Source: Lumbricus terrestris | Lineage: Eukaryota > Annelida > Clitellata > Crassiclitellata > Lumbricidae | DNA: 64,000 nt | NCBI GenBank assembly: GCA_949752735.1 | Contig: OX457036.1 | Coordinates: 92,245,368-92,309,367, forward strand | Direction: 5' to 3' | Shown: in pieces, positions 1-64,000 of the stretch | How the letters are laid out: each line of letters starts with the position of its first letter | How positions within the stretch are numbered: the stretch's first letter is position 1 | Translations under genes and position numbers: made by a program | The notes under the pieces: model-generated | Databases searched by the model: none | Seen by the model: only the letters and a program-made list of their open reading frames with translations | What the model was told of the DNA's origin: nothing

Positions 1-744
1 TATAACTTGTAGGCTATGGTGTGCATCAAAGCCAGCTACTAAAACGCCAGTTATGTCTGGTGCATCAAAGTAAAATGAAACAGAACAGCAAACATGGGCG
101 GAGTTTATCAGGGACTAGGGGGTAAGCCCCCCAAGAAGACTCAAATTCATTTTTAACCGTGTAAATGGTATCTTTTCCTAGGCTTAGTCCCACAAGAAGG
201 CTTTAGCCCCTCCAAGAGCGGAAACCAAACTCCGCTCATGACAGCAAAATTAATAAACCAGTTCTATTAACACAGTGATTAGCAAAAGTGACAAAGCACA
301 ATCAAGCAACTTATGCTAAAGTTTAAATGTATATAAGCTTAGAAACCCCCCAAATGAATGTTTTTATATCTAGCAATTGGCTGGGGAGTTGTGCGTCAAG
401 CACACAAGGAAAGAAAGAGTAGTAGTGATTTTGTTTGGTGCTAATAGTTGGTGCAAAATGAAATGTGGGTGTTTTATTTCATGCCTGAACTTTGCCACTA
501 GCAAGAGTTAAAAAAGAATTACACAACTAGAAGTAATAATTTACCCTAAGGCTTAAGCTATCCTTTTCAATGCCTGGTTCAGAATTGATTGGGCTTTGCC
601 AACTTGAATTTCTGTATTTCCTAATTTTGTTGTATCTGTGATCCTTATACAAGAATGCTGCAGCAAGCTCACTGCTTGATGTAGATAGGAAGCATTTCCT
701 GATGTTGCAGGTCCCAGGCCACACCACTCACTTTTATTTAATTA
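1..744. other. Gene A intron 1, no recognised content
   Basis: I see no exon here. In particular nothing matches the signal-peptide exon of gene B, so that exon should lie upstream of the window. Short ORFs in this stretch have no recognisable similarity. Confidence 0.5.
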
Positions 745-1581
745 GGGGCCGTCCATAAAGTACGTCACGCTCCAGGGGAGGGAGGGGGTGTAAGAAAGTG
801 TGACAGTTTGTGACAGGGGGAGGCGGGTCAGGCCATGTGTGACGTCACAAATTTATTTAAAAAATTTTTATTTCTAATTTATTTTTTATTTTTTTAGTAA
901 AATTTAATAGCTTTAAAAATAATTTTCAGAAATTTTGTGAAACATTTGAATTAGTTTTATGTCAAAAGAGCATGACATGCGTATCTCCTGAATATGTTGT
1001 TCACAATTCCTCTCGCTAGGAGCGCTAGTAATAATGCTATTGCGAAGCCTTGTTTTATGTAAATTCGGAATTTAATTTTTACATATAATAGTAATTATTA
1101 TAATACAAAATGTTGAGGATTCAGAGGTAATATTTATATAATTTAATCATTATTATCATGTACTTATAAGCAATTACATTACGTCATTCTTTAAAACATA
1201 TGATACAAAGCCATTGTATTATCTAACAAATACCCACTTTTATTTGTCATCATAATTATATTAAAACAAAATTACACCACGCTTTTTAGTTTAATATCCA
1301 CAAGCGGTTCTTAGTACCTAAAATCCGACCCGGCCCGGCCAGTGTGTCTAAAACTCGGGATAAAAGTTGATTTCCCATCACTATCAAAGCGTTTATAGGG
1401 ACACACGTCACTATCAGAGGGATTAGGGATTGTACCCTAGGGTTTAGAGGGTTAGGTCAAACAAATTTGTTCGAAAGTGTGACGTACTTTAGGGGGGGGT
1501 CCGAGATTTGTGACAGTTTGTGACAGGGTGGAGGGGGTTTAAATGGTCAAAAATGGCGTGACGTACTTTATGGACGACCCC
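745..1581. mobile_element. Harbinger-like MITE with 26-bp TIRs
   Basis: The ends are near-perfect inverted repeats: GGGGCCGTCCATAAAGTACG on the left and its complement ending at 1581. They are flanked by TTA on both sides (742-744 and 1582-1584), the 3-bp target duplication typical of PIF/Harbinger. The 837-bp interior has no transposase frame, so it is non-autonomous. Subterminal 'tgacagtttgtgaca' words occur near both ends. Confidence 0.75.
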
Positions 1582-2306
1582 TTAATGTATTAGTGTGTTA
1601 TAATTATTTATTACAATTGCTCTAACTATTTTGCACAATGGATGCTGAATGTCTAAAGTAGTATAATTTTAAATTGCTGATTGCCGAGCACACTCAGCAC
1701 TGAGGGTCAGCCTATTTTTTCAATGATCCATCTCATGAAATAGTATGTGAGAACAGCGACATTACTAAAGTTACACAGCTTAATTTAGCACTCAAGATCC
1801 TGATAAGATACATAAAAATCACTATCTCAGTTGTAGGTGGGAAATTTAAGTCACTGAAGTTTTATATTAACTACATAGGAAAATGAAGAAAGAAATCAAA
1901 CCTCTGCCATTTTAAAATATAAAGCAAGACGAAATGATCTAGTTTTTGGTGATTAGTTATGGGAAAAAAACAAAGTTATTTGTAGTCTGCTGCATTTAAA
2001 TGTTTTGTTTTCTTTCAGCTTAAGTTATGCCTAAGATTAATACGGTAATTAGCTTGCATGTGCACTGGAAATTTGCGACTGACGACCATTGTTTGTTTGA
2101 AGCTACAAAGTTTCATGGTCATACATCAGTTTTGTGGCTCTGTGTGCTGTAAAAAAGTTCAAGCAGTATAAATTCGTCCAAAGCAATCTTTGCACATGAA
2201 CTCATGAAGCTCTGAAACCTGTAGGACATACACTCTGAATTTTATGCCTCAAGCCTGCCCATGTGGCGCCCATTAAATGGGCTCCACATGGACTCTATAC
2301 AGGTCT

Positions 2307-2355
2307 CTTAATGGGCATACTGGTCCTAAATTTTGGGACCAGTATGCCCATTAAG
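2307..2355. repeat. Perfect 20-bp inverted repeat (hairpin)
   Basis: CTTAATGGGCATACTGGTCC at 2307-2326 and its exact complement at 2336-2355 are separated by 9 bases. It lies in intron 1 of gene A about 155 bp before exon 2. Gene B's intron aligns downstream of about 2360 but not across the hairpin. Confidence 0.8.
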
Positions 2356-2511
2356 GGATCTATATAGAGCACATTCTGGTCTCATCTGGTGCCCATGGAA
2401 ATGCTAAATGGACTAAGCGATGATGATGGGTAGTTATGCAATTAAGAGAGCTGTGTCATTTTTATCTATCCTCATGGAAATCAATGCATTTATTGAACAT
2501 TTGTGATTCAG

Positions 2512-2980
2512 ATATTAAGTGAGGATGAAGGACCAGAGTATGTGACAGTTGTTATTGGTATGATATGCAATCAGGCATGTCGGTCACTTGGTTCCTTCTA
2601 TGGATCTGCATGGGTGCCCGTTTTGACGATTGGCTGCAACTCTGATATCCTGTCAAGCGTTATGGAACAAGATGGCTTTCCAGCACTTGGTCGTGTTATG
2701 TCATCTTGGAAAACGCTTGTCGACGTCACAGTCAAGTTGGTAAAGCATTATGACTGGAAACGCATTGCCATCATTGCATCTACCGACAAAGACTGGCTTA
2801 GCATTGCACCTTATCTGAGGGATGAGTTGAAAAAACATGATATAGTCTCTGAAACAAATCACACAGTACTGGACGAGCGAGTAGTTGGCGATTTATCAAA
2901 GAGTTCGAAGGTTTACATTGAAGCTAAGAATGTGTTGGAAGCTCTGACCACTCCAGGAAATACTGTGACACCTTACCACA
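2512..2980 (+). CDS. Gene A exon 2: ANF-receptor ligand-binding region
   Basis: This exon encodes 156 codons of the extracellular ligand-binding domain. The acceptor is ...ttgtgattcag and the donor is CACA|GTAGGT. The donor is fixed by phase: it leaves one base that joins exon 3 to make ATT, while the neighbouring TAG|GTGAAA donor would cause a stop in exon 3. Visible family traits are a cysteine pair in ICNQAC, the WVPVLTIGC strand and VKHYDWKRIAII, typical of periplasmic-binding-protein-like receptors. It is about 84% identical in amino acids to gene B exon 2 (25 differences counted by hand). Confidence 0.93.
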
Positions 2981-4136
2981 GTAGGTGAAAACTTTGTATA
3001 CAGGGTTACATGTTTACCTTATGTATATGCACAGTGGTTCAACATATCATGTTATAAATTTGAAAGATATGAATCTTTCAATTTCATCTGCCGAAATGTA
3101 ATTTTACGAGCAATTTTCTTTTGAATTTTGTAGCAAAGTACTTCAAACATGAAAACAGTCTTTAATATTTTGTGAAGAAACTCTAAGTAGTATGGGTGGA
3201 TTATCTATAATTCTATATAAATAAAGTGAAGATTCTGTCTGTCTGTCTCACCGGGATGCACTTCCAGAGTTTTGAGCTTTTCACTACAAGCATTCACTAC
3301 TGTGAAGCTCTCCGCATGAGACACCCCAACGAGGGTTTGGCGATTCTCTACCACGATGAGGGTCAGGGTGGGGGAGGGCAAAACCTCAAATTTTTCCCTC
3401 GCTAAAACGTAACTATTGATCTGAAACTTTCTACCTAGACAGAGGGCCATCAGAACCACCCGGTGGAGGAGTTGGCGAATCGAATATGAGTGCAAAACTG
3501 ACGAAAAACTCAGTTGCGAGTTGAATTTGACAATATTCATGGCACTGTAGCAGTGAAGTTCATTAAAGCAGTTGCAAATAGTTTACATTTCTATTATCTG
3601 CACATAGTTTTGCACTCATATTAGTGAAAAACTACTTATTACAGCTTTGAATGATTTACAGAATCAGAAAGTCCACCAAAAGTTGTATAAAATACGAGAA
3701 TTTTGCCTTCCTATGTACATCCGTTCCTGAGATAATGACCTCTGGACTAGCCACCAAATTCATACATGTCGCGAGTGCACTGCACCCCCTCTATGTCCGT
3801 CAGCCATAAAATACAGGAACATGGTGATGGGCTTCTAAAAATTTGCATATGATGTACAGACATATCAAACTTCAAAACAGCAAAATTACAGCCAAATCTG
3901 ATATAGGTCAGCAACAAGGTATGTCTCATATTTGATGATTTCACATGGACTGACCCAAAGACGAGTCAAGTCGAGGAGCAACGATCGGCTCTACTTCCAA
4001 GACGATCAAGTCGACGATTTTTCGATCGACTCGCCCTAGCCGAGTTATAATCGACTCGGTCTATCGACTCGATCGACTGCGGGGTCTTATGTGGTAGTAG
4101 GCTAAAATGCCCAACTTTGTGCTGTTTGTTTTGCAG
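2981..4136. other. Gene A intron 2, with a Helitron-like 5' end
   Basis: At about 3209-3250 the sequence TCTATATAAATAAAG followed by a CTGT run resembles the 5' terminus of Helitrons. No matching CTAG hairpin end was found, so this is probably a fragment. The rest, up to the CGATCGACTCG-rich cluster at 3963, is unassigned. Confidence 0.4.
3963..4085. repeat. CGATCGACTCG-rich repeat cluster
   Basis: This CpG-rich stretch contains repeated CGATCGACTCG and TCGACGATTTTTCGATCGAC words and ends in ...GATCGACTGCGGGGT. That end is nearly the same as the right terminus of the large element at 40671-42583. It probably is a truncated copy of that family inside intron 2 of gene A. Confidence 0.65.
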
Positions 4137-4244
4137 TTTTTGTGTTCTTGATGTATGATGTTCAAGTGCTTGCATGTCTTATGGCTGCTCAGGATCTCAA
4201 TTTAATAGCTACCAGAGCATTTATAACGTATGGCTATTCAGTGG
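4137..4244 (+). CDS. Gene A exon 3: ANF-receptor domain
   Basis: The acceptor is ttgttttgcag and the donor is GTGG|GTGAGT. The exon encodes 35 complete codons plus split codons, including DVQVLACLMAAQDL, the helix of the second lobe also found in natriuretic-peptide-type receptors. Gene B exon 3 differs at only two residues (N to G and T to A). Confidence 0.9.
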
Positions 4245-4858
4245 GTGAGTGAATATAGTTTTGCTCCTATATCAATAACTAGGCCTACCAGCCGTGTAGG
4301 CTACTCCCGAATTTAGTGGCATAACTCGTCACTGCTCTGCACCTACAGTAGATGTTTTGCAGCTCAGTTCAGTAATGCATAAAGAGCATGTCTATAAATA
4401 AATAAATCAACCAATCAATCAATCATAGACTGAATCAAAAAATCAATCAGTCAATCGGAATTTGTGTAGCAGAAGTTAACATGCAATGACCCAGAAGAAA
4501 GCATTGATAACGAATGAATTTGCTAGTATTTCACGGAATTTGCTTTGAGTATTGTGCTACTCGCTATTTTGTATGGTCATTTCATCTGAGTAGGTGTTTT
4601 AATAAAAAATCAGACAAAATATGACAACTTACTGTTAACTACTATTGAAATCGAGTGTAAAAATTTGCTGCCATTTGTTGTACAATTAGTGCTTGGCAGA
4701 CTTTGACATTATTTCGGTCAGGTTAGGAATGTGCTAGTAATTAGGCCTTGAGGAAATGTAATGTATTTCTGAGCAATTTCTCAGAACTGCATACAAGCAT
4801 AACATAAGGTCAAATTGTTGGAAAAGATTTTGATGTGTTTTATCATTTTGTTTGAGAG
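4245..4858. other. Gene A intron 3
   Basis: This intron aligns with gene B intron 3 over most of its length, including AATC-rich simple sequence at about 4398-4460. No separate element was recognised. Confidence 0.5.
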
Positions 4859-5022
4859 ATAGTGACGCTTCATTTTGGCCGGATCGGAAAGATGATGTAA
4901 TTATGGCCCAGGAAGGTCTCATCTCGATTAACGTCAGACGACCGCTGGAACATTGGAAAAAGTTTGAATCAGATTTCACGGACAAGTATAGAGGAAATGC
5001 AAAAAAATATGGTGAAACAGAG
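4859..5022 (+). CDS. Gene A exon 4: ANF-receptor domain
   Basis: The acceptor is gtttgagag|AT; the split codon from exon 3 (G) gives Asp. The exon reads DSDASFWPDRKDDV... to GETE. The donor GAG|GTGCAT is weak but identical in both paralogues and needed for phase 0 into exon 5. There are ten amino-acid differences but only one silent difference from gene B exon 4. Confidence 0.88.
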
Positions 5023-5142
5023 GTGCATGTTTATCTAATCTTTGTCTTAAATGAACCAATGTTACATGCCCGTTTCTTATCACGTGTTGTCAAATCCATT
5101 AGCTCTGAATTGACACAGTGCGGCAAATCGCGGCAAATGTAA

Positions 5143-6010
5143 TCTATATAAATAAAAATGTAAAAGTTTGTGTCTAATCAAGGAACTCGGAAACTTCTAG
5201 ACCGATTCTTTTGAAATTTTTTGCAAAACCTTCCATTCGAATACGAGCGGGTTTGTATAATGCTTTTTGTGAAAAAGCGCAATCTTTTCGACGAAAAAAC
5301 CCTTTGCATTCGAGTCGTCACTTTTCACCCGACGTTGCTTTAGAATGTTATCCGCACGTTCTTTTGTAGCGCATATATGTAACTAGCTGTTGGTTTGTTC
5401 AAAATCAAGGAACTCGGTAAATTCTTCACCGATTGCTTTCAAATTTTCACACAACGTTTCCATTCGAATTCGAGCGCCCGGGCTTTTATATGCTTTTTTG
5501 AAAAGAGCGCAATCTTTTTATCATAACTTTCCATTCGATTCGAGCGATATCGATTTGAATTTTCAAACGTCGTTGCTTTCGAATGCGACCGTGTTTTTAT
5601 AGCGCATATATTGGCCTGTACCTAGCTGTTGGTTTGTGCAAAATCAAGGATCTCGGTAAGTTCCCCACTGATTGCGTTCAAATTTTCACACAACGTTCCA
5701 TTCGAATTCGAACTCCATGGCTTTTAGATGCTTTTTTGAAAAAAGATGGGAGGAAATGGGAGGAGGGAGGGAGGCAGGGGAAGGGGAGGTGAGGTGAGGA
5801 GGGGGAAGGCAAGGGGATGGGGAGGGGAGGGGAGGAGGAGGGGAGGAGGAGGGAAGGGGTAGGAGGAGGGGAAGGTGAGGGGAGAGGGAAGGGGAGAGGG
5901 AGGTGAGGGAGGGGAATGGAGGTAGGGAGGGAGGCAGGGGAAGGGAGGTAGGTAGGGGGCGTGGGAGAGTCTTTTCATCCATATCAACGCGTGGCCGCTG
6001 GTACAGCTAG
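5143..6010. mobile_element. Helitron-like non-autonomous element
   Basis: The element starts TCTATATAAATAAAAATG and ends GGTACAGCTAG, inserted between A (5142) and T (6011) as Helitrons do. Gene B has no such insert at the matching site near 58290. The interior holds two diverged copies of a roughly 250-bp unit and a 220-bp polypurine tract. No Rep/helicase frame is present. Confidence 0.7.
5745..5965 (+). repeat. Polypurine (G/A) tract, about 220 bp
   Basis: The + strand is almost only G and A with many GGGG and GGGAGG runs and very few pyrimidines. Such tracts can form triplex or G-quadruplex DNA. It lies inside the Helitron-like element, so it is mobile-element cargo. Long proline/serine/leucine frames on the other strand are by-products of the composition. 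Confidence 0.85.
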
Positions 6011-6064
6011 TAATAGTAATAATAATAACATTAAAAACAATAAATATAATCTAGTGTCGTCACC

Positions 6065-6600
6065 ACCTTTGTGCATTCTTTCATTACAGTTCGCCTTGAC
6101 TATTACTTGTCACTCTAATGTTGCCTCCCATCCATTCGAATATCGAATAGTGTGGTTGGCATGAATCTTACGCTCTCCAGAGCGTCTAATTAGACAAATT
6201 CCTACTTCTTATCCGGCCGCACATTGAGTGTAGGATTTCTGCTGTGGTTCGGCAATGTCGGCATGGTGATGCCCCAGACTACCTGCTAGAGTTCTCTGGT
6301 CCTCGGGTAGGCCTATCCAAGACCACCGACCATCCATTCTGCCCAAGGGTGTGCTTTTGGTTGCATTCGCATGAACTGCAACTATGCAGAATCGAGCCTT
6401 TCCGTCGTGGTCCCAATAGTCTGATATGGGTTTCTACAGGGGCTTCGTCTGCTTTCTGAGGCTCTCACTGGAGCAATTCTATTCAACTCAGAACTGTGTT
6501 TTTTCCGTGCTAGTGTGTGGAGAGCTTCTGAGTAGTTTCATTGAAGAGTCACTATAGCAATTCTTGAACGAACGAATGATTATAATTACAATCTGTATGG
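6065..6600 (+). mobile_element. Decayed CR1/L2-like LINE 3' fragment
   Basis: Broken frames read like the carboxy-terminal region of LINE reverse transcriptases (for example LDY..S near the start, then RLIGQIPT and YRISAV..RCRHGDAPDYL further on). A TTATAATTACAA tail follows. The same fragment is present in gene B at 58345-58870, so it predates the duplication. Confidence 0.6.
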
Positions 6601-6639
6601 TCCCATAAGGCAGTCATGCCTTCCATGTTAATATGGCAC

Positions 6640-6955
6640 CTCATACTGCTGCTAGTTGTTCTCATACAACTAGCAGCAGGGTTTGTCGTAGAAAAGGGGT
6701 CCTGATTCGAAGGAGTTAACTGATTCCGCCGCTTACGGACAGGAGGAAGACCGTTGCTGCATCTGGGACCGGTCACTGAGAAGGTCCGATCACTGAAGCG
6801 GGTTCTCATCCGCCGAACACGAAGCTTTTCTTGAACGACCTCCCGATAGATACTCGGGCATGTTGCATGAGTTGGGTTGCACAAACGAGACCGTTGCTGC
6901 AAGTTGCCATTTATATTTTCCCACGGATCACTGAGCCTATTTTCAAGAAAGTTAA
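6640..6955 (-). mobile_element. LINE reverse-transcriptase C-terminal fragment
   Basis: On the minus strand a broken frame reads RVRRMRTRFSDRTFSVTGP, matching the common LINE end motif 'RTR..RAFSVAGP..WN.LP'. A parallel copy occurs in gene B at 58925-59215, so the insertion predates the duplication. Confidence 0.6.
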
Positions 6956-6957
6956 AT

Positions 6958-7138
6958 TAGCTCAGAGGCGCTCCCGACTACAGAGCGGACACTGCATCGG
7001 AGTTTCACGCCGAAGCGCTGAGCAATTGCGAGTGAAGGACTTACCCAAGGTCCCTACGCGGTGACTTGAGGTGGATTCGAACCTGCAACCCATCGGCTGC
7101 AAGGCGGCGAACGTACCCACTACACCACCGCGCCCCAC
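6958..7138 (-). mobile_element. tRNA-derived SINE (GGGGCGCGGTGGTGTAG head)
   Basis: Read on the minus strand it begins GGGGCGCGGTGGTGTAGTGG (box A region) followed by GGTTCGAATCC (box B), then a body ending GGGAGCGCCTCTGAG. It is the same family as the copies at 30860-31062, 32797-33040 and 40030-40272. It is absent from the matching position in gene B, so it was probably inserted after the duplication. Confidence 0.75.
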
Positions 7139-7282
7139 CATGTGCTGATTAAGTTCCTGTAGATTGGTCAAGGTCAGTCATGCATACTGGAAACAAGACC
7201 ATTGTACGCACAGAGCAGAGTAGGGTCAGATATGGCCTTGCTTTTGACTTTTTGACTCAATATGGACAATCTAGGTGCTTTA

Positions 7283-7577
7283 GTAAGTAAGTAAGTAAAG
7301 TCATCCGACGGCCGAAGGCCCGTTGGTGAGGCGCTCATCTTCTTTTCTTGGCCATTGAGCCGGCAATGGACGAATCCCAAGGTCCTGGGCACACAGGGTC
7401 GGTGTAGCCTATCACAGGACTTGCCGTTTACTTCCTAGCTTACTCCTGTACCAAATCATACTGCTTGGTGAGAGAGGCACGTGTGCGTAAACAACTTGCC
7501 CAAGGTCGTTACCCGGATTTGAAACCGCAACCGCCCGCTCCGTCAGCGAGCGCGTTACCGATCAGCCACCAGGTCGC
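7283..7577 (-). mobile_element. tRNA-derived SINE with (TTAC)n tail and 12-bp TSD
   Basis: Exact direct repeats CTAGGTGCTTTA (7271-7282 and 7578-7589) flank the element. On the minus strand it starts with a tRNA-like head (TGGCTGATCGG box A; GGTTTCAAATCC box B) and ends in (TTAC)n. Gene B lacks this SINE at the matching site and instead has a Helitron within a few bases of the same point. Confidence 0.85.
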
Positions 7578-7811
7578 CTAGGTGCTTTAAATCTGTCTAA
7601 AGCGGTGTTGGAAGACTCTATGATTGCAGTTTTTGGGTATAGCGACTGCAGCCTATAAAGGAGGATGGCAATCGGGCCTACTAATCATCTGCATTATATA
7701 TGACATCGTTGACTCATCTTCTAATAGACATTTTGACACCCCGCCCACTCTAAAGACCGTCTCAATACCCGTGGATTTAGTCTGTATACTACTTGGCACC
7801 TTTGTTTGTAG

Positions 7812-7956
7812 CCAGAATTAAACGTCTATGCAGGGTTGTTGCACGATGCCCTACTATTCTGGGCTTATGCTGCCAGTGAATCCATAAAGGCCAACAGAGT
7901 GAATGGGTTCGTGAAAGAAGAAATTCCAGATTTTTTTGAAAAGGCAAACTTTACAG
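7812..7956 (+). CDS. Gene A exon 5: ANF-receptor domain
   Basis: The acceptor is ctttgtttgtag and the donor is ACAG|GTAGGC. The exon reads PELNVYAGLLHDALLFWAY..., matching the 'YAGYLHDALLLYA' helix of receptor guanylyl cyclases, and ends with a possible N-glycosylation site (NFT). The acceptor was chosen because only it keeps phase 0 from exon 4. Five residues differ from gene B. Confidence 0.9.
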
Positions 7957-8431
7957 GTAGGCTTAAATGTCAATTAGTGACTTATAATAATATAAAAATT
8001 TATATTATAAATTATTATTAATTATAATTATATAAAACAGCATGTGTAATATTCTTTGCGTTTTCATTCAGTTGCGGCTCTGGATTTAATTGCACCAATG
8101 GACGAAAAGGAAATTAGAGAAAATAATTACAGACAGGAAATAGATCAAATTAATAAGGTTACATAAAATTAAAAAGTGGAAGATGCGTGAAAATAAGCGA
8201 GGAAACGGGATTTTTGGAGAAATTTATAAAACAAAAATAGTTTTGCAACTATGAATTTTTTGGATGCATTTCTACTGCACTGTTAAGAGGTTCTTAGAGA
8301 TTTACTGCAGAGATGTGTAAAAGTTTTGATACCGGTACATCGGCCTACATGAATACAGATAAAAAATTAAATATTAAGACTAATACTTTTTAAATGTCTT
8401 GCATGTGCGATGAAACCTTTAATGTTTGCAG
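7957..8431. other. Gene A intron 5
   Basis: This AT-rich intron aligns with gene B intron 5 apart from the MITE inserted in gene B. No feature was recognised. Confidence 0.5.
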
Positions 8432-8662
8432 GTGCAACAGGGTTTGTTAACATTTCTAAGTATGGAGACCGATTCTGTGATTATGCAGTTGAAATGGTAC
8501 AAAAACAGAAGTATGTTCGTATGTTTGACTATTTTTTTGAAAATGAGACGCTTAAGCCAACGGATGTTACCGTTGCGTGGCCTGGAGAGTTAACGAAGGT
8601 TCCACCTAGTGAGCCATGTGAATTAACAGACACTTGTGACAAAGAGGACACAAATATGATCA
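8432..8662 (+). CDS. Gene A exon 6: membrane-proximal ectodomain
   Basis: The acceptor is aatgtttgcag and the donor is ATCA|GTGAGT. The exon reads GATGFVNISKYGDRFCDYA..., the conserved segment of the ligand-binding fold in which a glycine-rich turn precedes GDR..DY. It ends with the juxtamembrane cysteine pair CELTDTC. Fifteen residues differ from gene B exon 6, with only four silent codon changes. Confidence 0.92.
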
Positions 8663-9029
8663 GTGAGTAGGCTATTGCTGTTTGTTATCTCTGCCTCAAA
8701 GTGTGTCTCTGCCTATTGGTTATTTTGGGTCGTCTATACCATATTGTAAATTCAATGTTGTTGAATTTTACATTTGGTTCTGATTTGAAATATTGACTTT
8801 AGAAATACTAAGTTGTATTGTGTACTTTAAATCAGGGAATAGTTGAAACATTGTTTTTTTATTTAGCGCTTGGCAATAAGTGACTTAGAGAAATAGGTGA
8901 TGTATCTTCTGTGTGTTATATCTGCCTCAAAGTGTGTCTCTGCATATTGGTTATTTTGGGCCGTCTATACCATGCAGATTGTAATTTCAATGTTGTTGAA
9001 TTTTACATTTGGTTCTGTGTCATGTTTAA

Positions 9030-9262
9030 ATGAAGGATGATATTGTATTGCATTAAAACATTTATAAAGCGACTCTACTTGGGTGAACGGTTCATAGGCG
9101 CTGCAATTGCACATTGGCATGGAGAAGAAATAGGTTTGAGAAACGAAATTGAAGAGACGGCTAGAATTTGAGATCGAGTAGATGCATGGGGACGGCGTGT
9201 TCGAAAGAGAGAGATCATCTGAGGTAGAGGACCGGGACTGACACATAGCTGTTCTGGTGTGA
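9030..9262 (-). mobile_element. LINE 3' fragment
   Basis: A tail-like 'aaaacatttataaagcgact' stretch followed by minus-strand LINE-type sequence. Gene B carries the same fragment at 62470-62705, so it predates the duplication. No intact frame remains. Confidence 0.5.
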
Positions 9263-9274
9263 GGAACTAGAAGA

Positions 9275-9695
9275 CAGTGGCGTAACTACGGGGGGGGGCA
9301 TGGGGGGGCAGCCGCCCCCCCAAATGAAAGGGCTGCCCCCCAGCTGCCCCCCCAATCCCTGCGTTTGTTTTACTTTTACGAGTAATAAAGAATTAAAGAA
9401 TGTTATATAATTTCTGACTTATTTTATTTTTTATACAACTTCTTGTACAATTTCTTTTAGGGTGGGTGATGGGAAAGTGGGACAGGCCACTATAGTGCAC
9501 TGTGGGACAGACAAGCTAGTAAGGCTTGCATGCGTATTATGTCCAATACTGTAATACATCCAAAATCTAAAAATACATAGTCTATGGCAATATACGGATG
9601 CCGATGCACGCTTTAATTGCCAACGTTAGCCACCCCATCATTTTAAGCTGCCACCCCACTGCCCCCCCATGAAAAAATAACTGGCTACGCCACTG
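9275..9695. mobile_element. hAT-type MITE, 8-bp TSD, absent from gene B
   Basis: The termini are CAGTGGCGTAACTA and CTGGCTACGCCACTG. The flanking 8-bp duplications are CTAGAAGA (9267-9274) and CTAGAGGA (9696-9703). Gene B keeps the uninterrupted site ('aactagaagatcaaat' at about 62702), which proves insertion in gene A after duplication. Subterminal regions are rich in G or C runs. Confidence 0.88.
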
Positions 9696-9857
9696 CTAGA
9701 GGATCAAAATCATTATATATATATGCATGCATTATATTATATTATATCATAGCAGGAATTTTAAATTCATTGCACTGGACTAGCAACAACCAACAACTAG
9801 ACTGAATATTTTATGCTGATAGATCATAATGAGCACTTTGTTTGCTTGACTTTACAG

Positions 9858-9927
9858 TTTGGGTTTCTGTAAGTGTCTGCATTGGTGTTTTCCTATTCAC
9901 GGCTGTTCTTTGTCTTGTTTTGTTCAG
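9858..9927 (+). CDS. Gene A exon 7: transmembrane helix
   Basis: The acceptor is gactttacag and the donor is CAG|GTAAGG. It encodes IWVSVSVCIGVFLFTAVLCL plus VLFR, one hydrophobic helix ended by an arginine, as expected for the single membrane span of a receptor guanylyl cyclase. It differs from gene B at two residues (C to S, I to V). Confidence 0.93.
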
Positions 9928-10260
9928 GTAAGGGGATGTTTTTGCATCGAAATTTGACCCTTTATTTGTATTGAGCTTTATTGCATAACTTATGCATGAT
10001 TGCCTATTGTTTGCAAATTAATTTGCTCAGAGATTTCTGTAGATAATGTCCGTTTATTCAATTTAAGAGACAAACCGCAGTATGCCTCAAAAAACATGAA
10101 ATCAGAACATAATTGAAAACTTGTAAGGCGTCACTGTAGGACAAAAGCTCATCGGAAGTGCACCTCCTCTTTACTTCCAGTATTAAAATATCGTATAGGC
10201 TATATAGCTAATCACTTTGTCATCCAATTAAAATATTGCGAGGATGACGCTTGGCTAAAT

Positions 10261-10314
10261 GTTGCTCTGTCACACACTGATCAGTCCAGACTGATCAGTG
10301 TGTGACAGAGCAAC
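10261..10314. repeat. Perfect 25-bp palindrome with 4-base loop
   Basis: The left arm (10261-10285) and right arm (10290-10314) are exact complements around the loop CCAG. The arms contain TGATCA and GTGTGTGACAGAGC. It lies in intron 7 of gene A. A transcript would form a strong hairpin. Confidence 0.9.
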
Positions 10315-10410
10315 AGACACTCTGAATGCGAAAACCGGTTGGTAGAACCTATCACCATCGGAGCGGAAACATTAGACAAGCATGCCTAAGTTATGTAATA
10401 AAGCTCAATC

Positions 10411-10712
10411 CGATCTGAGTGGTTCAATTAAAACGGTAGGTGAAAGAAGGTAGATGAAAGAGAAATACGCAAACAGGCTTATGAATGCCTATGCTATGTG
10501 TGGACAATGAAAGCTGGATGAAGGTATTTCTTAGACCAAACAAAAGGGCGACAATCAAAAGGGCGAACATCGAACGTTCACAGCAGATACGATCTGAGTG
10601 GTTCAGTTAAAGCGGTAGGTGAAAGACGGTAAACGAAAGAGAAATAGCCTACGCAAACAGGCTTATGAATGCCTATGCTATGTGTGTACAATTAAAGCTG
10701 GATGAAGGTACT
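10411..10712. repeat. Tandem duplication, about 123 bp at 179-bp spacing
   Basis: The stretch from GATCTGAGTGGTTCA to GAAAGCTGGATGAAGG (10411-10533) recurs with few changes at 10590-10712. Between the copies lies CAAACAAAAGGGCGACAATC, the inverse of the motif array downstream. Confidence 0.8.
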
Positions 10713-11085
10713 TTTAGATCTGAAATCGAAGCTGGATTGATGAAAAAACGTTTAAGAAATGTTGGACTTTTTAGAAGATTTCGAACTACTAATCGACGTA
10801 GGCCTACATAATTTATGTCTTTCGTTCGATTGCCTCTAGCCAAATTACTTTCTTTGAAAACATTACAAAGTTTGATTAATACATTTAGTTTATTCATAAA
10901 TGATATTTACATTCATGATCCCAAATATTATGGTTAATGGTCAGATTTCAGCATGTAGGTCGCCCTTTTGTTTGGTCGCCCTTTTGTTTGGTCGCCCTTT
11001 TTGATCGGCGCTTTTTCGAACAGTCGCCTTTAATATCGGCGCTCTTTTGTGGTCGCCCTTTCAAAGTCGCCCTTTTGATAGCGAA
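10537..11085. repeat. Inverted arrays of GGTCGCCCTTTTG words
   Basis: AAAGGGCGA words occur at 10537-10567. The complementary word TCGCCCTTTTG(TTTGG) is repeated at least five times at 10966-11085 with variants. The layout suggests the subterminal repeats of a DNA transposon whose ends I cannot place exactly. Confidence 0.5.
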
Positions 11086-11486
11086 CCATTTCGTGACACC
11101 TGCGCTGCTGTGCAACTATTAGAATGTGTTAAAACAATTGGGCTAACCGTGGTGTGTAAGCTCACATTCAAAGCAGACTGATTCCTGTCACCTTCCAATT
11201 GTCGACTTAAATGAATTTACCTTATGCCCTCACTGCTACTCTGCCTCCCCTTTTGTTCTGGACCTCTGACAACGGGACTTGGATGTCCTTTGGACTACTC
11301 TATAGAAAACTTCTTCATGCAGTACTCTTGAATAAGCTGGTGCCCTGTTTTTTACATTAAAGTGGTGCTTTAGAATGCGTTATTCCCCAGAATTACAGTT
11401 ATACTTATGATTTACCTAATATGGATCCAGGCAAGATGTTTGTCAGATGTTATGATGTGATTATGACAAGACTGGAACACTTTTAG

Positions 11487-11580
11487 GAAATCAAGACGAG
11501 AAACTGAAATGAAGGCTGTCAATGCATGGATCGTCAATTGGGATGATGTTATAACTACTTCTCCAGACAAATTGCCTTTG
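11487..11580 (+). CDS. Gene A exon 8: juxtamembrane segment
   Basis: The acceptor is acttttag|G and the donor is TTG|GTAGAT. The exon reads RKSRRETEMKAVNAWIVNWDDV, a basic cytoplasmic stop-transfer followed by the tryptophan-containing segment (W..NWDD) that in the family precedes the kinase homology domain. Confidence 0.9.
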
Positions 11581-11769
11581 GTAGATCCATACTTTAGACT
11601 ATTATTGTGTCCAATAAACTACTTAAGATGTGCTGCTCTAGCTATAGGCAGTTGCTTAGAAATTGAAAGTTCATGTGGATTTTGGAGAAGTTTTACTATT
11701 GGTGTATGGCCAATGTGGAGTTGCCATGCCTTTCGTATTTGGAGGTATGTGTAATTTGATTCATTTATT

Positions 11770-11830
11770 CTTTCCAGAATTTATATTGCGCTTCTTCAAG
11801 GGGCTACTCAGAAGCGCTCCCGACTCAATA
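11770..11830 (-). mobile_element. LINE/SINE 3'-tail remnant
   Basis: 'atattgcgcttcttcaaggggctactcagaagcgctcccg' is the minus-strand version of the tail shared by the LINE and SINE families in this window. A short ATA-rich microsatellite follows. Confidence 0.5.
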
Positions 11831-12248
11831 ATAATAATGATAATAATAATAATAACAATGACAGTTTATATGGTGCCGTAACAGAGCCACAGACACGTTT
11901 AACTAACAGCAGGATAAGCCTTACAAAATAAATAACTTGTAATCTGTCTTGTGAATCCTGTTAATGTTTTCCTCTCATACATGTCCATTTTGGTCGAACT
12001 ATCAAGTTTCTGAGATTTGCAGTTATTATAATGTGCATGTGTATGTATTTAATTTTGCCTCATTTTGTTTCAGCTTGATACATGGATATACAATTCACTT
12101 GCGGTATTTTTTATTATAGGCCTGGAAGTGGAATAATTGCAATAATTGTCTATACTTATTTTATGTAGGTACCGTATAACGAACTTGTTTTTCACTATCT
12201 GTTGTTCACTAATCCTCTATTACTAAATACTCTACTGTTTTTTTTTAG

Positions 12249-12362
12249 TATACCCCAGCCATTCAGAGGGTTCTGGTTCATGAGGTGAGTCGTGTTACGT
12301 TTGGCTTGGAAGAAGTTGAGAAGGAGAAGGAGGAAACATTCTCTGATGTTGGATACTATAGA
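12249..12362 (+). CDS. Gene A exon 9: start of kinase homology domain, with a second donor
   Basis: The acceptor is ttttttag and the donor is AGA|GTGAGT. The 38 codons include a glutamate/lysine-rich segment and end DVGYYR, which continues into exon 10 (GVIVSTK). An equally strong donor, GAG|GTGAGT, lies inside at 12285. Using it would remove 26 codons in frame. The full-length form is preferred because it preserves the kinase-like strand. Confidence 0.85.
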
Positions 12363-13114
12363 GTGAGTACTGCATGTGGATTCTTGTCTAAGCTTACATT
12401 TGAGGTGTCAGCCTTAATTGAGTTAGGCGTTTCATTTAAACAATGTCAATGGTGTTTTGTTGATGACTTTATTGGCAGTGACGGATGTGTGTGAACTTTT
12501 GTGAAGATTTGAAGATAATCAATTACCTTGTTTTATGGAGTACCTCTTAAAAAGGTTTTCTTCTCAGGCTTTTCCAACTGAACACCAGGATTAAGCAATT
12601 AAACTCTTGTCTCCTAAACTGATTCACTCACTTTTCAAATAAAATGATCATTACTTGATCAAATGTCGCTTATAACAAAATCTGGAATACACATATCCAT
12701 CCAACCTCGTTATTTCCATAACATCGGGTCCATTGACTGCCAGTCCATAATGCAGGATATCCTCAACTCAAAGTGGTTCTCAGCAGTCACTCTTTCGATG
12801 ATGACTTCTCTGGCTACCCTGCTGCACTATAAGCCTTCTTGACATTCATGTGCCACTCATTGTTTTCTTCAATACACAAGGTACTGCAGTAAGTTACACT
12901 TAACTTTTTGAGATTTGTAAATTTTGAGATTAGGAAGTCAAATGGTTCTCAAGTGCACTCAGAAGACAAGCTTCAAGTGGTGATGTGCTGAGTGGTGCCC
13001 CAACCAGTGAGGAACGAGTCAGGTTTGCGGGTGACAGGCTCCTCCATACAATTGTGTGGAATGGCGCGCATGTATTGTAATTGTAATTGTAATTGAACAT
13101 TTGTATAGCGCCGC

Positions 13115-14296
13115 TCACAGATTCAGTAGCGCTCCCGACCCAAAGTTAGCACTGTCGCTAACGAATAGTATAGTCTTCAGGCGCTTCCTAAACAGAGGGA
13201 GAGAGAGGCTGAGAAGCTCAAGACGTAGTTTATGTGGAAGACGGTTCCAGCAAGAGGGGCCAACATAGGCAAAGCTCCTGGACTGGGCAGTAGCCCCACG
13301 CATGCGAGGAACAACAAGGAGGCCATTAGCTGCCGAACGAAGGGCAGAGCGACCGGGGAGAGAGGAGACCTGAATACAGAAAGAACGGAGGTAGGAGGGA
13401 GCAACGCCCTGAAGAGGATTGCGCATAAGTGTCAAAATTTTGAACTCAATGCGTTGTGGTACAGGAAGCCAATGAAGAGTGTCCCGAATAAAGACTGAAA
13501 TGTGGGAGAACTTGGGGAGACCAGCAATTAGGCGAGCAGCAGCATTGAGTATTGTCTGAAGTTTAGAGAGGTTGAGAGAAGAAAGACCGGCGTATGAAGA
13601 GTTCCCAAAGTCAACCCTAGAACAGATCAAGGCGTGAACAAGCGTCTTAATAGCTTGCGGGGAAAGTGAATGACGTATGGTACGCAGCTGGCGAAGATGA
13701 TAGAGACATGTTCGCGAGACACGGTTAATATGGTCCGAGAAAGAAAGAACAGGGTCCAGAGTGAAGCCCAAGTCACGAACAGTGGAAGAGAAATGGATAT
13801 CCGGAAACAGAGTGCAGAGGAGCTCCATGTCAATCTTAGCAAGCTGAGCTCTGCCGCCAAGCCAGATGTATTGTGTTTTATCAGAGTTCAGGCAAAGACG
13901 GTTAGAGGACATCCATTGGTCCAGCGCTGAGGTGGCATCAAGAATAGTGGCGACAAGTGAGGCAGCTGCACTGGACGGGCCATGAACAAATGCTTGCCTA
14001 TCATCAGCATATTGATGAGCCGAGGCACCCTTGAGGGAGAGTATGACTGATAAATCTGCGGTGTAGAGAATGTAAAGAAGCGGCGCCAGGACCGAGCCTT
14101 GAGGCAAGCCGTAAGGGACAGGGGACCAGGCAGAGCGTGTGGACCCAAAGATCACAGCTAACGAGCGATCTGAGAGAAAAGAGCTGAGCCAAAGAAGGGC
14201 AGAGTCACCTATGCCGAAAGATTTAGAGAGACGTTCAAGGAGTATGGCGTGATCGACAGTGTCGAACGCGGCGCTAACGTCAAACAGAGCAAGCAA
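13115..14296 (-). pseudogene. LINE reverse transcriptase, C-terminal part
   Basis: The 393-codon frame contains SAAFDTVDHAILLERL, GLPQGSVLAPLLYILY and the catalytic QYADD, then the thumb and the C-terminal domain typical of CR1/L2-type elements (CNRLPHKL near the end, equivalent to 'WN.LP'). The frame is opened artificially by the hAT insertion; the start of the palm lies on the other side at 16542-16700. It is non-functional as it stands. Confidence 0.9.
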
Positions 14297-14305
14297 GGTG
14301 ATGTG

Positions 14306-16533
14306 TAGTGTGGTTCACAGATACATGGTAAAAAATAAAGTTCAAGCTAAAAACCAGGGCGCCCTCCCAGTTTGTTAGACTTATCAATAGTATTATTGAG
14401 ACAAAATTTCAGCTTCCTATTCCAACTGGAAGGCGGTGCTCAACGACTGTCTTACTTTGCATGGGCCAATGAAAAGACGTTAATTGTAGAAATAAATGTG
14501 TTGAGCATATATTCCAATACAATTGTGCTTTATTTCAAGATAGATGATACTTTACTGTAACATGACAATATGTGTGACACTTAAACAATAATTGGTGAGC
14601 TTGAAATAGAAAATTTCAGTAGGTTTTAAATATGGAAAATGTCAAAAAATGTCAAAAACATCGTTAAATCCACGAATGTCTATTGTTCTCGTTTTATGAC
14701 TCCAAACATACGATGACGTCTACACTGTAGAAGGCTTTGCAAGCACAGTGTCAACAGCATATTTCTTTGTTGATTGAGTAGGGACAGCTTTTCTATTTGC
14801 CTCAACCACTTGGAGAAAATACTGCTTTCTTCTTCATTAGTGATGAGTCAGTTTAATTCCTTGAACAGCTTCACACTTCTCTCAGCCATGTCGTTTACCA
14901 CTCTCAATTGTTGACTTCAGCCTCTACCCTGCTGATAATCATCATCGTCAGGCTATTGCACTGGTGTAAGTATAAAAAGGAATCACCAAATTTCAGGCGT
15001 GGCAGTAGTGTCAGTGTTCACTGGGTTGCAAACTCGCCCAGGCAATCCCCCTCCTTCTGTATCGCAGCACTACCGTCAACATCCTTTCACTAGGATTTGC
15101 AGTCATTCCGTAAAAAATCTTCACCTTATCTGAACCATATCAGGCAGATGGCAGCATAATAGTGTCAGACATTCAGCCTCATCTGAAAGGCACTAAGTAT
15201 TGATAATTTTCTAGAAATTCATGGCAGCAACGTTGAGCTCCTACAAATAATAGTAACCTGAATCAAAAGTCCTATATCAATCAAAATTGACAGATCTTGT
15301 CCTGAAGTTTCAGCAGCAGGAGGATGCCTTTAAGTGAAGAAGGGCACCCAATCACACAAAAGGATGAATCTGAGTTTTTCTTTTCCCTTGGATTGAATAC
15401 TTCACGTTGATTGCTAAATCGTACAATTATTTTGATGATATGCAGTAACCTGGCCATTCAACGTGCATGGTAAATTGGGCTCTCCAGTTTCTTATTGAGG
15501 GATGCTTTCCAAGGACAACCATTGACACCTCAATGACTTCTTGGTAGTCGTCTCTGGAATTGACTTTAATTTCAGCAGTCTACTTGATGAAACTGATCGC
15601 TCTCGCATGGGAGGCTTCAGTAGCGGATACGACTTCCAGTAGGCCTACTCGTATGTTGTCACGTGTCACACCATCCCACACAGCTTTAAATCTCTTTAAG
15701 ATTGGATTCTATTTTGGATTAGATGGACAACAACACAAGATGAAGATTTTGACTTAAATCAACTCCATCACAATGACGACAGCAGGCAAACCACAGGAAC
15801 ATTTTACATATCCTGTTTTCCAGAAAAACGTACACCTCACTAAAAGTCAGGTGTTGTGTCAAAGATCAAGTCTTAGCCATTATCATCGAGTCTCAGTAAC
15901 TTCAGAAGATGATGAATGACCTTGGATTTAAATTATATCCTGTCATGGAGGGACATTTGGGCATACCAAAGAGTTTAGCGACACCATCACCTGAAACTAG
16001 CACTCACAGGCGGGCAACATTTCCAGTGTACTGCAAGTGGTTAATTTGGTACAAATTCAGATCATACAGCTTCAGCATGCTCCATCTTGGCTTCTTAAGC
16101 ACTCCATATGAATGGTTTTCCGTGAAAATGGCAGGACAAAAGGATCGCACATAAGCGCTGCAGTAATTGTGACCAACAATCTCAGTGCCTCATGATCAGA
16201 TCACCTGAAGTGTTATTGCTATCAAAATGCACTTGTCACTTGATGGCTAAACAGCTGTCAAGTAGCTACCACTGACTGTAATAAGTATGATAGTGCAACA
16301 GAATCTATTTCAAGTTCATCTAAATGACAAGGGTTGAGGTTTTTGATCAAGCTAAAAGGCATCAAGATTTCTGGCTAATACAACTACATGGTAATATTTC
16401 GATGTCGTTGAGCACCGCCTTCCAGTTGGACTGGGAAGCTGAAATTTGGTCTCAATAAAACTATTGACAGGTCTAACAAACTGAGAGGGCGCCTTGGTAT
16501 CTACCTTGAATTTTATTTTTTTGGACCACCCTA
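14306..16533. mobile_element. hAT-type DNA element inserted in the LINE, 8-bp TSD
   Basis: The target duplication GTGATGTG lies at 14298-14305 and 16534-16541. The ends TAGTGTGGTTC and (complemented) TAGGGTGGTCC are imperfect terminal repeats, and homology of the two ends extends about 140 bp inward with gaps. Removing the element restores LINE codons across the site. The interior has only decayed minus-strand coding traces near 15500, not enough to call a transposase. Confidence 0.88.
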
Positions 16534-16541
16534 GTGATGTG

Positions 16542-17075
16542 GCTTTTGTCAATTGCTGCAAAGACGTCAGCAAGTAAGCGGGTGATAAGAGATTCAGTGG
16601 AATGGTGTTTCCTGAAACCAGATTGAAGCGAGGGCATTAGAGAGTTGGTTTCCAGATAGTCCACAAGCTGGAGGGAAATACACTTTTCCAGAAGTTTGGA
16701 AAGAAAGGAGAGATTGGAAATGGGGCGATAGCTGGGGGAGCGCTGGGGTCTAGACCCTGGCGCTTGAGAGAAGGAAAAACCACAGCTCTTTTGTGCTGGG
16801 TTGGAACAGAACCCTGAGACAATGAAGAATTGCACAATAACAGTAAAAAAGGCAATAACTCGTCAATAAACTCTTTAACTATAAATGGCGGAAGAATATC
16901 CAACTCGCAGGACTTCGATGTTGAGCCTTCGACGAGGCGTCTGAGGGCGTCAGACTGGAGCGGCTGCCATTCGTTGAGAGTGGCAGATGAAGTTGAAGGA
17001 GGGAAAGACGGAGGTGGAGAACCCTCCGTTGAGCGACGAGTCGCAGCGATCTTCTCGGTCATGAAGTCCAGGTAG
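16542..17075 (-). pseudogene. LINE linker and N-terminal reverse-transcriptase part
   Basis: Overlapping minus-strand frames give SCELDILPPF, then SYRPISNLSFLSKLLEK and SGFRKHHSTES, all typical LINE palm/finger motifs. It ends at the hAT target site. The frame changes at about 16640-16835, showing an indel. Confidence 0.85.
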
Positions 17076-17103
17076 TTGTCGGCGGTGAAATCCGGCTGCG
17101 AAG

Positions 17104-17133
17104 GAGATCGCGGAGCAGCGGCTCCGCGATCTC
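17104..17133. repeat. 13-bp palindrome, 4-base loop
   Basis: GAGATCGCGGAGC and its exact complement surround AGCG. It is near the 5' end of the truncated LINE copy. Confidence 0.75.
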
Positions 17134-17843
17134 GACTTTCGGCTTTCCCACCTACGATCCATCGACATTATAACCTTTGCCATCATTTTCATAAAATTGA
17201 ACTTCTGCTAAAAGATAATAGGAATTTTCTATCGAGGTTTTATATAAAAGCGAATTTCTATTTTATCGTTAGTCTTCCGGTTTTAATTAACTTCCCTTAC
17301 TTTCTTTCTTGCTGTTATTTATATGATTGTGTGTTTGGGTGTGGTATGTCATTATTGTGTTTGAATTTATAAATAAAGTGAATATATATATATATACACA
17401 TATATTTCAAGGGAGCTCATATTGTAGAGGGCTAGGCTAGCTATCCTTGAAAGTTGAATGGTCCACATCACATCTTCTATGCTGTACTGTGAAAGGTCGG
17501 TCGCCCTGTGTTTAGGGAAGACTGTTGACCAAGTCTGCATGAAACCGAGATGAATCACTTCTTAATACAACCTGGAGCTCAGACTTCAAGGCTAATACAT
17601 GTCTATGAGGAAGAGGTTTTGAGCTCTCTGAGCATTATTCAACTTATTCCTCTCAAATGTTAACACCTATAAAAGTGATACATTTGTAGGACTAAGATCT
17701 CTGTGAGGCTGAAAAGGGTTCAATATATAACGGTAGGTAAATGTCCAATTTAGGTCCTGATATAATTATACAGAGATCAAAGCGTCTTTTAAGTCATTTC
17801 TTAAACAGATTCAGTGAAACTGAGCATTGTTTCTTATGTGCAG

Positions 17844-17924
17844 GGCGTAATAGTAAGCACGAAGATGGTCGGAAGCAGCACAATGGATGCACAAGATCCA
17901 GTTGTGTTGAGTGAGCTTAAACAA
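17844..17924 (+). CDS. Gene A exon 10: kinase homology domain, beta3 strand
   Basis: The acceptor is cttatgtgcag and the donor is CAA|GTGAGC. It encodes GVIVSTKMVGSSTMDAQDP plus LSELKQ. The VSTK strand corresponds to the ATP-binding lysine strand of kinases, and ELKQ to the alpha-C helix. Confidence 0.9.
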
Positions 17925-18369
17925 GTGAGCGTGGTATTAATCGTTTTACATTTATATTTTTTGTCTAGTGTCTACGGTTCTTGGGTTTTTACATTGCCAC
18001 CCCACATGTAAAGTGATCCTTCCACTTTTCCTGTTCACGTTTCACTGTGCATTTTTGGTCATTCTACCTCTCAGAGACAATCAATCAATATTTTGTTTGA
18101 TCACCATGTCCATGACCTTATCGATACATGCAATCAACAGATTATACGTTCATGTAGGCTACATTGGCGTCAATGGGTAAACCGAAAAGAACATAAAGTT
18201 CCGCTAGCCAGAGTCACCCTGGATTCATCAGATGTTAATGCGACAGTGTCTGTTTAAACACTATGTAACATACTACAATATGTAGTTCATATTCAAACAA
18301 TGCTTGAATTTGGTGTCCATTCTTAATCTACAGGGTGCAACGATCAAAGAAAATAAAAAAAACTTAATT

Positions 18370-18630
18370 AATAAAGTGAATGTAAAGTAAAGTAAAATCA
18401 TAAAAACCATAACACTACATGCACAAAATCATGTGGCACATTCTTTACATAATCGTCATTAAAAGGTGGATTTTAAAGTTAGTTTTGAACTGATTGGTTT
18501 GTGGGCAGATTGGTATGTTCTTTACACAGGGAGTTCCAAACCAATGGTCTATGTGTTTCAATACTATGCTGTCTAATGTTGGTGGGTACACTTCTTTGAT
18601 AATAATTGTTTGCTGAGCGCGCGTATAATG
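18370..18630 (-). mobile_element. LINE 3' fragment (VWNSL motif)
   Basis: The minus-strand reading contains THRPLVWNSLC, resembling the 'G..LWN.LP' end of LINE reverse transcriptases. Frames are otherwise broken. Confidence 0.45.
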
Positions 18631-18949
18631 ATCATCTAGCTCAGAGTTTAACAGAACCAGTGGTCAGAATTTCCCGTGTTTTGGTTTGAGTGAATTCTGT
18701 ATATAAATCGCCCCACTTGCAGCTTGTTAATACACTCAAAAGGTAAAATTTTCAATTTTAGAAGTAGAAGATGAGTGTTAGTTCTATAGGGTACATTACA
18801 GATGTAAGTATTTTAAAGCTGTAAAATAGTCACACTTTTTAACAATGTTGGAAATCCCTCCGTCTATCTGTTTTTGCTGTGAGTTCCTTGTCATTTCAGT
18901 CGCTTTGCAAGTTGATTATACTCCGCTGACTATCTCTCTCTCAATTGTA

Positions 18950-19310
18950 TTGTATAGTATTTAAGCATTTGTAAAGCGCCTTCTGTAGGGTGAACTGTTC
19001 AGTGGCACTCCAAGTGTGCATGCCCGCAAGAATAAGCAGGTTTTGAGAAGAGGGAAGGAAGAAAGAGACTGCCAGACAGAATCATAGAGCAAACAAAAGG
19101 AGAAAGCACATTCCGAAGAGAAGTACCAATTGAGGCAACTGAGTGAGACTGAGCCATAACAGTTTTAAAGTGAGAAACCAGAAGGTCAAGTTTGTTCGAT
19201 GAACGGAGTGGACAGCGGGAGGAAGCTGAGTGAGGCCAAAGTATAACGCCGGCCCGATATTTGATGATCAGAGTGAAGATCTTAATTATTATGTGCAAGC
19301 ACGGAGAGGA
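18950..19310 (-). mobile_element. LINE/SINE 3' fragment
   Basis: Minus-strand sequence with the tail motif 'taaagcgcc....ggcactcc' at about 18970-19010, related to the fragments at 9030 and 59800. No intact frame. Confidence 0.45.
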
Positions 19311-19699
19311 AGCCAGTAAAGTTCATCAATTTCTTTGTCTCGGTGAATCGATCTTCTGGATGTTGACCTGAATAAGATGTCGCTTGATGTGCCTTTGGGA
19401 GATGCCTTTTATCTTAGACATGGCATCTAGAAGTTAGAATTAGTCATAATTAGGCATTTTCTGGCCGACCTTGATAAATTTCTACTACTACTTTAATGAT
19501 TTTGCTGTGAAATTGAGAATACCAATTACATGACTGAATTCCATTGCATGAAATTAAAATAATAAAAGCTTGTCAGCATTTCTTACAAGCCGCATTATAC
19601 ACTCAGTCTACTTATTGTGAAGTTCATAGTCTTAGGGTGAATAATACAAATGAAAGGAAAGATGACTAAAGTTGTGCATTGGTTGCTTTCTGCTGGCAG

Positions 19700-19876
19700 A
19701 TGATTAACCTGAAGCATGAAAACCTGAACATGTTTGTCGGAATCTGTGTGGAGGAACCAAACGTCTGTATGCTAACACTTTACGCCAAGCATGGTAGTCT
19801 GCATAACGTCCTTATGGATAAGGAAATGGAATTGCCTATTGAGTTCAAACTGTCCTTTGCCATCGACATTTCAAAG
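19700..19876 (+). CDS. Gene A exon 11: kinase homology domain
   Basis: The acceptor is tttctgctggcag; the donor AAG|GTTCAA is non-consensus beyond GT. The 59 codons read MINLKHENLNMFVGICVEEPNVC, then LYAKHGSLHNVL and the helix ending DISK. This matches the 'L.HENL..F.G...' to hinge and 'GSL.D.L' part of the family. Confidence 0.93.
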
Positions 19877-20649
19877 GTTCAATTGTTATTTATTCACTTG
19901 TTCACTGTTCAGAGCCCTTTCTATATCACCTCATACTGGCCCAGTTATTTACTTTGACCAGAGTAGGAATCCCATGTTTCTCTTTGCACAAAGGCGCCGG
20001 TTTGCATACTGATGATGACTTATATGAAGTCTTACACGGTAAACCGTTTATCACGCCATACAAAAATGTGTAAATTTACATTTATGAATCTATTCTGACA
20101 TTCCAGGCTTCCCAGAACTAGGTTGTTTGCAGCATCTTTACAGCAACTATCCATAACCCACTAGCATGCAGTGTCACTAGAATGCCTAAACGTCATATCA
20201 CCCCCCATTCCCAAATCACCCATTGGCGAAAATCCTGAAGTGCATTAATTCTGTCACTAGCCTGCAATTTCCTACAACGTTCCCAGGCTAAGTAGGCTAC
20301 ATGTAAAGTATATATTATGAAGCCTTCAATATCCCGCCCCACCTGATCATCTTCCCATTGAGGTATTCCTTAACTCTTGTCACTGCTCAAGTATTGATCT
20401 AGAATTATCCTAGCCAACAATCTCCTGAGAATGATTCTGCTTGAGTTCTATATATTGCAATGGCATAGCTATATATATTTCAGTCGAGTTGACTTATGTG
20501 GAGGATATCCTGTCTGAAAAGACTAAATAAATTAAGCACTTTCGTAACGGCGCTTGCATCCAGAGGCAAGAGTGACTCGACCAGTCACCAAAAGTGATGC
20601 CTATTTTTAACTACCAACTACCTTTTGGTCTTTAACAAATTTCTTTGCA

Positions 20650-20737
20650 CTAGTGACATTGAAGATTTTCATTATTTTTCAGTATTATGATAATAATGAT
20701 AATGATAATGATGATAATAATAATAATAATAGTAATA
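20650..20737. repeat. ATA/ATG-type microsatellite
   Basis: An (ATAATG/ATA)n run immediately before a SINE. Confidence 0.6.
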
Positions 20738-20990
20738 ATATTCACGGGACTCGGTGGTGCAATTGGATAACACACTGGCTGGAGATCAGGGGACTCGAAT
20801 TTGATTCCCAAAGCCCCGTAGGATTGACGTACTTTGTAGGCTGCTATTAGCGCCAATGTAATGCAGGCCGTTTGTTCTGTTAGTAGCTACAATTTGTGTT
20901 CTTGTGAATTGTTTCAATTGCACAGCTGTACGCTGTAATCGGTTTCGGTCTGTTAACCGGATTGTTCAATAAAGGAAATTATTATTACGA
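20738..20990 (+). mobile_element. tRNA-derived SINE
   Basis: The head GGGACTCGGTGGTGCAATTGG (box A-like) is followed by GAATTTGATTCCC (box B-like), a body with GGTTTCGGTCTGTTAACCGG, and the end 'caataaaggaaattattatta'. It differs from the GGGGCGCGG family. Confidence 0.6.
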
Positions 20991-21149
20991 ACACATGTGA
21001 AAATTACCATGTTCTTAATTTCTTGCTTTTCATTATCCCTTCCACTTTGTAAAAAACATTTAACTGTGACCACTGTGTCTGCCACCTCCTGCATAAATAT
21101 CTGTGGGTACCCATGCACCGTAATAACTTCTTCAAACTGATTGATTTAG

Positions 21150-21306
21150 GGCATGGAGTATCTTCACAGTTCTGTGCTAGGCTCTCATGGCCATCTGAGT
21201 AGCACTAATTGTGTGGTGGACAAGAAGTGGACGTGTAAGGTGGCCGACTATGGAATGGGCGAGTTTCAGAAGATAAAGAAGCAGAAGGAAAGTGAAGATG
21301 CTGCAA
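21150..21306 (+). CDS. Gene A exon 12: kinase homology domain, pseudo-catalytic loop
   Basis: The acceptor is tgatttag and the donor is GCAA|GTTAGT. It reads GMEYLHSSVLGSHGHLSSTNC..., where the kinase catalytic HRD is replaced by HGH and the metal DFG by DYG (KVADYGMGEF). Loss of the HRD Asp is the family norm: the domain regulates the cyclase and does not phosphorylate. Confidence 0.94.
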
Positions 21307-22528
21307 GTTAGTTTGCTGTTCGTCTCTTTTTTGTATTCATGTGTGTCTTCCTTGTAACTATCCTGTCATTGTGAATCATGCAACTATTTATGGTTGATGG
21401 TTAAATTGATTGATTGTTGGTTGATTGATTGGTCGGTTGACTTGCTGGTTGATTGATTGAAGTTACTGAGAAACCCTTTACTAGGAAATCTGCCTGAGGC
21501 TAAGTTGCTAACTCAGGATTAACTGAGCCTGAGACAGCAGCGTAATGAAGTTTGTATTTGCAGAGAGCAAATTGTTGAGTCAGGGCTGGAACTTTTGGAA
21601 AGGTAAGGCTGATTTTGAGAGGAAAGCATGAAAAGCAAAAGGCTGACGAAGATGACTGAGTGACACTACTGTTTCAGGAACAGAATATTCTCAGATGCAT
21701 GAGGGAGATCTATTCTAGAGTGATGGTGAGTAGTGACAGATATTTGAGACAGACTGGGAGGATGATCCAATAATGTGAAGTGGCTAGATGGTGTAGAGTT
21801 TGCTTATACAGGCTACTTTGGATGGAAATGTTGCAAGGTGTTGAAGGTTAGTCATTACACTTTGAACTACATTTGCTCTGGGATTGTGAAAACTTGGATC
21901 AGCACTGCATTCACTTTGTTGAAAAAAACGAGGGAGAAAGTTGTGGATTTCAAAATAAACAAAATCCAAGTGACTGAGGTGACAATTCAACGTATTAGCC
22001 AATGTGTCATTTCACTCCCAAAAAGAAATATCCCAAATTTTGATTCCGTGGGTAGGACAATGTGGCCCATAATTATGTGGAATACGTTTATATTCAAACC
22101 TTGTCTTTAACATTGGACATTGTTTATGTTTTTCCCCACTTTGATAGTTAACATAATGTGTCTTGTTTTTGTGGATTTGCAACTTCCTTTGCAGCGTCAT
22201 TTGACACTTTGGATCACTTTCAGTGGAAAGCCATTGTATCCCTATATTATTTCTTGGACCAGCTCTTTGTTCTGCATACGATTCTAAAATTGTTCTTTTT
22301 AGTTTATAGATCTTTTTGGCATTTTTGCCTTATGTGTGAATTACCTCTTGCAGGACTGATCTGTGCAATTTAAATTTTGTAAACTTGAGTCCCCTAATGA
22401 GTTTAAATGGTCTGTCAGGCTGGGTTAGCATTTTGGATTTGCACTCTGTCTTGACACATTATTCGAGCTAAGGTTCTTGTAACGCTGCTGAAGAATCGAG
22501 TTACTAATTAGATTATGTACTATGTTAG
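21307..22528. other. Gene A intron 12
   Basis: It contains TTGATTGA simple sequence at about 21400-21460. The rest was not assigned; short frames at 21775-22110 show no recognisable similarity. Confidence 0.4.
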
Positions 22529-22690
22529 ACCAGCTGTGGACAGCTCCAGAACTCATAAGAATCGAGGAGGATGAGCGTCCTTTGTATGGAACCCAGAAGG
22601 GAGATGTCTATTCCTATGGGATCATACTACAGGAATTGGCCACTCGCAATATTCCCTTTGTTAACGAAAGAAAAACCCTCACTGCAGTCG
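22529..22690 (+). CDS. Gene A exon 13: kinase homology domain, activation segment and alphaF
   Basis: The acceptor is atgttag|AC and the donor is GTCG|GTCAGT. It reads [18 protein letters not shown], then [27 protein letters not shown] and [12 protein letters not shown] are signature sequences of guanylyl cyclase pseudokinase domains. Confidence 0.95.
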
Positions 22691-22948
22691 GTCAGTTGTA
22701 CTTTTTACTTCTTTGCTGTAGCTATCTTTATTCATAGATTGAGTATTCGCATATCACGAATATTAAGATTTTCAAATATTCACGAATATTAAAACTGCCA
22801 ATGAATATTATATTCGTAGAACAATAGGCCTATGTTCTTTGAAGAAATTCTTTATTCTTAATTCTAATATTGTCATTTATTAAAATGTTTAACTTGTACT
22901 GAATGAATTGTACAATTTTGAGTTAGCCTACATTTAGGCCTGTATCAG

Positions 22949-23079
22949 TGTAGTGAGAGGGGAAATCGGCGATGGTTTTTATTACTGTGTAACTATGTAC
23001 TGTTTTATGACTCTAATTTTCATTAACAGTAGGCCTAATTATAGGCCTAGATCGTTTCTGTAATAGTCATTACCGATTA

Positions 23080-23149
<70 letters not shown>

Positions 23150-23684
23150 CAGAGAGAGACAGAGAGAGACAGAGAGATGCGATGGGCGGGCAATTGATGC
23201 ATGTAGCAGCGTGCCCAGGGTCCAAAGAGGGATGATTGACAGATGAAAGAAATGGGGTTAAGAAGGAACGCGACAGGAGAGGAGGGATCATTCGCCGGGG
23301 ATCACTGACGGTAGAGCATTGACCGCAGCGAGGCGAAGGGATCACTCGCGAACGAAAGGCCAGCATGGACCCGGAGAGCTAGTGTATAGCATCTCTTAAA
23401 CGGGTGCCTTTGAAGATAAAGGCCTGGAGCGAGCGAAGTATCGAAGAATAGTTTTATGACAAGTGTAATCGCTAGTTTGATTGTATATATGATGTAAATA
23501 CGTGAAATCGATGATAACTGTCACCAAGAAAGATTGAAAACTGTTTCTGTTCTCCGTGCAATAAACGATTACCCACGTGCCTGCGAAGAGCATAAGACCC
23601 CCGAAGACTCTGCCACTCTTCTAATTAGCACCGCTCGCCACCAAGACTGGAAGATTACGGTCAACAATCTTCTCTTCCAGTACA
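22949..23684 (+). repeat. 5' LTR (736 bp)
   Basis: It starts TGTAGTGAGAGGGG and ends TACA. It contains a (GA)n array at 23081-23175 and an AATAAA signal at 23560-23565. It is longer than the 3' LTR, mainly because of the GA array. Confidence 0.95.
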
Positions 23685-24335
23685 TTGTGCCAGCTGGGAT
23701 TTTGTTCGAGATTTCAGAACTTCAACGCTGCTGATCTCAGACAATTTTTAACGGAGCAGAGACTTTGTGCGACGACAGCAACGATTGAGAAAGAGACGAA
23801 CAGAACGACGATTCAACGGAGAAGACAGCGGGAGAAGAATTCAACGAAGAACGAAGCGGAACATCGATTCCAGACAAACGGAGAAGCAGACGTGAAAGCG
23901 ACGTTTGACGGTGGACGATTTGGCGGACTCCACGAGGACTTATCTCATTGGACGCGGCGGCTTCTTCGGAACTACACGTCCGGAGAGATTGGTGACAGGA
24001 GGACAACAACTGATGCAGTACAGACCGGGCCTGGCGAAACCTATACAGCGGTGCGGCGGATTCTTCGGAACTACACATCTGTCTGGTTAAACGGGTGAGC
24101 AGGAACCAGTTTGTTCAGTTGTGGTTGCGAATGGTCAGTGTGTGTGATTGATGTAGCCTAAGATGCTGTGAAGTTTATTTTATTGTGAGAGGAGTCTGCG
24201 AACGTTTGAATTACTGTTAACGCGAGAAAGACTGCTTTTGAGTCTATTCTGTTTTGTGTATTAGTTTTGAAGGTCAATTGAACTTCTTGTGTTTTTGAAC
24301 TTGTTTGTTCCTGTACTGTGGTTCTTCCGTTCATA
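23685..24335 (+). other. Leader of the LTR retrotransposon
   Basis: This non-coding leader between LTR and gag has a short direct repeat with the core TTCTTCGGAACTACAC at about 23960 and 24060. I could not assign a tRNA primer-binding site directly after the LTR. Confidence 0.6.
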
Positions 24336-26158
24336 ATGTTCGAGAGAATGAAGAAAGCAGAGTTGCAGGAAGAGTGTAGACAGAAAGGCATAGATTGTGA
24401 AGGCCTTGATAAAAAGGCCATGATCCAAAGTTGAAGGAAAATGAGGAGGCATCAGGTGGTTACGATGGATTGGATGAATATGAAGATGCAGACCAGGCTA
24501 GCATAGGCCTAAGCGAAAGCCAGACGAGGCTAGAACTAGTTCAGGCAGAAGAAAAACGCTCGCGTGCAGAAGAGAGGCGGTTGATGGCGGAAAAGGAAAA
24601 GATGACGGCGGAAAAGGAAAAGATGACGGCGGAAAAGGAAAAGATGCAGATGGAACTGGATCTCTTGCGTGAAAAATCAAACCTGGGTTTACTACAGCCA
24701 AACCCTTCATTTTCTGTTGGTGACCCCGTTGGTCCTTCGGTTTACTCTAAGCTACCAACCATGCACGAAGGCGAAGATATTGTGTCCTATTTCCATGCTT
24801 TCGAGAAAGTATCTATTCTGCAGGGAATTGAGGAGAACAAATGGGCTAAGCTACTTCCGGCTTTGCTTAACTCGACAATGCGTGTGCATTATAACAGACT
24901 TTCTTTTGATACCTGTTCCAACTACAGGGAAACCAAACGTTCACTGCTCGAAGCATGTAGACTCACTGCCAAATTTTACTTGGATAAGTTTAAATGCATG
25001 CATAGAACAGGGAAACAGTCTTATATGCAATTGTTGGGTGAGCTGAATGATGTGTTTGATTATTATCTTGAATGCAAAGAGATAAACGATTTTGAATCCT
25101 TAAAGGATGACATAATCATGGAGAGATTACGAGAATCTCTTCGAAGCGATTGCCGTTATTTTATTGAAGCACGGAAGCCTAAAAGGGCTGCTCAAGTGGC
25201 TGAATTTGCAGATTTACATTTTGAATGCACAATGGAAGGTCGCAAAGCTAGCCAGGGTGATCAAAAACAGAATAACAGGTTCAGAGCGCTCAATTCTGGT
25301 CACAAGGTAAACCCTTGGGAGCGAAGGTCCACTGGAATGGACAAAGAGTCATTTGCAGATAGCACCAATGATAGACCGCGAGATACGAGTGCAAGACCAA
25401 TGCATTCTGGATATGGTAATCGAGCAGATAATGGATCTCAGGCCCATAACCGAAATCACAACAAGTCATGGCCACAAAAGCAGGGACACGCACGAGTTAG
25501 ATTCGTAAAACCTGGTTCGAATCTGGGGAGAGTTATAGATTACCAGAAACGATTTATTGTGCCTTTGTTTGTAAATGATCGTCCAGTTGACGCGCTGAGG
25601 GACACCGGGGCCCAGGTTACGCTGGTTAATTCTGATCTTGTGAGAGATAACTCGTCTGCCATGAGGGATCCCATAACTGTGCAATGTGCTTTTGGACTGT
25701 TAAAATGCATTTCGACTTGTGAACTTGAAATCAGCTCCCCACAATTTGGCACAGATCGCATTGTAAGGATCAAAGCAGGGGTGGTGAAGGACCTGCAGGT
25801 GGACATGCTCATCGGTCATGATGTGTTTGTAAATAACGCTGACTTAATTGATCCCGTTAGCTCCCGTAAAGCTGATACGCCTAATGACATTTCCCAGGCT
25901 TACATAGCCACTAGGAGACGAGATTACGGACCGACTAATCGACAAACCACCAGGGCCATAAAACCCTCCAAAGCGCTCGAACCGATCAACGGGGGGCAAT
26001 GTGCGAACGATGGGACGGGAGACGGGACGACGACCGTAGACGGACCAATTAACGACTCCTCTGGAGAATTGATAAGCCTGTCACTTGAAAGGCCTTCAAC
26101 AAACAACACATGTCCTGCGGAAGGAGATACCATCAAAGATTATCCATATCGACCATAA
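24336..26158 (+). pseudogene. gag: Retrotransposon Gag plus protease (frameshifted near N-terminus)
   Basis: The frame open from 24431 gives 575 codons: a charged coiled coil (about 38-85, with repeats of AEKEKMT), a capsid region with a SCAN-like helical segment (about 160-265), a basic Asn/Arg/Ser linker without a CCHC knuckle, and an aspartic protease with DTGAQ at 391-395. The natural start is probably the ATG at 24336, which opens a SAP-like helix motif (KAELQEECRQKGID). That frame stops at 24432 and the main frame continues one base off, so a single-base loss or a programmed shift lies near 24430. The frame ends with TAA at 26156-26158. Confidence 0.85.
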
Positions 26159-26283
26159 TTGACCTATGCTCCGATGAAAGGGAGGCTCATGAGATGGGAG
26201 GCGATATCCCTACCGTAGTGAATACGCCGGCGGGCCATAGAGACCCGACCAGCGAAGAGGAGGAGTCGGTACCCCCCGCATAA

Positions 26284-29151
26284 AACGGGGCGTGCACTTC
26301 ACCAGGTCATAAATCTCCGTCAGTAGCCGATGAATGTGTCTCTGATCGTTCACAGGACGAAGACAGAAACACTTTGAAGACACCCGAATCAGATAACTTC
26401 AAAAGGGCACAGCATGAAGACCCTACCTTAACGGAATCGTTGAAGTTAGCGAGGGAGGGGGACAGCAGATATTTAATCGAAGAAGGCTTTCTGTTTCGGA
26501 AAGGTAAACCGAACCAAGCAGAGGACGAAGGAGAAGGAGGACGTAAGCAATTAATGGTACCGACAGGGTACAGATCAAAGGTCTTACAGCTGGCTCATGA
26601 CTCCGCGTGGGGCGGGCATCGAGGCATCCATGCCACTTCAGCGCGTATCAGCAAAGCGTTCACCTGGCCGACTATGACAAGCGACATTCAGGCTTATGTG
26701 AGATCATGCTCAGAGTGCCAATACACGGCTGGTATAAAGAAGGCTGATAGAGCTCCTTTAATCGAGGTTCCCATAATTGAAACTCCGTTTGATACAATCG
26801 TGATCGATGTAATGGGACCAATGTGCATAAAGTCATCTTCAGGGAAAAGATTTGTCCTAATCATCGTCGAACAAGCAACGCACTGGATGGAATTTATTCC
26901 TCTTTCTAATGTAACTGCCAAAAGCATTGCCAAGGCACTAGTCGAGACTTTTGCTCGCACAGGAATTCCTAGGTTCGTAAAATCAGATAATGGGACGCAC
27001 TTCAAGAACCAGCTTGTACGAGGTCTAGAAGACTTGCTTGGAATCTCACCAGTTTTTTCGACAGTCGACCATCATGAAACGGCGGGAAGCGCCGAGCGTA
27101 TGATTAGAGTTTTGAGAGAAATGATGAGAAAGGTTATAGATGACGACCCGCGTTCATGGGATCAGGCTCTTCCATTTCTGGCTTTCAGCTGCAGGCAGAT
27201 ACCATCAACTGTCACTGGTTTCTCGCCTTTCGAACTGCTATATTCACATGACGTCAGAGGCCCACTGCAGGTCGTACAAGATTCGTGGACAGGTCAACTA
27301 CACACAGCCTCCAACAAGAGAAGCGTTGTCGATTACCTGACGATGACACAGAACCACCTTAGGAAATGCCTAGAGTTAGCGACAGAGAACGCGAAGAAGG
27401 CACGTCAAACAGAGAAGGCTTATTATGATAAGAAGTCAACAAATAGAACGTTGGAAATTGGACAAGAGGTCTTGCTACTCCGGCACTCTACAGAAGACAA
27501 GCTACTGGCTAGATGGGACGGTCCTTTCGTCATAACGAGAAAATTATCTGCGGTCAATTACGAGATAATGACGGAGAAGGGTCCTAAGACATACCATATT
27601 AATTTTCTCAGGGTGTGGCATGCAAGGGAGTCAGATCCCCACATTCCCAGAGTGAATGTCATTCTGACAGCCGAACCATGTGAAAACGACTTCGAGCGGC
27701 TTGGCTACATTGATGACGAAGATCAAGAGGACTCCGAAGAGTTAAACGTTTGCGATGAAGGATTATCTGAAGAGCAACGACAACAGCTGAGAAAGCTAGT
27801 GCACGAATTTAGTAATCGCTTTACTGGAAGGCTAGGAAGGACGACGTTGATCAAGCATTCCATCAAGCTAAACACCGATAAACCAATCGCACCGCGATAC
27901 TACAAAATCCCAGAGAGTTTGCGCGAGCAGGTAAACGAGCAACTGCAGCAGATGATAAATGATCAAATCATCGAGCCTTCAGAGTCACCATACGCCTCTC
28001 CCATCGTCTGCGTAAGAAAAAAAGATAATTCAATTCGCATATGTGCAGATTTGAGGGGGGTCAATGCCATTAGTGTCTCGGATGGATACCCAGCAAGTGA
28101 CATGAGAGGGATTTTGGATAGGGCTGCAGGGGCAAAGTTCATAACAGGTCTGGATCTGCAGCAAGCGTTTTTCCAGGTGGAGCTCGACCAGAAGAGTCGA
28201 CCATACACAGCGTTTAAAACGCCTTTCGGCTTATATCAGTATACAGTCATGCCAAATCGAGCGAAAAATTCAAGTAAATGCTTTCAGAGATTGGCAGATA
28301 AGATACTAAAGGGCGCTGAAAATTATGCAGCTGCTCACGTTGACGACTTCATCGTATTTTCAGCCACATGGGAGCAGCACTTAGAACACATCCGGGACGT
28401 CTTGACAAGGCTGAGAAATGCCAATCTCACAGTAAAATTGAAAAAGTGCCAGTTTGCACGAAAGACAATAAAGATTTTAGGACACGTGATCGAGGACGGC
28501 TTCGTGAAACCTGACCCGGAAAAAGTCACCGCAATCTCCAACTATCCGGTACCAAAGACTAAGCGTCAAGTCAGGGCATTTTTGGGCATGGGAAATTTTT
28601 ATAATAGGTTCATAAACAATTTTGGCACCAAGGCAGCGCCTCTGACAGAGCTATTGAGAAAAGACCAGCCCGATAAGATCAAATGGACAGACATTGAAGA
28701 CAACGCATTCCGAACACTAAAAACAGACCTGACGTCAGACAGAATGCTGATACCACCAGACATTAAAAAACCCTTTGTTTTGCGCTGTGACGCAAGCGGT
28801 TCTGGGATTGGGTCGGTTCTTGCCCAGATAGATTCGAATGGCTTAGAACGTCCCATAGGGTATGCAAGCCGTAAACTGATCGAAAGGGAGACAAAAATGA
28901 GTACGGTGGAACGAGAGTTGCTGTGCATAGTCTGGTCCCTTAACCACTTCCAACAATTCACTTTTGGCGCCAAATTGCAGGTTTTCACGGACCACAATTG
29001 CTTAAAATGGCTCCAGACCATGGCAAATCATAACCCTCGCCTCACAAGATGGGCGCTTTCGATCCAAAAATATGACCTTGACATTAATTATGTACCGGGA
29101 AAGCACAACTCTATGGCAGACGGGTTATCTCGGTCATTCATAACCAATTGA
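26284..29151 (+). CDS. pol: Pol: integrase, reverse transcriptase, RNase H
   Basis: The frame is open from 26284, just after an in-frame TAA, with no obvious ATG start. Residues are counted from 26374. A zinc-binding H75-H82/C112-C115 motif is followed by the integrase core D145, D205, E241 (exact D,D35E spacing) and a GPF segment near 383. Reverse transcriptase follows, with catalytic D594 and D657-D658 in an HVDD box; the preceding B motif reads MPNRAKNSS instead of the usual MPFG. RNase H carries D806, E846, D873 and D916. Between gag and pol are 125 bases with stops in both relevant frames, so pol expression needs a shift or is broken. Confidence 0.93.
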   Translation, partial: NGACTSPGHKSPSVADECVSDRSQDEDRNTLKTPESDNFKRAQHEDPTLTESLKLAREGDSRYLIEEGFLFRKGKPNQAEDEGEGGRKQLMVPTGYRSKVLQLAHDSAWGGHRGIHATSARISKAFTWPTMTSDIQAYVRSCSECQYTAGIKKADRAPLIEVPIIETPFDTIVIDVMGPMCIKSSSGKRFVLIIVEQATHWMEFIPLSNVTAKSIAKALVETFARTGIPRFVKSDNGTHFKNQLVRGLEDLLGISPVFSTVDHHETAGSAERMIRVLREMMRKVIDDDPRSWDQALPFLAFSCRQIPSTVTGFSPFELLYSHDVRGPLQVVQDSWTGQLHTASNKRSVVDYLTMTQNHLRKCLELATENAKKARQTEKAYYDKKSTNRTLEIGQEVLLLRHSTEDKLLARWDGPFVITRKLSAVNYEIMTEKGPKTYHINFLRVWHARESDPHIPRVNVILTAEPCENDFERLGYIDDEDQEDSEELNVCDEGLSEEQRQQLRKLVHEFSNRFTGRLGRTTLIKHSIKLNTDKPIAPRYYKIPESLREQVNEQLQQMINDQIIEPSESPYASPIVCVRKKDNSIRICADLRGVNAISVSDGYPASDMRGILDRAAGAKFITGLDLQQAFFQVELDQKSRPYTAFKTPFGLYQYTVMPNRAKNSSKCFQRLADKILKGAENYAAAHVDDFIVFSATWEQHLEHIRDVLTRLRNANLTVKLKKCQFARKTIKILGHVIEDGFVKPDPEKVTAISNYPVPKTKRQVRAFLGMGNFYNRFINNFGTKAAPLTELLRKDQPDKIKWTDIEDNAFRTLKTDLTSDRMLIPPDIKKPFVLRCDASGSGIGSVLAQIDSNGLERPIGYASRKLIERETKMSTVERELLCIVWSLNHFQQFTFGAKLQVFTDHNCLKWLQTMANHNPRLTRWALSIQKYDLDINYVPGKHNSMADGLSRSFITN

Positions 29152-29499
29152 AGCTGTTAAAATTATACATGCATGTGTAGTGTATACAGTTCAAGATCTG
29201 AAGTTTGTATAGTTAAAAATTCGTGTATGAGTCATATTAAGCGCTAACCAATTGCTATTATGTTTAGTCTCATTGATATTACTCGTCGTGTGTTTGTTTG
29301 TGTTTTATGTTGTAGATTAAATCACTTAGGGACTCGTGTTATAGCCAGCCTGGCGACGTCGCGAAACAACGGTGAAAAGACATTAAGATAATTGCCGTTC
29401 GACGATTGCCTGTGCTCTTGTAAAACCTCGTCGACCCGTGACGAGCTCTCCTTAAAGAGCCACCTGCACGACGTGCTGATGACACGATTCTCGTGCCAT

Positions 29500-29520
29500 C
29501 AGCTAAAGAAAGTGTGGTGA
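29500..29520 (+). other. Polypurine-tract-like site before the 3' LTR
   Basis: AAAGAAAGTGTGGTGA abuts the 3' LTR, the position of the second-strand priming site. It is purine-rich with a few T interruptions. Confidence 0.6.
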
Positions 29521-29669
29521 TGTAGTGAGAGGGGAAATCGGCGATGGTTTTTATTACTGTGTAACTATGTACTGTTTTATGACTCTAATTTTCATTAACA
29601 GTAGGCCTAATTATAGGCCTAGATCGTTTCTGTAATAGTCATTACCGATTAACCAGAGAGAGAGAGAGC

Positions 29670-29703
<34 letters not shown>

Positions 29704-30242
29704 CAGAGAGAGACAGAGAGAGACAGAGAGATGCGATGGGCGGGCAATTGATGCATGTAGCAGCGTGCCCAGGGTCCAAAGAGGGATGATTGACAGATGA
29801 AAGAAATGGGGTTAAGAAGGAACGCGACAGGAGAGGAGGGATCATTCGCCGGGGATCACTGACGGTAGAGCATTGACCGCAGCGAGGCGAAGGGATCACT
29901 CGCGAACGAAAGGCCAGCAAGGACCCGGAGAGCTAGTGTATAGCATCTCTTAAACGGGTGCCTTTGAAGATAAAGGCCTGGAGCGAGCGAAGTATCGAAG
30001 AATAGTTTTATGACAAGTGTAATCGCTAGTTTGATTGTATATAATTATGATGTAAATACGTGAAATCGATGATAACTGTCACCAAGAAAGATTGAAAACT
30101 GTTTCTGTTCTCCGTGCAATAAACGATTACCCACGTGCCTGCGAAGAGCATAAGACCCCCGAAGACTCTGCCACTCTTCTAATTAGCACCGCTCGCCACC
30201 AAGACTGGAAGATTACGGTCAACAATCTTCTCTTCCAGTACA
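29521..30242 (+). repeat. 3' LTR (722 bp)
   Basis: It is nearly identical to the 5' LTR. It differs in the (GA)n length, a 6-base difference near 30040 and one substitution at about 29920. The polyadenylation signal is at 30118-30123. Confidence 0.95.
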
Positions 30243-30859
30243 ATCAGTAACTGATAATAGCTTTAATAGATTTATTGTTAAAAACTTCAAGGTCTTTGCT
30301 GGGTCTGGCCAATGTGGCCATGCGGCATTCATATCACATTCAATACTTAATGTTAGACACTTTGTCTGACTCCTGACCATCCTCCCCAACTGAAAAGGTG
30401 CAGAGCCACCGATGGCAGTTGGCAAGTAGCAGCAATAGTAGGCTAAATTAGAAATAAACTTTAACTGCGTATAATTGTAACTGCAAAGTTATAAAGTAGT
30501 TTTATATCAGTGTAGCAGGATGAGTAAATATAAATGCCAACGAAGGAAATAATAGTGCCAGATTACAAACAAAACTTATCCCGTTCTCAGCATAATAAGC
30601 GCATTGCAGATTTGAATTCAGCCTTGCCCTGAATGCAAGTGAATGTCATGGAGACCTGCAGAAACTAAAACTGACTTAGGGCCAACCGGATAGCATTGCG
30701 GTTTGGATGGTTCACTTTAATTCGTTAACGAATATTTACGAATATTAAGCCCTGAAGTCACGAATACTCGATCTATGCTTTTATTGTATTATGTTAAAAC
30801 GTTTATATAGTGCCTCTAATAAGGTATGTATTTATGTATTATATATGAGCATATGTTTG

Positions 30860-31062
30860 TTATAGCGGCCCTTCAAGATTCTTACTCAGAGGCACTCCAG
30901 GCTACAGCGCAAAGATTGAATCAGGGCTTCATGCAGATGCGCATGAACAATTACGAGTGAAGCACTTGCGAAAGGTCCATGCGGGGCAGCTTGAGATAGG
31001 TTCGAACCCACAACCATCTTGTGCAAGGCACCGAACATACCCCGACATCACCGTGCCCTGTT
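30860..31062 (-). mobile_element. tRNA-derived SINE (GGGGCGCGG family)
   Basis: On the minus strand it runs from GGGCACGGTG through GGTTCGAACC (box B) to the tail motif AGTAAGAATCTTGAAGGGCCGC. It is more diverged than the other copies. Confidence 0.65.
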
Positions 31063-31094
31063 AAGCAGGTCTTTATTATACTCTATTATACGAC

Positions 31095-31172
31095 TAAGTT
31101 GTTTGTACAGGTGGTTAGTATACTGAGTGTCAACTCGGAAATATGAGGTTCGAATCCCACCAGGTCAGGAAA
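31095..31172 (+). other. tRNA-like remnant
   Basis: GTGGTTAGTATACTGAGTGTC resembles a D-arm/box A and GAGGTTCGAATCCC resembles box B, but the acceptor stem does not pair. It is probably a SINE head fragment. Confidence 0.35.
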
Positions 31173-31706
31173 ATATTTTTAGAGTTCCACTTCACTAGTA
31201 TATGTAAACTATTGATATTTTGCAATAAGGGAGCCCCCTAATTAAAAGGCTAAGAAAATGAAAGTAATAATATACTGCGTCTATTCTTTGTGTATCTGTA
31301 CATTTCTTATAAATAATTATATTATCTTACTCACAGTCGCTACATCAAATCAAGTCTGCAATAGCCAAATTATCTTGTGGGTTCCGGTGTCAGGTCAAAA
31401 TCTGGGGAAAATCAAGCCAAAAATAATATATTCTAAGACATTTGCAATAAAAAAGTTTTCACCTGTAACTTCAAAATGTTTTACTGTGAAACTCTAAATT
31501 TACAGGTAATGACCATTTTTGGAGAAACTATGTTTAATACTTTGCATCGAGGCATTTCCTATGTAGGCCTACTAGATAATAAACTTCCTGTGTCACTGCT
31601 GCCTGACTTATACCATAAAACATGCAATCTAATAATTATAATAATTTGAGACATTGCTAGTTCTCTGATGAGCGTTAATTACTGTTTGTCTTTGCTCATT
31701 GATCAG

Positions 31707-31881
31707 ATATTCTCGCAAAGGTTACCGTAGGTGCGATCTTTCCGTTCAGACCTGAGGTTCCGGAAGTTAAAGAAAGCGAGGAGTGGCACAAGCTGATGGT
31801 CATCTGTTGGCATGAGGATCCAGAGGAACGGCCAACATTCAAGAAGATTTCACTGGCTGTCAAAAAGATGGGCAAGGGAAT
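31707..31881 (+). CDS. Gene A exon 14: C-lobe of kinase homology domain
   Basis: The acceptor is attgatcag and the donor is GGAAT|GTAGGT. It reads DILAKVTVGAIFPFRP, then LMVICWHEDPEERPTF and LAVKKMGKG. 'CW..DPE.RP.F' is the conserved final segment of the pseudokinase. It lies about 9 kb from exon 13 because of the retrotransposon. Confidence 0.95.
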
Positions 31882-31936
31882 GTAGGTACATTCTAATTCT
31901 TTGTTGCAGTTGTCATAGATGCTTTCGTTCATCACA

Positions 31937-32026
31937 TGTATGTATGTATGTATGTATGTATGTATGTATGTATGTATGTATGTATGTATGTATGTATGTA
32001 TGTATGTATGTATGTATGTATGTATA
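31937..32026. repeat. (ATGT)n microsatellite
   Basis: About 90 bp of ATGT units directly abut the 3' end of a minus-strand LINE fragment, so the array probably grew from its tail. Confidence 0.9.
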
Positions 32027-32425
32027 TGAACATTTATATAGCGCCTTACAATAACCTCACGAAGGCGCTTAACGCAGCTACCGGGCAGTTCTGAACAAGT
32101 GCGACTTAATTAACTTTGAGAATGTTTCATGGGAAACACGCAACGCAGCATCACGAATTGCCAAAGGAAGACTGTTCCAGTATGAAGGTCCAATACACGA
32201 GAAGGCGCGGTGTGTCCGCATCACTGTACGGGAGCGTGGGACTATCAAGTCCCCACGAGTCGCAGAGCGCAGAGACCGACGACCTGGTTGGCTGGAGACG
32301 GGAATACAAAGTTCCCGAATGTATTCTGGCGCCAGGCCAACCACTGACGCTCGTCCCATAACGATGATCTTGAATATCGTTCTGTCCACGACCGGAAGCC
32401 AGTGCAGCGTGTCACCAGATACATG
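32027..32425 (-). mobile_element. LINE 3' fragment with RT C-terminus
   Basis: The minus-strand frame includes APEYIRELCIPV, RSLRSATRGDLIVPRSRT, RAFSCIGPSYWNSLPLAIR and FSKLIKSHLF, the standard C-terminal signature of CR1/L2-like reverse transcriptases. The tail motif GGCGCTATATAAATG follows. Confidence 0.85.
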
Positions 32426-32796
32426 TAATGCGCCACTCGATGTCTCTTTAAGCCCCTTCTACTTTAATATGTGCCTTCTCACACCCACTTGCCAGAGTTT
32501 GTGCATACATCAATGCACTTCCTATAGCGTCTTTTAAGCGCCTCATAAAAGCGTTGTAAATATAGCTATGCCTGGTCAGTCTTTTTTATCTGATTTAACC
32601 AACTTCGATCTGCTAAATGCAGTGTCTCTGTTAACAACAAAGATTTAAAGTTCTATTCCATTCATAATTGGCCACAGGTCTTTTCATTCTACATCACAAG
32701 ATTTTCCACATTGCAGCAGGAAACCCTGACCATGTGGAGCAAATTTGGAACAAACTGCCATGCACACCTTTGTGAGCATGCAATAGATACGGTGCT

Positions 32797-33040
32797 ATTT
32801 TTGTGGGGCGCGGTGGTGTAAGGTGGTGCCTTTGAGCCGGAAGTTTGAGGGTTCGAATGATCGAATTTATCTTAAGTCGCCGTGCAGGGACCACGAGCTT
32901 GCACTCACAATAATTATTGCTCAAGTGCTTTCGAATGAAAATTCGATTCAGTAAAGATATGCATGGTAGTTTGTTCCAGTGTTGTAGTGAACGCCTCTAA
33001 GTAGGTCTTGAAGGGGCGCTATAGTAACTGCTCATACACA
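32797..33040 (+). mobile_element. Full-length tRNA-derived SINE (GGGGCGCGG family)
   Basis: The head is GGGGCGCGGTGGTGTAAGG, box B is GGGTTCGAATG, and the 3' end is CGCCTCTAAGTAGGTCTTGAAGGGGCGCTATA. The 3' end matches the LINE tail at 53978-54020. Confidence 0.8.
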
Positions 33041-33154
33041 CATACATTATTAATTTAGTTTTTGTTGCTGCTATTGTTACCATAATTATTTTAAAAAAAT
33101 TATTCTTATTATTTTTCATCCATTATGTGTGCTTTGATGAATGTTGGTAAATAG

Positions 33155-33295
33155 GACAATCAACATAATTGACAATATGCTGGAGAAGTTGGAGAAGCAC
33201 ACACAGGACCTGGAGATTCTCGTGGCTGTACGGACGAATGAACTGAATGCAGAGAAGAAGAAAGTCGAGTCACTTCTGTACAACATCTTGCCTAG
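33155..33295 (+). CDS. Gene A exon 15: coiled-coil linker
   Basis: The acceptor is gtaaatag|G and the donor is CCTAG|GTGAGG. It reads TINIIDNMLEKLEKHTQDLE, then VRTNELNAEKKKVESLLYNILPR. This is the dimerization helix between the kinase homology and cyclase domains ('NIIDN', 'LV..RT..L..EK.K...LL..ILP'). Confidence 0.95.
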
Positions 33296-33524
33296 GTGAG
33301 GTTTTTTGTGTTCAAGGACAATGGGTCGTGTTTCAGGTACCTGTTTCATTATTAGTTCAGTCGTTTCTTTCTTTTCTAATCATTTGGTAGTTGCTGATGG
33401 TGCTGATAGGAAAGCACTTTTAATAATAGCATAATAGTAACGTATTATAATAAGTATATTGCATCCTATATTTATATTAGTAACGTATTGTTTTTGTGTT
33501 CTTTTAATGCATTCCTTCATTACA

Positions 33525-33700
33525 TGGAGATTTATATAGCGCCACTTCAGGAGTGCTCCCAACTCAACCCTGGCTGAAAAGGACGGTTTGGAAGTTGCAA
33601 CAGAACGCATCTGAGCAGTCCATAGCCATAAGACGTAAAGACAGTGAGAGCCCATTCCATTCCATGGTCCAATTACAGAGAAAGGGGTTAGGGTTGCTTA
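33525..33700 (-). mobile_element. LINE 3' fragment
   Basis: The minus strand ends with the tail motif GGGAGCACTCCTGAAGTGGCGCTATATAAAT. The body resembles the RT C-terminal region ('GPWNGMEWALTVF'-like words) but is frame-broken. Confidence 0.6.
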
Positions 33701-33757
33701 CTTTAATGTATTGTGATATCAATACAAGCAATTTCTGAGGCTTTTTGTCATATAGAC

Positions 33758-33895
33758 AAAAACAAAAAAATACTAATAATAAAGCCACAGAGTTATTGAA
33801 TTAATAAATTCTCGGTGGTGTTGCAGCAGAGACATCCTCCGAATTGGCTATATAGGCCTACACTCTGGCACGACGAGAACATCGATCGAGATCTG
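33758..33895. repeat. Left arm of a 140-bp inverted repeat flanking exons 16-18
   Basis: This stretch, from 'acaaaaacaaaaaaatactaataataaagccacagag' to 'atcgatcgagatctg', is matched in reverse complement at 36312-36453. The arms lie in introns 15 and 18. Confidence 0.85.
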
Positions 33896-34796
33896 TTTTT
33901 TTGTCATATTCTGCGCCCGAGATCTCATAACTTTGAATTGCCAACTAAAGATGATAAGAACTTCATACCTAGAGTACTTTACAATAGCTTAAAGCATATG
34001 ATAAAAATAAGCGATTAGTTTAAAATTAATAAACAATGCAACTCTTGAACAATGTACAAAATTTTATTTTATTTTTTCATATGTAACTATTCTTCTGTTC
34101 ATATCTTGTAACTGTGTTGCGGCTTGTCAACCTGATTTCTGATTAAACGAATATATATATATATAAACGATTATATATACATATACATAGACATTGTTTA
34201 GCTGAAGTCGTGTATATTGACCTAGAAATTCCATTTATGTTGGGACCAATTCATTCATTGGTTCCTGCCAATTTCATCATCCTATTCCGAAAGTCACATG
34301 GTGTTGTTCCAGGCTGAATCGTTTTCATTGGGAAATGCATGCTGTTGGTTGAGATGATCTTGTGCCTGCCCTACCAATCGGAATTATTTGTGAGGAAATA
34401 AGACGGTTTATGCAACTGCAAAATGTGCTGTATTTATTGCTTACTTTAATGCCACTCTATTCTTTACTGAAAAGTTACTCTAATGTGCTACCTTAGCTTA
34501 TAATTATTAAGAGCAATTAGTAAAAACAGAGCGTTTGTCCAGATGCACTGTGATGAACAATGTCCAACTGCCAAGATTCTAGCAAATAGACAGGCAGAAT
34601 AGACAGGCTGTTTTTTCTAATCTATTTTGGAACTTCTGTGCCTCCATCTTCATAATGCACAAGATCAGTGGTGACATCAAAAGAAAGCTGCACTTAAAAG
34701 CGATATCCATCGTCGGTACAGAAACTATCAAGTTCTTGCTATAATTATGGTCAATAATATTATAAGATGTGATAGAGTGGGTTTCTGAATGTTTAG

Positions 34797-34920
34797 GACC
34801 GTGGCTGAGAGCCTACTGAGACGTGGTTACGTGGAGCCAGAGATGTTCGAGTCAGTCACCATTTACTTCTCAGATATTGTGGGCTTCATCAAGATTGGTC
34901 AGAACAGCTCTGCCTACCAG
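34797..34920 (+). CDS. Gene A exon 16: guanylate cyclase catalytic domain, first metal Asp
   Basis: The acceptor is gaatgtttag|G and the donor is CAG|GTCATT. It reads TVAESLLRRGYVEPEMFESVTIYFSDIVGF. The Asp in FSDIVGF is one of the two metal-binding residues of class III cyclases. Confidence 0.96.
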
Positions 34921-35420
34921 GTCATTACACTAGTTGCTATGTTGATGAAACTTTCTGTGAATATTTCAATCTTCATCTGCCTAGAGTGATACGGCATGCT
35001 TAGAGTGTGTGGCACTCCTTTTCTCTATTCATTACACAATTATCAAGTATATAACCACTGGTTGCGAACTACACTTCATTCCTTGTGAGAAGTGATATTG
35101 TAACATAATTTCCTACATAGTATGGTTAGAAAATTTTAGTCATTTTTACTATGTGAACTTAATGATTGCAACAATCAGTGCTTATTGTATGTTTCATAGT
35201 TCAGTTTTAACAATGTTTGTTAGAAGCATTCTTGTGCAGTGTGCACACCCTGTAACAAGCCTTATTATAAGCATTTTTTTTATTATATTAAAAGTTCATT
35301 TTTATGATGCTTAATGTTAAAATAAAAATATATTGTCTTAAGATTGTCACTGTGGGCAATAAATATAATGTTGACGATTTGATGGAGTTTTTACAGACAC
35401 TATGGTATGAATATTTACAG
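34921..35420. other. Gene A intron 16
   Basis: AT-rich; nothing recognised. Confidence 0.5.
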
Positions 35421-35489
35421 GTTGTGAATTTGCTAAATACCCTCTATTCCACATTCGATGACATTACAGATAAATACGATGTTTACAAG
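35421..35489 (+). CDS. Gene A exon 17: cyclase domain
   Basis: The acceptor is atatttacag and the donor is AAG|GTAATT. The 23 codons read VVNLLNTLYSTFDDITDKYD plus VYK, equal to the 'VV.LLN.LY..FD..I...DVYK' helix of the family. Confidence 0.96.
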
Positions 35490-35876
35490 GTAATTTTAGT
35501 TCTCTTTATAAGTGTCATTTCTGTAAATTTGCTACATTATATATTGCCACTAGATCTATTTTGCTTCTATATATTTTTTCTTAATATTATGTGTACTATG
35601 TGTTGCTATGCCAAGTTTCCTTCAAAAGTAACAGAAAAGCATCTATAAGCACCATTTTTTTCTAAATAAGACTTCTGTCTTATTCGTTGTTTGACCATTT
35701 GTCAATACAGTGGACTAAGTAATTCTTTGTTTCATGGAACAGGCTGCAAGTAATCTTTTTTAGTCTTGATGCTGCAATACGACTAGGGGCACCCATAAGT
35801 GCATTTAACATGACTTTAGAGGTGCTAGTGATATGCTGTTTGTTAAGATGTATTTGTTTTATGTATTGTGTGTCAG
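35490..35876. other. Gene A intron 17
   Basis: Short AT-rich intron; nothing recognised. Confidence 0.5.
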
Positions 35877-36051
35877 TGTGAGACAATTGGTGATGTGTAC
35901 ATGGTGGCAAGTGGATTGCCGGTGAGGAATGGCGATCGCCATGCACTGGAGATGACGACGATGGCTCTTCATCTGCTTAGCACCATCTCTTCCTTCAGGA
36001 TTCCACACATGAAGAATAAGATACTTCAGCTGAGAATTGGACTCCATTCAG
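35877..36051 (+). CDS. Gene A exon 18: cyclase domain, guanine-specifying Glu and second metal Asp
   Basis: The acceptor is gtgtgtcag and the donor is TCAG|GTACTC. It reads [23 protein letters not shown], ending LRIGLHSG. In the family the Glu of ETIGD selects guanine over adenine and the Asp of IGD binds metal. Both are present, so the enzyme should be a guanylyl cyclase. Confidence 0.96.
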
Positions 36052-36311
36052 GTACTCAGTAAAACTGTACAGCTGACATGGTAGTTTACATGAATCTCTG
36101 CAGAAATTTCTGAGAAGCATAATAATAATCTATCGTTTATTTTCAAACTGACAACGCAGTATGATTACAATCAGTAATGAACAGATGATCAAAAGTTATT
36201 ATAGGAGTTGAATTTAGCTGTTGTCAGCCACGCACAGTGTCATGTCCTACTGTTCAGTTTACCAACATTGACTGCCGAATAGAAGGTTGAGTGGTCTTTT
36301 GGGAAGACTGC

Positions 36312-36453
36312 GGGAACAGATCCCGATCGATGTTCTCGTCATGCCAGAGTGTATACAGCCGTTTGAAGGATGTCTCTGCTACAACACCACAGAGAATTTA
36401 TTAATTCAATAAAAACTCTGTGGCTTTATTATTAGTATTTTTGTTGTTTTTGA
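36312..36453. repeat. Right arm of the inverted repeat flanking exons 16-18
   Basis: This is the reverse complement of 33758-33895 with scattered mismatches and small gaps. The arm includes a 'caataaaaactctgtggctttattattag' stretch. Confidence 0.85.
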
Positions 36454-36948
36454 TGTTGTTATTATTATTATTATTTTTATTATTATTATTGATTAGTCAT
36501 AAAAAGAATTCCCATAATGGTAGAAATAATAATAAAGAACATTATTGCTTTTACTATAGTACCATACTAAAAACCTTGCACTTGTACTCATTGTCCAGCC
36601 TTCCATCCGAAATTATAGACAGCCGAGTGGACATAGTGTAGTGTGATATTTCGGGAATATTCACCGTCCATGGACCGAGTTGACACTTAGCTTATGACAC
36701 AATTTCTGCATTTTGTGGGACAATGCCTTAGAAGTCACAAAGCAGAAAAGCCTATAGGACAATTTCAGTTGATCTATCTTTTTAGGAATTTTAGTGCACA
36801 CATAACTGTTCAGCTACACTTAAATTAATTTGCATTGTTGATCACTTGTACATCTATAATGATTTTACGTAATCAAACTAGTAAGTAGCATTTTCTGTAA
36901 ATCATTGTCCTGCTGACTGGATTCTCTCTAGTTGATTGCTTGCTTATA

Positions 36949-36950
<2 letters not shown>

Positions 36951-36982
<32 letters not shown>
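36951..36982. repeat. (AT)n microsatellite
   Basis: A run of TA dinucleotides about 30 bp long in intron 18. Confidence 0.85.
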
Positions 36983-36987
<5 letters not shown>

Positions 36988-37084
36988 ATATGTATCTATT
37001 TTATGAATCCTTACAGATTAATATATCCCTATATAAATTAATTTGGCGTTCAATTGCAGTATCACAATGTTCTGTTAAATAAAG

Positions 37085-37183
37085 GGTCAGTGGTTGCTGG
37101 TGTAGTCGGAATGAAAATGCCACATTACTGCTTGTTTGGTGATACCGTCAACACTGCCTCCCGAATGTGTTCGGGTGGATTGG
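37085..37183 (+). CDS. Gene A exon 19: cyclase domain, Cys of purine specificity and Asn/Arg catalytic motif
   Basis: The donor is TTGG|GTGAGG. The acceptor tgttaaataaag|GG has no pyrimidine tract, but it is the only one giving [20 protein letters not shown] plus VNTASRM in frame. The Cys of YCLFGD completes the guanine-specificity pair and N..SR are the transition-state residues. Its unusual acceptor is worth an RNA check. Confidence 0.93.
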
Positions 37184-37555
37184 GTGAGGAAAATGTTCTG
37201 AGTTTGATTTAAAGTGTTTTTGACAGAATTACAAAAACGTCAAGCTATTTTTCTTAATGATAGGCATAATTTTGACATTGTGCCAATTGATTGATCTTGC
37301 ATTAGGTTATTGTGAGACATTTGTTAATGCTGCATTCATTTAGGTTTCCTTCATTTATTTTTAATTAATTAATTAATTCATTCATTCCAGAATTTGTGCA
37401 GTGCCTTTTCAATGGTCTACTTAGAATTTAGTTACCAACCTCACTTTGGCCAATTTTTTTTATTAAACTGTTTTAAGATAAGAGATGAATGACTGAGAGT
37501 TCTACAAAGGGAACGAAGCATGAAGGAATGGCCATTCTAGGTCTTCAGTTCAAAT

Positions 37556-37690
37556 GTATTTATGTATGTATGTTTCTATGTGTATGTATGTATGTATGTA
37601 TGTATGTATGTATGTATGTATGTATGTATGTATGTATGTATGTATGTATGTATGTATGTATGTATGTATGCGTATGTTTGCATGTATGTA
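37556..37690. repeat. (ATGT)n microsatellite
   Basis: About 120 bp of ATGT units with minor interruptions in intron 19; ORFs reading CMYV over it are artefacts. Confidence 0.9.
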
Positions 37691-38105
37691 CAGGAACATT
37701 TCCTAAATTACTCGCCAAGCATTAACTGATAAAATAATTGGACTTTTAATTTGCTTGAATTCTTGCCTAAATGGAAGCTGGATCGATGAAAAGGAATCAT
37801 GTCAAAATAGAAGTCGGATTGATGAAAAATAATTATTCTGTGTCAGGTGAATAATTTAAAATGCTGAAGTGATAGTCTACCCAAATAACTAGGCCTAATA
37901 TTAGGATTTGACCACCAATGCTTTTGTTGCCATTAAAGCAGCTGGATGACATTGGATGGCTTAATGCTTTAAGATAATTATTCTTTCCAGGATCGAAGTA
38001 ACTATAAATGTTAATTGCTATGATGAATGATCATTGTGTGTGATCACTGATGAACTCATGATGTGTGATCACTGATGAACTCAACTGCTTTGGTGTCTTG
38101 TCTAG

Positions 38106-38197
38106 CACTACGAATCCACATAAGCAGCGCAACAGCGGAATTACTTGAGGCCACTGGGTTGTTTGAGCTGGAGAATCGTGGAGAAAGACAAGTCAAG
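38106..38197 (+). CDS. Gene A exon 20: end of cyclase domain
   Basis: The acceptor is cttgtctag and the donor is AAG|GTACAG. It reads ALRIHISSATAELLEATGLF plus ELENRGERQVK, matching '.LKIH.S..T...L...G.FEL..RG...VK'. Confidence 0.95.
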
Positions 38198-38834
38198 GTA
38201 CAGTCACAAACATTATAAGTTTCAGATTAGAGTTCTTAAGTCAGCTTCATCTCTATACTTAGGCAGGCCTATATACCAGTGTGGGTTCCAAAAAAGTGGT
38301 AATTGCACTAATATTACTTCATATGAATTGCTATGATACAGTGCTTAACGTTTTCACCAGGATGACCACCCAATATCTAGATCTTTTCCCATGCTCGCCG
38401 AATTTGGTTCAGAAGGCGAGGCGAGAAGACGGGGTAGAAGTTGTTTACTAGAAAGGATGGAGAAGAGGCTGATTACGAGGATAGGGTGACTGGAGATGGC
38501 GAGTAGGATGTAAATGACGTAGACGATGACATTGAAAACCGTTTCAATTCGATTTATACAACTTCAGATTCCACAATAATTATTAATTGTCTATGTCTTT
38601 TTAAAATTTAATTATGCACAGTTACAATGATGATGATACGAAGGAGCGACGCTTGTGGCTGCTCGCGGGATGCTGCCTAGCTCTGTACGTTATTCCAGTT
38701 TTACGCTCGCTATTTCCATCCGCTGAGTTGGTTTTTTGGGATAGTGTGATTGTTCATGTTTAGCTGCTTTGTAAGGCGCCCTTGTAACGGCATGGATGTG
38801 TTACTGCGCCATATAAATTATTGTAATTATTATT

Positions 38835-39077
<243 letters not shown>

Positions 39078-39359
39078 GGGATTTTCTCTTTAAACCATGA
39101 AGACGAGGCCTGATACTCGAGACAATCATCCAAAAGGAAATAAAATAAATAATGAAGCATTGAAGTATTAAAAAAGGTCATCAGAATTATAAGTATTGAA
39201 TTTACACCATTTTCTCGAAAATGTTGCGAAAAATACTTAAAAGAAAACGGTCGTCTGATTTTTTGGAAAGTAGATAATGACATTTTGTTTCTCGGACAAA
39301 ATGTTGGGGAAAGACTTGAAAATTAATGGTCGTGATAAAAATTTCTGGTCAAAAGCTGT

Positions 39360-39464
39360 CCTTGGTGTCTGGCTGAGCGGTTGCCGTCGGCCCAGAACTT
39401 TCCCTTCCTCTGGAAACCTAAATTCCTTCCCCCCCCGCGCATAGCACGGGACTAGATAAACACT
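39360..39464. other. Possible end of a CAGTGTTTA-type element
   Basis: The stretch ends CTAGATAAACACTG, the same terminus as the element ending at 44289, preceded by a C-rich run. The other end was not found. Confidence 0.4.
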
Positions 39465-39652
39465 GGGTCTATTAGGCTATCTATACAAGCGCGCCTCGAC
39501 AAACGTAATTTAGCAATCAGTTAGAGATACGCCTTAGAAAAGAAATAATGTCTCGTGTTTTGACTTGAAGGACTCGACTGAGTCAGCTGTATGAATAGTG
39601 ACCGTTAACTGTGATCTTGCAGTATTATACACCAAGTGATGTTTGCGTGTAG

Positions 39653-39760
39653 GGCAAAGGCATCATGACGACATCCTGGGTGCTTGGCAAGAAAGGTTTC
39701 ATTATGCCAATGCCTGATCTTAGGAAAGCAGCGCCGCCTGAGGAACACGAATTCAAGTGA
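39653..39760 (+). CDS. Gene A exon 21: C-terminal tail and stop
   Basis: The acceptor is gtttgcgtgtag. It reads GKGIMTTSWVLGKKGFIMPMP and ends EEHEFK before TGA at 39758-39760. 'GKG...T.WL.G' is the conserved end of the cyclase domain. The short acidic tail is typical of family members without extra domains. Confidence 0.95.
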   Translation, partial: GKGIMTTSWVLGKKGFIMPMPDLRKAAPPEEHEFK

Positions 39761-39837
39761 AACAAAGGTCGACAGTTGATTGCTGCATGTGTGTCTTGCC
39801 TTCTTCACTTTACAGCCACCTCTCGCGGTTGTACAAT

Positions 39838-39843
39838 AATAAA
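39838..39843 (+). promoter_or_regulatory. Polyadenylation signal AATAAA of gene A
   Basis: AATAAA lies 78 bp after the stop codon in 'acaataataaacagg', giving a short 3' UTR if used. Confidence 0.7.
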
Positions 39844-40029
39844 CAGGAAGCGGAAGAATCTGCTTTTAATGTTTTTGAATTATTTATTCTGAAACTAGTT
39901 TTATAAAGGAATATTTATTATCTGTGTGACCTATGTGCGTTTTTGTTGAATTGTTCAGTTATTCATGTTTAAAACAATGAAAATGTGACAGTTGCCACAT
40001 TTGTTTTTTGTTTGTTTGTAGCCTAGGCC

Positions 40030-40272
40030 TATGTGCACTTGTTATAGCGCCCCTTCAAGCTCACTACTCAAAGGTGCTCCCGACTACAGCGCGGACACTG
40101 CATCGGAGTTTCACGCCGAGGCGCTGAGCAATTGCGAGTGGAGGACTTGCCCAAGGCCCCTTCGCGGCGACTTGAGGTGGTTTCGAACGACTTGAGGTAG
40201 ATTCAAACCTGTAACCCTCCGGTTGCAAGGCAACGAAATACCCACTACGTAGGCTACACCACCGCGCCCCAC
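40030..40272 (-). mobile_element. tRNA-derived SINE (GGGGCGCGG family)
   Basis: On the minus strand it starts GGGGCGCGGTGGTG, with a box B-like GGTTTGAATC, the body (CACTCGCAATTGCTCAGCGCC) and the tail AGTAGTGAGCTTGAAGGGGCGCTATAAC. A short internal duplication of 'gacttgaggt' is present. Confidence 0.75.
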
Positions 40273-40919
40273 ATAGTGTTATTCTAATGGGCGGAAAGTG
40301 GCCTATGCTTATTGGTGATAGACGAATGTGGTAGACTAGGGATGAAAGTGGTAGACTTGGCCTACTGATTGGCAGTTGAGTTGGGGAATTTTCTCCTACC
40401 ATAGACTATGCGTGTCCTTGAGTCACCGAGGCCTGTTGTAGCAGACGAGACGTCATGGAAGACCCGAAAAGATCAGAGGATGAAGCTTCCTTAACTAGAA
40501 GACCATAGGCCTAATTATTCACAATGCTCTCACAATTTTTTTACCACCCTGAAAGAAAAGAGGCCCTGCAAAACTCGGGGAACGGCACGTGTCATAGGGA
40601 TCAATTATGCAGATTTTGGGTCAAACTATGCCAACAAGTTAGGCTATACATTTGGACTCAACTTCAAGTATACCCCGCAGTCGATCGAGTCGTGGGCTAC
40701 GATCGACTTGGCTCGCGCGACGATCGACTTCGTCGACTCGCCGACGTCTCGACGACTCGATCGACTTGGCTCGGCCGACGATCGACTTCGTCGACTCGCC
40801 GACCTCTCGACGACTCGATCGACTTGGCTCGGCCGACGATCGACTTCGTCGACTTGACCTAGTTTTGTCTCTTACTCACCATCTGCAGTTATATGATCTT
40901 AAAATGAAATACGATAGTA

Positions 40920-41890
40920 TATATCTGTGTCATATATCTGTGTGACGTAACAAGCCTAATTTCGTATTCTCAGTGAATTTATAGATTTGCAGTCTAATCG
41001 CAGTGACGTCACAATTGGCCTCGTTTTAGATTATGTAAATGAATCTCAATAATTATTATGGTAGATCTGTGTAATAATCGAAGTTAGTCACAATAGGCCT
41101 AGTTTATACTCTCAAAATGTACTTCTATAATAACAGATCATTATCATAAATCGAAGTTAGCCACAACAGGCCTATTTCATTCTCAAAATGAACTTCTTTA
41201 ATAGTAGGTCTGTATCATGATCGAAGTGACGTCACAATGGACCTAGTTTTATATTCTCAAACTAAACGTTTAATAATAGATTTGTATCATAATCAGAGCG
41301 ATGTTGCGTTTAAACAGTCTCAGTTTTGTATTATGAAAATGATATAATATGACAGTAGATCTGTATTGTAATCGAAATGACGCAACAATAGACCTAATTT
41401 CGTTTTCTCAGTGAACTAATTTAATAGAATTGTATTATAATAGAAGTGACGTCATAAAAGGCCCCGTTTTATATTCGCAAAATGAACATAATATGCTGGT
41501 AGATCTGTATAATAATCGAAGTGACGCCACAATAGACCTTGTTTATATTCTCAATATGCACTTCTATAATAGTACATTTGTCTCATAATCGAAGTGACGT
41601 CACAATAGGCGCTGTTTTTTTTTAAATTCTCGATGTGAACTTATAATATAATAGTAAAATTGTATCATAATCAGAGTGACGTTACAACAGGCATAGGCCT
41701 AGTTCTGTATTCTCAAACATTAATGAAATTATATGACAGCAGATCTGTGTCCTGATCGAAATGACGCCACAATAGGCCTTATTTCACTTTCTCAGCGAAC
41801 TTATTTAATTGTAGAATTGTATCATAATCGAAGTGACGTCATTAAAGGTCCCGTTTTATATTCTCAAAATTAACATCTACATGACTTGCA
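40920..41890 (+). repeat. About 80-bp minisatellite containing CRE (TGACGTCA) words
   Basis: About a dozen diverged units follow the pattern 'attctcaaaatgaactt..taatagtagatctgtatcataatcgaagtgacgtcacaataggcc'. The TGACGTCA octamer is intact in several units and mutated in others. Variant units recur at about 380-445 bp (near 40932, 41377 and 41757), showing a higher-order repeat. Confidence 0.85.
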
Positions 41891-41934
41891 TACAGGCATA
41901 CAACAGTACCGGTAGATCTGTATCATGCTCATTC

Positions 41935-42255
41935 AGGAGCGGTCAAGGAAGTGGCAATCCGGCTATGCCTCACCCCATTTAGAGATTCGCATATGACGTG
42001 GTCCCTCCCTCCATCAGGTTTCAAGAAGCTGTAAATCAACGCAACGGGAACAGGAAGGTGAGAGAGAAAGTGGGCCTAGCATATGACTAAAAATTAATCA
42101 GATTTTAAATAGCCGGAGTCGCCACGGGTTTTTAGAAGTTTTTGGGCGAAAGACTAAAAAAGATCTCTTCGGCGGAAGACCAACAAAATTTTTTAGGTCC
42201 AATACCACAAATTTTGTCCACCCCTTCCAAAATTTCTGTATACGCCACTGTAGGC
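41935..42255. mobile_element. MITE ending in GTATACGCCACTG
   Basis: It ends CCAAAATTTCTGTATACGCCACTG and its interior resembles the sequence at 59268-59612 (for example 'atccggc...tggcccc', 'ggtttcaa.aagc'). The left terminus is not clear here. Confidence 0.55.
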
Positions 42256-42449
42256 CTATTCGTTCAACTCAAATCGAAAACGTAGGCCTACGTCTATTAT
42301 AGTCAACTTTCACAGTTCCACTAACACGAAATCGCCAGCTGCCAAAAGGTTCGTTAGCTGAACTTGTGTGAATTACGTCATTATCATCTATAGGTCACTT
42401 AACTCACTTTGAGACATCAAGAAATAGTAGGTCTAAGTAAAATATTTCC

Positions 42450-42583
42450 AAGTCGAGTCGAGTAGATGAAACAACGATCGACTCGATTTAGCATGACTCA
42501 CGATCGACTCGACTTGCAAGTCGACGATTTTTCGATCGACTCGACTTGGCCGAGTTATGATCGACTCGATCAACTGCGGGGTA
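42450..42583. repeat. CGATCGACTCG cluster (right end of the 1.9-kb element)
   Basis: It repeats CGATCGACTCG and contains TCGACGATTTTTCGATCGAC, shared with 3963-4085, and ends CAACTGCGGGGTA. Confidence 0.8.
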
Positions 42584-42810
42584 TAATTTTGGACTTTGGG
42601 TAATGCCACGTTTCGTCTTATTGGGGACATACCAGAGTTCATACACATTTTTATAGGCTATGAAGTTTTATAAAGGGGGGACCCGTGGAGCTGCCTGTGC
42701 AAAAACGTATTGGGCTAAAGATTCGAATGCTCAAGCGTAATTGCCTGGCATGCCAAGCCCGATTCATCTTAGGGAGTTCTGCGCGCCAGTGCTACAATAT
42801 CCATGTTGGG

Positions 42811-44289
42811 CAGTGTTTAATCTAGACGTCTCTGGGCGGGGGGGAACTTTCCCCCCCAGGATTGACATTTCCCCCCCCCCAGAAAAATTTCACCAAATGT
42901 TTTTGGTTTTTAGTAACTTTTTCATCGCTGTTTTACTTGAAGTGTTATAATATACCGTGATATTATTTACTATTATATGATTATAATGACATTATTTACT
43001 ACTATAATATGTGATACTATCATGTTGCAATGAATATAACTTACTGTATATATTTAGATAAACACTGTTTTTTCTAGCTAAAAACAGAGATGACATCTCC
43101 TCCAGAATAATTTGTCAAAATGGTAATAGTATTTAGTTGCTGTTTAGTGTTTACATCATTGCATTACATGAACTGTTATAATAATATAACCGTAATATTA
43201 TTTACTGCTACATGGTTGTAGTAATTATTTACTGTTATATTATATGACAAAATCCAGCAAAATTAGTATAATTTACTGTTAATATTTGTACAAATACTAT
43301 TTTTGTACAACTGAATGGTTATCAAGTGCTATCCTTCACATTTTAAACTGTCAAATTTTAAAATGTTTTGGTTCTATTATCTGAACACCTAGCAAAACAA
43401 CATCATTACTACAAGACTAGTGGCTTCTTGATTTTGATACCGGTAGTTTATTAGCTCTTGGTAGATTTGTGTACCATTAAATATGATTTCGGAAAGTGTG
43501 TACTGGTCAGGGCCATGTGGAGAAACTGGGATAAGCTGACAGTTTCTGATTACAGTGCTGAAAAGTCAGCTTATTTACTCATGTAAACAGTAATTCATTA
43601 GAATATCCTAGCAACAGCAGAACTGAACTGCTGAACATGATACATATAAAGATTGTAATTATATAATATATAATTATATATATATTGAAATCCTAAAACA
43701 CTTTTTATCAGTACTGAAATAATGGAGTTATTTTGTTACAATGGCGTCTTCAAATGGTACCATTGCAATGTGGAAATTCAAGAAGTTTCTAATGAGTCAC
43801 TGAAAAAGTACAGCTATTGTGTTAAGACGACACCTTAAAATACTGCCATTGCAATGTGGAAATTCAAAAAATTTCTTATGGGTCACTGAAAAAGTAGGCC
43901 CTACAGCTATTTTGTTAAGATGACACCTTAAAATGCTGCCATTGCAATGTAGAAATTCAAAAAATGTCTAATGGGACACTGAAAAAGTACAGCTATTTTG
44001 TTAAGATGACACCTTAAAATGCTGCTATTGCAATGTGGAAATTCAAAAAATTTCTAATGGGTCACTGAAAAAGTACAGCTATTTTGTTAAGATGACACTT
44101 TAAAATACTGCCATTGCAATGTGGATATTCAAAAAATTTCTAATGGGAAGGGGGATTTCCCCCCCCCCCCCCCCCCATTACCCCCTCAGTGCGCTACGCG
44201 TCTCACGAGCGTCCTAAGGACGCTCAATTGTCTCCCCCCCAAAACCTCAATTCCCTCTTCCCAGCGGAGGGGGACTAGATTAAACACTG
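42811..44289. mobile_element. CAGTGTTTAATCTAG-type DNA element, 9-bp direct repeats
   Basis: The termini CAGTGTTTAATCTAG and CTAGATTAAACACTG are perfect inverted repeats. CATGTTGGG flanks both ends (42802-42810, 44290-44298). C-rich and G-rich subterminal tracts and an internal tandem repeat are present but no transposase frame. Confidence 0.8.
43755..44145 (+). repeat. 88-bp tandem repeat, about 4.5 units
   Basis: Each unit follows 'ccattgcaatgtggaaattcaaaaaatttctaatgggtcactgaaaaagtacagctattttgttaagatgacaccttaaaat(a/g)ctg'. Units are about 90% alike; one has a small insertion. The array lies at the right end of the element at 42811-44289. Confidence 0.88.
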
Positions 44290-44298
44290 CATGTTGGG

Positions 44299-45720
44299 TC
44301 GTAGATACCTTCGCTCTGCCATGCAAGGTGACATGGTACGTTGTCCCTATGGCTCGAACATCGACAGTGCTACATAAAAACTTCGCTATAGTCCGTCCAT
44401 CTTTCTAGAATAAGTTACCTAGTAGGCTAGTAGTCATTATAGTCTCCGTAGTGAACTTCTTTGCCCTTTTCCGCGCGTGTTTTGACGAACATTATTTTTG
44501 TTAAACCCCTTTACGAACAAGCGAAAAACCAACTTAATTCGAACAAAGGGGGTCCAAAACAGCTTACATGAATAGTCTGGGTTTTCTGGGTTTTCTGAAG
44601 GAAATCTGGGTCTATTTTTGAAACCTCAGTGGCAACGATGATGGCCTGATGATGGCTGCGATGTAATGCTATACTATAGTAGCAGACGGTTGATCCATGG
44701 TTTGATCTTTTGTGTTTTGAAACTAATTTGGTGTAAAACTTTTTAGACATAGATTTTGGACCAGCCCGAAAGATACGAGTGTGAGGTTAGAGTGAATTTC
44801 TTCAGAAATTAAAGACTTTCTAGCCATAACACGTACTGACCCTATTCACGTCATTCGGACCTTGCGGAGCTCTTTTATTGCAGATTAATAACCTCTTAGC
44901 TGGACCACATAATTTCTCGATCATTGCCTACTGAAGATCATCATAACTTCATTTCGCGCATTTGTTTTATAAGCACGTCTACTGATGTAATATTTTATCC
45001 TTGAGTTGTGATCGTATCCGTAAATGTCCCGAACAAAATTATGTTTGCGTTGTCGCAGGCGGGTAATTGAGGGAGGTTTGAACCGCCTAATCGTTTTTTT
45101 ACCCTATAGTAGGCCTATCTAGGCCTATAGTCTTCATTGTACACCCAAACTCCGCATAAATCAACGTCTGAACCCCAGTTATTTTCTACAATTTATTATC
45201 ATTCTGTGTCAGCTTAATTACTTAAAAAAACGAATTGGTTGATTCACAAAATTGAAAGACTATATAAGCAATCCCGTCCAATGGGAGTTGGATCGATGAA
45301 AAAATTCTTGCTTATTAAGTGAAATTTGGATTGATGAAAATTCTTCTCGCTGAATAGAAGATGGATTGATGAAGTGGCAATCTTATAATTAATCAAGCTT
45401 AGATTAATTTGAAGTTGGAATGATAATAGATGTTGGGGCTTAGTGCACGTGGAGAACTTTTTTTAGTTATACTTTGATACTTTATTGCACGTTCAACTCA
45501 GGTTACATAATCATGAGCGATTTAGTACAGAACAATGCAATTAGGTGCCAGCAAAAGCTAAAAGCTTATACTATTCTGACACCTCTTCCAATTAAAAATC
45601 ATGAATGTTTTCATAGAATGCGTATAACTTAACTAGGACTTAATTAATAATGCAACAGTGATAAACCAAATAATTCATTATAGTACGAATAATGAAATAC
45701 TAATACTTATACTACAACAC
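44299..45720. other. Intergenic, mostly unassigned
   Basis: No coding features recognised. Three GGATTGATGAA-type words at about 45288-45380 belong to the dispersed motif family seen at 61284-61660. Confidence 0.4.
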
Positions 45721-45754
45721 TAAACTATTAATGCCACTAATAATATAGCAACAG

Positions 45755-45845
45755 TATTAAAATAATAATAATAGTAATAATAATAATAGTAATAATAAAA
45801 TGATAATAATGATAATGATAATAATGTCTATAATAATATTATTAT
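45755..45845. repeat. (ATA)n microsatellite
   Basis: AATAAT/AATG units over about 90 bp. Confidence 0.8.
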
Positions 45846-46369
45846 TAGAAACAGCAATGGAGTAATAACAGCAGAACTGCACCTCATCACCATAAACATC
45901 CACAGCAAGCATAATTAACAACAGAGACAGTCTGGTAAAGAATACTTCGAAAATTCACGTCAATTATAATATGCAAGTGGATCTTCGATTATTCAATAGC
46001 AGTTTGCTGTGTAAATGCCAAACAACCCTTTTAATAGTGAAAATACCTAATACAGAAAATAAAATAAAACGAGTTAATAAAAATAACACCATGGGCTTTA
46101 TAAACAATATCATCAATAGCAACGGCAGTAACACTGACACTGTTTTTATGTCAAATCATATATGGCAACAAAACATTTTTAACATCAAATAGTACTTTCT
46201 TTGAAAAAGCAAATTATCTTGTCTGTGTAATTAAACCTATTCCATCAAAGTACTACAGTCACTGCTCAAAATGGGCACTGATAAAAAATAATTTCATTCA
46301 AGAATCTAGGTCATCATCATCACCCACCTTCGCATAGCAGTGGTTTTAATCGACAGAGTTGTATTTCAA

Positions 46370-46505
46370 CAGTAGGAATCTTTTTAACTTCGATCTAAAT
46401 ATAAAAATACTGTTTTCATTTGAGATTTCTATGGGCAGGGAGTTCCACAACCGGGGTCCGGTTGCCTTCAGACAATTGTAGCGGCAAGTGGTTCGGGCAA
46501 AAGTA
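46370..46505 (-). mobile_element. LINE 3' fragment (RLWNSLP motif)
   Basis: The minus-strand frame reads RTTCRYNCLKATGPRLWNSLP, the C-terminal signature of L2/CR1-like reverse transcriptases. Confidence 0.65.
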
Positions 46506-47096
46506 GAAGCTGGATTAATGAAAATTATATAGTGTAAGTAGAAGCTGAATTGATTCTCAAACTATATGGGACCTCCAAATGATGCAGTGGGCGAATAATT
46601 TGGAGCTAAATCAAAAATATAGTTTACGGTTGGCTAATATTTCAATTGTTTACAAGAAACTACTGCCTGTGTCACGTGATATTCTATCCTCCCTGAAAGC
46701 TATCAGGGGGGATGAATTAATTTATCCCCCGGATGGAATTAACCGGTCTAGATTATCTGGAGGGATAAACCATTCTATCCCCTTTTTAGAAAAATTCGTA
46801 GGCCCTATAATTAAAAAAATTATAGGCCTACTCTAATCAAAATTTTAAGTGACTCTAATTGTTTCAGGTGTCCTAAACAATGTTCAGAGAAAGGCAACTC
46901 GAAATTATTTAGTGACTCTGAGTGTTCTTAAGTATTTACATTTTTTAAGTGCTCTAAAACCAAACCTAAAAAAATTGTCTAGTAGGAGTAAACATGCCTG
47001 TTAGTGTCATTGGTCAGAACAAAGCAGATGAAAATTAATTTGCAAAAATAAACACACGCGGAAGTGGTTTTTTCGACTTTTCTTAATTTGGGGGAT

Positions 47097-48398
47097 CGTA
47101 ATCGTAATCGTAAACTCGAAATTTCTAAAGCGCCACTCGAAAGCCAAGCGCGGGGCACCAGCTTATTCACGAGCGCTGCGTTGCGTTAGAAGGGTTGTCC
47201 GTGAGAATAGTCCGTGGTGGTCCGGGTCGAGTTACCATAGGATCAGGATCAAATGCGTTGTGTTAGAAGGGTTGTCCGTTAGAGTAGCCTAGTCCGTGGT
47301 GGTCCGGGTCGAGTTACCATAGGATCAGAGGGGCGGAACAGCTACTAAGGTGGGTGTCGTCTGGGCCGGGAATTGGAGGGTGGAGGATCAGTTGAGATAG
47401 GGTAAGAGATCGTGAAAAGGAGTGTCTTAAGTTTCGAATGAAAAACCCGAGGTGTGATGGATAGAGGAGCCTGAGGAAGGTTGTGGTGTGTGATTAGAAA
47501 TGATGATGAAGGGACTGAAAAGGATCGAAATTCAGGAGGCAGATCATTCCAAAGGCGTGGTGCTGAGATGGATATGGCTCGGTTGGAGAACTTGAGATGA
47601 CTTGTGACCGGGGGTCGAGAAAGTGTAAGGCAGGCGGATGATCGGGTAGAACGGGTAGGCTGGATGGTGAAGAGTTCGCGAAGATAACTGGGCTGGGAGC
47701 ATTGTAAAGAGTTGTAAGTTAAGGAGAGAACTTTGAAGTGGATTCGCTCTGGGATTTTCAGCCAGTGAAGAGACTTGAGGACAGGGGTGATGTGATGATG
47801 TCTGGGCGTTCTGGTGACGGCTCTAGCTAGAGAATTTTGAATGAGTTGGAGGCGCTTAAGTTGTGTGGAATCAAGGTTTAAGAACAGGGAGTTGCAGTAG
47901 TCAAGCTTTGAGTGGACGATGGACGTAGCAATTGTGGAAGCAGTTTTGAAATCAAGCATGGGTCGGATGCGTCGGAGGTCCCGGATGTGCATGAAACAGG
48001 AGCGCGGTAGGCCTAGGCTAGAGATGTGGTTAGAGAAGGAGAGATGCGAGTCGAACATTACACCAAGATTGCGAACAGGAGCATCGGAAGTAAAGGTGAG
48101 AGTTGAAGAGTTAGTCGATAGGTGTATTGAAGGGTCAGGAATTTTCTTGATTTGGTCAGGTAGGCCAAGAATAATGAACTCTGTTTTTGATGGGTTGAGG
48201 CAGAGGAGGTTTGAGGACATCCATTGAGAGATCAGATTGCCCACATTGAGAAGTTGAGCAATGGCGGTGGAGAAAGAGCCTGGGGAGAAGGATATAAAGA
48301 GTTGGGTGTCGTCTGCGTAGAGATGGTGGTCAACAGACGAGGATTTTATTAGATGACTTAAAGGAGTGGTGTAGAGGATGAAGAGCAACGGACCCAAC
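47097..48398 (-). mobile_element. 5'-truncated L2/Rex-like LINE with GGGAT target duplication
   Basis: On the minus strand the (TTACGA)n tail at 47097-47115 follows the tail motif GTGGCGCTTTAGAAATT. GGGAT flanks both sides (47092-47096, 48399-48403). The empty site is preserved in the related element at about 49568-49590. Confidence 0.85.
47345..48397 (-). pseudogene. LINE reverse transcriptase, 5'-truncated
   Basis: The 350-codon frame starts inside the palm (GPLLFILYTTPLSHLI), contains the catalytic HLYADDTQLFISF, then NPSKTEFIILG, LDYCNSLF, LHWLKIPERIHFKVL and APRLWNDLPPEFR. The fingers and endonuclease are missing because of 5' truncation, so it is dead on arrival. The frame itself has no stop, indicating a fairly young copy. 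Confidence 0.93.
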
Positions 48399-48490
48399 GG
48401 GATACGATTAATACGGGGGATACTCTATTTTGTGACACCTGCAATCGAAAAACTAGCATTTGATCAGTCTGTGGTAGCGGCCAGAGAGGC

Positions 48491-48707
48491 CAGTGGCGCA
48501 ACCAGGGGGGTGCTGGGGGGTGCTTGAGCACCCCCCAGGGCTAAAAGGTGACCCACACAATTTCTCCAAATCCGATGAGTTTTTGTATGGGGTGGGGGGG
48601 TAGGGGTCTTTCGGTCTTTTAGTCTTTCAGATTACAGATTATTCGGCGCTAAGCCTACAATAATAATTCTGAGCACCCCCTAGGAAAATGTTCTGGTTGC
48701 GCCCCTG
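48491..48707. mobile_element. hAT-type MITE with 8-bp TSD AGAGAGGC
   Basis: The termini CAGTGGCGCAACCAG and CTGGTTGCGCCCCTG are inverted repeats. AGAGAGGC is duplicated exactly at 48483-48490 and 48708-48715. Next to the ends are G-rich and C-rich runs. Confidence 0.9.
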
Positions 48708-48713
48708 AGAGAG

Positions 48714-49535
48714 GCAGTGTTTAGTGTTTTAGTCTCTCTGCTTGGTGGGGCGATTCGGGGGAAGGGTGGGGCGGGGAAAACGGCCGTTTTAGGCGGACGG
48801 CCGCTGAGCCGCAGATGTCGTCGTATTCTTAATGAATTCGCCCCCGGAGAGTAGAATATAATTATTATAGTCTCTGAAGGAGAGAATATTTCCTCTGTCG
48901 GTGAAATAAAGTAACCCCCCCGTTCAGCGTGAAATGGTTACAGTCGCGTAAAATTTATTGATGAGCAGGTTAAAGTAAATTTATTTTTTATATACTTTAC
49001 ATCAGAAAATTTCTTCCAATACCGAGTTTTAGCCAGAGGGAGACTGTTTGGGGGGGGGGGGGAAGGGGAACCTTGTATCGGCGGAGACACCTGTCACCGG
49101 TGACACCTTGTGATCAGCCTTTTTTGTGACGACCTTTCTATTTTTTGTGATGACCTTTTTAGTGTTTCGGTTAAAATCTCATAAAAAATGCCATTTTCGC
49201 CACTGAAAAACTGAGTTGCAGGAAAAACTGATGAACTTTTTTAGTCATTCGGTCCAAAACTCAGAAAAATATACTGGTGACATTTTAGATGTTCCTTCTA
49301 TAATTTACCAATATCAGCCTTACCATGCATTTTCGTGCATATCCATGCATGCATGTATACAAAATCGGTCGATGTTTTGGGAGAGAACTGTTACACGTGT
49401 ACTTTTCTGGGGGAGAAAATGGTACGTTTTTACATGTATACAACGGTTCAACGAAAACTGGTTCATGGGCGATTGGTACACGAGAGGAATTCATTCCAGG
49501 GAAACACCCCTCATAGACGTATAGATTAAACACTG
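48714..49535. mobile_element. Possible CAGTGTTTA-type element
   Basis: The left end CAGTGTTTAGTG and right end TAGATTAAACACTG match the termini of the element at 42811-44289, but no target duplication is visible. The interior carries G-runs and ACATGTAT/CATGCATG words without a gene. Confidence 0.5.
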
Positions 49536-49539
49536 TGCC

Positions 49540-49985
49540 GGTGACAAGAAATAGAGTATCCCCCGTATTAATTGTATCCCCCGAAATTAAAAAAGTCGAA
49601 AAACCGCTTCCGCGTTGTTTTTTTGGCAAATTAATTTTCATCTGCTTTGTTTTGAACAATGACTGTAACAGGTATGTTTATTCCTACTAGATAATTTGTT
49701 TTGCCCATTTTTTAGAGCACTTAAAACACTTAAGAACACTCAGAGTCACTAAATAAATTCGAGTTGACTTGCCTTACTCTGAACGTTGCTTAGGACATTT
49801 AAAACAATTAGAGTCACTTTAAATTTTGATTACAGCATAAATATTTTTATTATGCTCATTTTTCAAAAAAGAGGATAGAATGGTTTATACTCCCTGGATA
49901 GTACAGACCATTAATTCCATCCGGGGGGATAGATTAATTCATCCCCCCGGATAACTTTCAGGGGGATACTCCGTTTCGTGTCACC
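49540..49985. mobile_element. Inverted-repeat element 2 (uninterrupted copy)
   Basis: The ends GGTGACAAGAAATAGAGTATC and (complement of right) GGTGACACGAAACGGAGTATC form about 26-bp terminal repeats. It matches element 1 in opposite orientation. Internal 'attccatccggggggatagattaattcatccccccgg' is itself palindromic. Confidence 0.7.
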
Positions 49986-50430
49986 GGAAGCCAAAAGCTT
50001 CGAAACATCTGTGTTACACTGCTGACTCAGGCATTTCTTGGGTAACCCTATCCATGCATACATACTACGTGGGCTCCCTCATGCCAAAGCAGTAAGGCCT
50101 ACTCTTTGCGCCGGAGACTAAATGACCGTTTAATATCTCCGGCGGACTAGTCCTGTCTTGCACGCAGATCCTTTATAATATTATAAGGTTGAACATTTGT
50201 ACTCGTTTTAGTGCATGTAAACCTATAACAATATATTTATTTGTTTACTAAGCCAGCATTACCTTAAATAGTTAACTCCCAAATCATAAGTTTCCAGTCC
50301 TCTGTGCCTAATTTAGTGCAGATATAATTTTGTATTATTTGCAAACTACTTATGTATGTGTCATAAGTTCATAACATTGCTTTGCAATTTATTCATGCAT
50401 AATGAAATGTTTGCAGTACGTGGTTTCCAC

Positions 50431-50727
50431 ATGAGAATGATGTACATATCTGTGCTGGTTCTGATCCTTCTCAGCAGTGTCCAGATCAATGTATACGCTG
50501 TTAAAGAGAAACTGTATGTGTTAGTGCTTTTGCCAATGGAGCACGGAAATGTTCGTATCAAAAAGATTAATGAACTTGGGGCATATATTGCACTAGACTT
50601 TATTCAGGAGAACAAAATTATTGATCCAGATGAATATGAAATCGTACTAGATGTTCTGAATGATTACTGTGATGGGACTATGGCAATGGGACAAATTCTT
50701 CGTGAATTTTTCAGGAAGTCTGAACAA
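50431..50727 (+). CDS. Gene B exon 1: signal peptide and start of ectodomain
   Basis: The ATG at 50431 starts MRMMYISVLVLILLSSVQIN plus VYA, a clear signal peptide; the same frame is open upstream to an ATG at 50356, but those residues are polar and spoil the signal. The exon continues KEKLYVLVLLPMEHGN and ends FFRKSEQ before a strong donor CAA|GTAAGA, phase 0 into exon 2. The exon may begin after 'atgtttgcag' at 50416 if a 5' leader exon exists. Gene A's counterpart is outside the window. Confidence 0.85.
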
Positions 50728-50894
50728 GTAAGATCTCTGTACTGCCTTCCAGTTGACTACTCTGACATTGTCTTGTTCACAGATGTGTTGCAATAGAACT
50801 GCTCTTTTACTAAAATTATTATCTTGATTCTTGATTCATCTTATGTTGCAAGTAATCACACTAGGCCATCCAGACTGTTTATTTATAAATTATT

Positions 50895-51085
50895 TATTTG
50901 ATGTTAATTTTATGTAGTGCTTCTTCAAAGCTATTTACTCTGGAGCGCTCCCAGTCTAACCTCGGTTGCATAAGACAGTCTTAAGAAGAGGATAACATGG
51001 AGCTCTTTCCAGGTCGCAGGGCCAGTCACGGAGAAAGCACGGCGCTACCTGATTGCAGTCCATGAGTGGGGAACTATGACAATGA
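50895..51085 (-). mobile_element. LINE 3' fragment
   Basis: Tail motif 'tagtgcttcttcaaagctatttactctggagcgctcccag' with minus-strand RT-end sequence. Located in gene B intron 1. Confidence 0.6.
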
Positions 51086-51638
51086 AAGTATTAATTATGC
51101 ATCCCAGTTGACCCAATCTTTCAAGTTGAAGTTTTTTTTTATTACCCACAACAATGCATAATTGTACACGTGGCTGTACCAAACATTTAGACTGTTACCA
51201 GAGTTAGTCTGGTAGGGGAAAGAACTCGAATGAGCTTATCGTGTCCTCCCTACATAATGTTCAAAAGAATACAGGTAAACTATTTGACCGTCCCTTACAG
51301 CAAGTATAGACCTGTGGCACTATAACTTGTATCGTGTGCATCCAAACTGTTGAAATTGTGGCAAACTTGAGTCTTTTTCGACTTCCGTTTCTGACAGCGC
51401 AATACTCAGAATTCCTGAAAGCAGTTACTGAGCAGAAACAAAATGCCATTGCGATGGCAGTGACAGCTAAAAGTCTATTCAATCATTGGTGACGTCGTTT
51501 ATTCAAGTCTAGGCCTATAGGCGTAGGGAGTAAAATCTAGTTTTGAATCATATAATCTTATCAACAATTTTTAAATGGAAAATTGTTCAATAAGCTCTGC
51601 AAGAAAGATGAAAGAGCCAACTATAGTGCTGTGGGCTT

Positions 51639-52610
51639 CAGTGCCGGCGCTAGGGTATTCGAGGTCCCCCCCCAAAAAAACTTGAGGCCCCCCCATACCT
51701 TGAGCTGTCAACTCAGCAACATTTCTCATAATATAAGTGCTGAAAGACATGGTGTAAGACTTCAATAAAATTTAATGTCCCCTCCAAATTGTTAAGTTTT
51801 TTGGAATTTCCATGCTGTAATTGTAGAATTTTAAGCTGTCATCTTTACAAAAATTGCTCATTTTTCAATGCTGTTAGTTGTGGTTTAGGACTTCAGAGTG
51901 TCTTCTCTCCATTGTTTAAATTTGTCCGATTTGCCAACTGTAATGGTAGCATTTATAGGCTGTCATCTTAACAAAATTGATTATTATTGATGGGCAGTGG
52001 ATGACACTTGTGAAATATTTCTGAAATATTGGGGATACAAGCATTTCGTCCCAACCACAAATTGTGGGGCCGTGCTCCTGTCCACAGCCCCAAAGTCTCA
52101 TCTTTGGTTGAAGGACAATGCTCTATTGGTTTGCGTAATATTATTTTGTATGCCTTACGTTAAAACATAATTCAGTGCGTGGTTTCAGGAATGAACTGTC
52201 ATGAAAGGTATAATTACCAGCTACATTTGAGGCCTCTTGCAACTTGAGATCAGACACGTACCAAGGACATATGGAACCCTACACAGGCTTTAATGTTTGG
52301 GCCTCACGCAGGTTTTATTTTGAGGCCTCATCCAATTAGCAATTAGAATAAGTTACAATTTATAAACGTTGTGCTTGAGAAAGTGGCCGAAATTGCCTTA
52401 AGTAGTTTAAATGGCTTTATACTGACGCCCAAAATCAGTATGATATTTGCATTAGGTCTGCTATGGCAGTGCCATATGGCTAGTTGAGGCAATACTCCAG
52501 GCCGGATTTGTAGAGTCACAAATTGCATAATGACCAGCTAAATTTGGGGGCCCCTTTCAAACTCGGCCCCCCCCGGCCGGGGGGTACGGGGGGTGCTAGC
52601 GCCGGCACTG
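51639..52610. mobile_element. hAT-type MITE with exact 8-bp TSD GTGGGCTT
   Basis: The termini CAGTGCCGGCGCTAGGGT and GTGCTAGCGCCGGCACTG are inverted repeats. GTGGGCTT is at 51631-51638 and 52611-52618. The 972-bp interior has no transposase frame. It lies in intron 1 of gene B. Confidence 0.92.
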
Positions 52611-52618
52611 GTGGGCTT

Positions 52619-53283
52619 GTCCAGACTAACAGAGATTTACAATAATTATCTGGTTTAATATTTGTCGATTTCAAACTCATATTTACCCCATGTTTATTTT
52701 TTATAGTAAGATTAGTTAACAGTTTCACCCATATAATGACGTGCTGAAATTAATCATAAAATTTAGAGCTCGACCAGAATTTGGCCAATTCAGCTCTCAG
52801 CTATTTGAGCTCTATATATTTAGGCTGAGATATTCTGGCTCTGGCACTTTCAACCATTTATACATTGGGCCTATTTGTTTCAAAATTATAGTAATAGGTC
52901 AAAACATAAATATGTTGCATGCACTGCATTGTATGTGAATCTAATTATATGTTGTGAAAAAATGATGATGCTGTTATATGTTGCAACGTTAAAAATCACT
53001 GCTAATCAAAGAAAGATGGACACAAAGTCCATAAACTCAAAGAAAATGTATATTTCTGGAAATTTTCGCGTACCCCTTACCGGCGCCTGGCGTACCCCTG
53101 GGAGTACGCATACCACAATTTGAAAACCCATGGTATAGAGCACATTGTGGTCTCATCTGGTGCCCATGGAAATGCTAAATGGACTAATACGGGTAGTTAC
53201 ATACCAGTACACAAGAGAGCTTTGTTATTTTTAAAATCTATTTTTATGGAAATCAATGCATTTATTGAACATTTGTGATTCAG
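52619..53283. other. Gene B intron 1, 3' part
   Basis: The last 150 bp align with gene A before exon 2; the rest is unassigned. Confidence 0.5.
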
Positions 53284-53752
53284 ATATTAAGTGAGGATGA
53301 AGGACCAGAGTATGTGGCAGTTGTTATTGGTATGATATGCAATCAGGCATGTCGGTCACTTGGTTCCTTCTATGGATCTGCATGGGTGCCTGTTTTTTCG
53401 ATCGGCTGCAACTCTGATTTCCTGTCAAGCATGGTAGAACAAGATGGCTTTGCATCACTTGGTCGTGTTATGTCATCTTGGAAAACGCTTGTCGACGTCA
53501 CAGTCAAGTTGGTAAAGCATTATGGATGGAAACGCATTGCCATAATTTCATCTACTGACAAAGACTGGCGTAGCTTTGCACCTTATCTGAGGAACGAGTT
53601 GGATAAATATAATATAGACGCTGAAACAAATCACACAGTACTGGACGAGCGAGTAGTTGGCGATTTGTCAAACAGTTCGAAGGTTTACATTGAAGCTAAG
53701 AATGCGTTGGAAGCTCTGACCACTTCAGGAGACTCTTTGCCTCCTTACCACA
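53284..53752 (+). CDS. Gene B exon 2: ANF-receptor ligand-binding region
   Basis: Same length (469 nt), acceptor and donor as gene A exon 2. Of the codons that differ, about 25 change the amino acid and five are silent. Changed positions include VLTIGCNSDI to VFSIGCNSDF and the KKHDIVSE to DKYNIDAE segment, which are surface-type positions. Confidence 0.95.
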
Positions 53753-53779
53753 GTAGGTGAAAGCTTTGTATACAGGTTA

Positions 53780-54045
53780 TTATGGCCGCCGTGCACTGCG
53801 CTTTGCTGTCCATGGTGACTTAATGGTTCCTTTCACTCGCTCTGCAACAATGCTGAGGCGTTCATTCTCTGTGGTTGGTCCAACAACCTGGAATGGACTT
53901 CCCTTGACTATGCGACACCTCCCAGGCTCTTCTCAATTTCACAAACTGTTGAAGACTGTTTTCTTTCGCTTGATCTCGGCCGGGAGCGCCTCTGAGTAGG
54001 TACCTTGAAGGGGCGCTATATAAATTACGATTGATTGATTGATTG
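53780..54045 (+). mobile_element. LINE 3' end inserted after gene B exon 2
   Basis: The frame reads RRALRFAVHGDLMVPFTRS, RRSFSVVGPTTWNGLPLTMR, then the tail GGGAGCGCCTCTGAGTAGG, GGGGCGCTATATAAATTAC and (GATT)n. AGGTTA flanks it (53774-53779, 54046-54051). Gene A has the unbroken site just after exon 2, so insertion is post-duplication. Confidence 0.9.
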
Positions 54046-54406
54046 AGGTTACATGTTTACTTTAAGGATTCATTATGCATGTATATTATATTTGTTCGAG
54101 TCCTTGCTGCAGTATATGGTTGAATTGCAGTATCTGAATCTAGTATCTTCCAGTATCGCATATCTTGTTGATAACTTGCAGCACATAACATATGGTAACT
54201 GGCGAATTGACAATATGTAATTTATTGTGGCATAAAAATTGTCAAGTTGCTTTTACATGCCATTCTATTAAATGCCTGAAGATTTGATTGGTGTGTCATC
54301 TGCATAATTGATACACAACGGATTGAGCATTAGCACAAGGTAATGCTGATTCAAGCATTGAAGATTCAACAAAGACCATGGTGGTTTATAATCCTATATG
54401 AATTCG

Positions 54407-54410
<4 letters not shown>

Positions 54411-54455
<45 letters not shown>
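54411..54455. repeat. (ATC)n microsatellite
   Basis: Fifteen or so ATC units. Confidence 0.9.
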
Positions 54456-54615
54456 GGTATTATTATTGCTATTATTGTTTCTATTAATTTACGTCTTTTA
54501 CCCGAGGTTTTTATGATCCCTCAGGTGTTCATAACAATATCCGGAGATTGGAATGGTGTTACTGTGGATCTTCGCGATTACTGTGTAATCTTCGTCAAGA
54601 TTATTGTTGCTATTG

Positions 54616-55345
<730 letters not shown>

Positions 55346-55860
55346 ATAGTCAGGGCCGACCTGATTGACGAATTGCCATAATGTAATAGAAATAAAATAT
55401 ACACAGTATGTGTACACTTGCTTGTCAACTGTTGCACAATAAAGCAAGTATTTTAAGCATGGAGAATAGGCCTAATCAAGCCTCCGCCCTTTCAGGAAAA
55501 ATTGCTGCTTTTACGAAAATCAGTTATATAAGAACGTCAATGATTCAAAATTTGCTATATAATTCCTCTTGATTTAAACGTTAATAACCAGCCTGAAAAC
55601 TTGTTGAAGCGATATTGTCCTGCTTTGTTTTCAGTAGACCTACTTCCTCTCAGACCGCTCCCACTCTTTTGTCTTAGGGCACTCATGACGCGCTTGGTCC
55701 TCCATTCCTTGTGGCATCCTCAAAATTCTGTCCTGGCGCATCGTTTATATTCTGGACAATGACGACTTACGTTTTTCTGTGGGTGTTAATGTCCATCAGA
55801 CGGTATCCAGGTCTTTGTTAACAGGCCTGGTGGATGCTGCCATTAACCTTTGGATGCATG

Positions 55861-55861
55861 C

Positions 55862-55928
<67 letters not shown>

Positions 55929-55930
55929 GG
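55861..55930. repeat. (TAA)n microsatellite
   Basis: About 22 AAT units followed by GC-richer unique DNA. Confidence 0.9.
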
Positions 55931-56840
55931 GGCAGGGGCACATTCGAAAAGCAGCCACTGCCATCTTATTAACTGTTCACTCCTGATTCTTTAGGTTTTA
56001 TTTGCATGCGTTGTCATAATTGCCTTTGTGACTCGATCTCTTATAATAATAATAATAGTAATAATAATACAACGCAATAGCGTTTAGAGGGACCTTTATG
56101 CATGACACCGGGGACGATTCATAGTTGCATTTAGTACTCTTCGGAGTAGATGTTAGAATAGGAAATTGTCTGTTTTACAATAAAGGAAGTTGTTTAGTAA
56201 TAATAATAATAATAATAATAATGATGATGACGATTTCTATGGCGCCGTAACACACAAAATTAAGGGCGCCTCACATACAAAGCTAACAGCTAAATGGCGT
56301 GGCGCCCATTTAAACGGGCGAGCGGTGGTGATCAGGATCTCACCCTCAGAGTCGAGGCCATAAGACAGCAGCTATATAAAATTCCGATTACATTTACATG
56401 TACTGTCATCGGCATTAAGACCAGACTAAAGCTTCAAAATATTAGCTAGTGAAATAACAGCAAAGATTGCATTCCCAAATTCCACCCAAGTGCAGGTTTG
56501 TGATCAATCAAAGTAGGGGCAGCATGAGAGCATGAAAGAAACCGGCGGGTAGGCTAGTAGTCCTACGGAGCTGAAGCAGGTGGTATAAATGCATGAGAGG
56601 CAGATATTGGCACTGAGAGTGACCACAAAGTCAGATGAACTGGGTCTTATTACAGTTTGATCATAGTCGTTGTAACTTATAACTGTCGGATGCTGCTTCC
56701 GTCAGCTCCGCCTCCTGAGAGGCTGCATCAGATTCCTACCTTTCGAGGCTGCAAATTAAGACGGCTGTCGTTGCCTTTGTCACCTCTCAGGTTGACCGTT
56801 GTAACAGCCTGCCGTGGACGGACCGTGCCAACCCGAGATT
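55931..56840. other. Gene B intron 2, mixed repeats
   Basis: It contains further AAT runs (56045-56070, 56200-56222), and a GCGCC-rich LINE/SINE-tail-like stretch at 56232-56310. No gene seen. Confidence 0.4.
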
Positions 56841-56842
56841 TT

Positions 56843-56945
56843 GAATTATCTGAAATAGTCACCTTCGGGATTCGAACCGCGGCCCGCCACGCTCTCTTCC
56901 ACAGACGCGCGGCCGCCAGCTCTCTTACCGATGTAGCTAACGTGG
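56843..56945 (-). mobile_element. tRNA-like SINE head
   Basis: On the minus strand TTAGCTACATCGGTAAGAG (box A) and CGCGGTTCGAATCCCG (box B) are present, but they are too far apart for a standard tRNA and no closed acceptor stem is seen, so a SINE head is likelier than a tRNA gene. Confidence 0.55.
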
Positions 56946-57331
56946 ACTAACAGTATCACTGGAGTTGTCTCGATTGACATTATAGCTTACTTTATTTGGG
57001 ATACTTTACTTTTTACGCTTTCCCCATTCAACAGCTTATTCAGTTCAATACGTTTTTTGTTGGCTCTGCTCGATCATGCCTTGGAGATGATGACTTCTCC
57101 AATTATATCCCAGGTCCTGGCACCCTATGTCCTGCTGCCCATGGACTCCTGACTAATCGTTGTATGCGTGCTGCTACAGCTCAGTTCTGAAGCTTAGCTT
57201 GTGTTGAGGTTTACGGCTCAGTTAGTCTCTTCCACAGTGGTGCATACGCCATTGCCCCGAAATCTGTTTCAGGGTCAGAGTGCCATTGATGCGGTACTAA
57301 GATATCCAACCTGTGTGCTGTTTATTTGCAG

Positions 57332-57439
57332 TTTTTGTGTTCTTGATGTATGATGTTCAAGTGCTTGCATGTCTTATGGCTGCTCAGGATCTCGGTTTAA
57401 TAGCTACCAGAGCGTTTATAGCCTATGGCTATTCAGTGG
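57332..57439 (+). CDS. Gene B exon 3
   Basis: Same borders and length (108 nt) as gene A exon 3. It encodes FVFLMYDVQVLACLMAAQDL, then GLIATRAFIAYGYSV. Confidence 0.93.
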
Positions 57440-58003
57440 GTGAGTGAATAGGTTTGCTCTAATAACAATAACTAAGCCTACCAGCCGTGTACTCCCGAAT
57501 TTGGTGGCATAACTCGTCACTGCTTTGCACCAGATGTTCTGTTGACTTCATTCAGCTAGGCATTGCAGAACACAAGCAATCAATCGATCAATCAGTCAAT
57601 CAATCAGTCGGCACTTATATAGCAGAATTGAACAATGACCAAGAGGAAAGCTGTTGCAAAGAATGAAGTTACTAGTAGTTCACGGAATTTGCAATTAATA
57701 TTGTGGCACTCGCTATTTAAAATGGTCCTCTGAATAGCTGCCTAAATAAAGAAATCATATTGGAAATGTTTTACTACCAATGAAATTGAGTGTACAAATT
57801 TTCCGCCATTTATTTTCTTGTACAACTAATGCTTGGCAGGCTTGAATTTATTTCGGTCAGGTTAGTAATGCTAGTTATTAGGCCTTGGGGAAATGTAATG
57901 TAAGCTTATTTCTGATCAATATCTCAGAACTGTATACAAAGCATAACATAAGGTCAAATTGTTGGAAAGGATTTTGATGTGTTTTATCATTTTTGTTTGA
58001 GAG

Positions 58004-58167
58004 ATAGTGACGCTTCATTTTGGCCGGATCGGAAAGATGATGTAATTTTGGCCCAAGAAGGTCTCATCTCGATTAACGTCAGACGACCGCTGGGAGAATG
58101 GCAAAAGTTTGAATCAGCTTTCCTGGACAAGCATAGTGGAAATACAAAAACATATGGTGAAACAGAG
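58004..58167 (+). CDS. Gene B exon 4
   Basis: Same borders and length (164 nt) as gene A exon 4, including the weak GAG|GTGCAT donor. The KKFESDFTDKYRGNAKK region of A reads QKFESAFLDKHSGNTKT here. Confidence 0.93.
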
Positions 58168-58344
58168 GTGCATGTTTATCTAATCTTTGTCTTAAGTGAC
58201 CCAATGTTACATGCCCGTTTCTTGTCATGTTGTCAAGTCCAGTGGCTCTAAGTTGATACATTGCTGCAGATATAATAATATAGTAATAATAATAACGTTA
58301 ATAACAATAATATTATAATTTAGTATCCTTACAATCCTTGTGCA

Positions 58345-58870
58345 TTCTTTCATTACAGTTCGCCTTGACTATTGCTCGTCACTCTACTGTTACCTCTCAT
58401 CCATTCGAATAGTGTGGCTGGCATGACTCTTACTCTCTGCAGCGCGTCTAATTGGACAAATTCCTACTTCTTACCCGGCTTCACATTGAGTATAGAATTT
58501 CTGCTGTGGCTCGGCAATGTCGGCATGGTGATGCCCCAGACTTCCTGTGAGAGTTCTCTGCTCCTCTTGCAGACCTATCCAAGTCAACCGCCCATCCATT
58601 CTGCCCAAGGGGGGGGTGTTTTTGGTTCCATTCGCATGAACTGCAACTATGCCGAATCGAGCTTTTACGTCGTGGTCTGAAATGGGCTCCCACAGCGTCT
58701 GCTTCCAGGGGCACTTACTGGAGCATTTTTATTCAACTCAAGACTATGCTTTTTTGCCGTGCTCGATTCGGGACTCGGGAGAGCTTCTGACTTTCTGAGT
58801 AGTTCCGTTGAAGAGTCACTATAGCAATTCTTGAACGAATGAATGATTATAATATTACAATTTAAATGGT
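58345..58870 (+). mobile_element. Decayed LINE fragment shared with gene A
   Basis: Alignable with 6065-6600 throughout, with different stops and indels, so it was present before the duplication. Confidence 0.6.
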
Positions 58871-58924
58871 CCCATAACGCAGTCATGCCTTCCATGTTTG
58901 CATGGCACCTCAAATACAACTAGC

Positions 58925-59215
58925 AGCAGGGTTGGCCTTAAAAAACGCGTCTTGATTCGAAGGAGTTAATAACTGATTCCGCCGCTTACGGACAGGAGGA
59001 AGACCGTTGCAGTATCTGGGACCGGTCACTGAGAAGGTTCGATCACTGAAGCGGGTTCTCATCCGCCGAACACGAAGCTTTTCTTAAACGACCTCCCGAT
59101 AGATACTCGGGCATGTTGCATGAGTTGGGTTGCACAAACGAGACCGTTGCTGCAAGTTGCCATTTATATTTTCCCACGGATCACTAAGCCTATAGTTTCT
59201 AGAAAGTTATATTAG
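58925..59215 (-). mobile_element. LINE fragment shared with gene A
   Basis: Alignable with 6700-6955 ('gaccgttgc..tctgggaccggtcactgagaagg'). Minus-strand RT C-terminal remnant. Confidence 0.6.
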
Positions 59216-59267
59216 CTTTATAACTCCAAGTTGTTCCCAGGTACGAATTATAATGACTTCAATACAG

Positions 59268-59612
59268 CGGCGGATCCAGGGGCGCCAATCCGGCCATGGC
59301 CACCCATTTAAAAAGTGCATGGGACGTGCATGGCCCCCATTTGGTTTCAACAAGCCATTAAATCAAAACAGCGGGAGAGAAAAGTAGGATACTAGAGAGG
59401 CCGTAGTATATTATCGCTTGCAGAGATTACTTCGACCAGGAAGACTGATGACTAAAAAGGTCATCAGTTATTTTGGCAGGAAAACTGGTATATTTTCCAG
59501 ACATTTCGACCAAACGACTAAAAGAAGAAAAAGAGTCATCAAATTTTTCTGGCAAAGATCACCGAAAATTTTAGCCCCTCCTTCGAAAATTTCTGTATAC
59601 GCTTCAATAGAC
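59268..59612. mobile_element. MITE with CAGCGGCGGATCCAG end
   Basis: It begins CAGCGGCGGATCCAGGGGCG and ends AAAATTTCTGTATACGC. It is related to 41935-42255 and absent from gene A at the matching site. Confidence 0.55.
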
Positions 59613-59799
59613 GATGCTGTTTTTGACTTAATTGCTGGCTTAAGCTAGGCTTAATTTTGTAACGCTATACTAGTATACTTGTAAAATGATTTTGTTTGTT
59701 TAGTTTAGTTTAGGTTGGTCCGTGTATGAGATATTGCTGTATTGTTTTGTATAATACCATATAATTATATACAACTTGTATAATTGTGTAATATCATGA

Positions 59800-60070
59800 A
59801 TTTAAAGCACCACTCACAGTGCACACCATTCAGAGGCACTCCCAGTGTGAAAGACTCAGAGAAAAGAAAGTATCCCTAGTTTTTGAGCGAAAAAAGTTGT
59901 GCTTGGAGTACTAGTTAATTACGAAGAGCGTGTCAATTCATACATCTGATTCCATAGTGTAGAATCAATGAAGGAAAAAGCTCGAGTTTTGGCCAAAGCA
60001 GCCCTTGCTATCTGTCACGTGAACGTAGTAGACGTAGAGAGTATGCTGAAGTCCTTAACTGGATAGATTA
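59800..60070 (-). mobile_element. LINE/SINE 3' fragment
   Basis: The tail motif 'aaagcaccactcacagtg...cagaggcactcccag' and minus-strand body are related to 18950-19310. Confidence 0.45.
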
Positions 60071-60328
60071 CGAAGATACTTAGGCACCAGTCTGTTGCTA
60101 TAGCTTGATGAAATATGTTAAAATGGCTGACAAAAAAAGAGAAGAAATTGTAAGAATGAAGTGATATATCTGGAGCAAGCTTTTGTTGGTACTGTCGTTT
60201 CCTAACGTGCTGATAAAGTTCCTGTAGATTCAGCCATGCGGACTTGAAACATGACCATTGTAATCACTGCGCAGAGTAGGGTCAGATATGTCCTTTCTTT
60301 TGACTTTTAACTCAAGATGGACATTCTA

Positions 60329-60879
60329 TCTATATTATAAGGCGGAAAGTTTGCACTTTTTTTATTTTGACTCTTCGTCCCTGAAAAGACCCGGAAAAGA
60401 CAGAGCGTCGGTTTGACAATTTTTTTGCAATTGATTATTACCCAAACTTTAAGGTCAACGCGACTATTTTCAACTCTTAATTCACTTTAAAACCCGAGTT
60501 TTTAGCGTTTCAAGACAAATTTAATCAGCCACGTGCCGCATTAGTAAGGAGTCGACAGTCCGCGTGACGTCATTCTCGCCCAATAATAATTTCCGTTTAT
60601 CAACAATCCGGTTGACAAACCGAAACTGGTTACAGTGTACAATAATGCAAAAGAACGCAGATAACAGAAATATTAATTATACTAACAGAACAGACAGCAT
60701 GCAATAATTGCATTAGGTCACAGTCAACCCACACACCCGGGTCATGTTTGCCTTTTGGGGAAGCGGGGGTGGCTGCAGGTGTGGCGAAAACCCGAAATTT
60801 AGCGGTCAACGCTGGGTATCCCAGAGGAGTAGTGTTGAAGATTCTACATTTCCCGGGCAACGCCGGGTAACACATCTAG
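60329..60879. mobile_element. Non-autonomous Helitron
   Basis: It starts TCTATATTATAAGGCGG and ends with the hairpin CCCGGGCAACGCCGGG (60852-60867), TAACACAT and CTAG. It sits between A (60328) and T (60880). Gene A at 7265-7290 shows the empty site. This 5'-TC / hairpin / CTAG-3' structure is diagnostic of Helitrons. Confidence 0.9.
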
Positions 60880-61123
60880 TGTGCTATATATATCTGTCTA
60901 AAGCCGTGTTGGAGAACTCTAGGATTGCGGTTTTTCGGGTGGCGCCTGTAGGCTATACAGGAGGATGGCCATAGGTCATAGTACCATTAATCGTTTCCAT
61001 TATGACACCGTTAACGTTTCTTCTAATAGGGCCTACATCGCGGACATGTGACACCCCGTTCACTCTAAAGATCGTGTCAATGCCCGTGAATTTAGTCTGT
61101 ATACTTGGCACCTTTGTTTGTAG

Positions 61124-61268
61124 CCAGAAATAAACGTCTATGCAGGGTTGTTGCACGATGCCCTACTCTTCTGGGCTTATGCTGCCAGTGTATCCATAAA
61201 GGCCAACAGAGTGAATGGGTTCGTGAAAGAAGAAATTCCAGATTTTTTTGACAAGATAAACGTTACAG
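61124..61268 (+). CDS. Gene B exon 5
   Basis: Same borders and length (145 nt) as gene A exon 5; PEINVYAGLLHDALLFWAYA. It ends with NVTG, keeping the possible glycosylation site. Confidence 0.93.
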
Positions 61269-61283
61269 GTAGGCCTAACTGTC

Positions 61284-61660
61284 AGCATATACCCGAATCC
61301 CAAGCCGTATAGCATAGTAAAATTATTTAAAACATGTTTTAGTCATTTTTTCATCGCTCATCCAACTTCTAATTCTACTATATCACAGTTCCGTTATTCG
61401 TCCAACTTCTACTTCAACTAAAAATATTTTTATCGTTCATCCAGCCTCTACATGTAGTTTCATGGTTACAATTTAGCATAAAATCATGATTTCGTCGCTC
61501 ATCCAACTTCTACTTCTGTTAATTAATATGCTCATCCAGCTTCTAATGACACTGCAATACGTCAGTAGTAATATCATGTTTTCATCGTTCATCCAACTTC
61601 CAGTTTACGGAAATAAAATATCTCTGAAGTGCTATAAGGCTTGGGATTCGGGTATATGCT
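61284..61660. mobile_element. MITE with GAAGTTGGATGAACGATGA internal repeats
   Basis: Terminal repeats AGCATATACCCGAATCCCAA and its complement flank a 377-bp element; AACTGTC is duplicated (61277-61283, 61661-61667). The interior carries about six minus-strand copies of the word GAAGTTGGATGA(A/G)CGATGAAAA. Gene A intron 5 lacks it. Confidence 0.88.
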
Positions 61661-62093
61661 AACTGTCAGTTAGTAGCTGTTTATAATATATAAAACAGCA
61701 TGTATAATATTCTTTGCGTTTTCCATCAGTTGCGGCTATGGATTTTTTGCACCAATGGACGAAAAGGAAATAAAATAAAATAATTACAAACAGTAAATAA
61801 ATAAAGTTGCACAAAATTAAAAAAGTGGAAGAAGCGTGACAGTAAAGAGGAAGCGGGATTTTTGGAGAAATGTAGAAAACAAAAATAGTTTTGCAACTAT
61901 GAATGTTTTGGATGCATTCCTCACATACTGCGCTGTTAAGAGGTTCTTAGAAATTTACTGTAGAAATGTGTAAAAGTTCAGATACATCGGCCTACATGAA
62001 TACAGATAAAAAAAAATAAACATTAAAAGTAATAAGTTTTAATTGTCTTGCACGTGCGATGAAACCTTATAACTTATTTTAAAATGTTTGCAG

Positions 62094-62324
62094 GTGCAAC
62101 AGGGATGGTTAGACTGGCTCTGTCTGGAGACCGATTCTGTGATTACGCAGCTGAAATGGTACAAAAACAGAAGTATGTTCGTATGTTTGACTATTTCTTT
62201 GAAAATGAGACGCTTAGGCCAACGCATGTCACCGTTGCGTGGCCTGGAGAGTCAACGAAGGTTCCACCTAGTGAGCCATGTGAATTAACAGACACCTGTG
62301 ACAAAGCGAACAGAGATTTGATCA
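62094..62324 (+). CDS. Gene B exon 6
   Basis: Same borders and length (231 nt) as gene A exon 6. It keeps GDRFCDYA and the CELTDTC cysteine pair; fifteen residues differ, clustered just before GDR and at the exon end. Confidence 0.94.
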
Positions 62325-62469
62325 GTGAGTTTTGCTGTTTGTTATCTCTGCCTCAAAGTGTGTCTCTGCCTATTGGTTATTTTGGGCCGTCTATATACCA
62401 GATTGTAAATTCAATGTTGTTGAATTTTACATTTGGTTCTGTGTCATGTTTAATTAAATGAAGGATGAT

Positions 62470-62705
62470 ATTGTATTGCATTAAAACATTTATAAAGCAA
62501 CTCTACTTGGGTGAACGGTTCATAGGCGCTGCAATTGCGCAATGGCATGGAGAAGAAAATTTAATAGGTTTGAGAAACGAAATTGAAGAGACAGCTAGAA
62601 TTTGAGATCGAGTAGATGCATGGGGACGGCGTATTCGAAAGAGAGAGAGACCATTTTGAGGTAGAGGACTGGGACTGACACATAGCTGTTCTTGTGTGAG
62701 GAACT
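62470..62705 (-). mobile_element. LINE 3' fragment shared with gene A
   Basis: Alignable with 9030-9270; present before duplication. It ends at the empty site of the gene A hAT MITE. Confidence 0.5.
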
Positions 62706-62850
62706 AGAAGATCAAATCATTATAATATTATATTATATCATAGTAGGAATTTTAAATTCATTGCACTGGACTAGCAACAACCAACAACTTGGCTGAATAT
62801 TTTATGCTGATGGATCATAATAATTAGGCTTTGTTTGCTTGACTTTACAG

Positions 62851-62920
62851 TTTGGGTTTCTGTAAGTGTCTCGGTTGGTGTTTTCCTATTCACGGCTGTT
62901 CTTTGTCTTGTTTTGTTCAG
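62851..62920 (+). CDS. Gene B exon 7: transmembrane helix
   Basis: Same borders and length (70 nt) as gene A exon 7: IWVSVSVSVGVFLFTAVLCL. The following exon (juxtamembrane) is expected just beyond 64000, since it lies 1.56 kb downstream in gene A. Confidence 0.94.
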
Positions 62921-63084
62921 GTAAGGGGATGTTTTTGCATGTAAATTTGACCCTTTATTTTTGTTGAGCTTTATTGCATAACTGATGCATGATTGTCTAA
63001 AGTTTGCAAATTAATTTGCTCAGAGATTTCTGTAGATAATGTCCGTTTATTAATTTTTAAAACTCAAACCTCAGTATGCCTCAC

Positions 63085-63880
63085 AATCTCTCTGTCTCTC
63101 CTCCGTCAGGCCGTGGCCGACGATGAGTCCTCCAGGTTTCCCTATTCCTGGTTTTCTCCATTGCCTATCTCATATCCATATTCATATTTTTGGGAACTTC
63201 TCGTATGTTGCCTTCCATGTTTTACTTTTTGATTCTGGTGCGTAGAGTCTTGTTGAGGTTTCTTGGTCCTTTTGCCGTGTGGTGACCAATCCTCTCCTAG
63301 CAGGGCAAGGAAGCAGATGGGCCATTTGAACCTCATGCGCCCTGAGGTGTCCTTCCAGCATCTGCCTCCTGCATTTGCCGAGTGTAGCCTACCTGGTTCC
63401 CGGTGAGCCTGTCCACCTCGCGAATCGCCCTAGGTGGTTCTTCAATCAGAGACTTACGCCACTGACTTTCTCCACTGATGGCATGGCCTCACCGGGCAAT
63501 CCCCTACTTAGCTGTTCACCTCCCCACCACGGGTAGGTGCAGGTAGGACTTGGGGGGCAGGTTTTTTTTAACGTGCAGTTGTACACAAAATGTCCAGTTC
63601 TAAATGAACTTATGCAGTTGTAGAAGCACTTCTGTACAGTTAAATGGCAAAAATGGTCATTTTCCTCCGATTGGAAGTAATTTACCATGGAGGATGGGAA
63701 AGAAAATAACGGTTTGTGCCGTTCAAAAAATTCCTTAAAAACAGACCTGGGGGGCGCATGACATCAAAGCATATTTTGTAAACTTGTTAGGCATCGCTGT
63801 AGCGCCAGTGAGTAAGTTGGTCTCCCTGGCGTGGCTTCTGTGGGCACTGAGAAATTCTCGGATTTACATTACATTGCATT
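63085..63880. other. Insertion in gene B intron 7
   Basis: Gene A lacks this roughly 800-bp block, while sequence on both sides aligns (10071-10130). It ends in 'tttacattacattgcattacac', which resembles a retroelement tail. No recognisable coding motif. Confidence 0.5.
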
Positions 63881-64000
63881 ACACTGTAGGACAAAAACTC
63901 ATCGGCAGTGTACCTCCTCTTTGCTTCCAGGATTAAATCGTATATAGCTAATCAGTTTGTAGTCCAATTAAAGCAGTACGAGGATGATAAATCGTTTTAA

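Follow-up and report, generated by a model that had tools for sequence, protein, structure and literature searches.

A tandem array of receptor guanylyl cyclase genes

Three neighbouring receptor guanylyl cyclase genes (Z, A and B), all complete, lie in tandem on one chromosome within a single 98.9-Mb contig, their starts about 51 and 66 kb apart. The intracellular exons of gene A are inside the window (the whole stretch of DNA analysed, 64,000 nucleotides), those of gene B just outside it, and copy Z is upstream; the initial annotation was right to call A and B receptor guanylyl cyclases. Each copy has 21 exons with canonical splice sites throughout and encodes 1,083 aa without internal stop. 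Features are listed in window numbering unless prefixed C1.

C1:92244620-92244916 (747-451 bases before the window), + strand: gene A exon 1 (blastn; 94.9% identity to B exon 1)
2512-2980, 4137-4244, 4859-5022, 7812-7956, 8432-8662, + strand: gene A exons 2-6, ligand-binding ectodomain (splice sites, open frame)
9858-9927, + strand: gene A exon 7, transmembrane segment (splice sites, open frame)
11487-11580, 12249-12362, 17844-17924, + strand: gene A exons 8-10 (exons 8-13: juxtamembrane region and first part of the kinase-homology domain)
19700-19876, 21150-21306, 22529-22690, + strand: gene A exons 11-13
22949-30242, + strand: LTR retrotransposon in gene A intron 13
31707-31881, 33155-33295, 34797-34920, 35421-35489, + strand: gene A exons 14-17
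35877-36051, 37085-37183, 38106-38197, 39653-39760, + strand: gene A exons 18-21, single terminal stop
50431-50727, + strand: gene B exon 1 (open frame with a phase-0 GTAAGA donor; the exon is conserved across all three copies)
53284-53752, 57332-57439, 58004-58167, 61124-61268, 62094-62324, 62851-62920, + strand: gene B exons 2-7
Past the window end, up to 86026 (C1:92331393), + strand: gene B exons 8-21

Gene A exons 8-13 were placed using tblastn (with an NPR1 sequence and with proteins P0014 and P0016), modelling, and the same exons in Z and B. Exons 14-21 encode the end of the kinase-homology domain, the signalling helix, the guanylyl cyclase domain and the stop. Gene B exon 1 encodes a signal-peptide-like start and the first 99 residues, the position of the start codon being uncertain. 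The retrotransposon in intron 13 has TG..CA ends, is flanked on both sides by ATCAG and contains Pfam matches to protease, integrase, reverse transcriptase and RNase H; its two LTRs align over 740 columns, with 3 mismatches and 22 bases in gaps. An Rfam search gave no match.

Gene A matched Pfam ANF_receptor at 1.3e-25; scores were 90.7 bits for A (exons 2-8) and 98.9 bits for B (exons 1-7) against a cut-off of 25.4, and the domain was assigned in Z by alignment to A and B, without a scan of its own. The gene A ectodomain matched natriuretic peptide receptor structures by sequence, and the single transmembrane segment was judged by eye from the hydrophobic stretch WVSVSVCIGVFLFTAVLCLVLF in exon 7. 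The kinase-homology and cyclase domains of gene A scored 1.4e-38 and 4.1e-62, the latter for Pfam Guanylate_cyc on the joined exons 11-21, and Z, A and B each gave two Guanylate_cyc exon matches above the cut-off. Eight ectodomain cysteines are identical across the three copies. By analogy with the family, each copy would form a dimeric single-pass receptor, in which a ligand held in the extracellular Venus-flytrap domain would switch on the cyclase and raise cGMP.

NPR-A/GC-A and NPR-B/GC-B have the same arrangement of ANF_receptor ectodomain, one transmembrane segment, and kinase-homology and cyclase domains, and their YFSDIVGF and ETIGD motifs and one further 11-residue block align with these genes. 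The ectodomain is 20-28% identical to the 40 top-scoring rows listed, and in the tree the genes fall outside the vertebrate clade. The closest intracellular parts found were those of P0014 (850 aa) and P0016 (1067 aa), with 63% and 55% identity, and the tree groups both with gene A (support 100/100 and 100/99), whereas their ectodomains are 26% and 28% identical to that of B. A full-length search returned 12 ectodomain relatives at E<=0.001, of which the best five cover 52-54% of the query, and there was no ectodomain relative among the 7,994 candidates for ectodomain alignment.

Replacement and silent change in the ectodomain and enzyme parts

Exons 2-7 of A and B (1,187 nt per gene) have equal lengths, AG/GT flanks at all exons, no indel and no stop, and differ at 88 nucleotides. 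The hand count in the initial annotation was exact, both in total (59 replacement and 12 silent-only codons among 395) and by exon (replacement/silent 25/5 in exon 2, 2/1 in exon 3, 10/1 in exon 4, 5/1 in exon 5, 15/4 in exon 6 and 2/0 in exon 7). Two changes were found in 17 of the 71 changed codons, so a count of silent-only codons understates silent change; Nei-Gojobori steps numbered 69.5 for replacement and 18.5 for silent change. The A-B dN/dS was 1.07 (0.70-1.85) by NG86, 1.26 (p=0.42), 1.21 and 1.30 by codon ML, 1.00 on single-hit codons and 1.13 by ML with double hits masked. The earlier statement that dN/dS appears to exceed 1 held insofar as the ratio was near or slightly above 1, in the ectodomain only, but it was never significantly above 1. 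A gene-wide excess was significant by no method.

Across the three copies, dN/dS was 1.05 in the ectodomain and 0.14 in the intracellular part, and a common w was rejected (LRT 87.2, p 9.7e-21); w=1 was not rejected for the ectodomain (LRT 0.08). Residues vary at 84/471 ectodomain and 17/588 intracellular positions, and intracellular w was 0.08-0.13 in each pair, with upper limits of 0.18-0.24. This contrast within the gene, between ectodomain and enzyme part, is a strong result.

An ectodomain w near 1 would also be expected if one copy were a decaying duplicate, an explanation we find scarcely credible: all three copies keep an open frame and canonical splicing signals over their whole length, and the intracellular w is low in every pair. 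The reading preferred below is also backed by exons 2-7 of A and B, which have no indel where 24.5 were expected and no stop, against a mean of 3.48 under random change (P=0.025). Haplotypes joined end to end in the assembly could in principle imitate the array; three copies in one contig and an intron divergence of 0.12-0.14 between B and the others make such an artefact very improbable. The three-copy evidence lowers the odds of decay, artefact and adaptation alike.

Introns as a neutral yardstick

Intron distances were 0.049-0.070 for Z-A, 0.140-0.144 for Z-B and 0.122-0.138 for A-B, which makes B the longest branch; B would be the earliest copy to split off. With introns as the neutral control, as the initial annotation had proposed, the claimed excess did not appear: the ratio of ectodomain dN to intron divergence was 0.59 (0.42-0.79) for Z-A, 0.51 (0.39-0.66) for Z-B and 0.61 (0.46-0.78) for A-B, all below 1 with every upper limit below 0.8. 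For the intracellular part it was 0.06-0.10. Silent divergence of the ectodomain relative to introns was 1.00 for Z-A, 0.43 for Z-B and 0.60 for A-B; it is chiefly this shortage of silent change that raises the A-B dN/dS. On the preferred reading the high A-B ratio has two sources: ectodomain replacements accrue roughly half as fast as intron changes, and silent sites of B have diverged from those of the other copies only about half as far as introns have. As a caution for duplicates in general, dN/dS near 1 may reflect low silent divergence, which was revealed here by the introns.

The likeliest cause of the low silent divergence is exon-centred gene conversion or silent-site constraint. A rival explanation, that such conversion lowers silent divergence between B and the other copies and multinucleotide mutations create patches of change, is less likely than not. 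It agrees with the silent/intron ratios, reduced in both B pairs and not in Z-A, and with A-B intron divergence (JC) of 0.081 within 60 nt of exons, 0.101 at 60-150 nt and 0.156 at 150-400 nt, though it was 0.097 beyond 400 nt; splice-site constraint might equally reduce divergence near exons. When intron patterns were imposed on exons without selection, a mean of 17.0 double-hit codons resulted, equal to the number observed, and rate models fitted as well as or better than models of selection. Against it, changes were more clustered in exons than in introns, and no sign of rate variation emerged in the intracellular part (LRT 0.00), a point that makes a general mutational mosaic less likely. 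Taken as the yardstick, near-exon intron divergence (0.081) would raise the A-B dN ratio to about 0.9-1.0, about neutral.

Codon classes, ligand contacts and ectodomain divergence

Site tests at face value favoured a codon class above 1. In the three copies, M2a was preferred to M1a (LRT 13.65, p 0.0011, with 39% of codons placed in a class at w 3.0), and for A-B a two-class HMM gave an LRT of 23.6, reached by 0/360 simulated nulls without positive selection. Models of rate variation matched or surpassed these fits, a local-rate model having a higher likelihood than M2a (-5302.59 vs -5305.06), and the signal was gone or nearly gone after double-hit codons were masked. Masking the 24 such codons in the three copies left no signal (w 0.76), though masking also discards real changes and has low power. 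The HMM, at first seemingly decisive, was nearly equalled by the local-rate model, and masking reduced its LRT to 3.2; when 48 data sets were simulated under each of two settings, 62.5% and 37.5% of them gave an LRT above 3.84, so the textbook threshold is invalid. No codon class above 1 was robust to both rate variation and double hits.

The initial annotation had suggested that the changes reflect adaptive ligand recognition. For the 24 of 30 listed NPR-A hormone contacts that could be mapped, at low identity, 2 vary in the three copies compared with 74/371 other codons (57/371 for A-B), and contacts were not enriched for change (P 0.90 for A-B, 0.96 for three copies). Codons replaced between A and B fall at less conserved columns (P 0.017-0.022), and for variable codons of the three copies the link to conservation was weak (P 0.10). 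When A-B codons were partitioned by conservation among 27 relatives and NPR1 (one relative, P0013, without a listed ANF_receptor match), no class was significantly above 1, the lowest P(w<=1) being 0.076 (23 transmembrane codons) and 0.116 (variable half).

Adaptive change in the ectodomain is possible. In its specific form, with patches of the ectodomain pushed apart under positive selection as ligands differ or co-evolve, most strongly on the B branch, it is doubtful. For the ectodomain alone, w was 2.12 on the B branch compared with 0.72 on the other two branches (lnL -2586.43 vs -2589.30), but this excess fell to 1.33 (p 0.11) once the silent scale was shared with the intracellular exons, and B is the longest branch by introns. 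The absence of a gene-wide w above 1, replacement divergence lower than that of introns in each pair, the better fit of local rates than of M2a, the masked w and the unenriched NPR-A contacts all stand against it.

Instead, the fast ectodomain looks like loosened constraint. Our preferred reading, to which we give a probability of roughly 0.6, is a young tandem array of natriuretic-peptide-receptor type in which the ectodomain is weakly constrained and the enzyme strongly, and for which positive selection is unnecessary. The high A-B ratio and its restriction to the ectodomain survive from the earlier interpretation; positive selection and ligand adaptation were over-read. Points counted against weak constraint were the M2a LRT, the 0/360 simulations, the B-branch w, the near-exon intron yardstick, the lack of intracellular rate variation and the weak three-copy link to conservation.

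A combined account is unlikely. In it, exon exchange by gene conversion would remove silent differences among the three receptors, selection would maintain or re-establish replacements in five short ectodomain patches (at about codons 96-113, 148-153, 223-242, 290-306 and 367-371 of exons 2-7), and copies sharing one enzyme would come to bind different ligands on a surface distinct from the NPR-A hormone contacts. With one half nearly frozen and the other fast, the array is tractable for studying how ligand specificity splits after duplication.

Expansion of receptor cyclases inside animal lineages is a recurrent event (PMC1435932). The lineage-specific expansions described in that paper and in PMC6787079, which include echinoderm sperm receptor guanylyl cyclases, resemble this array in having multiplied within one lineage; no protein in the tree of these genes is named as a sperm receptor guanylyl cyclase. 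A literature search on positive selection in the ectodomains of duplicated or tandem receptor guanylyl cyclases, with most subscription papers outside its scope, found no report. In the same genome, further clusters of about eight cyclase loci were found on C4 and on C11.

Gene array, relatives and signs of constraint

The genome searched comprised 1.06 Gb in 331 contigs. The window occupies C1:92245368-92309367, and flanks of 80 kb upstream and 60 kb downstream of it were also examined. Three receptor guanylyl cyclase genes of the natriuretic-peptide-receptor type were delimited with flank sequence:

Gene Z: -66643 to -19354 (window numbering); third copy, upstream.
Gene A: in the window without exon 1, which lies 747-451 bases upstream of the window.
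Gene B: first seven exons in the window; the remainder reaches 86026 (window numbering).

Each gene has 21 exons of equal lengths (3,252 nt, 1,083 residues), a single terminal stop and AG/GT at all introns; the conserved exon 1 ATG was assumed as start codon, and gene B has further in-frame ATGs upstream. Pfam matches were ANF_receptor in genes A and B and kinase and Guanylate_cyc in gene A, while profile matches to Guanylate_cyc exons were above cut-off in all three genes. Three blocks of the cyclase domain that bind metal and substrate, YFSDIVGF, ETIGD and [11 protein letters not shown], align with NPR1.

The gene copies are not dead. Exons 2-7 of A and B (ectodomain and transmembrane segment) differ by 88 nucleotides and 0 gaps, where 24.5 gap events were expected from the 70 in the introns; 88 random changes placed on A produced a mean of 3.48 stops, and zero stops in 2.5% of 2,000 trials. 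Eight ectodomain cysteines are identical across Z, A and B, and N-glycosylation sequons number 7, 4 and 4, respectively.

The closest intracellular parts found were those of two relatives, P0014 (63% identical) and P0016 (55%), whose ectodomains were 26% and 28% identical to that of B. Gene structure and domain content mark the host as an animal. A tree built from 38 intracellular sequences placed gene A with P0014 (100/100) and next with P0016 (100/99). Gene A thereby falls outside the named groups sampled in that tree (hemichordate, echinoderm, amphioxus and vertebrate). A Cys immediately precedes ETIGD in gene A (start of exon 18, 35877-35879), Z and B; among 132 returned proteins this residue was Cys in P0014 only, Val in 122 and Ile in 2, the motif being absent from 7.

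Replacement, silent and intron divergence

The hand count of the initial annotation was exact (1,187 nt of exons 2-7, 59 replacement and 12 silent-only codons, same per-exon split), but its inference of an A-B dN/dS above 1 was over-read. The Nei-Gojobori method counted 69.5 replacement steps (922.5 sites) and 18.5 silent steps (262.5 sites), giving dN 0.0794, dS 0.0740 and a ratio of 1.07 (bootstrap 0.70-1.85; at or below 1 in 37% of replicates). Codon maximum likelihood, in our own implementation, gave 1.26 (F3x4), 1.21 (F1x4) and 1.30 (equal frequencies), not significantly different from 1 (p 0.42, 0.51 and 0.35). Single-hit codons alone (42 on 882.3 versus 12 on 251.7 sites) gave 1.00. Four-fold sites were changed at 6/151, versus 339/3,332 intron sites (P 0.011).

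Divergence relative to introns (BLAST-alignable introns only; ranges in brackets)
Pair; intron K2P; ectodomain dN/intron; intracellular dN/intron; ectodomain silent/intron; intracellular silent/intron
Z-A; 0.049-0.070; 0.59 (0.42-0.79); 0.10; 1.00 (0.57-1.47); 1.35
Z-B; 0.140-0.144; 0.51 (0.39-0.66); 0.06; 0.43 (0.24-0.64); 0.63
A-B; 0.122-0.138; 0.61 (0.46-0.78); 0.09; 0.60 (0.37-0.89); 0.69

Since intron distances are larger in pairs with B, B split first and a longer B branch is expected. With introns as neutral control, ectodomain dN was 0.51-0.61 of the intron rate. Replacements thus accumulate more slowly than intron changes in all three pairs, and it is low silent divergence that raises dN/dS in pairs with B. 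The robust result is a young three-copy array in which the ectodomain is about seven-fold less constrained than the enzyme; positive selection is not needed for that contrast, yet is possible.

Silent sites diverge at 0.43-0.69 times introns between B and Z or A, and equal or exceed introns between Z and A. A-B intron divergence was 0.081 within 60 nt of exons, 0.101 at 60-150 nt, 0.156 at 150-400 nt and 0.097 beyond; because near-exon divergence is low, a local yardstick would place the A-B ratio near 0.9-1.0. Exon-centred gene conversion, or silent or splice-site constraint, could lie behind the low silent and near-exon divergence.

Clustered replacements, site tests and ligand contacts

A-B replacements were clustered (52 pairs at most 3 codons apart versus 25.9 expected; 0 of 4,000 shuffles) beyond intron clustering: of 2,000 intron samples, fractions of 0.044, 0.033, 0.002, 0.000 and 0.024 were equally clustered at 2, 3, 6, 9 and 15 nt. 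A two-class HMM gave dN/dS (w) of 0.19 and 6.3, with a likelihood-ratio statistic (LRT) of 23.6 over w1=1. This was reached by 0 of 360 sets simulated from observed intron patterns (highest 22.17), of which 48 had no selection and 312 had purifying selection of one of three kinds, and a replacement/silent ratio of at least 59/12 occurred in 8 of 264 simulated sets. Weighing against this, a local-rate HMM came within 0.7-1.0 lnL units of the two-class HMM, and the LRT fell to 3.2 once 17 double-hit codons (two changes each) were masked. For the three copies, M2a was better than M1a (LRT 13.65, p 0.0011). A model of two rates in which w was capped at 1 nevertheless fitted better than M2a (lnL -5302.59 versus -5305.06), and masking 24 double-hit codons left no variation (w 0.76). 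Contrary to a general mutational mosaic, the intracellular exons had no rate variation (LRT 0.00), though changes there are few. Multinucleotide mutation is known to produce false signals (PMC9500374).

Contact residues of NPR-A (30, from the docking tables and legend of PMC9699598, omitting legend residue 77) were mapped through a 30-row alignment, which placed 24 at low identity. On this low-identity mapping contacts were not enriched for change, either between A and B (2/24 versus 57/371 others, P 0.90) or among the three copies (2/24 versus 74/371, P 0.96). NPR-A 162-198 contains cross-linked hormone-contact regions (PMC3955944); in the homologous A-B stretch, likewise mapped at low identity, 9/37 were changed versus 50/358 (P 0.08).

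Mobile elements, repeats and other cyclases

22949-30242: young LTR retrotransposon, intron 13 of gene A; LTR pair with TG..CA ends.
13115-14314 (-): reverse-transcriptase frame (RVT_1 1.4e-16), intron 9 of gene A.
47345-48424 (-): reverse-transcriptase frame (RVT_1 6.4e-08), between A and B.
40995-41874: tandem array, ~72 bp unit, 11.7 copies, between A and B.
43729-44148: tandem array, ~86 bp unit, 4.4 copies, between A and B.

The LTRs differ by 3 mismatches and 22 gap bases across 740 columns, far under the divergence among gene copies, with a 5-bp duplication, ATCAG. The 955-aa frame places integrase (92-261) ahead of reverse transcriptase (577-736) and RNase H, the order of Gmr1-like gypsy elements.

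Cyclase genes are widely expanded in this genome. At least 150 Guanylate_cyc exon matches were scored, and further clusters, of ~8 loci each as counted from the match table, lie outside the window at C4:11.42-11.71 Mb and C11:0.75-1.18 Mb.
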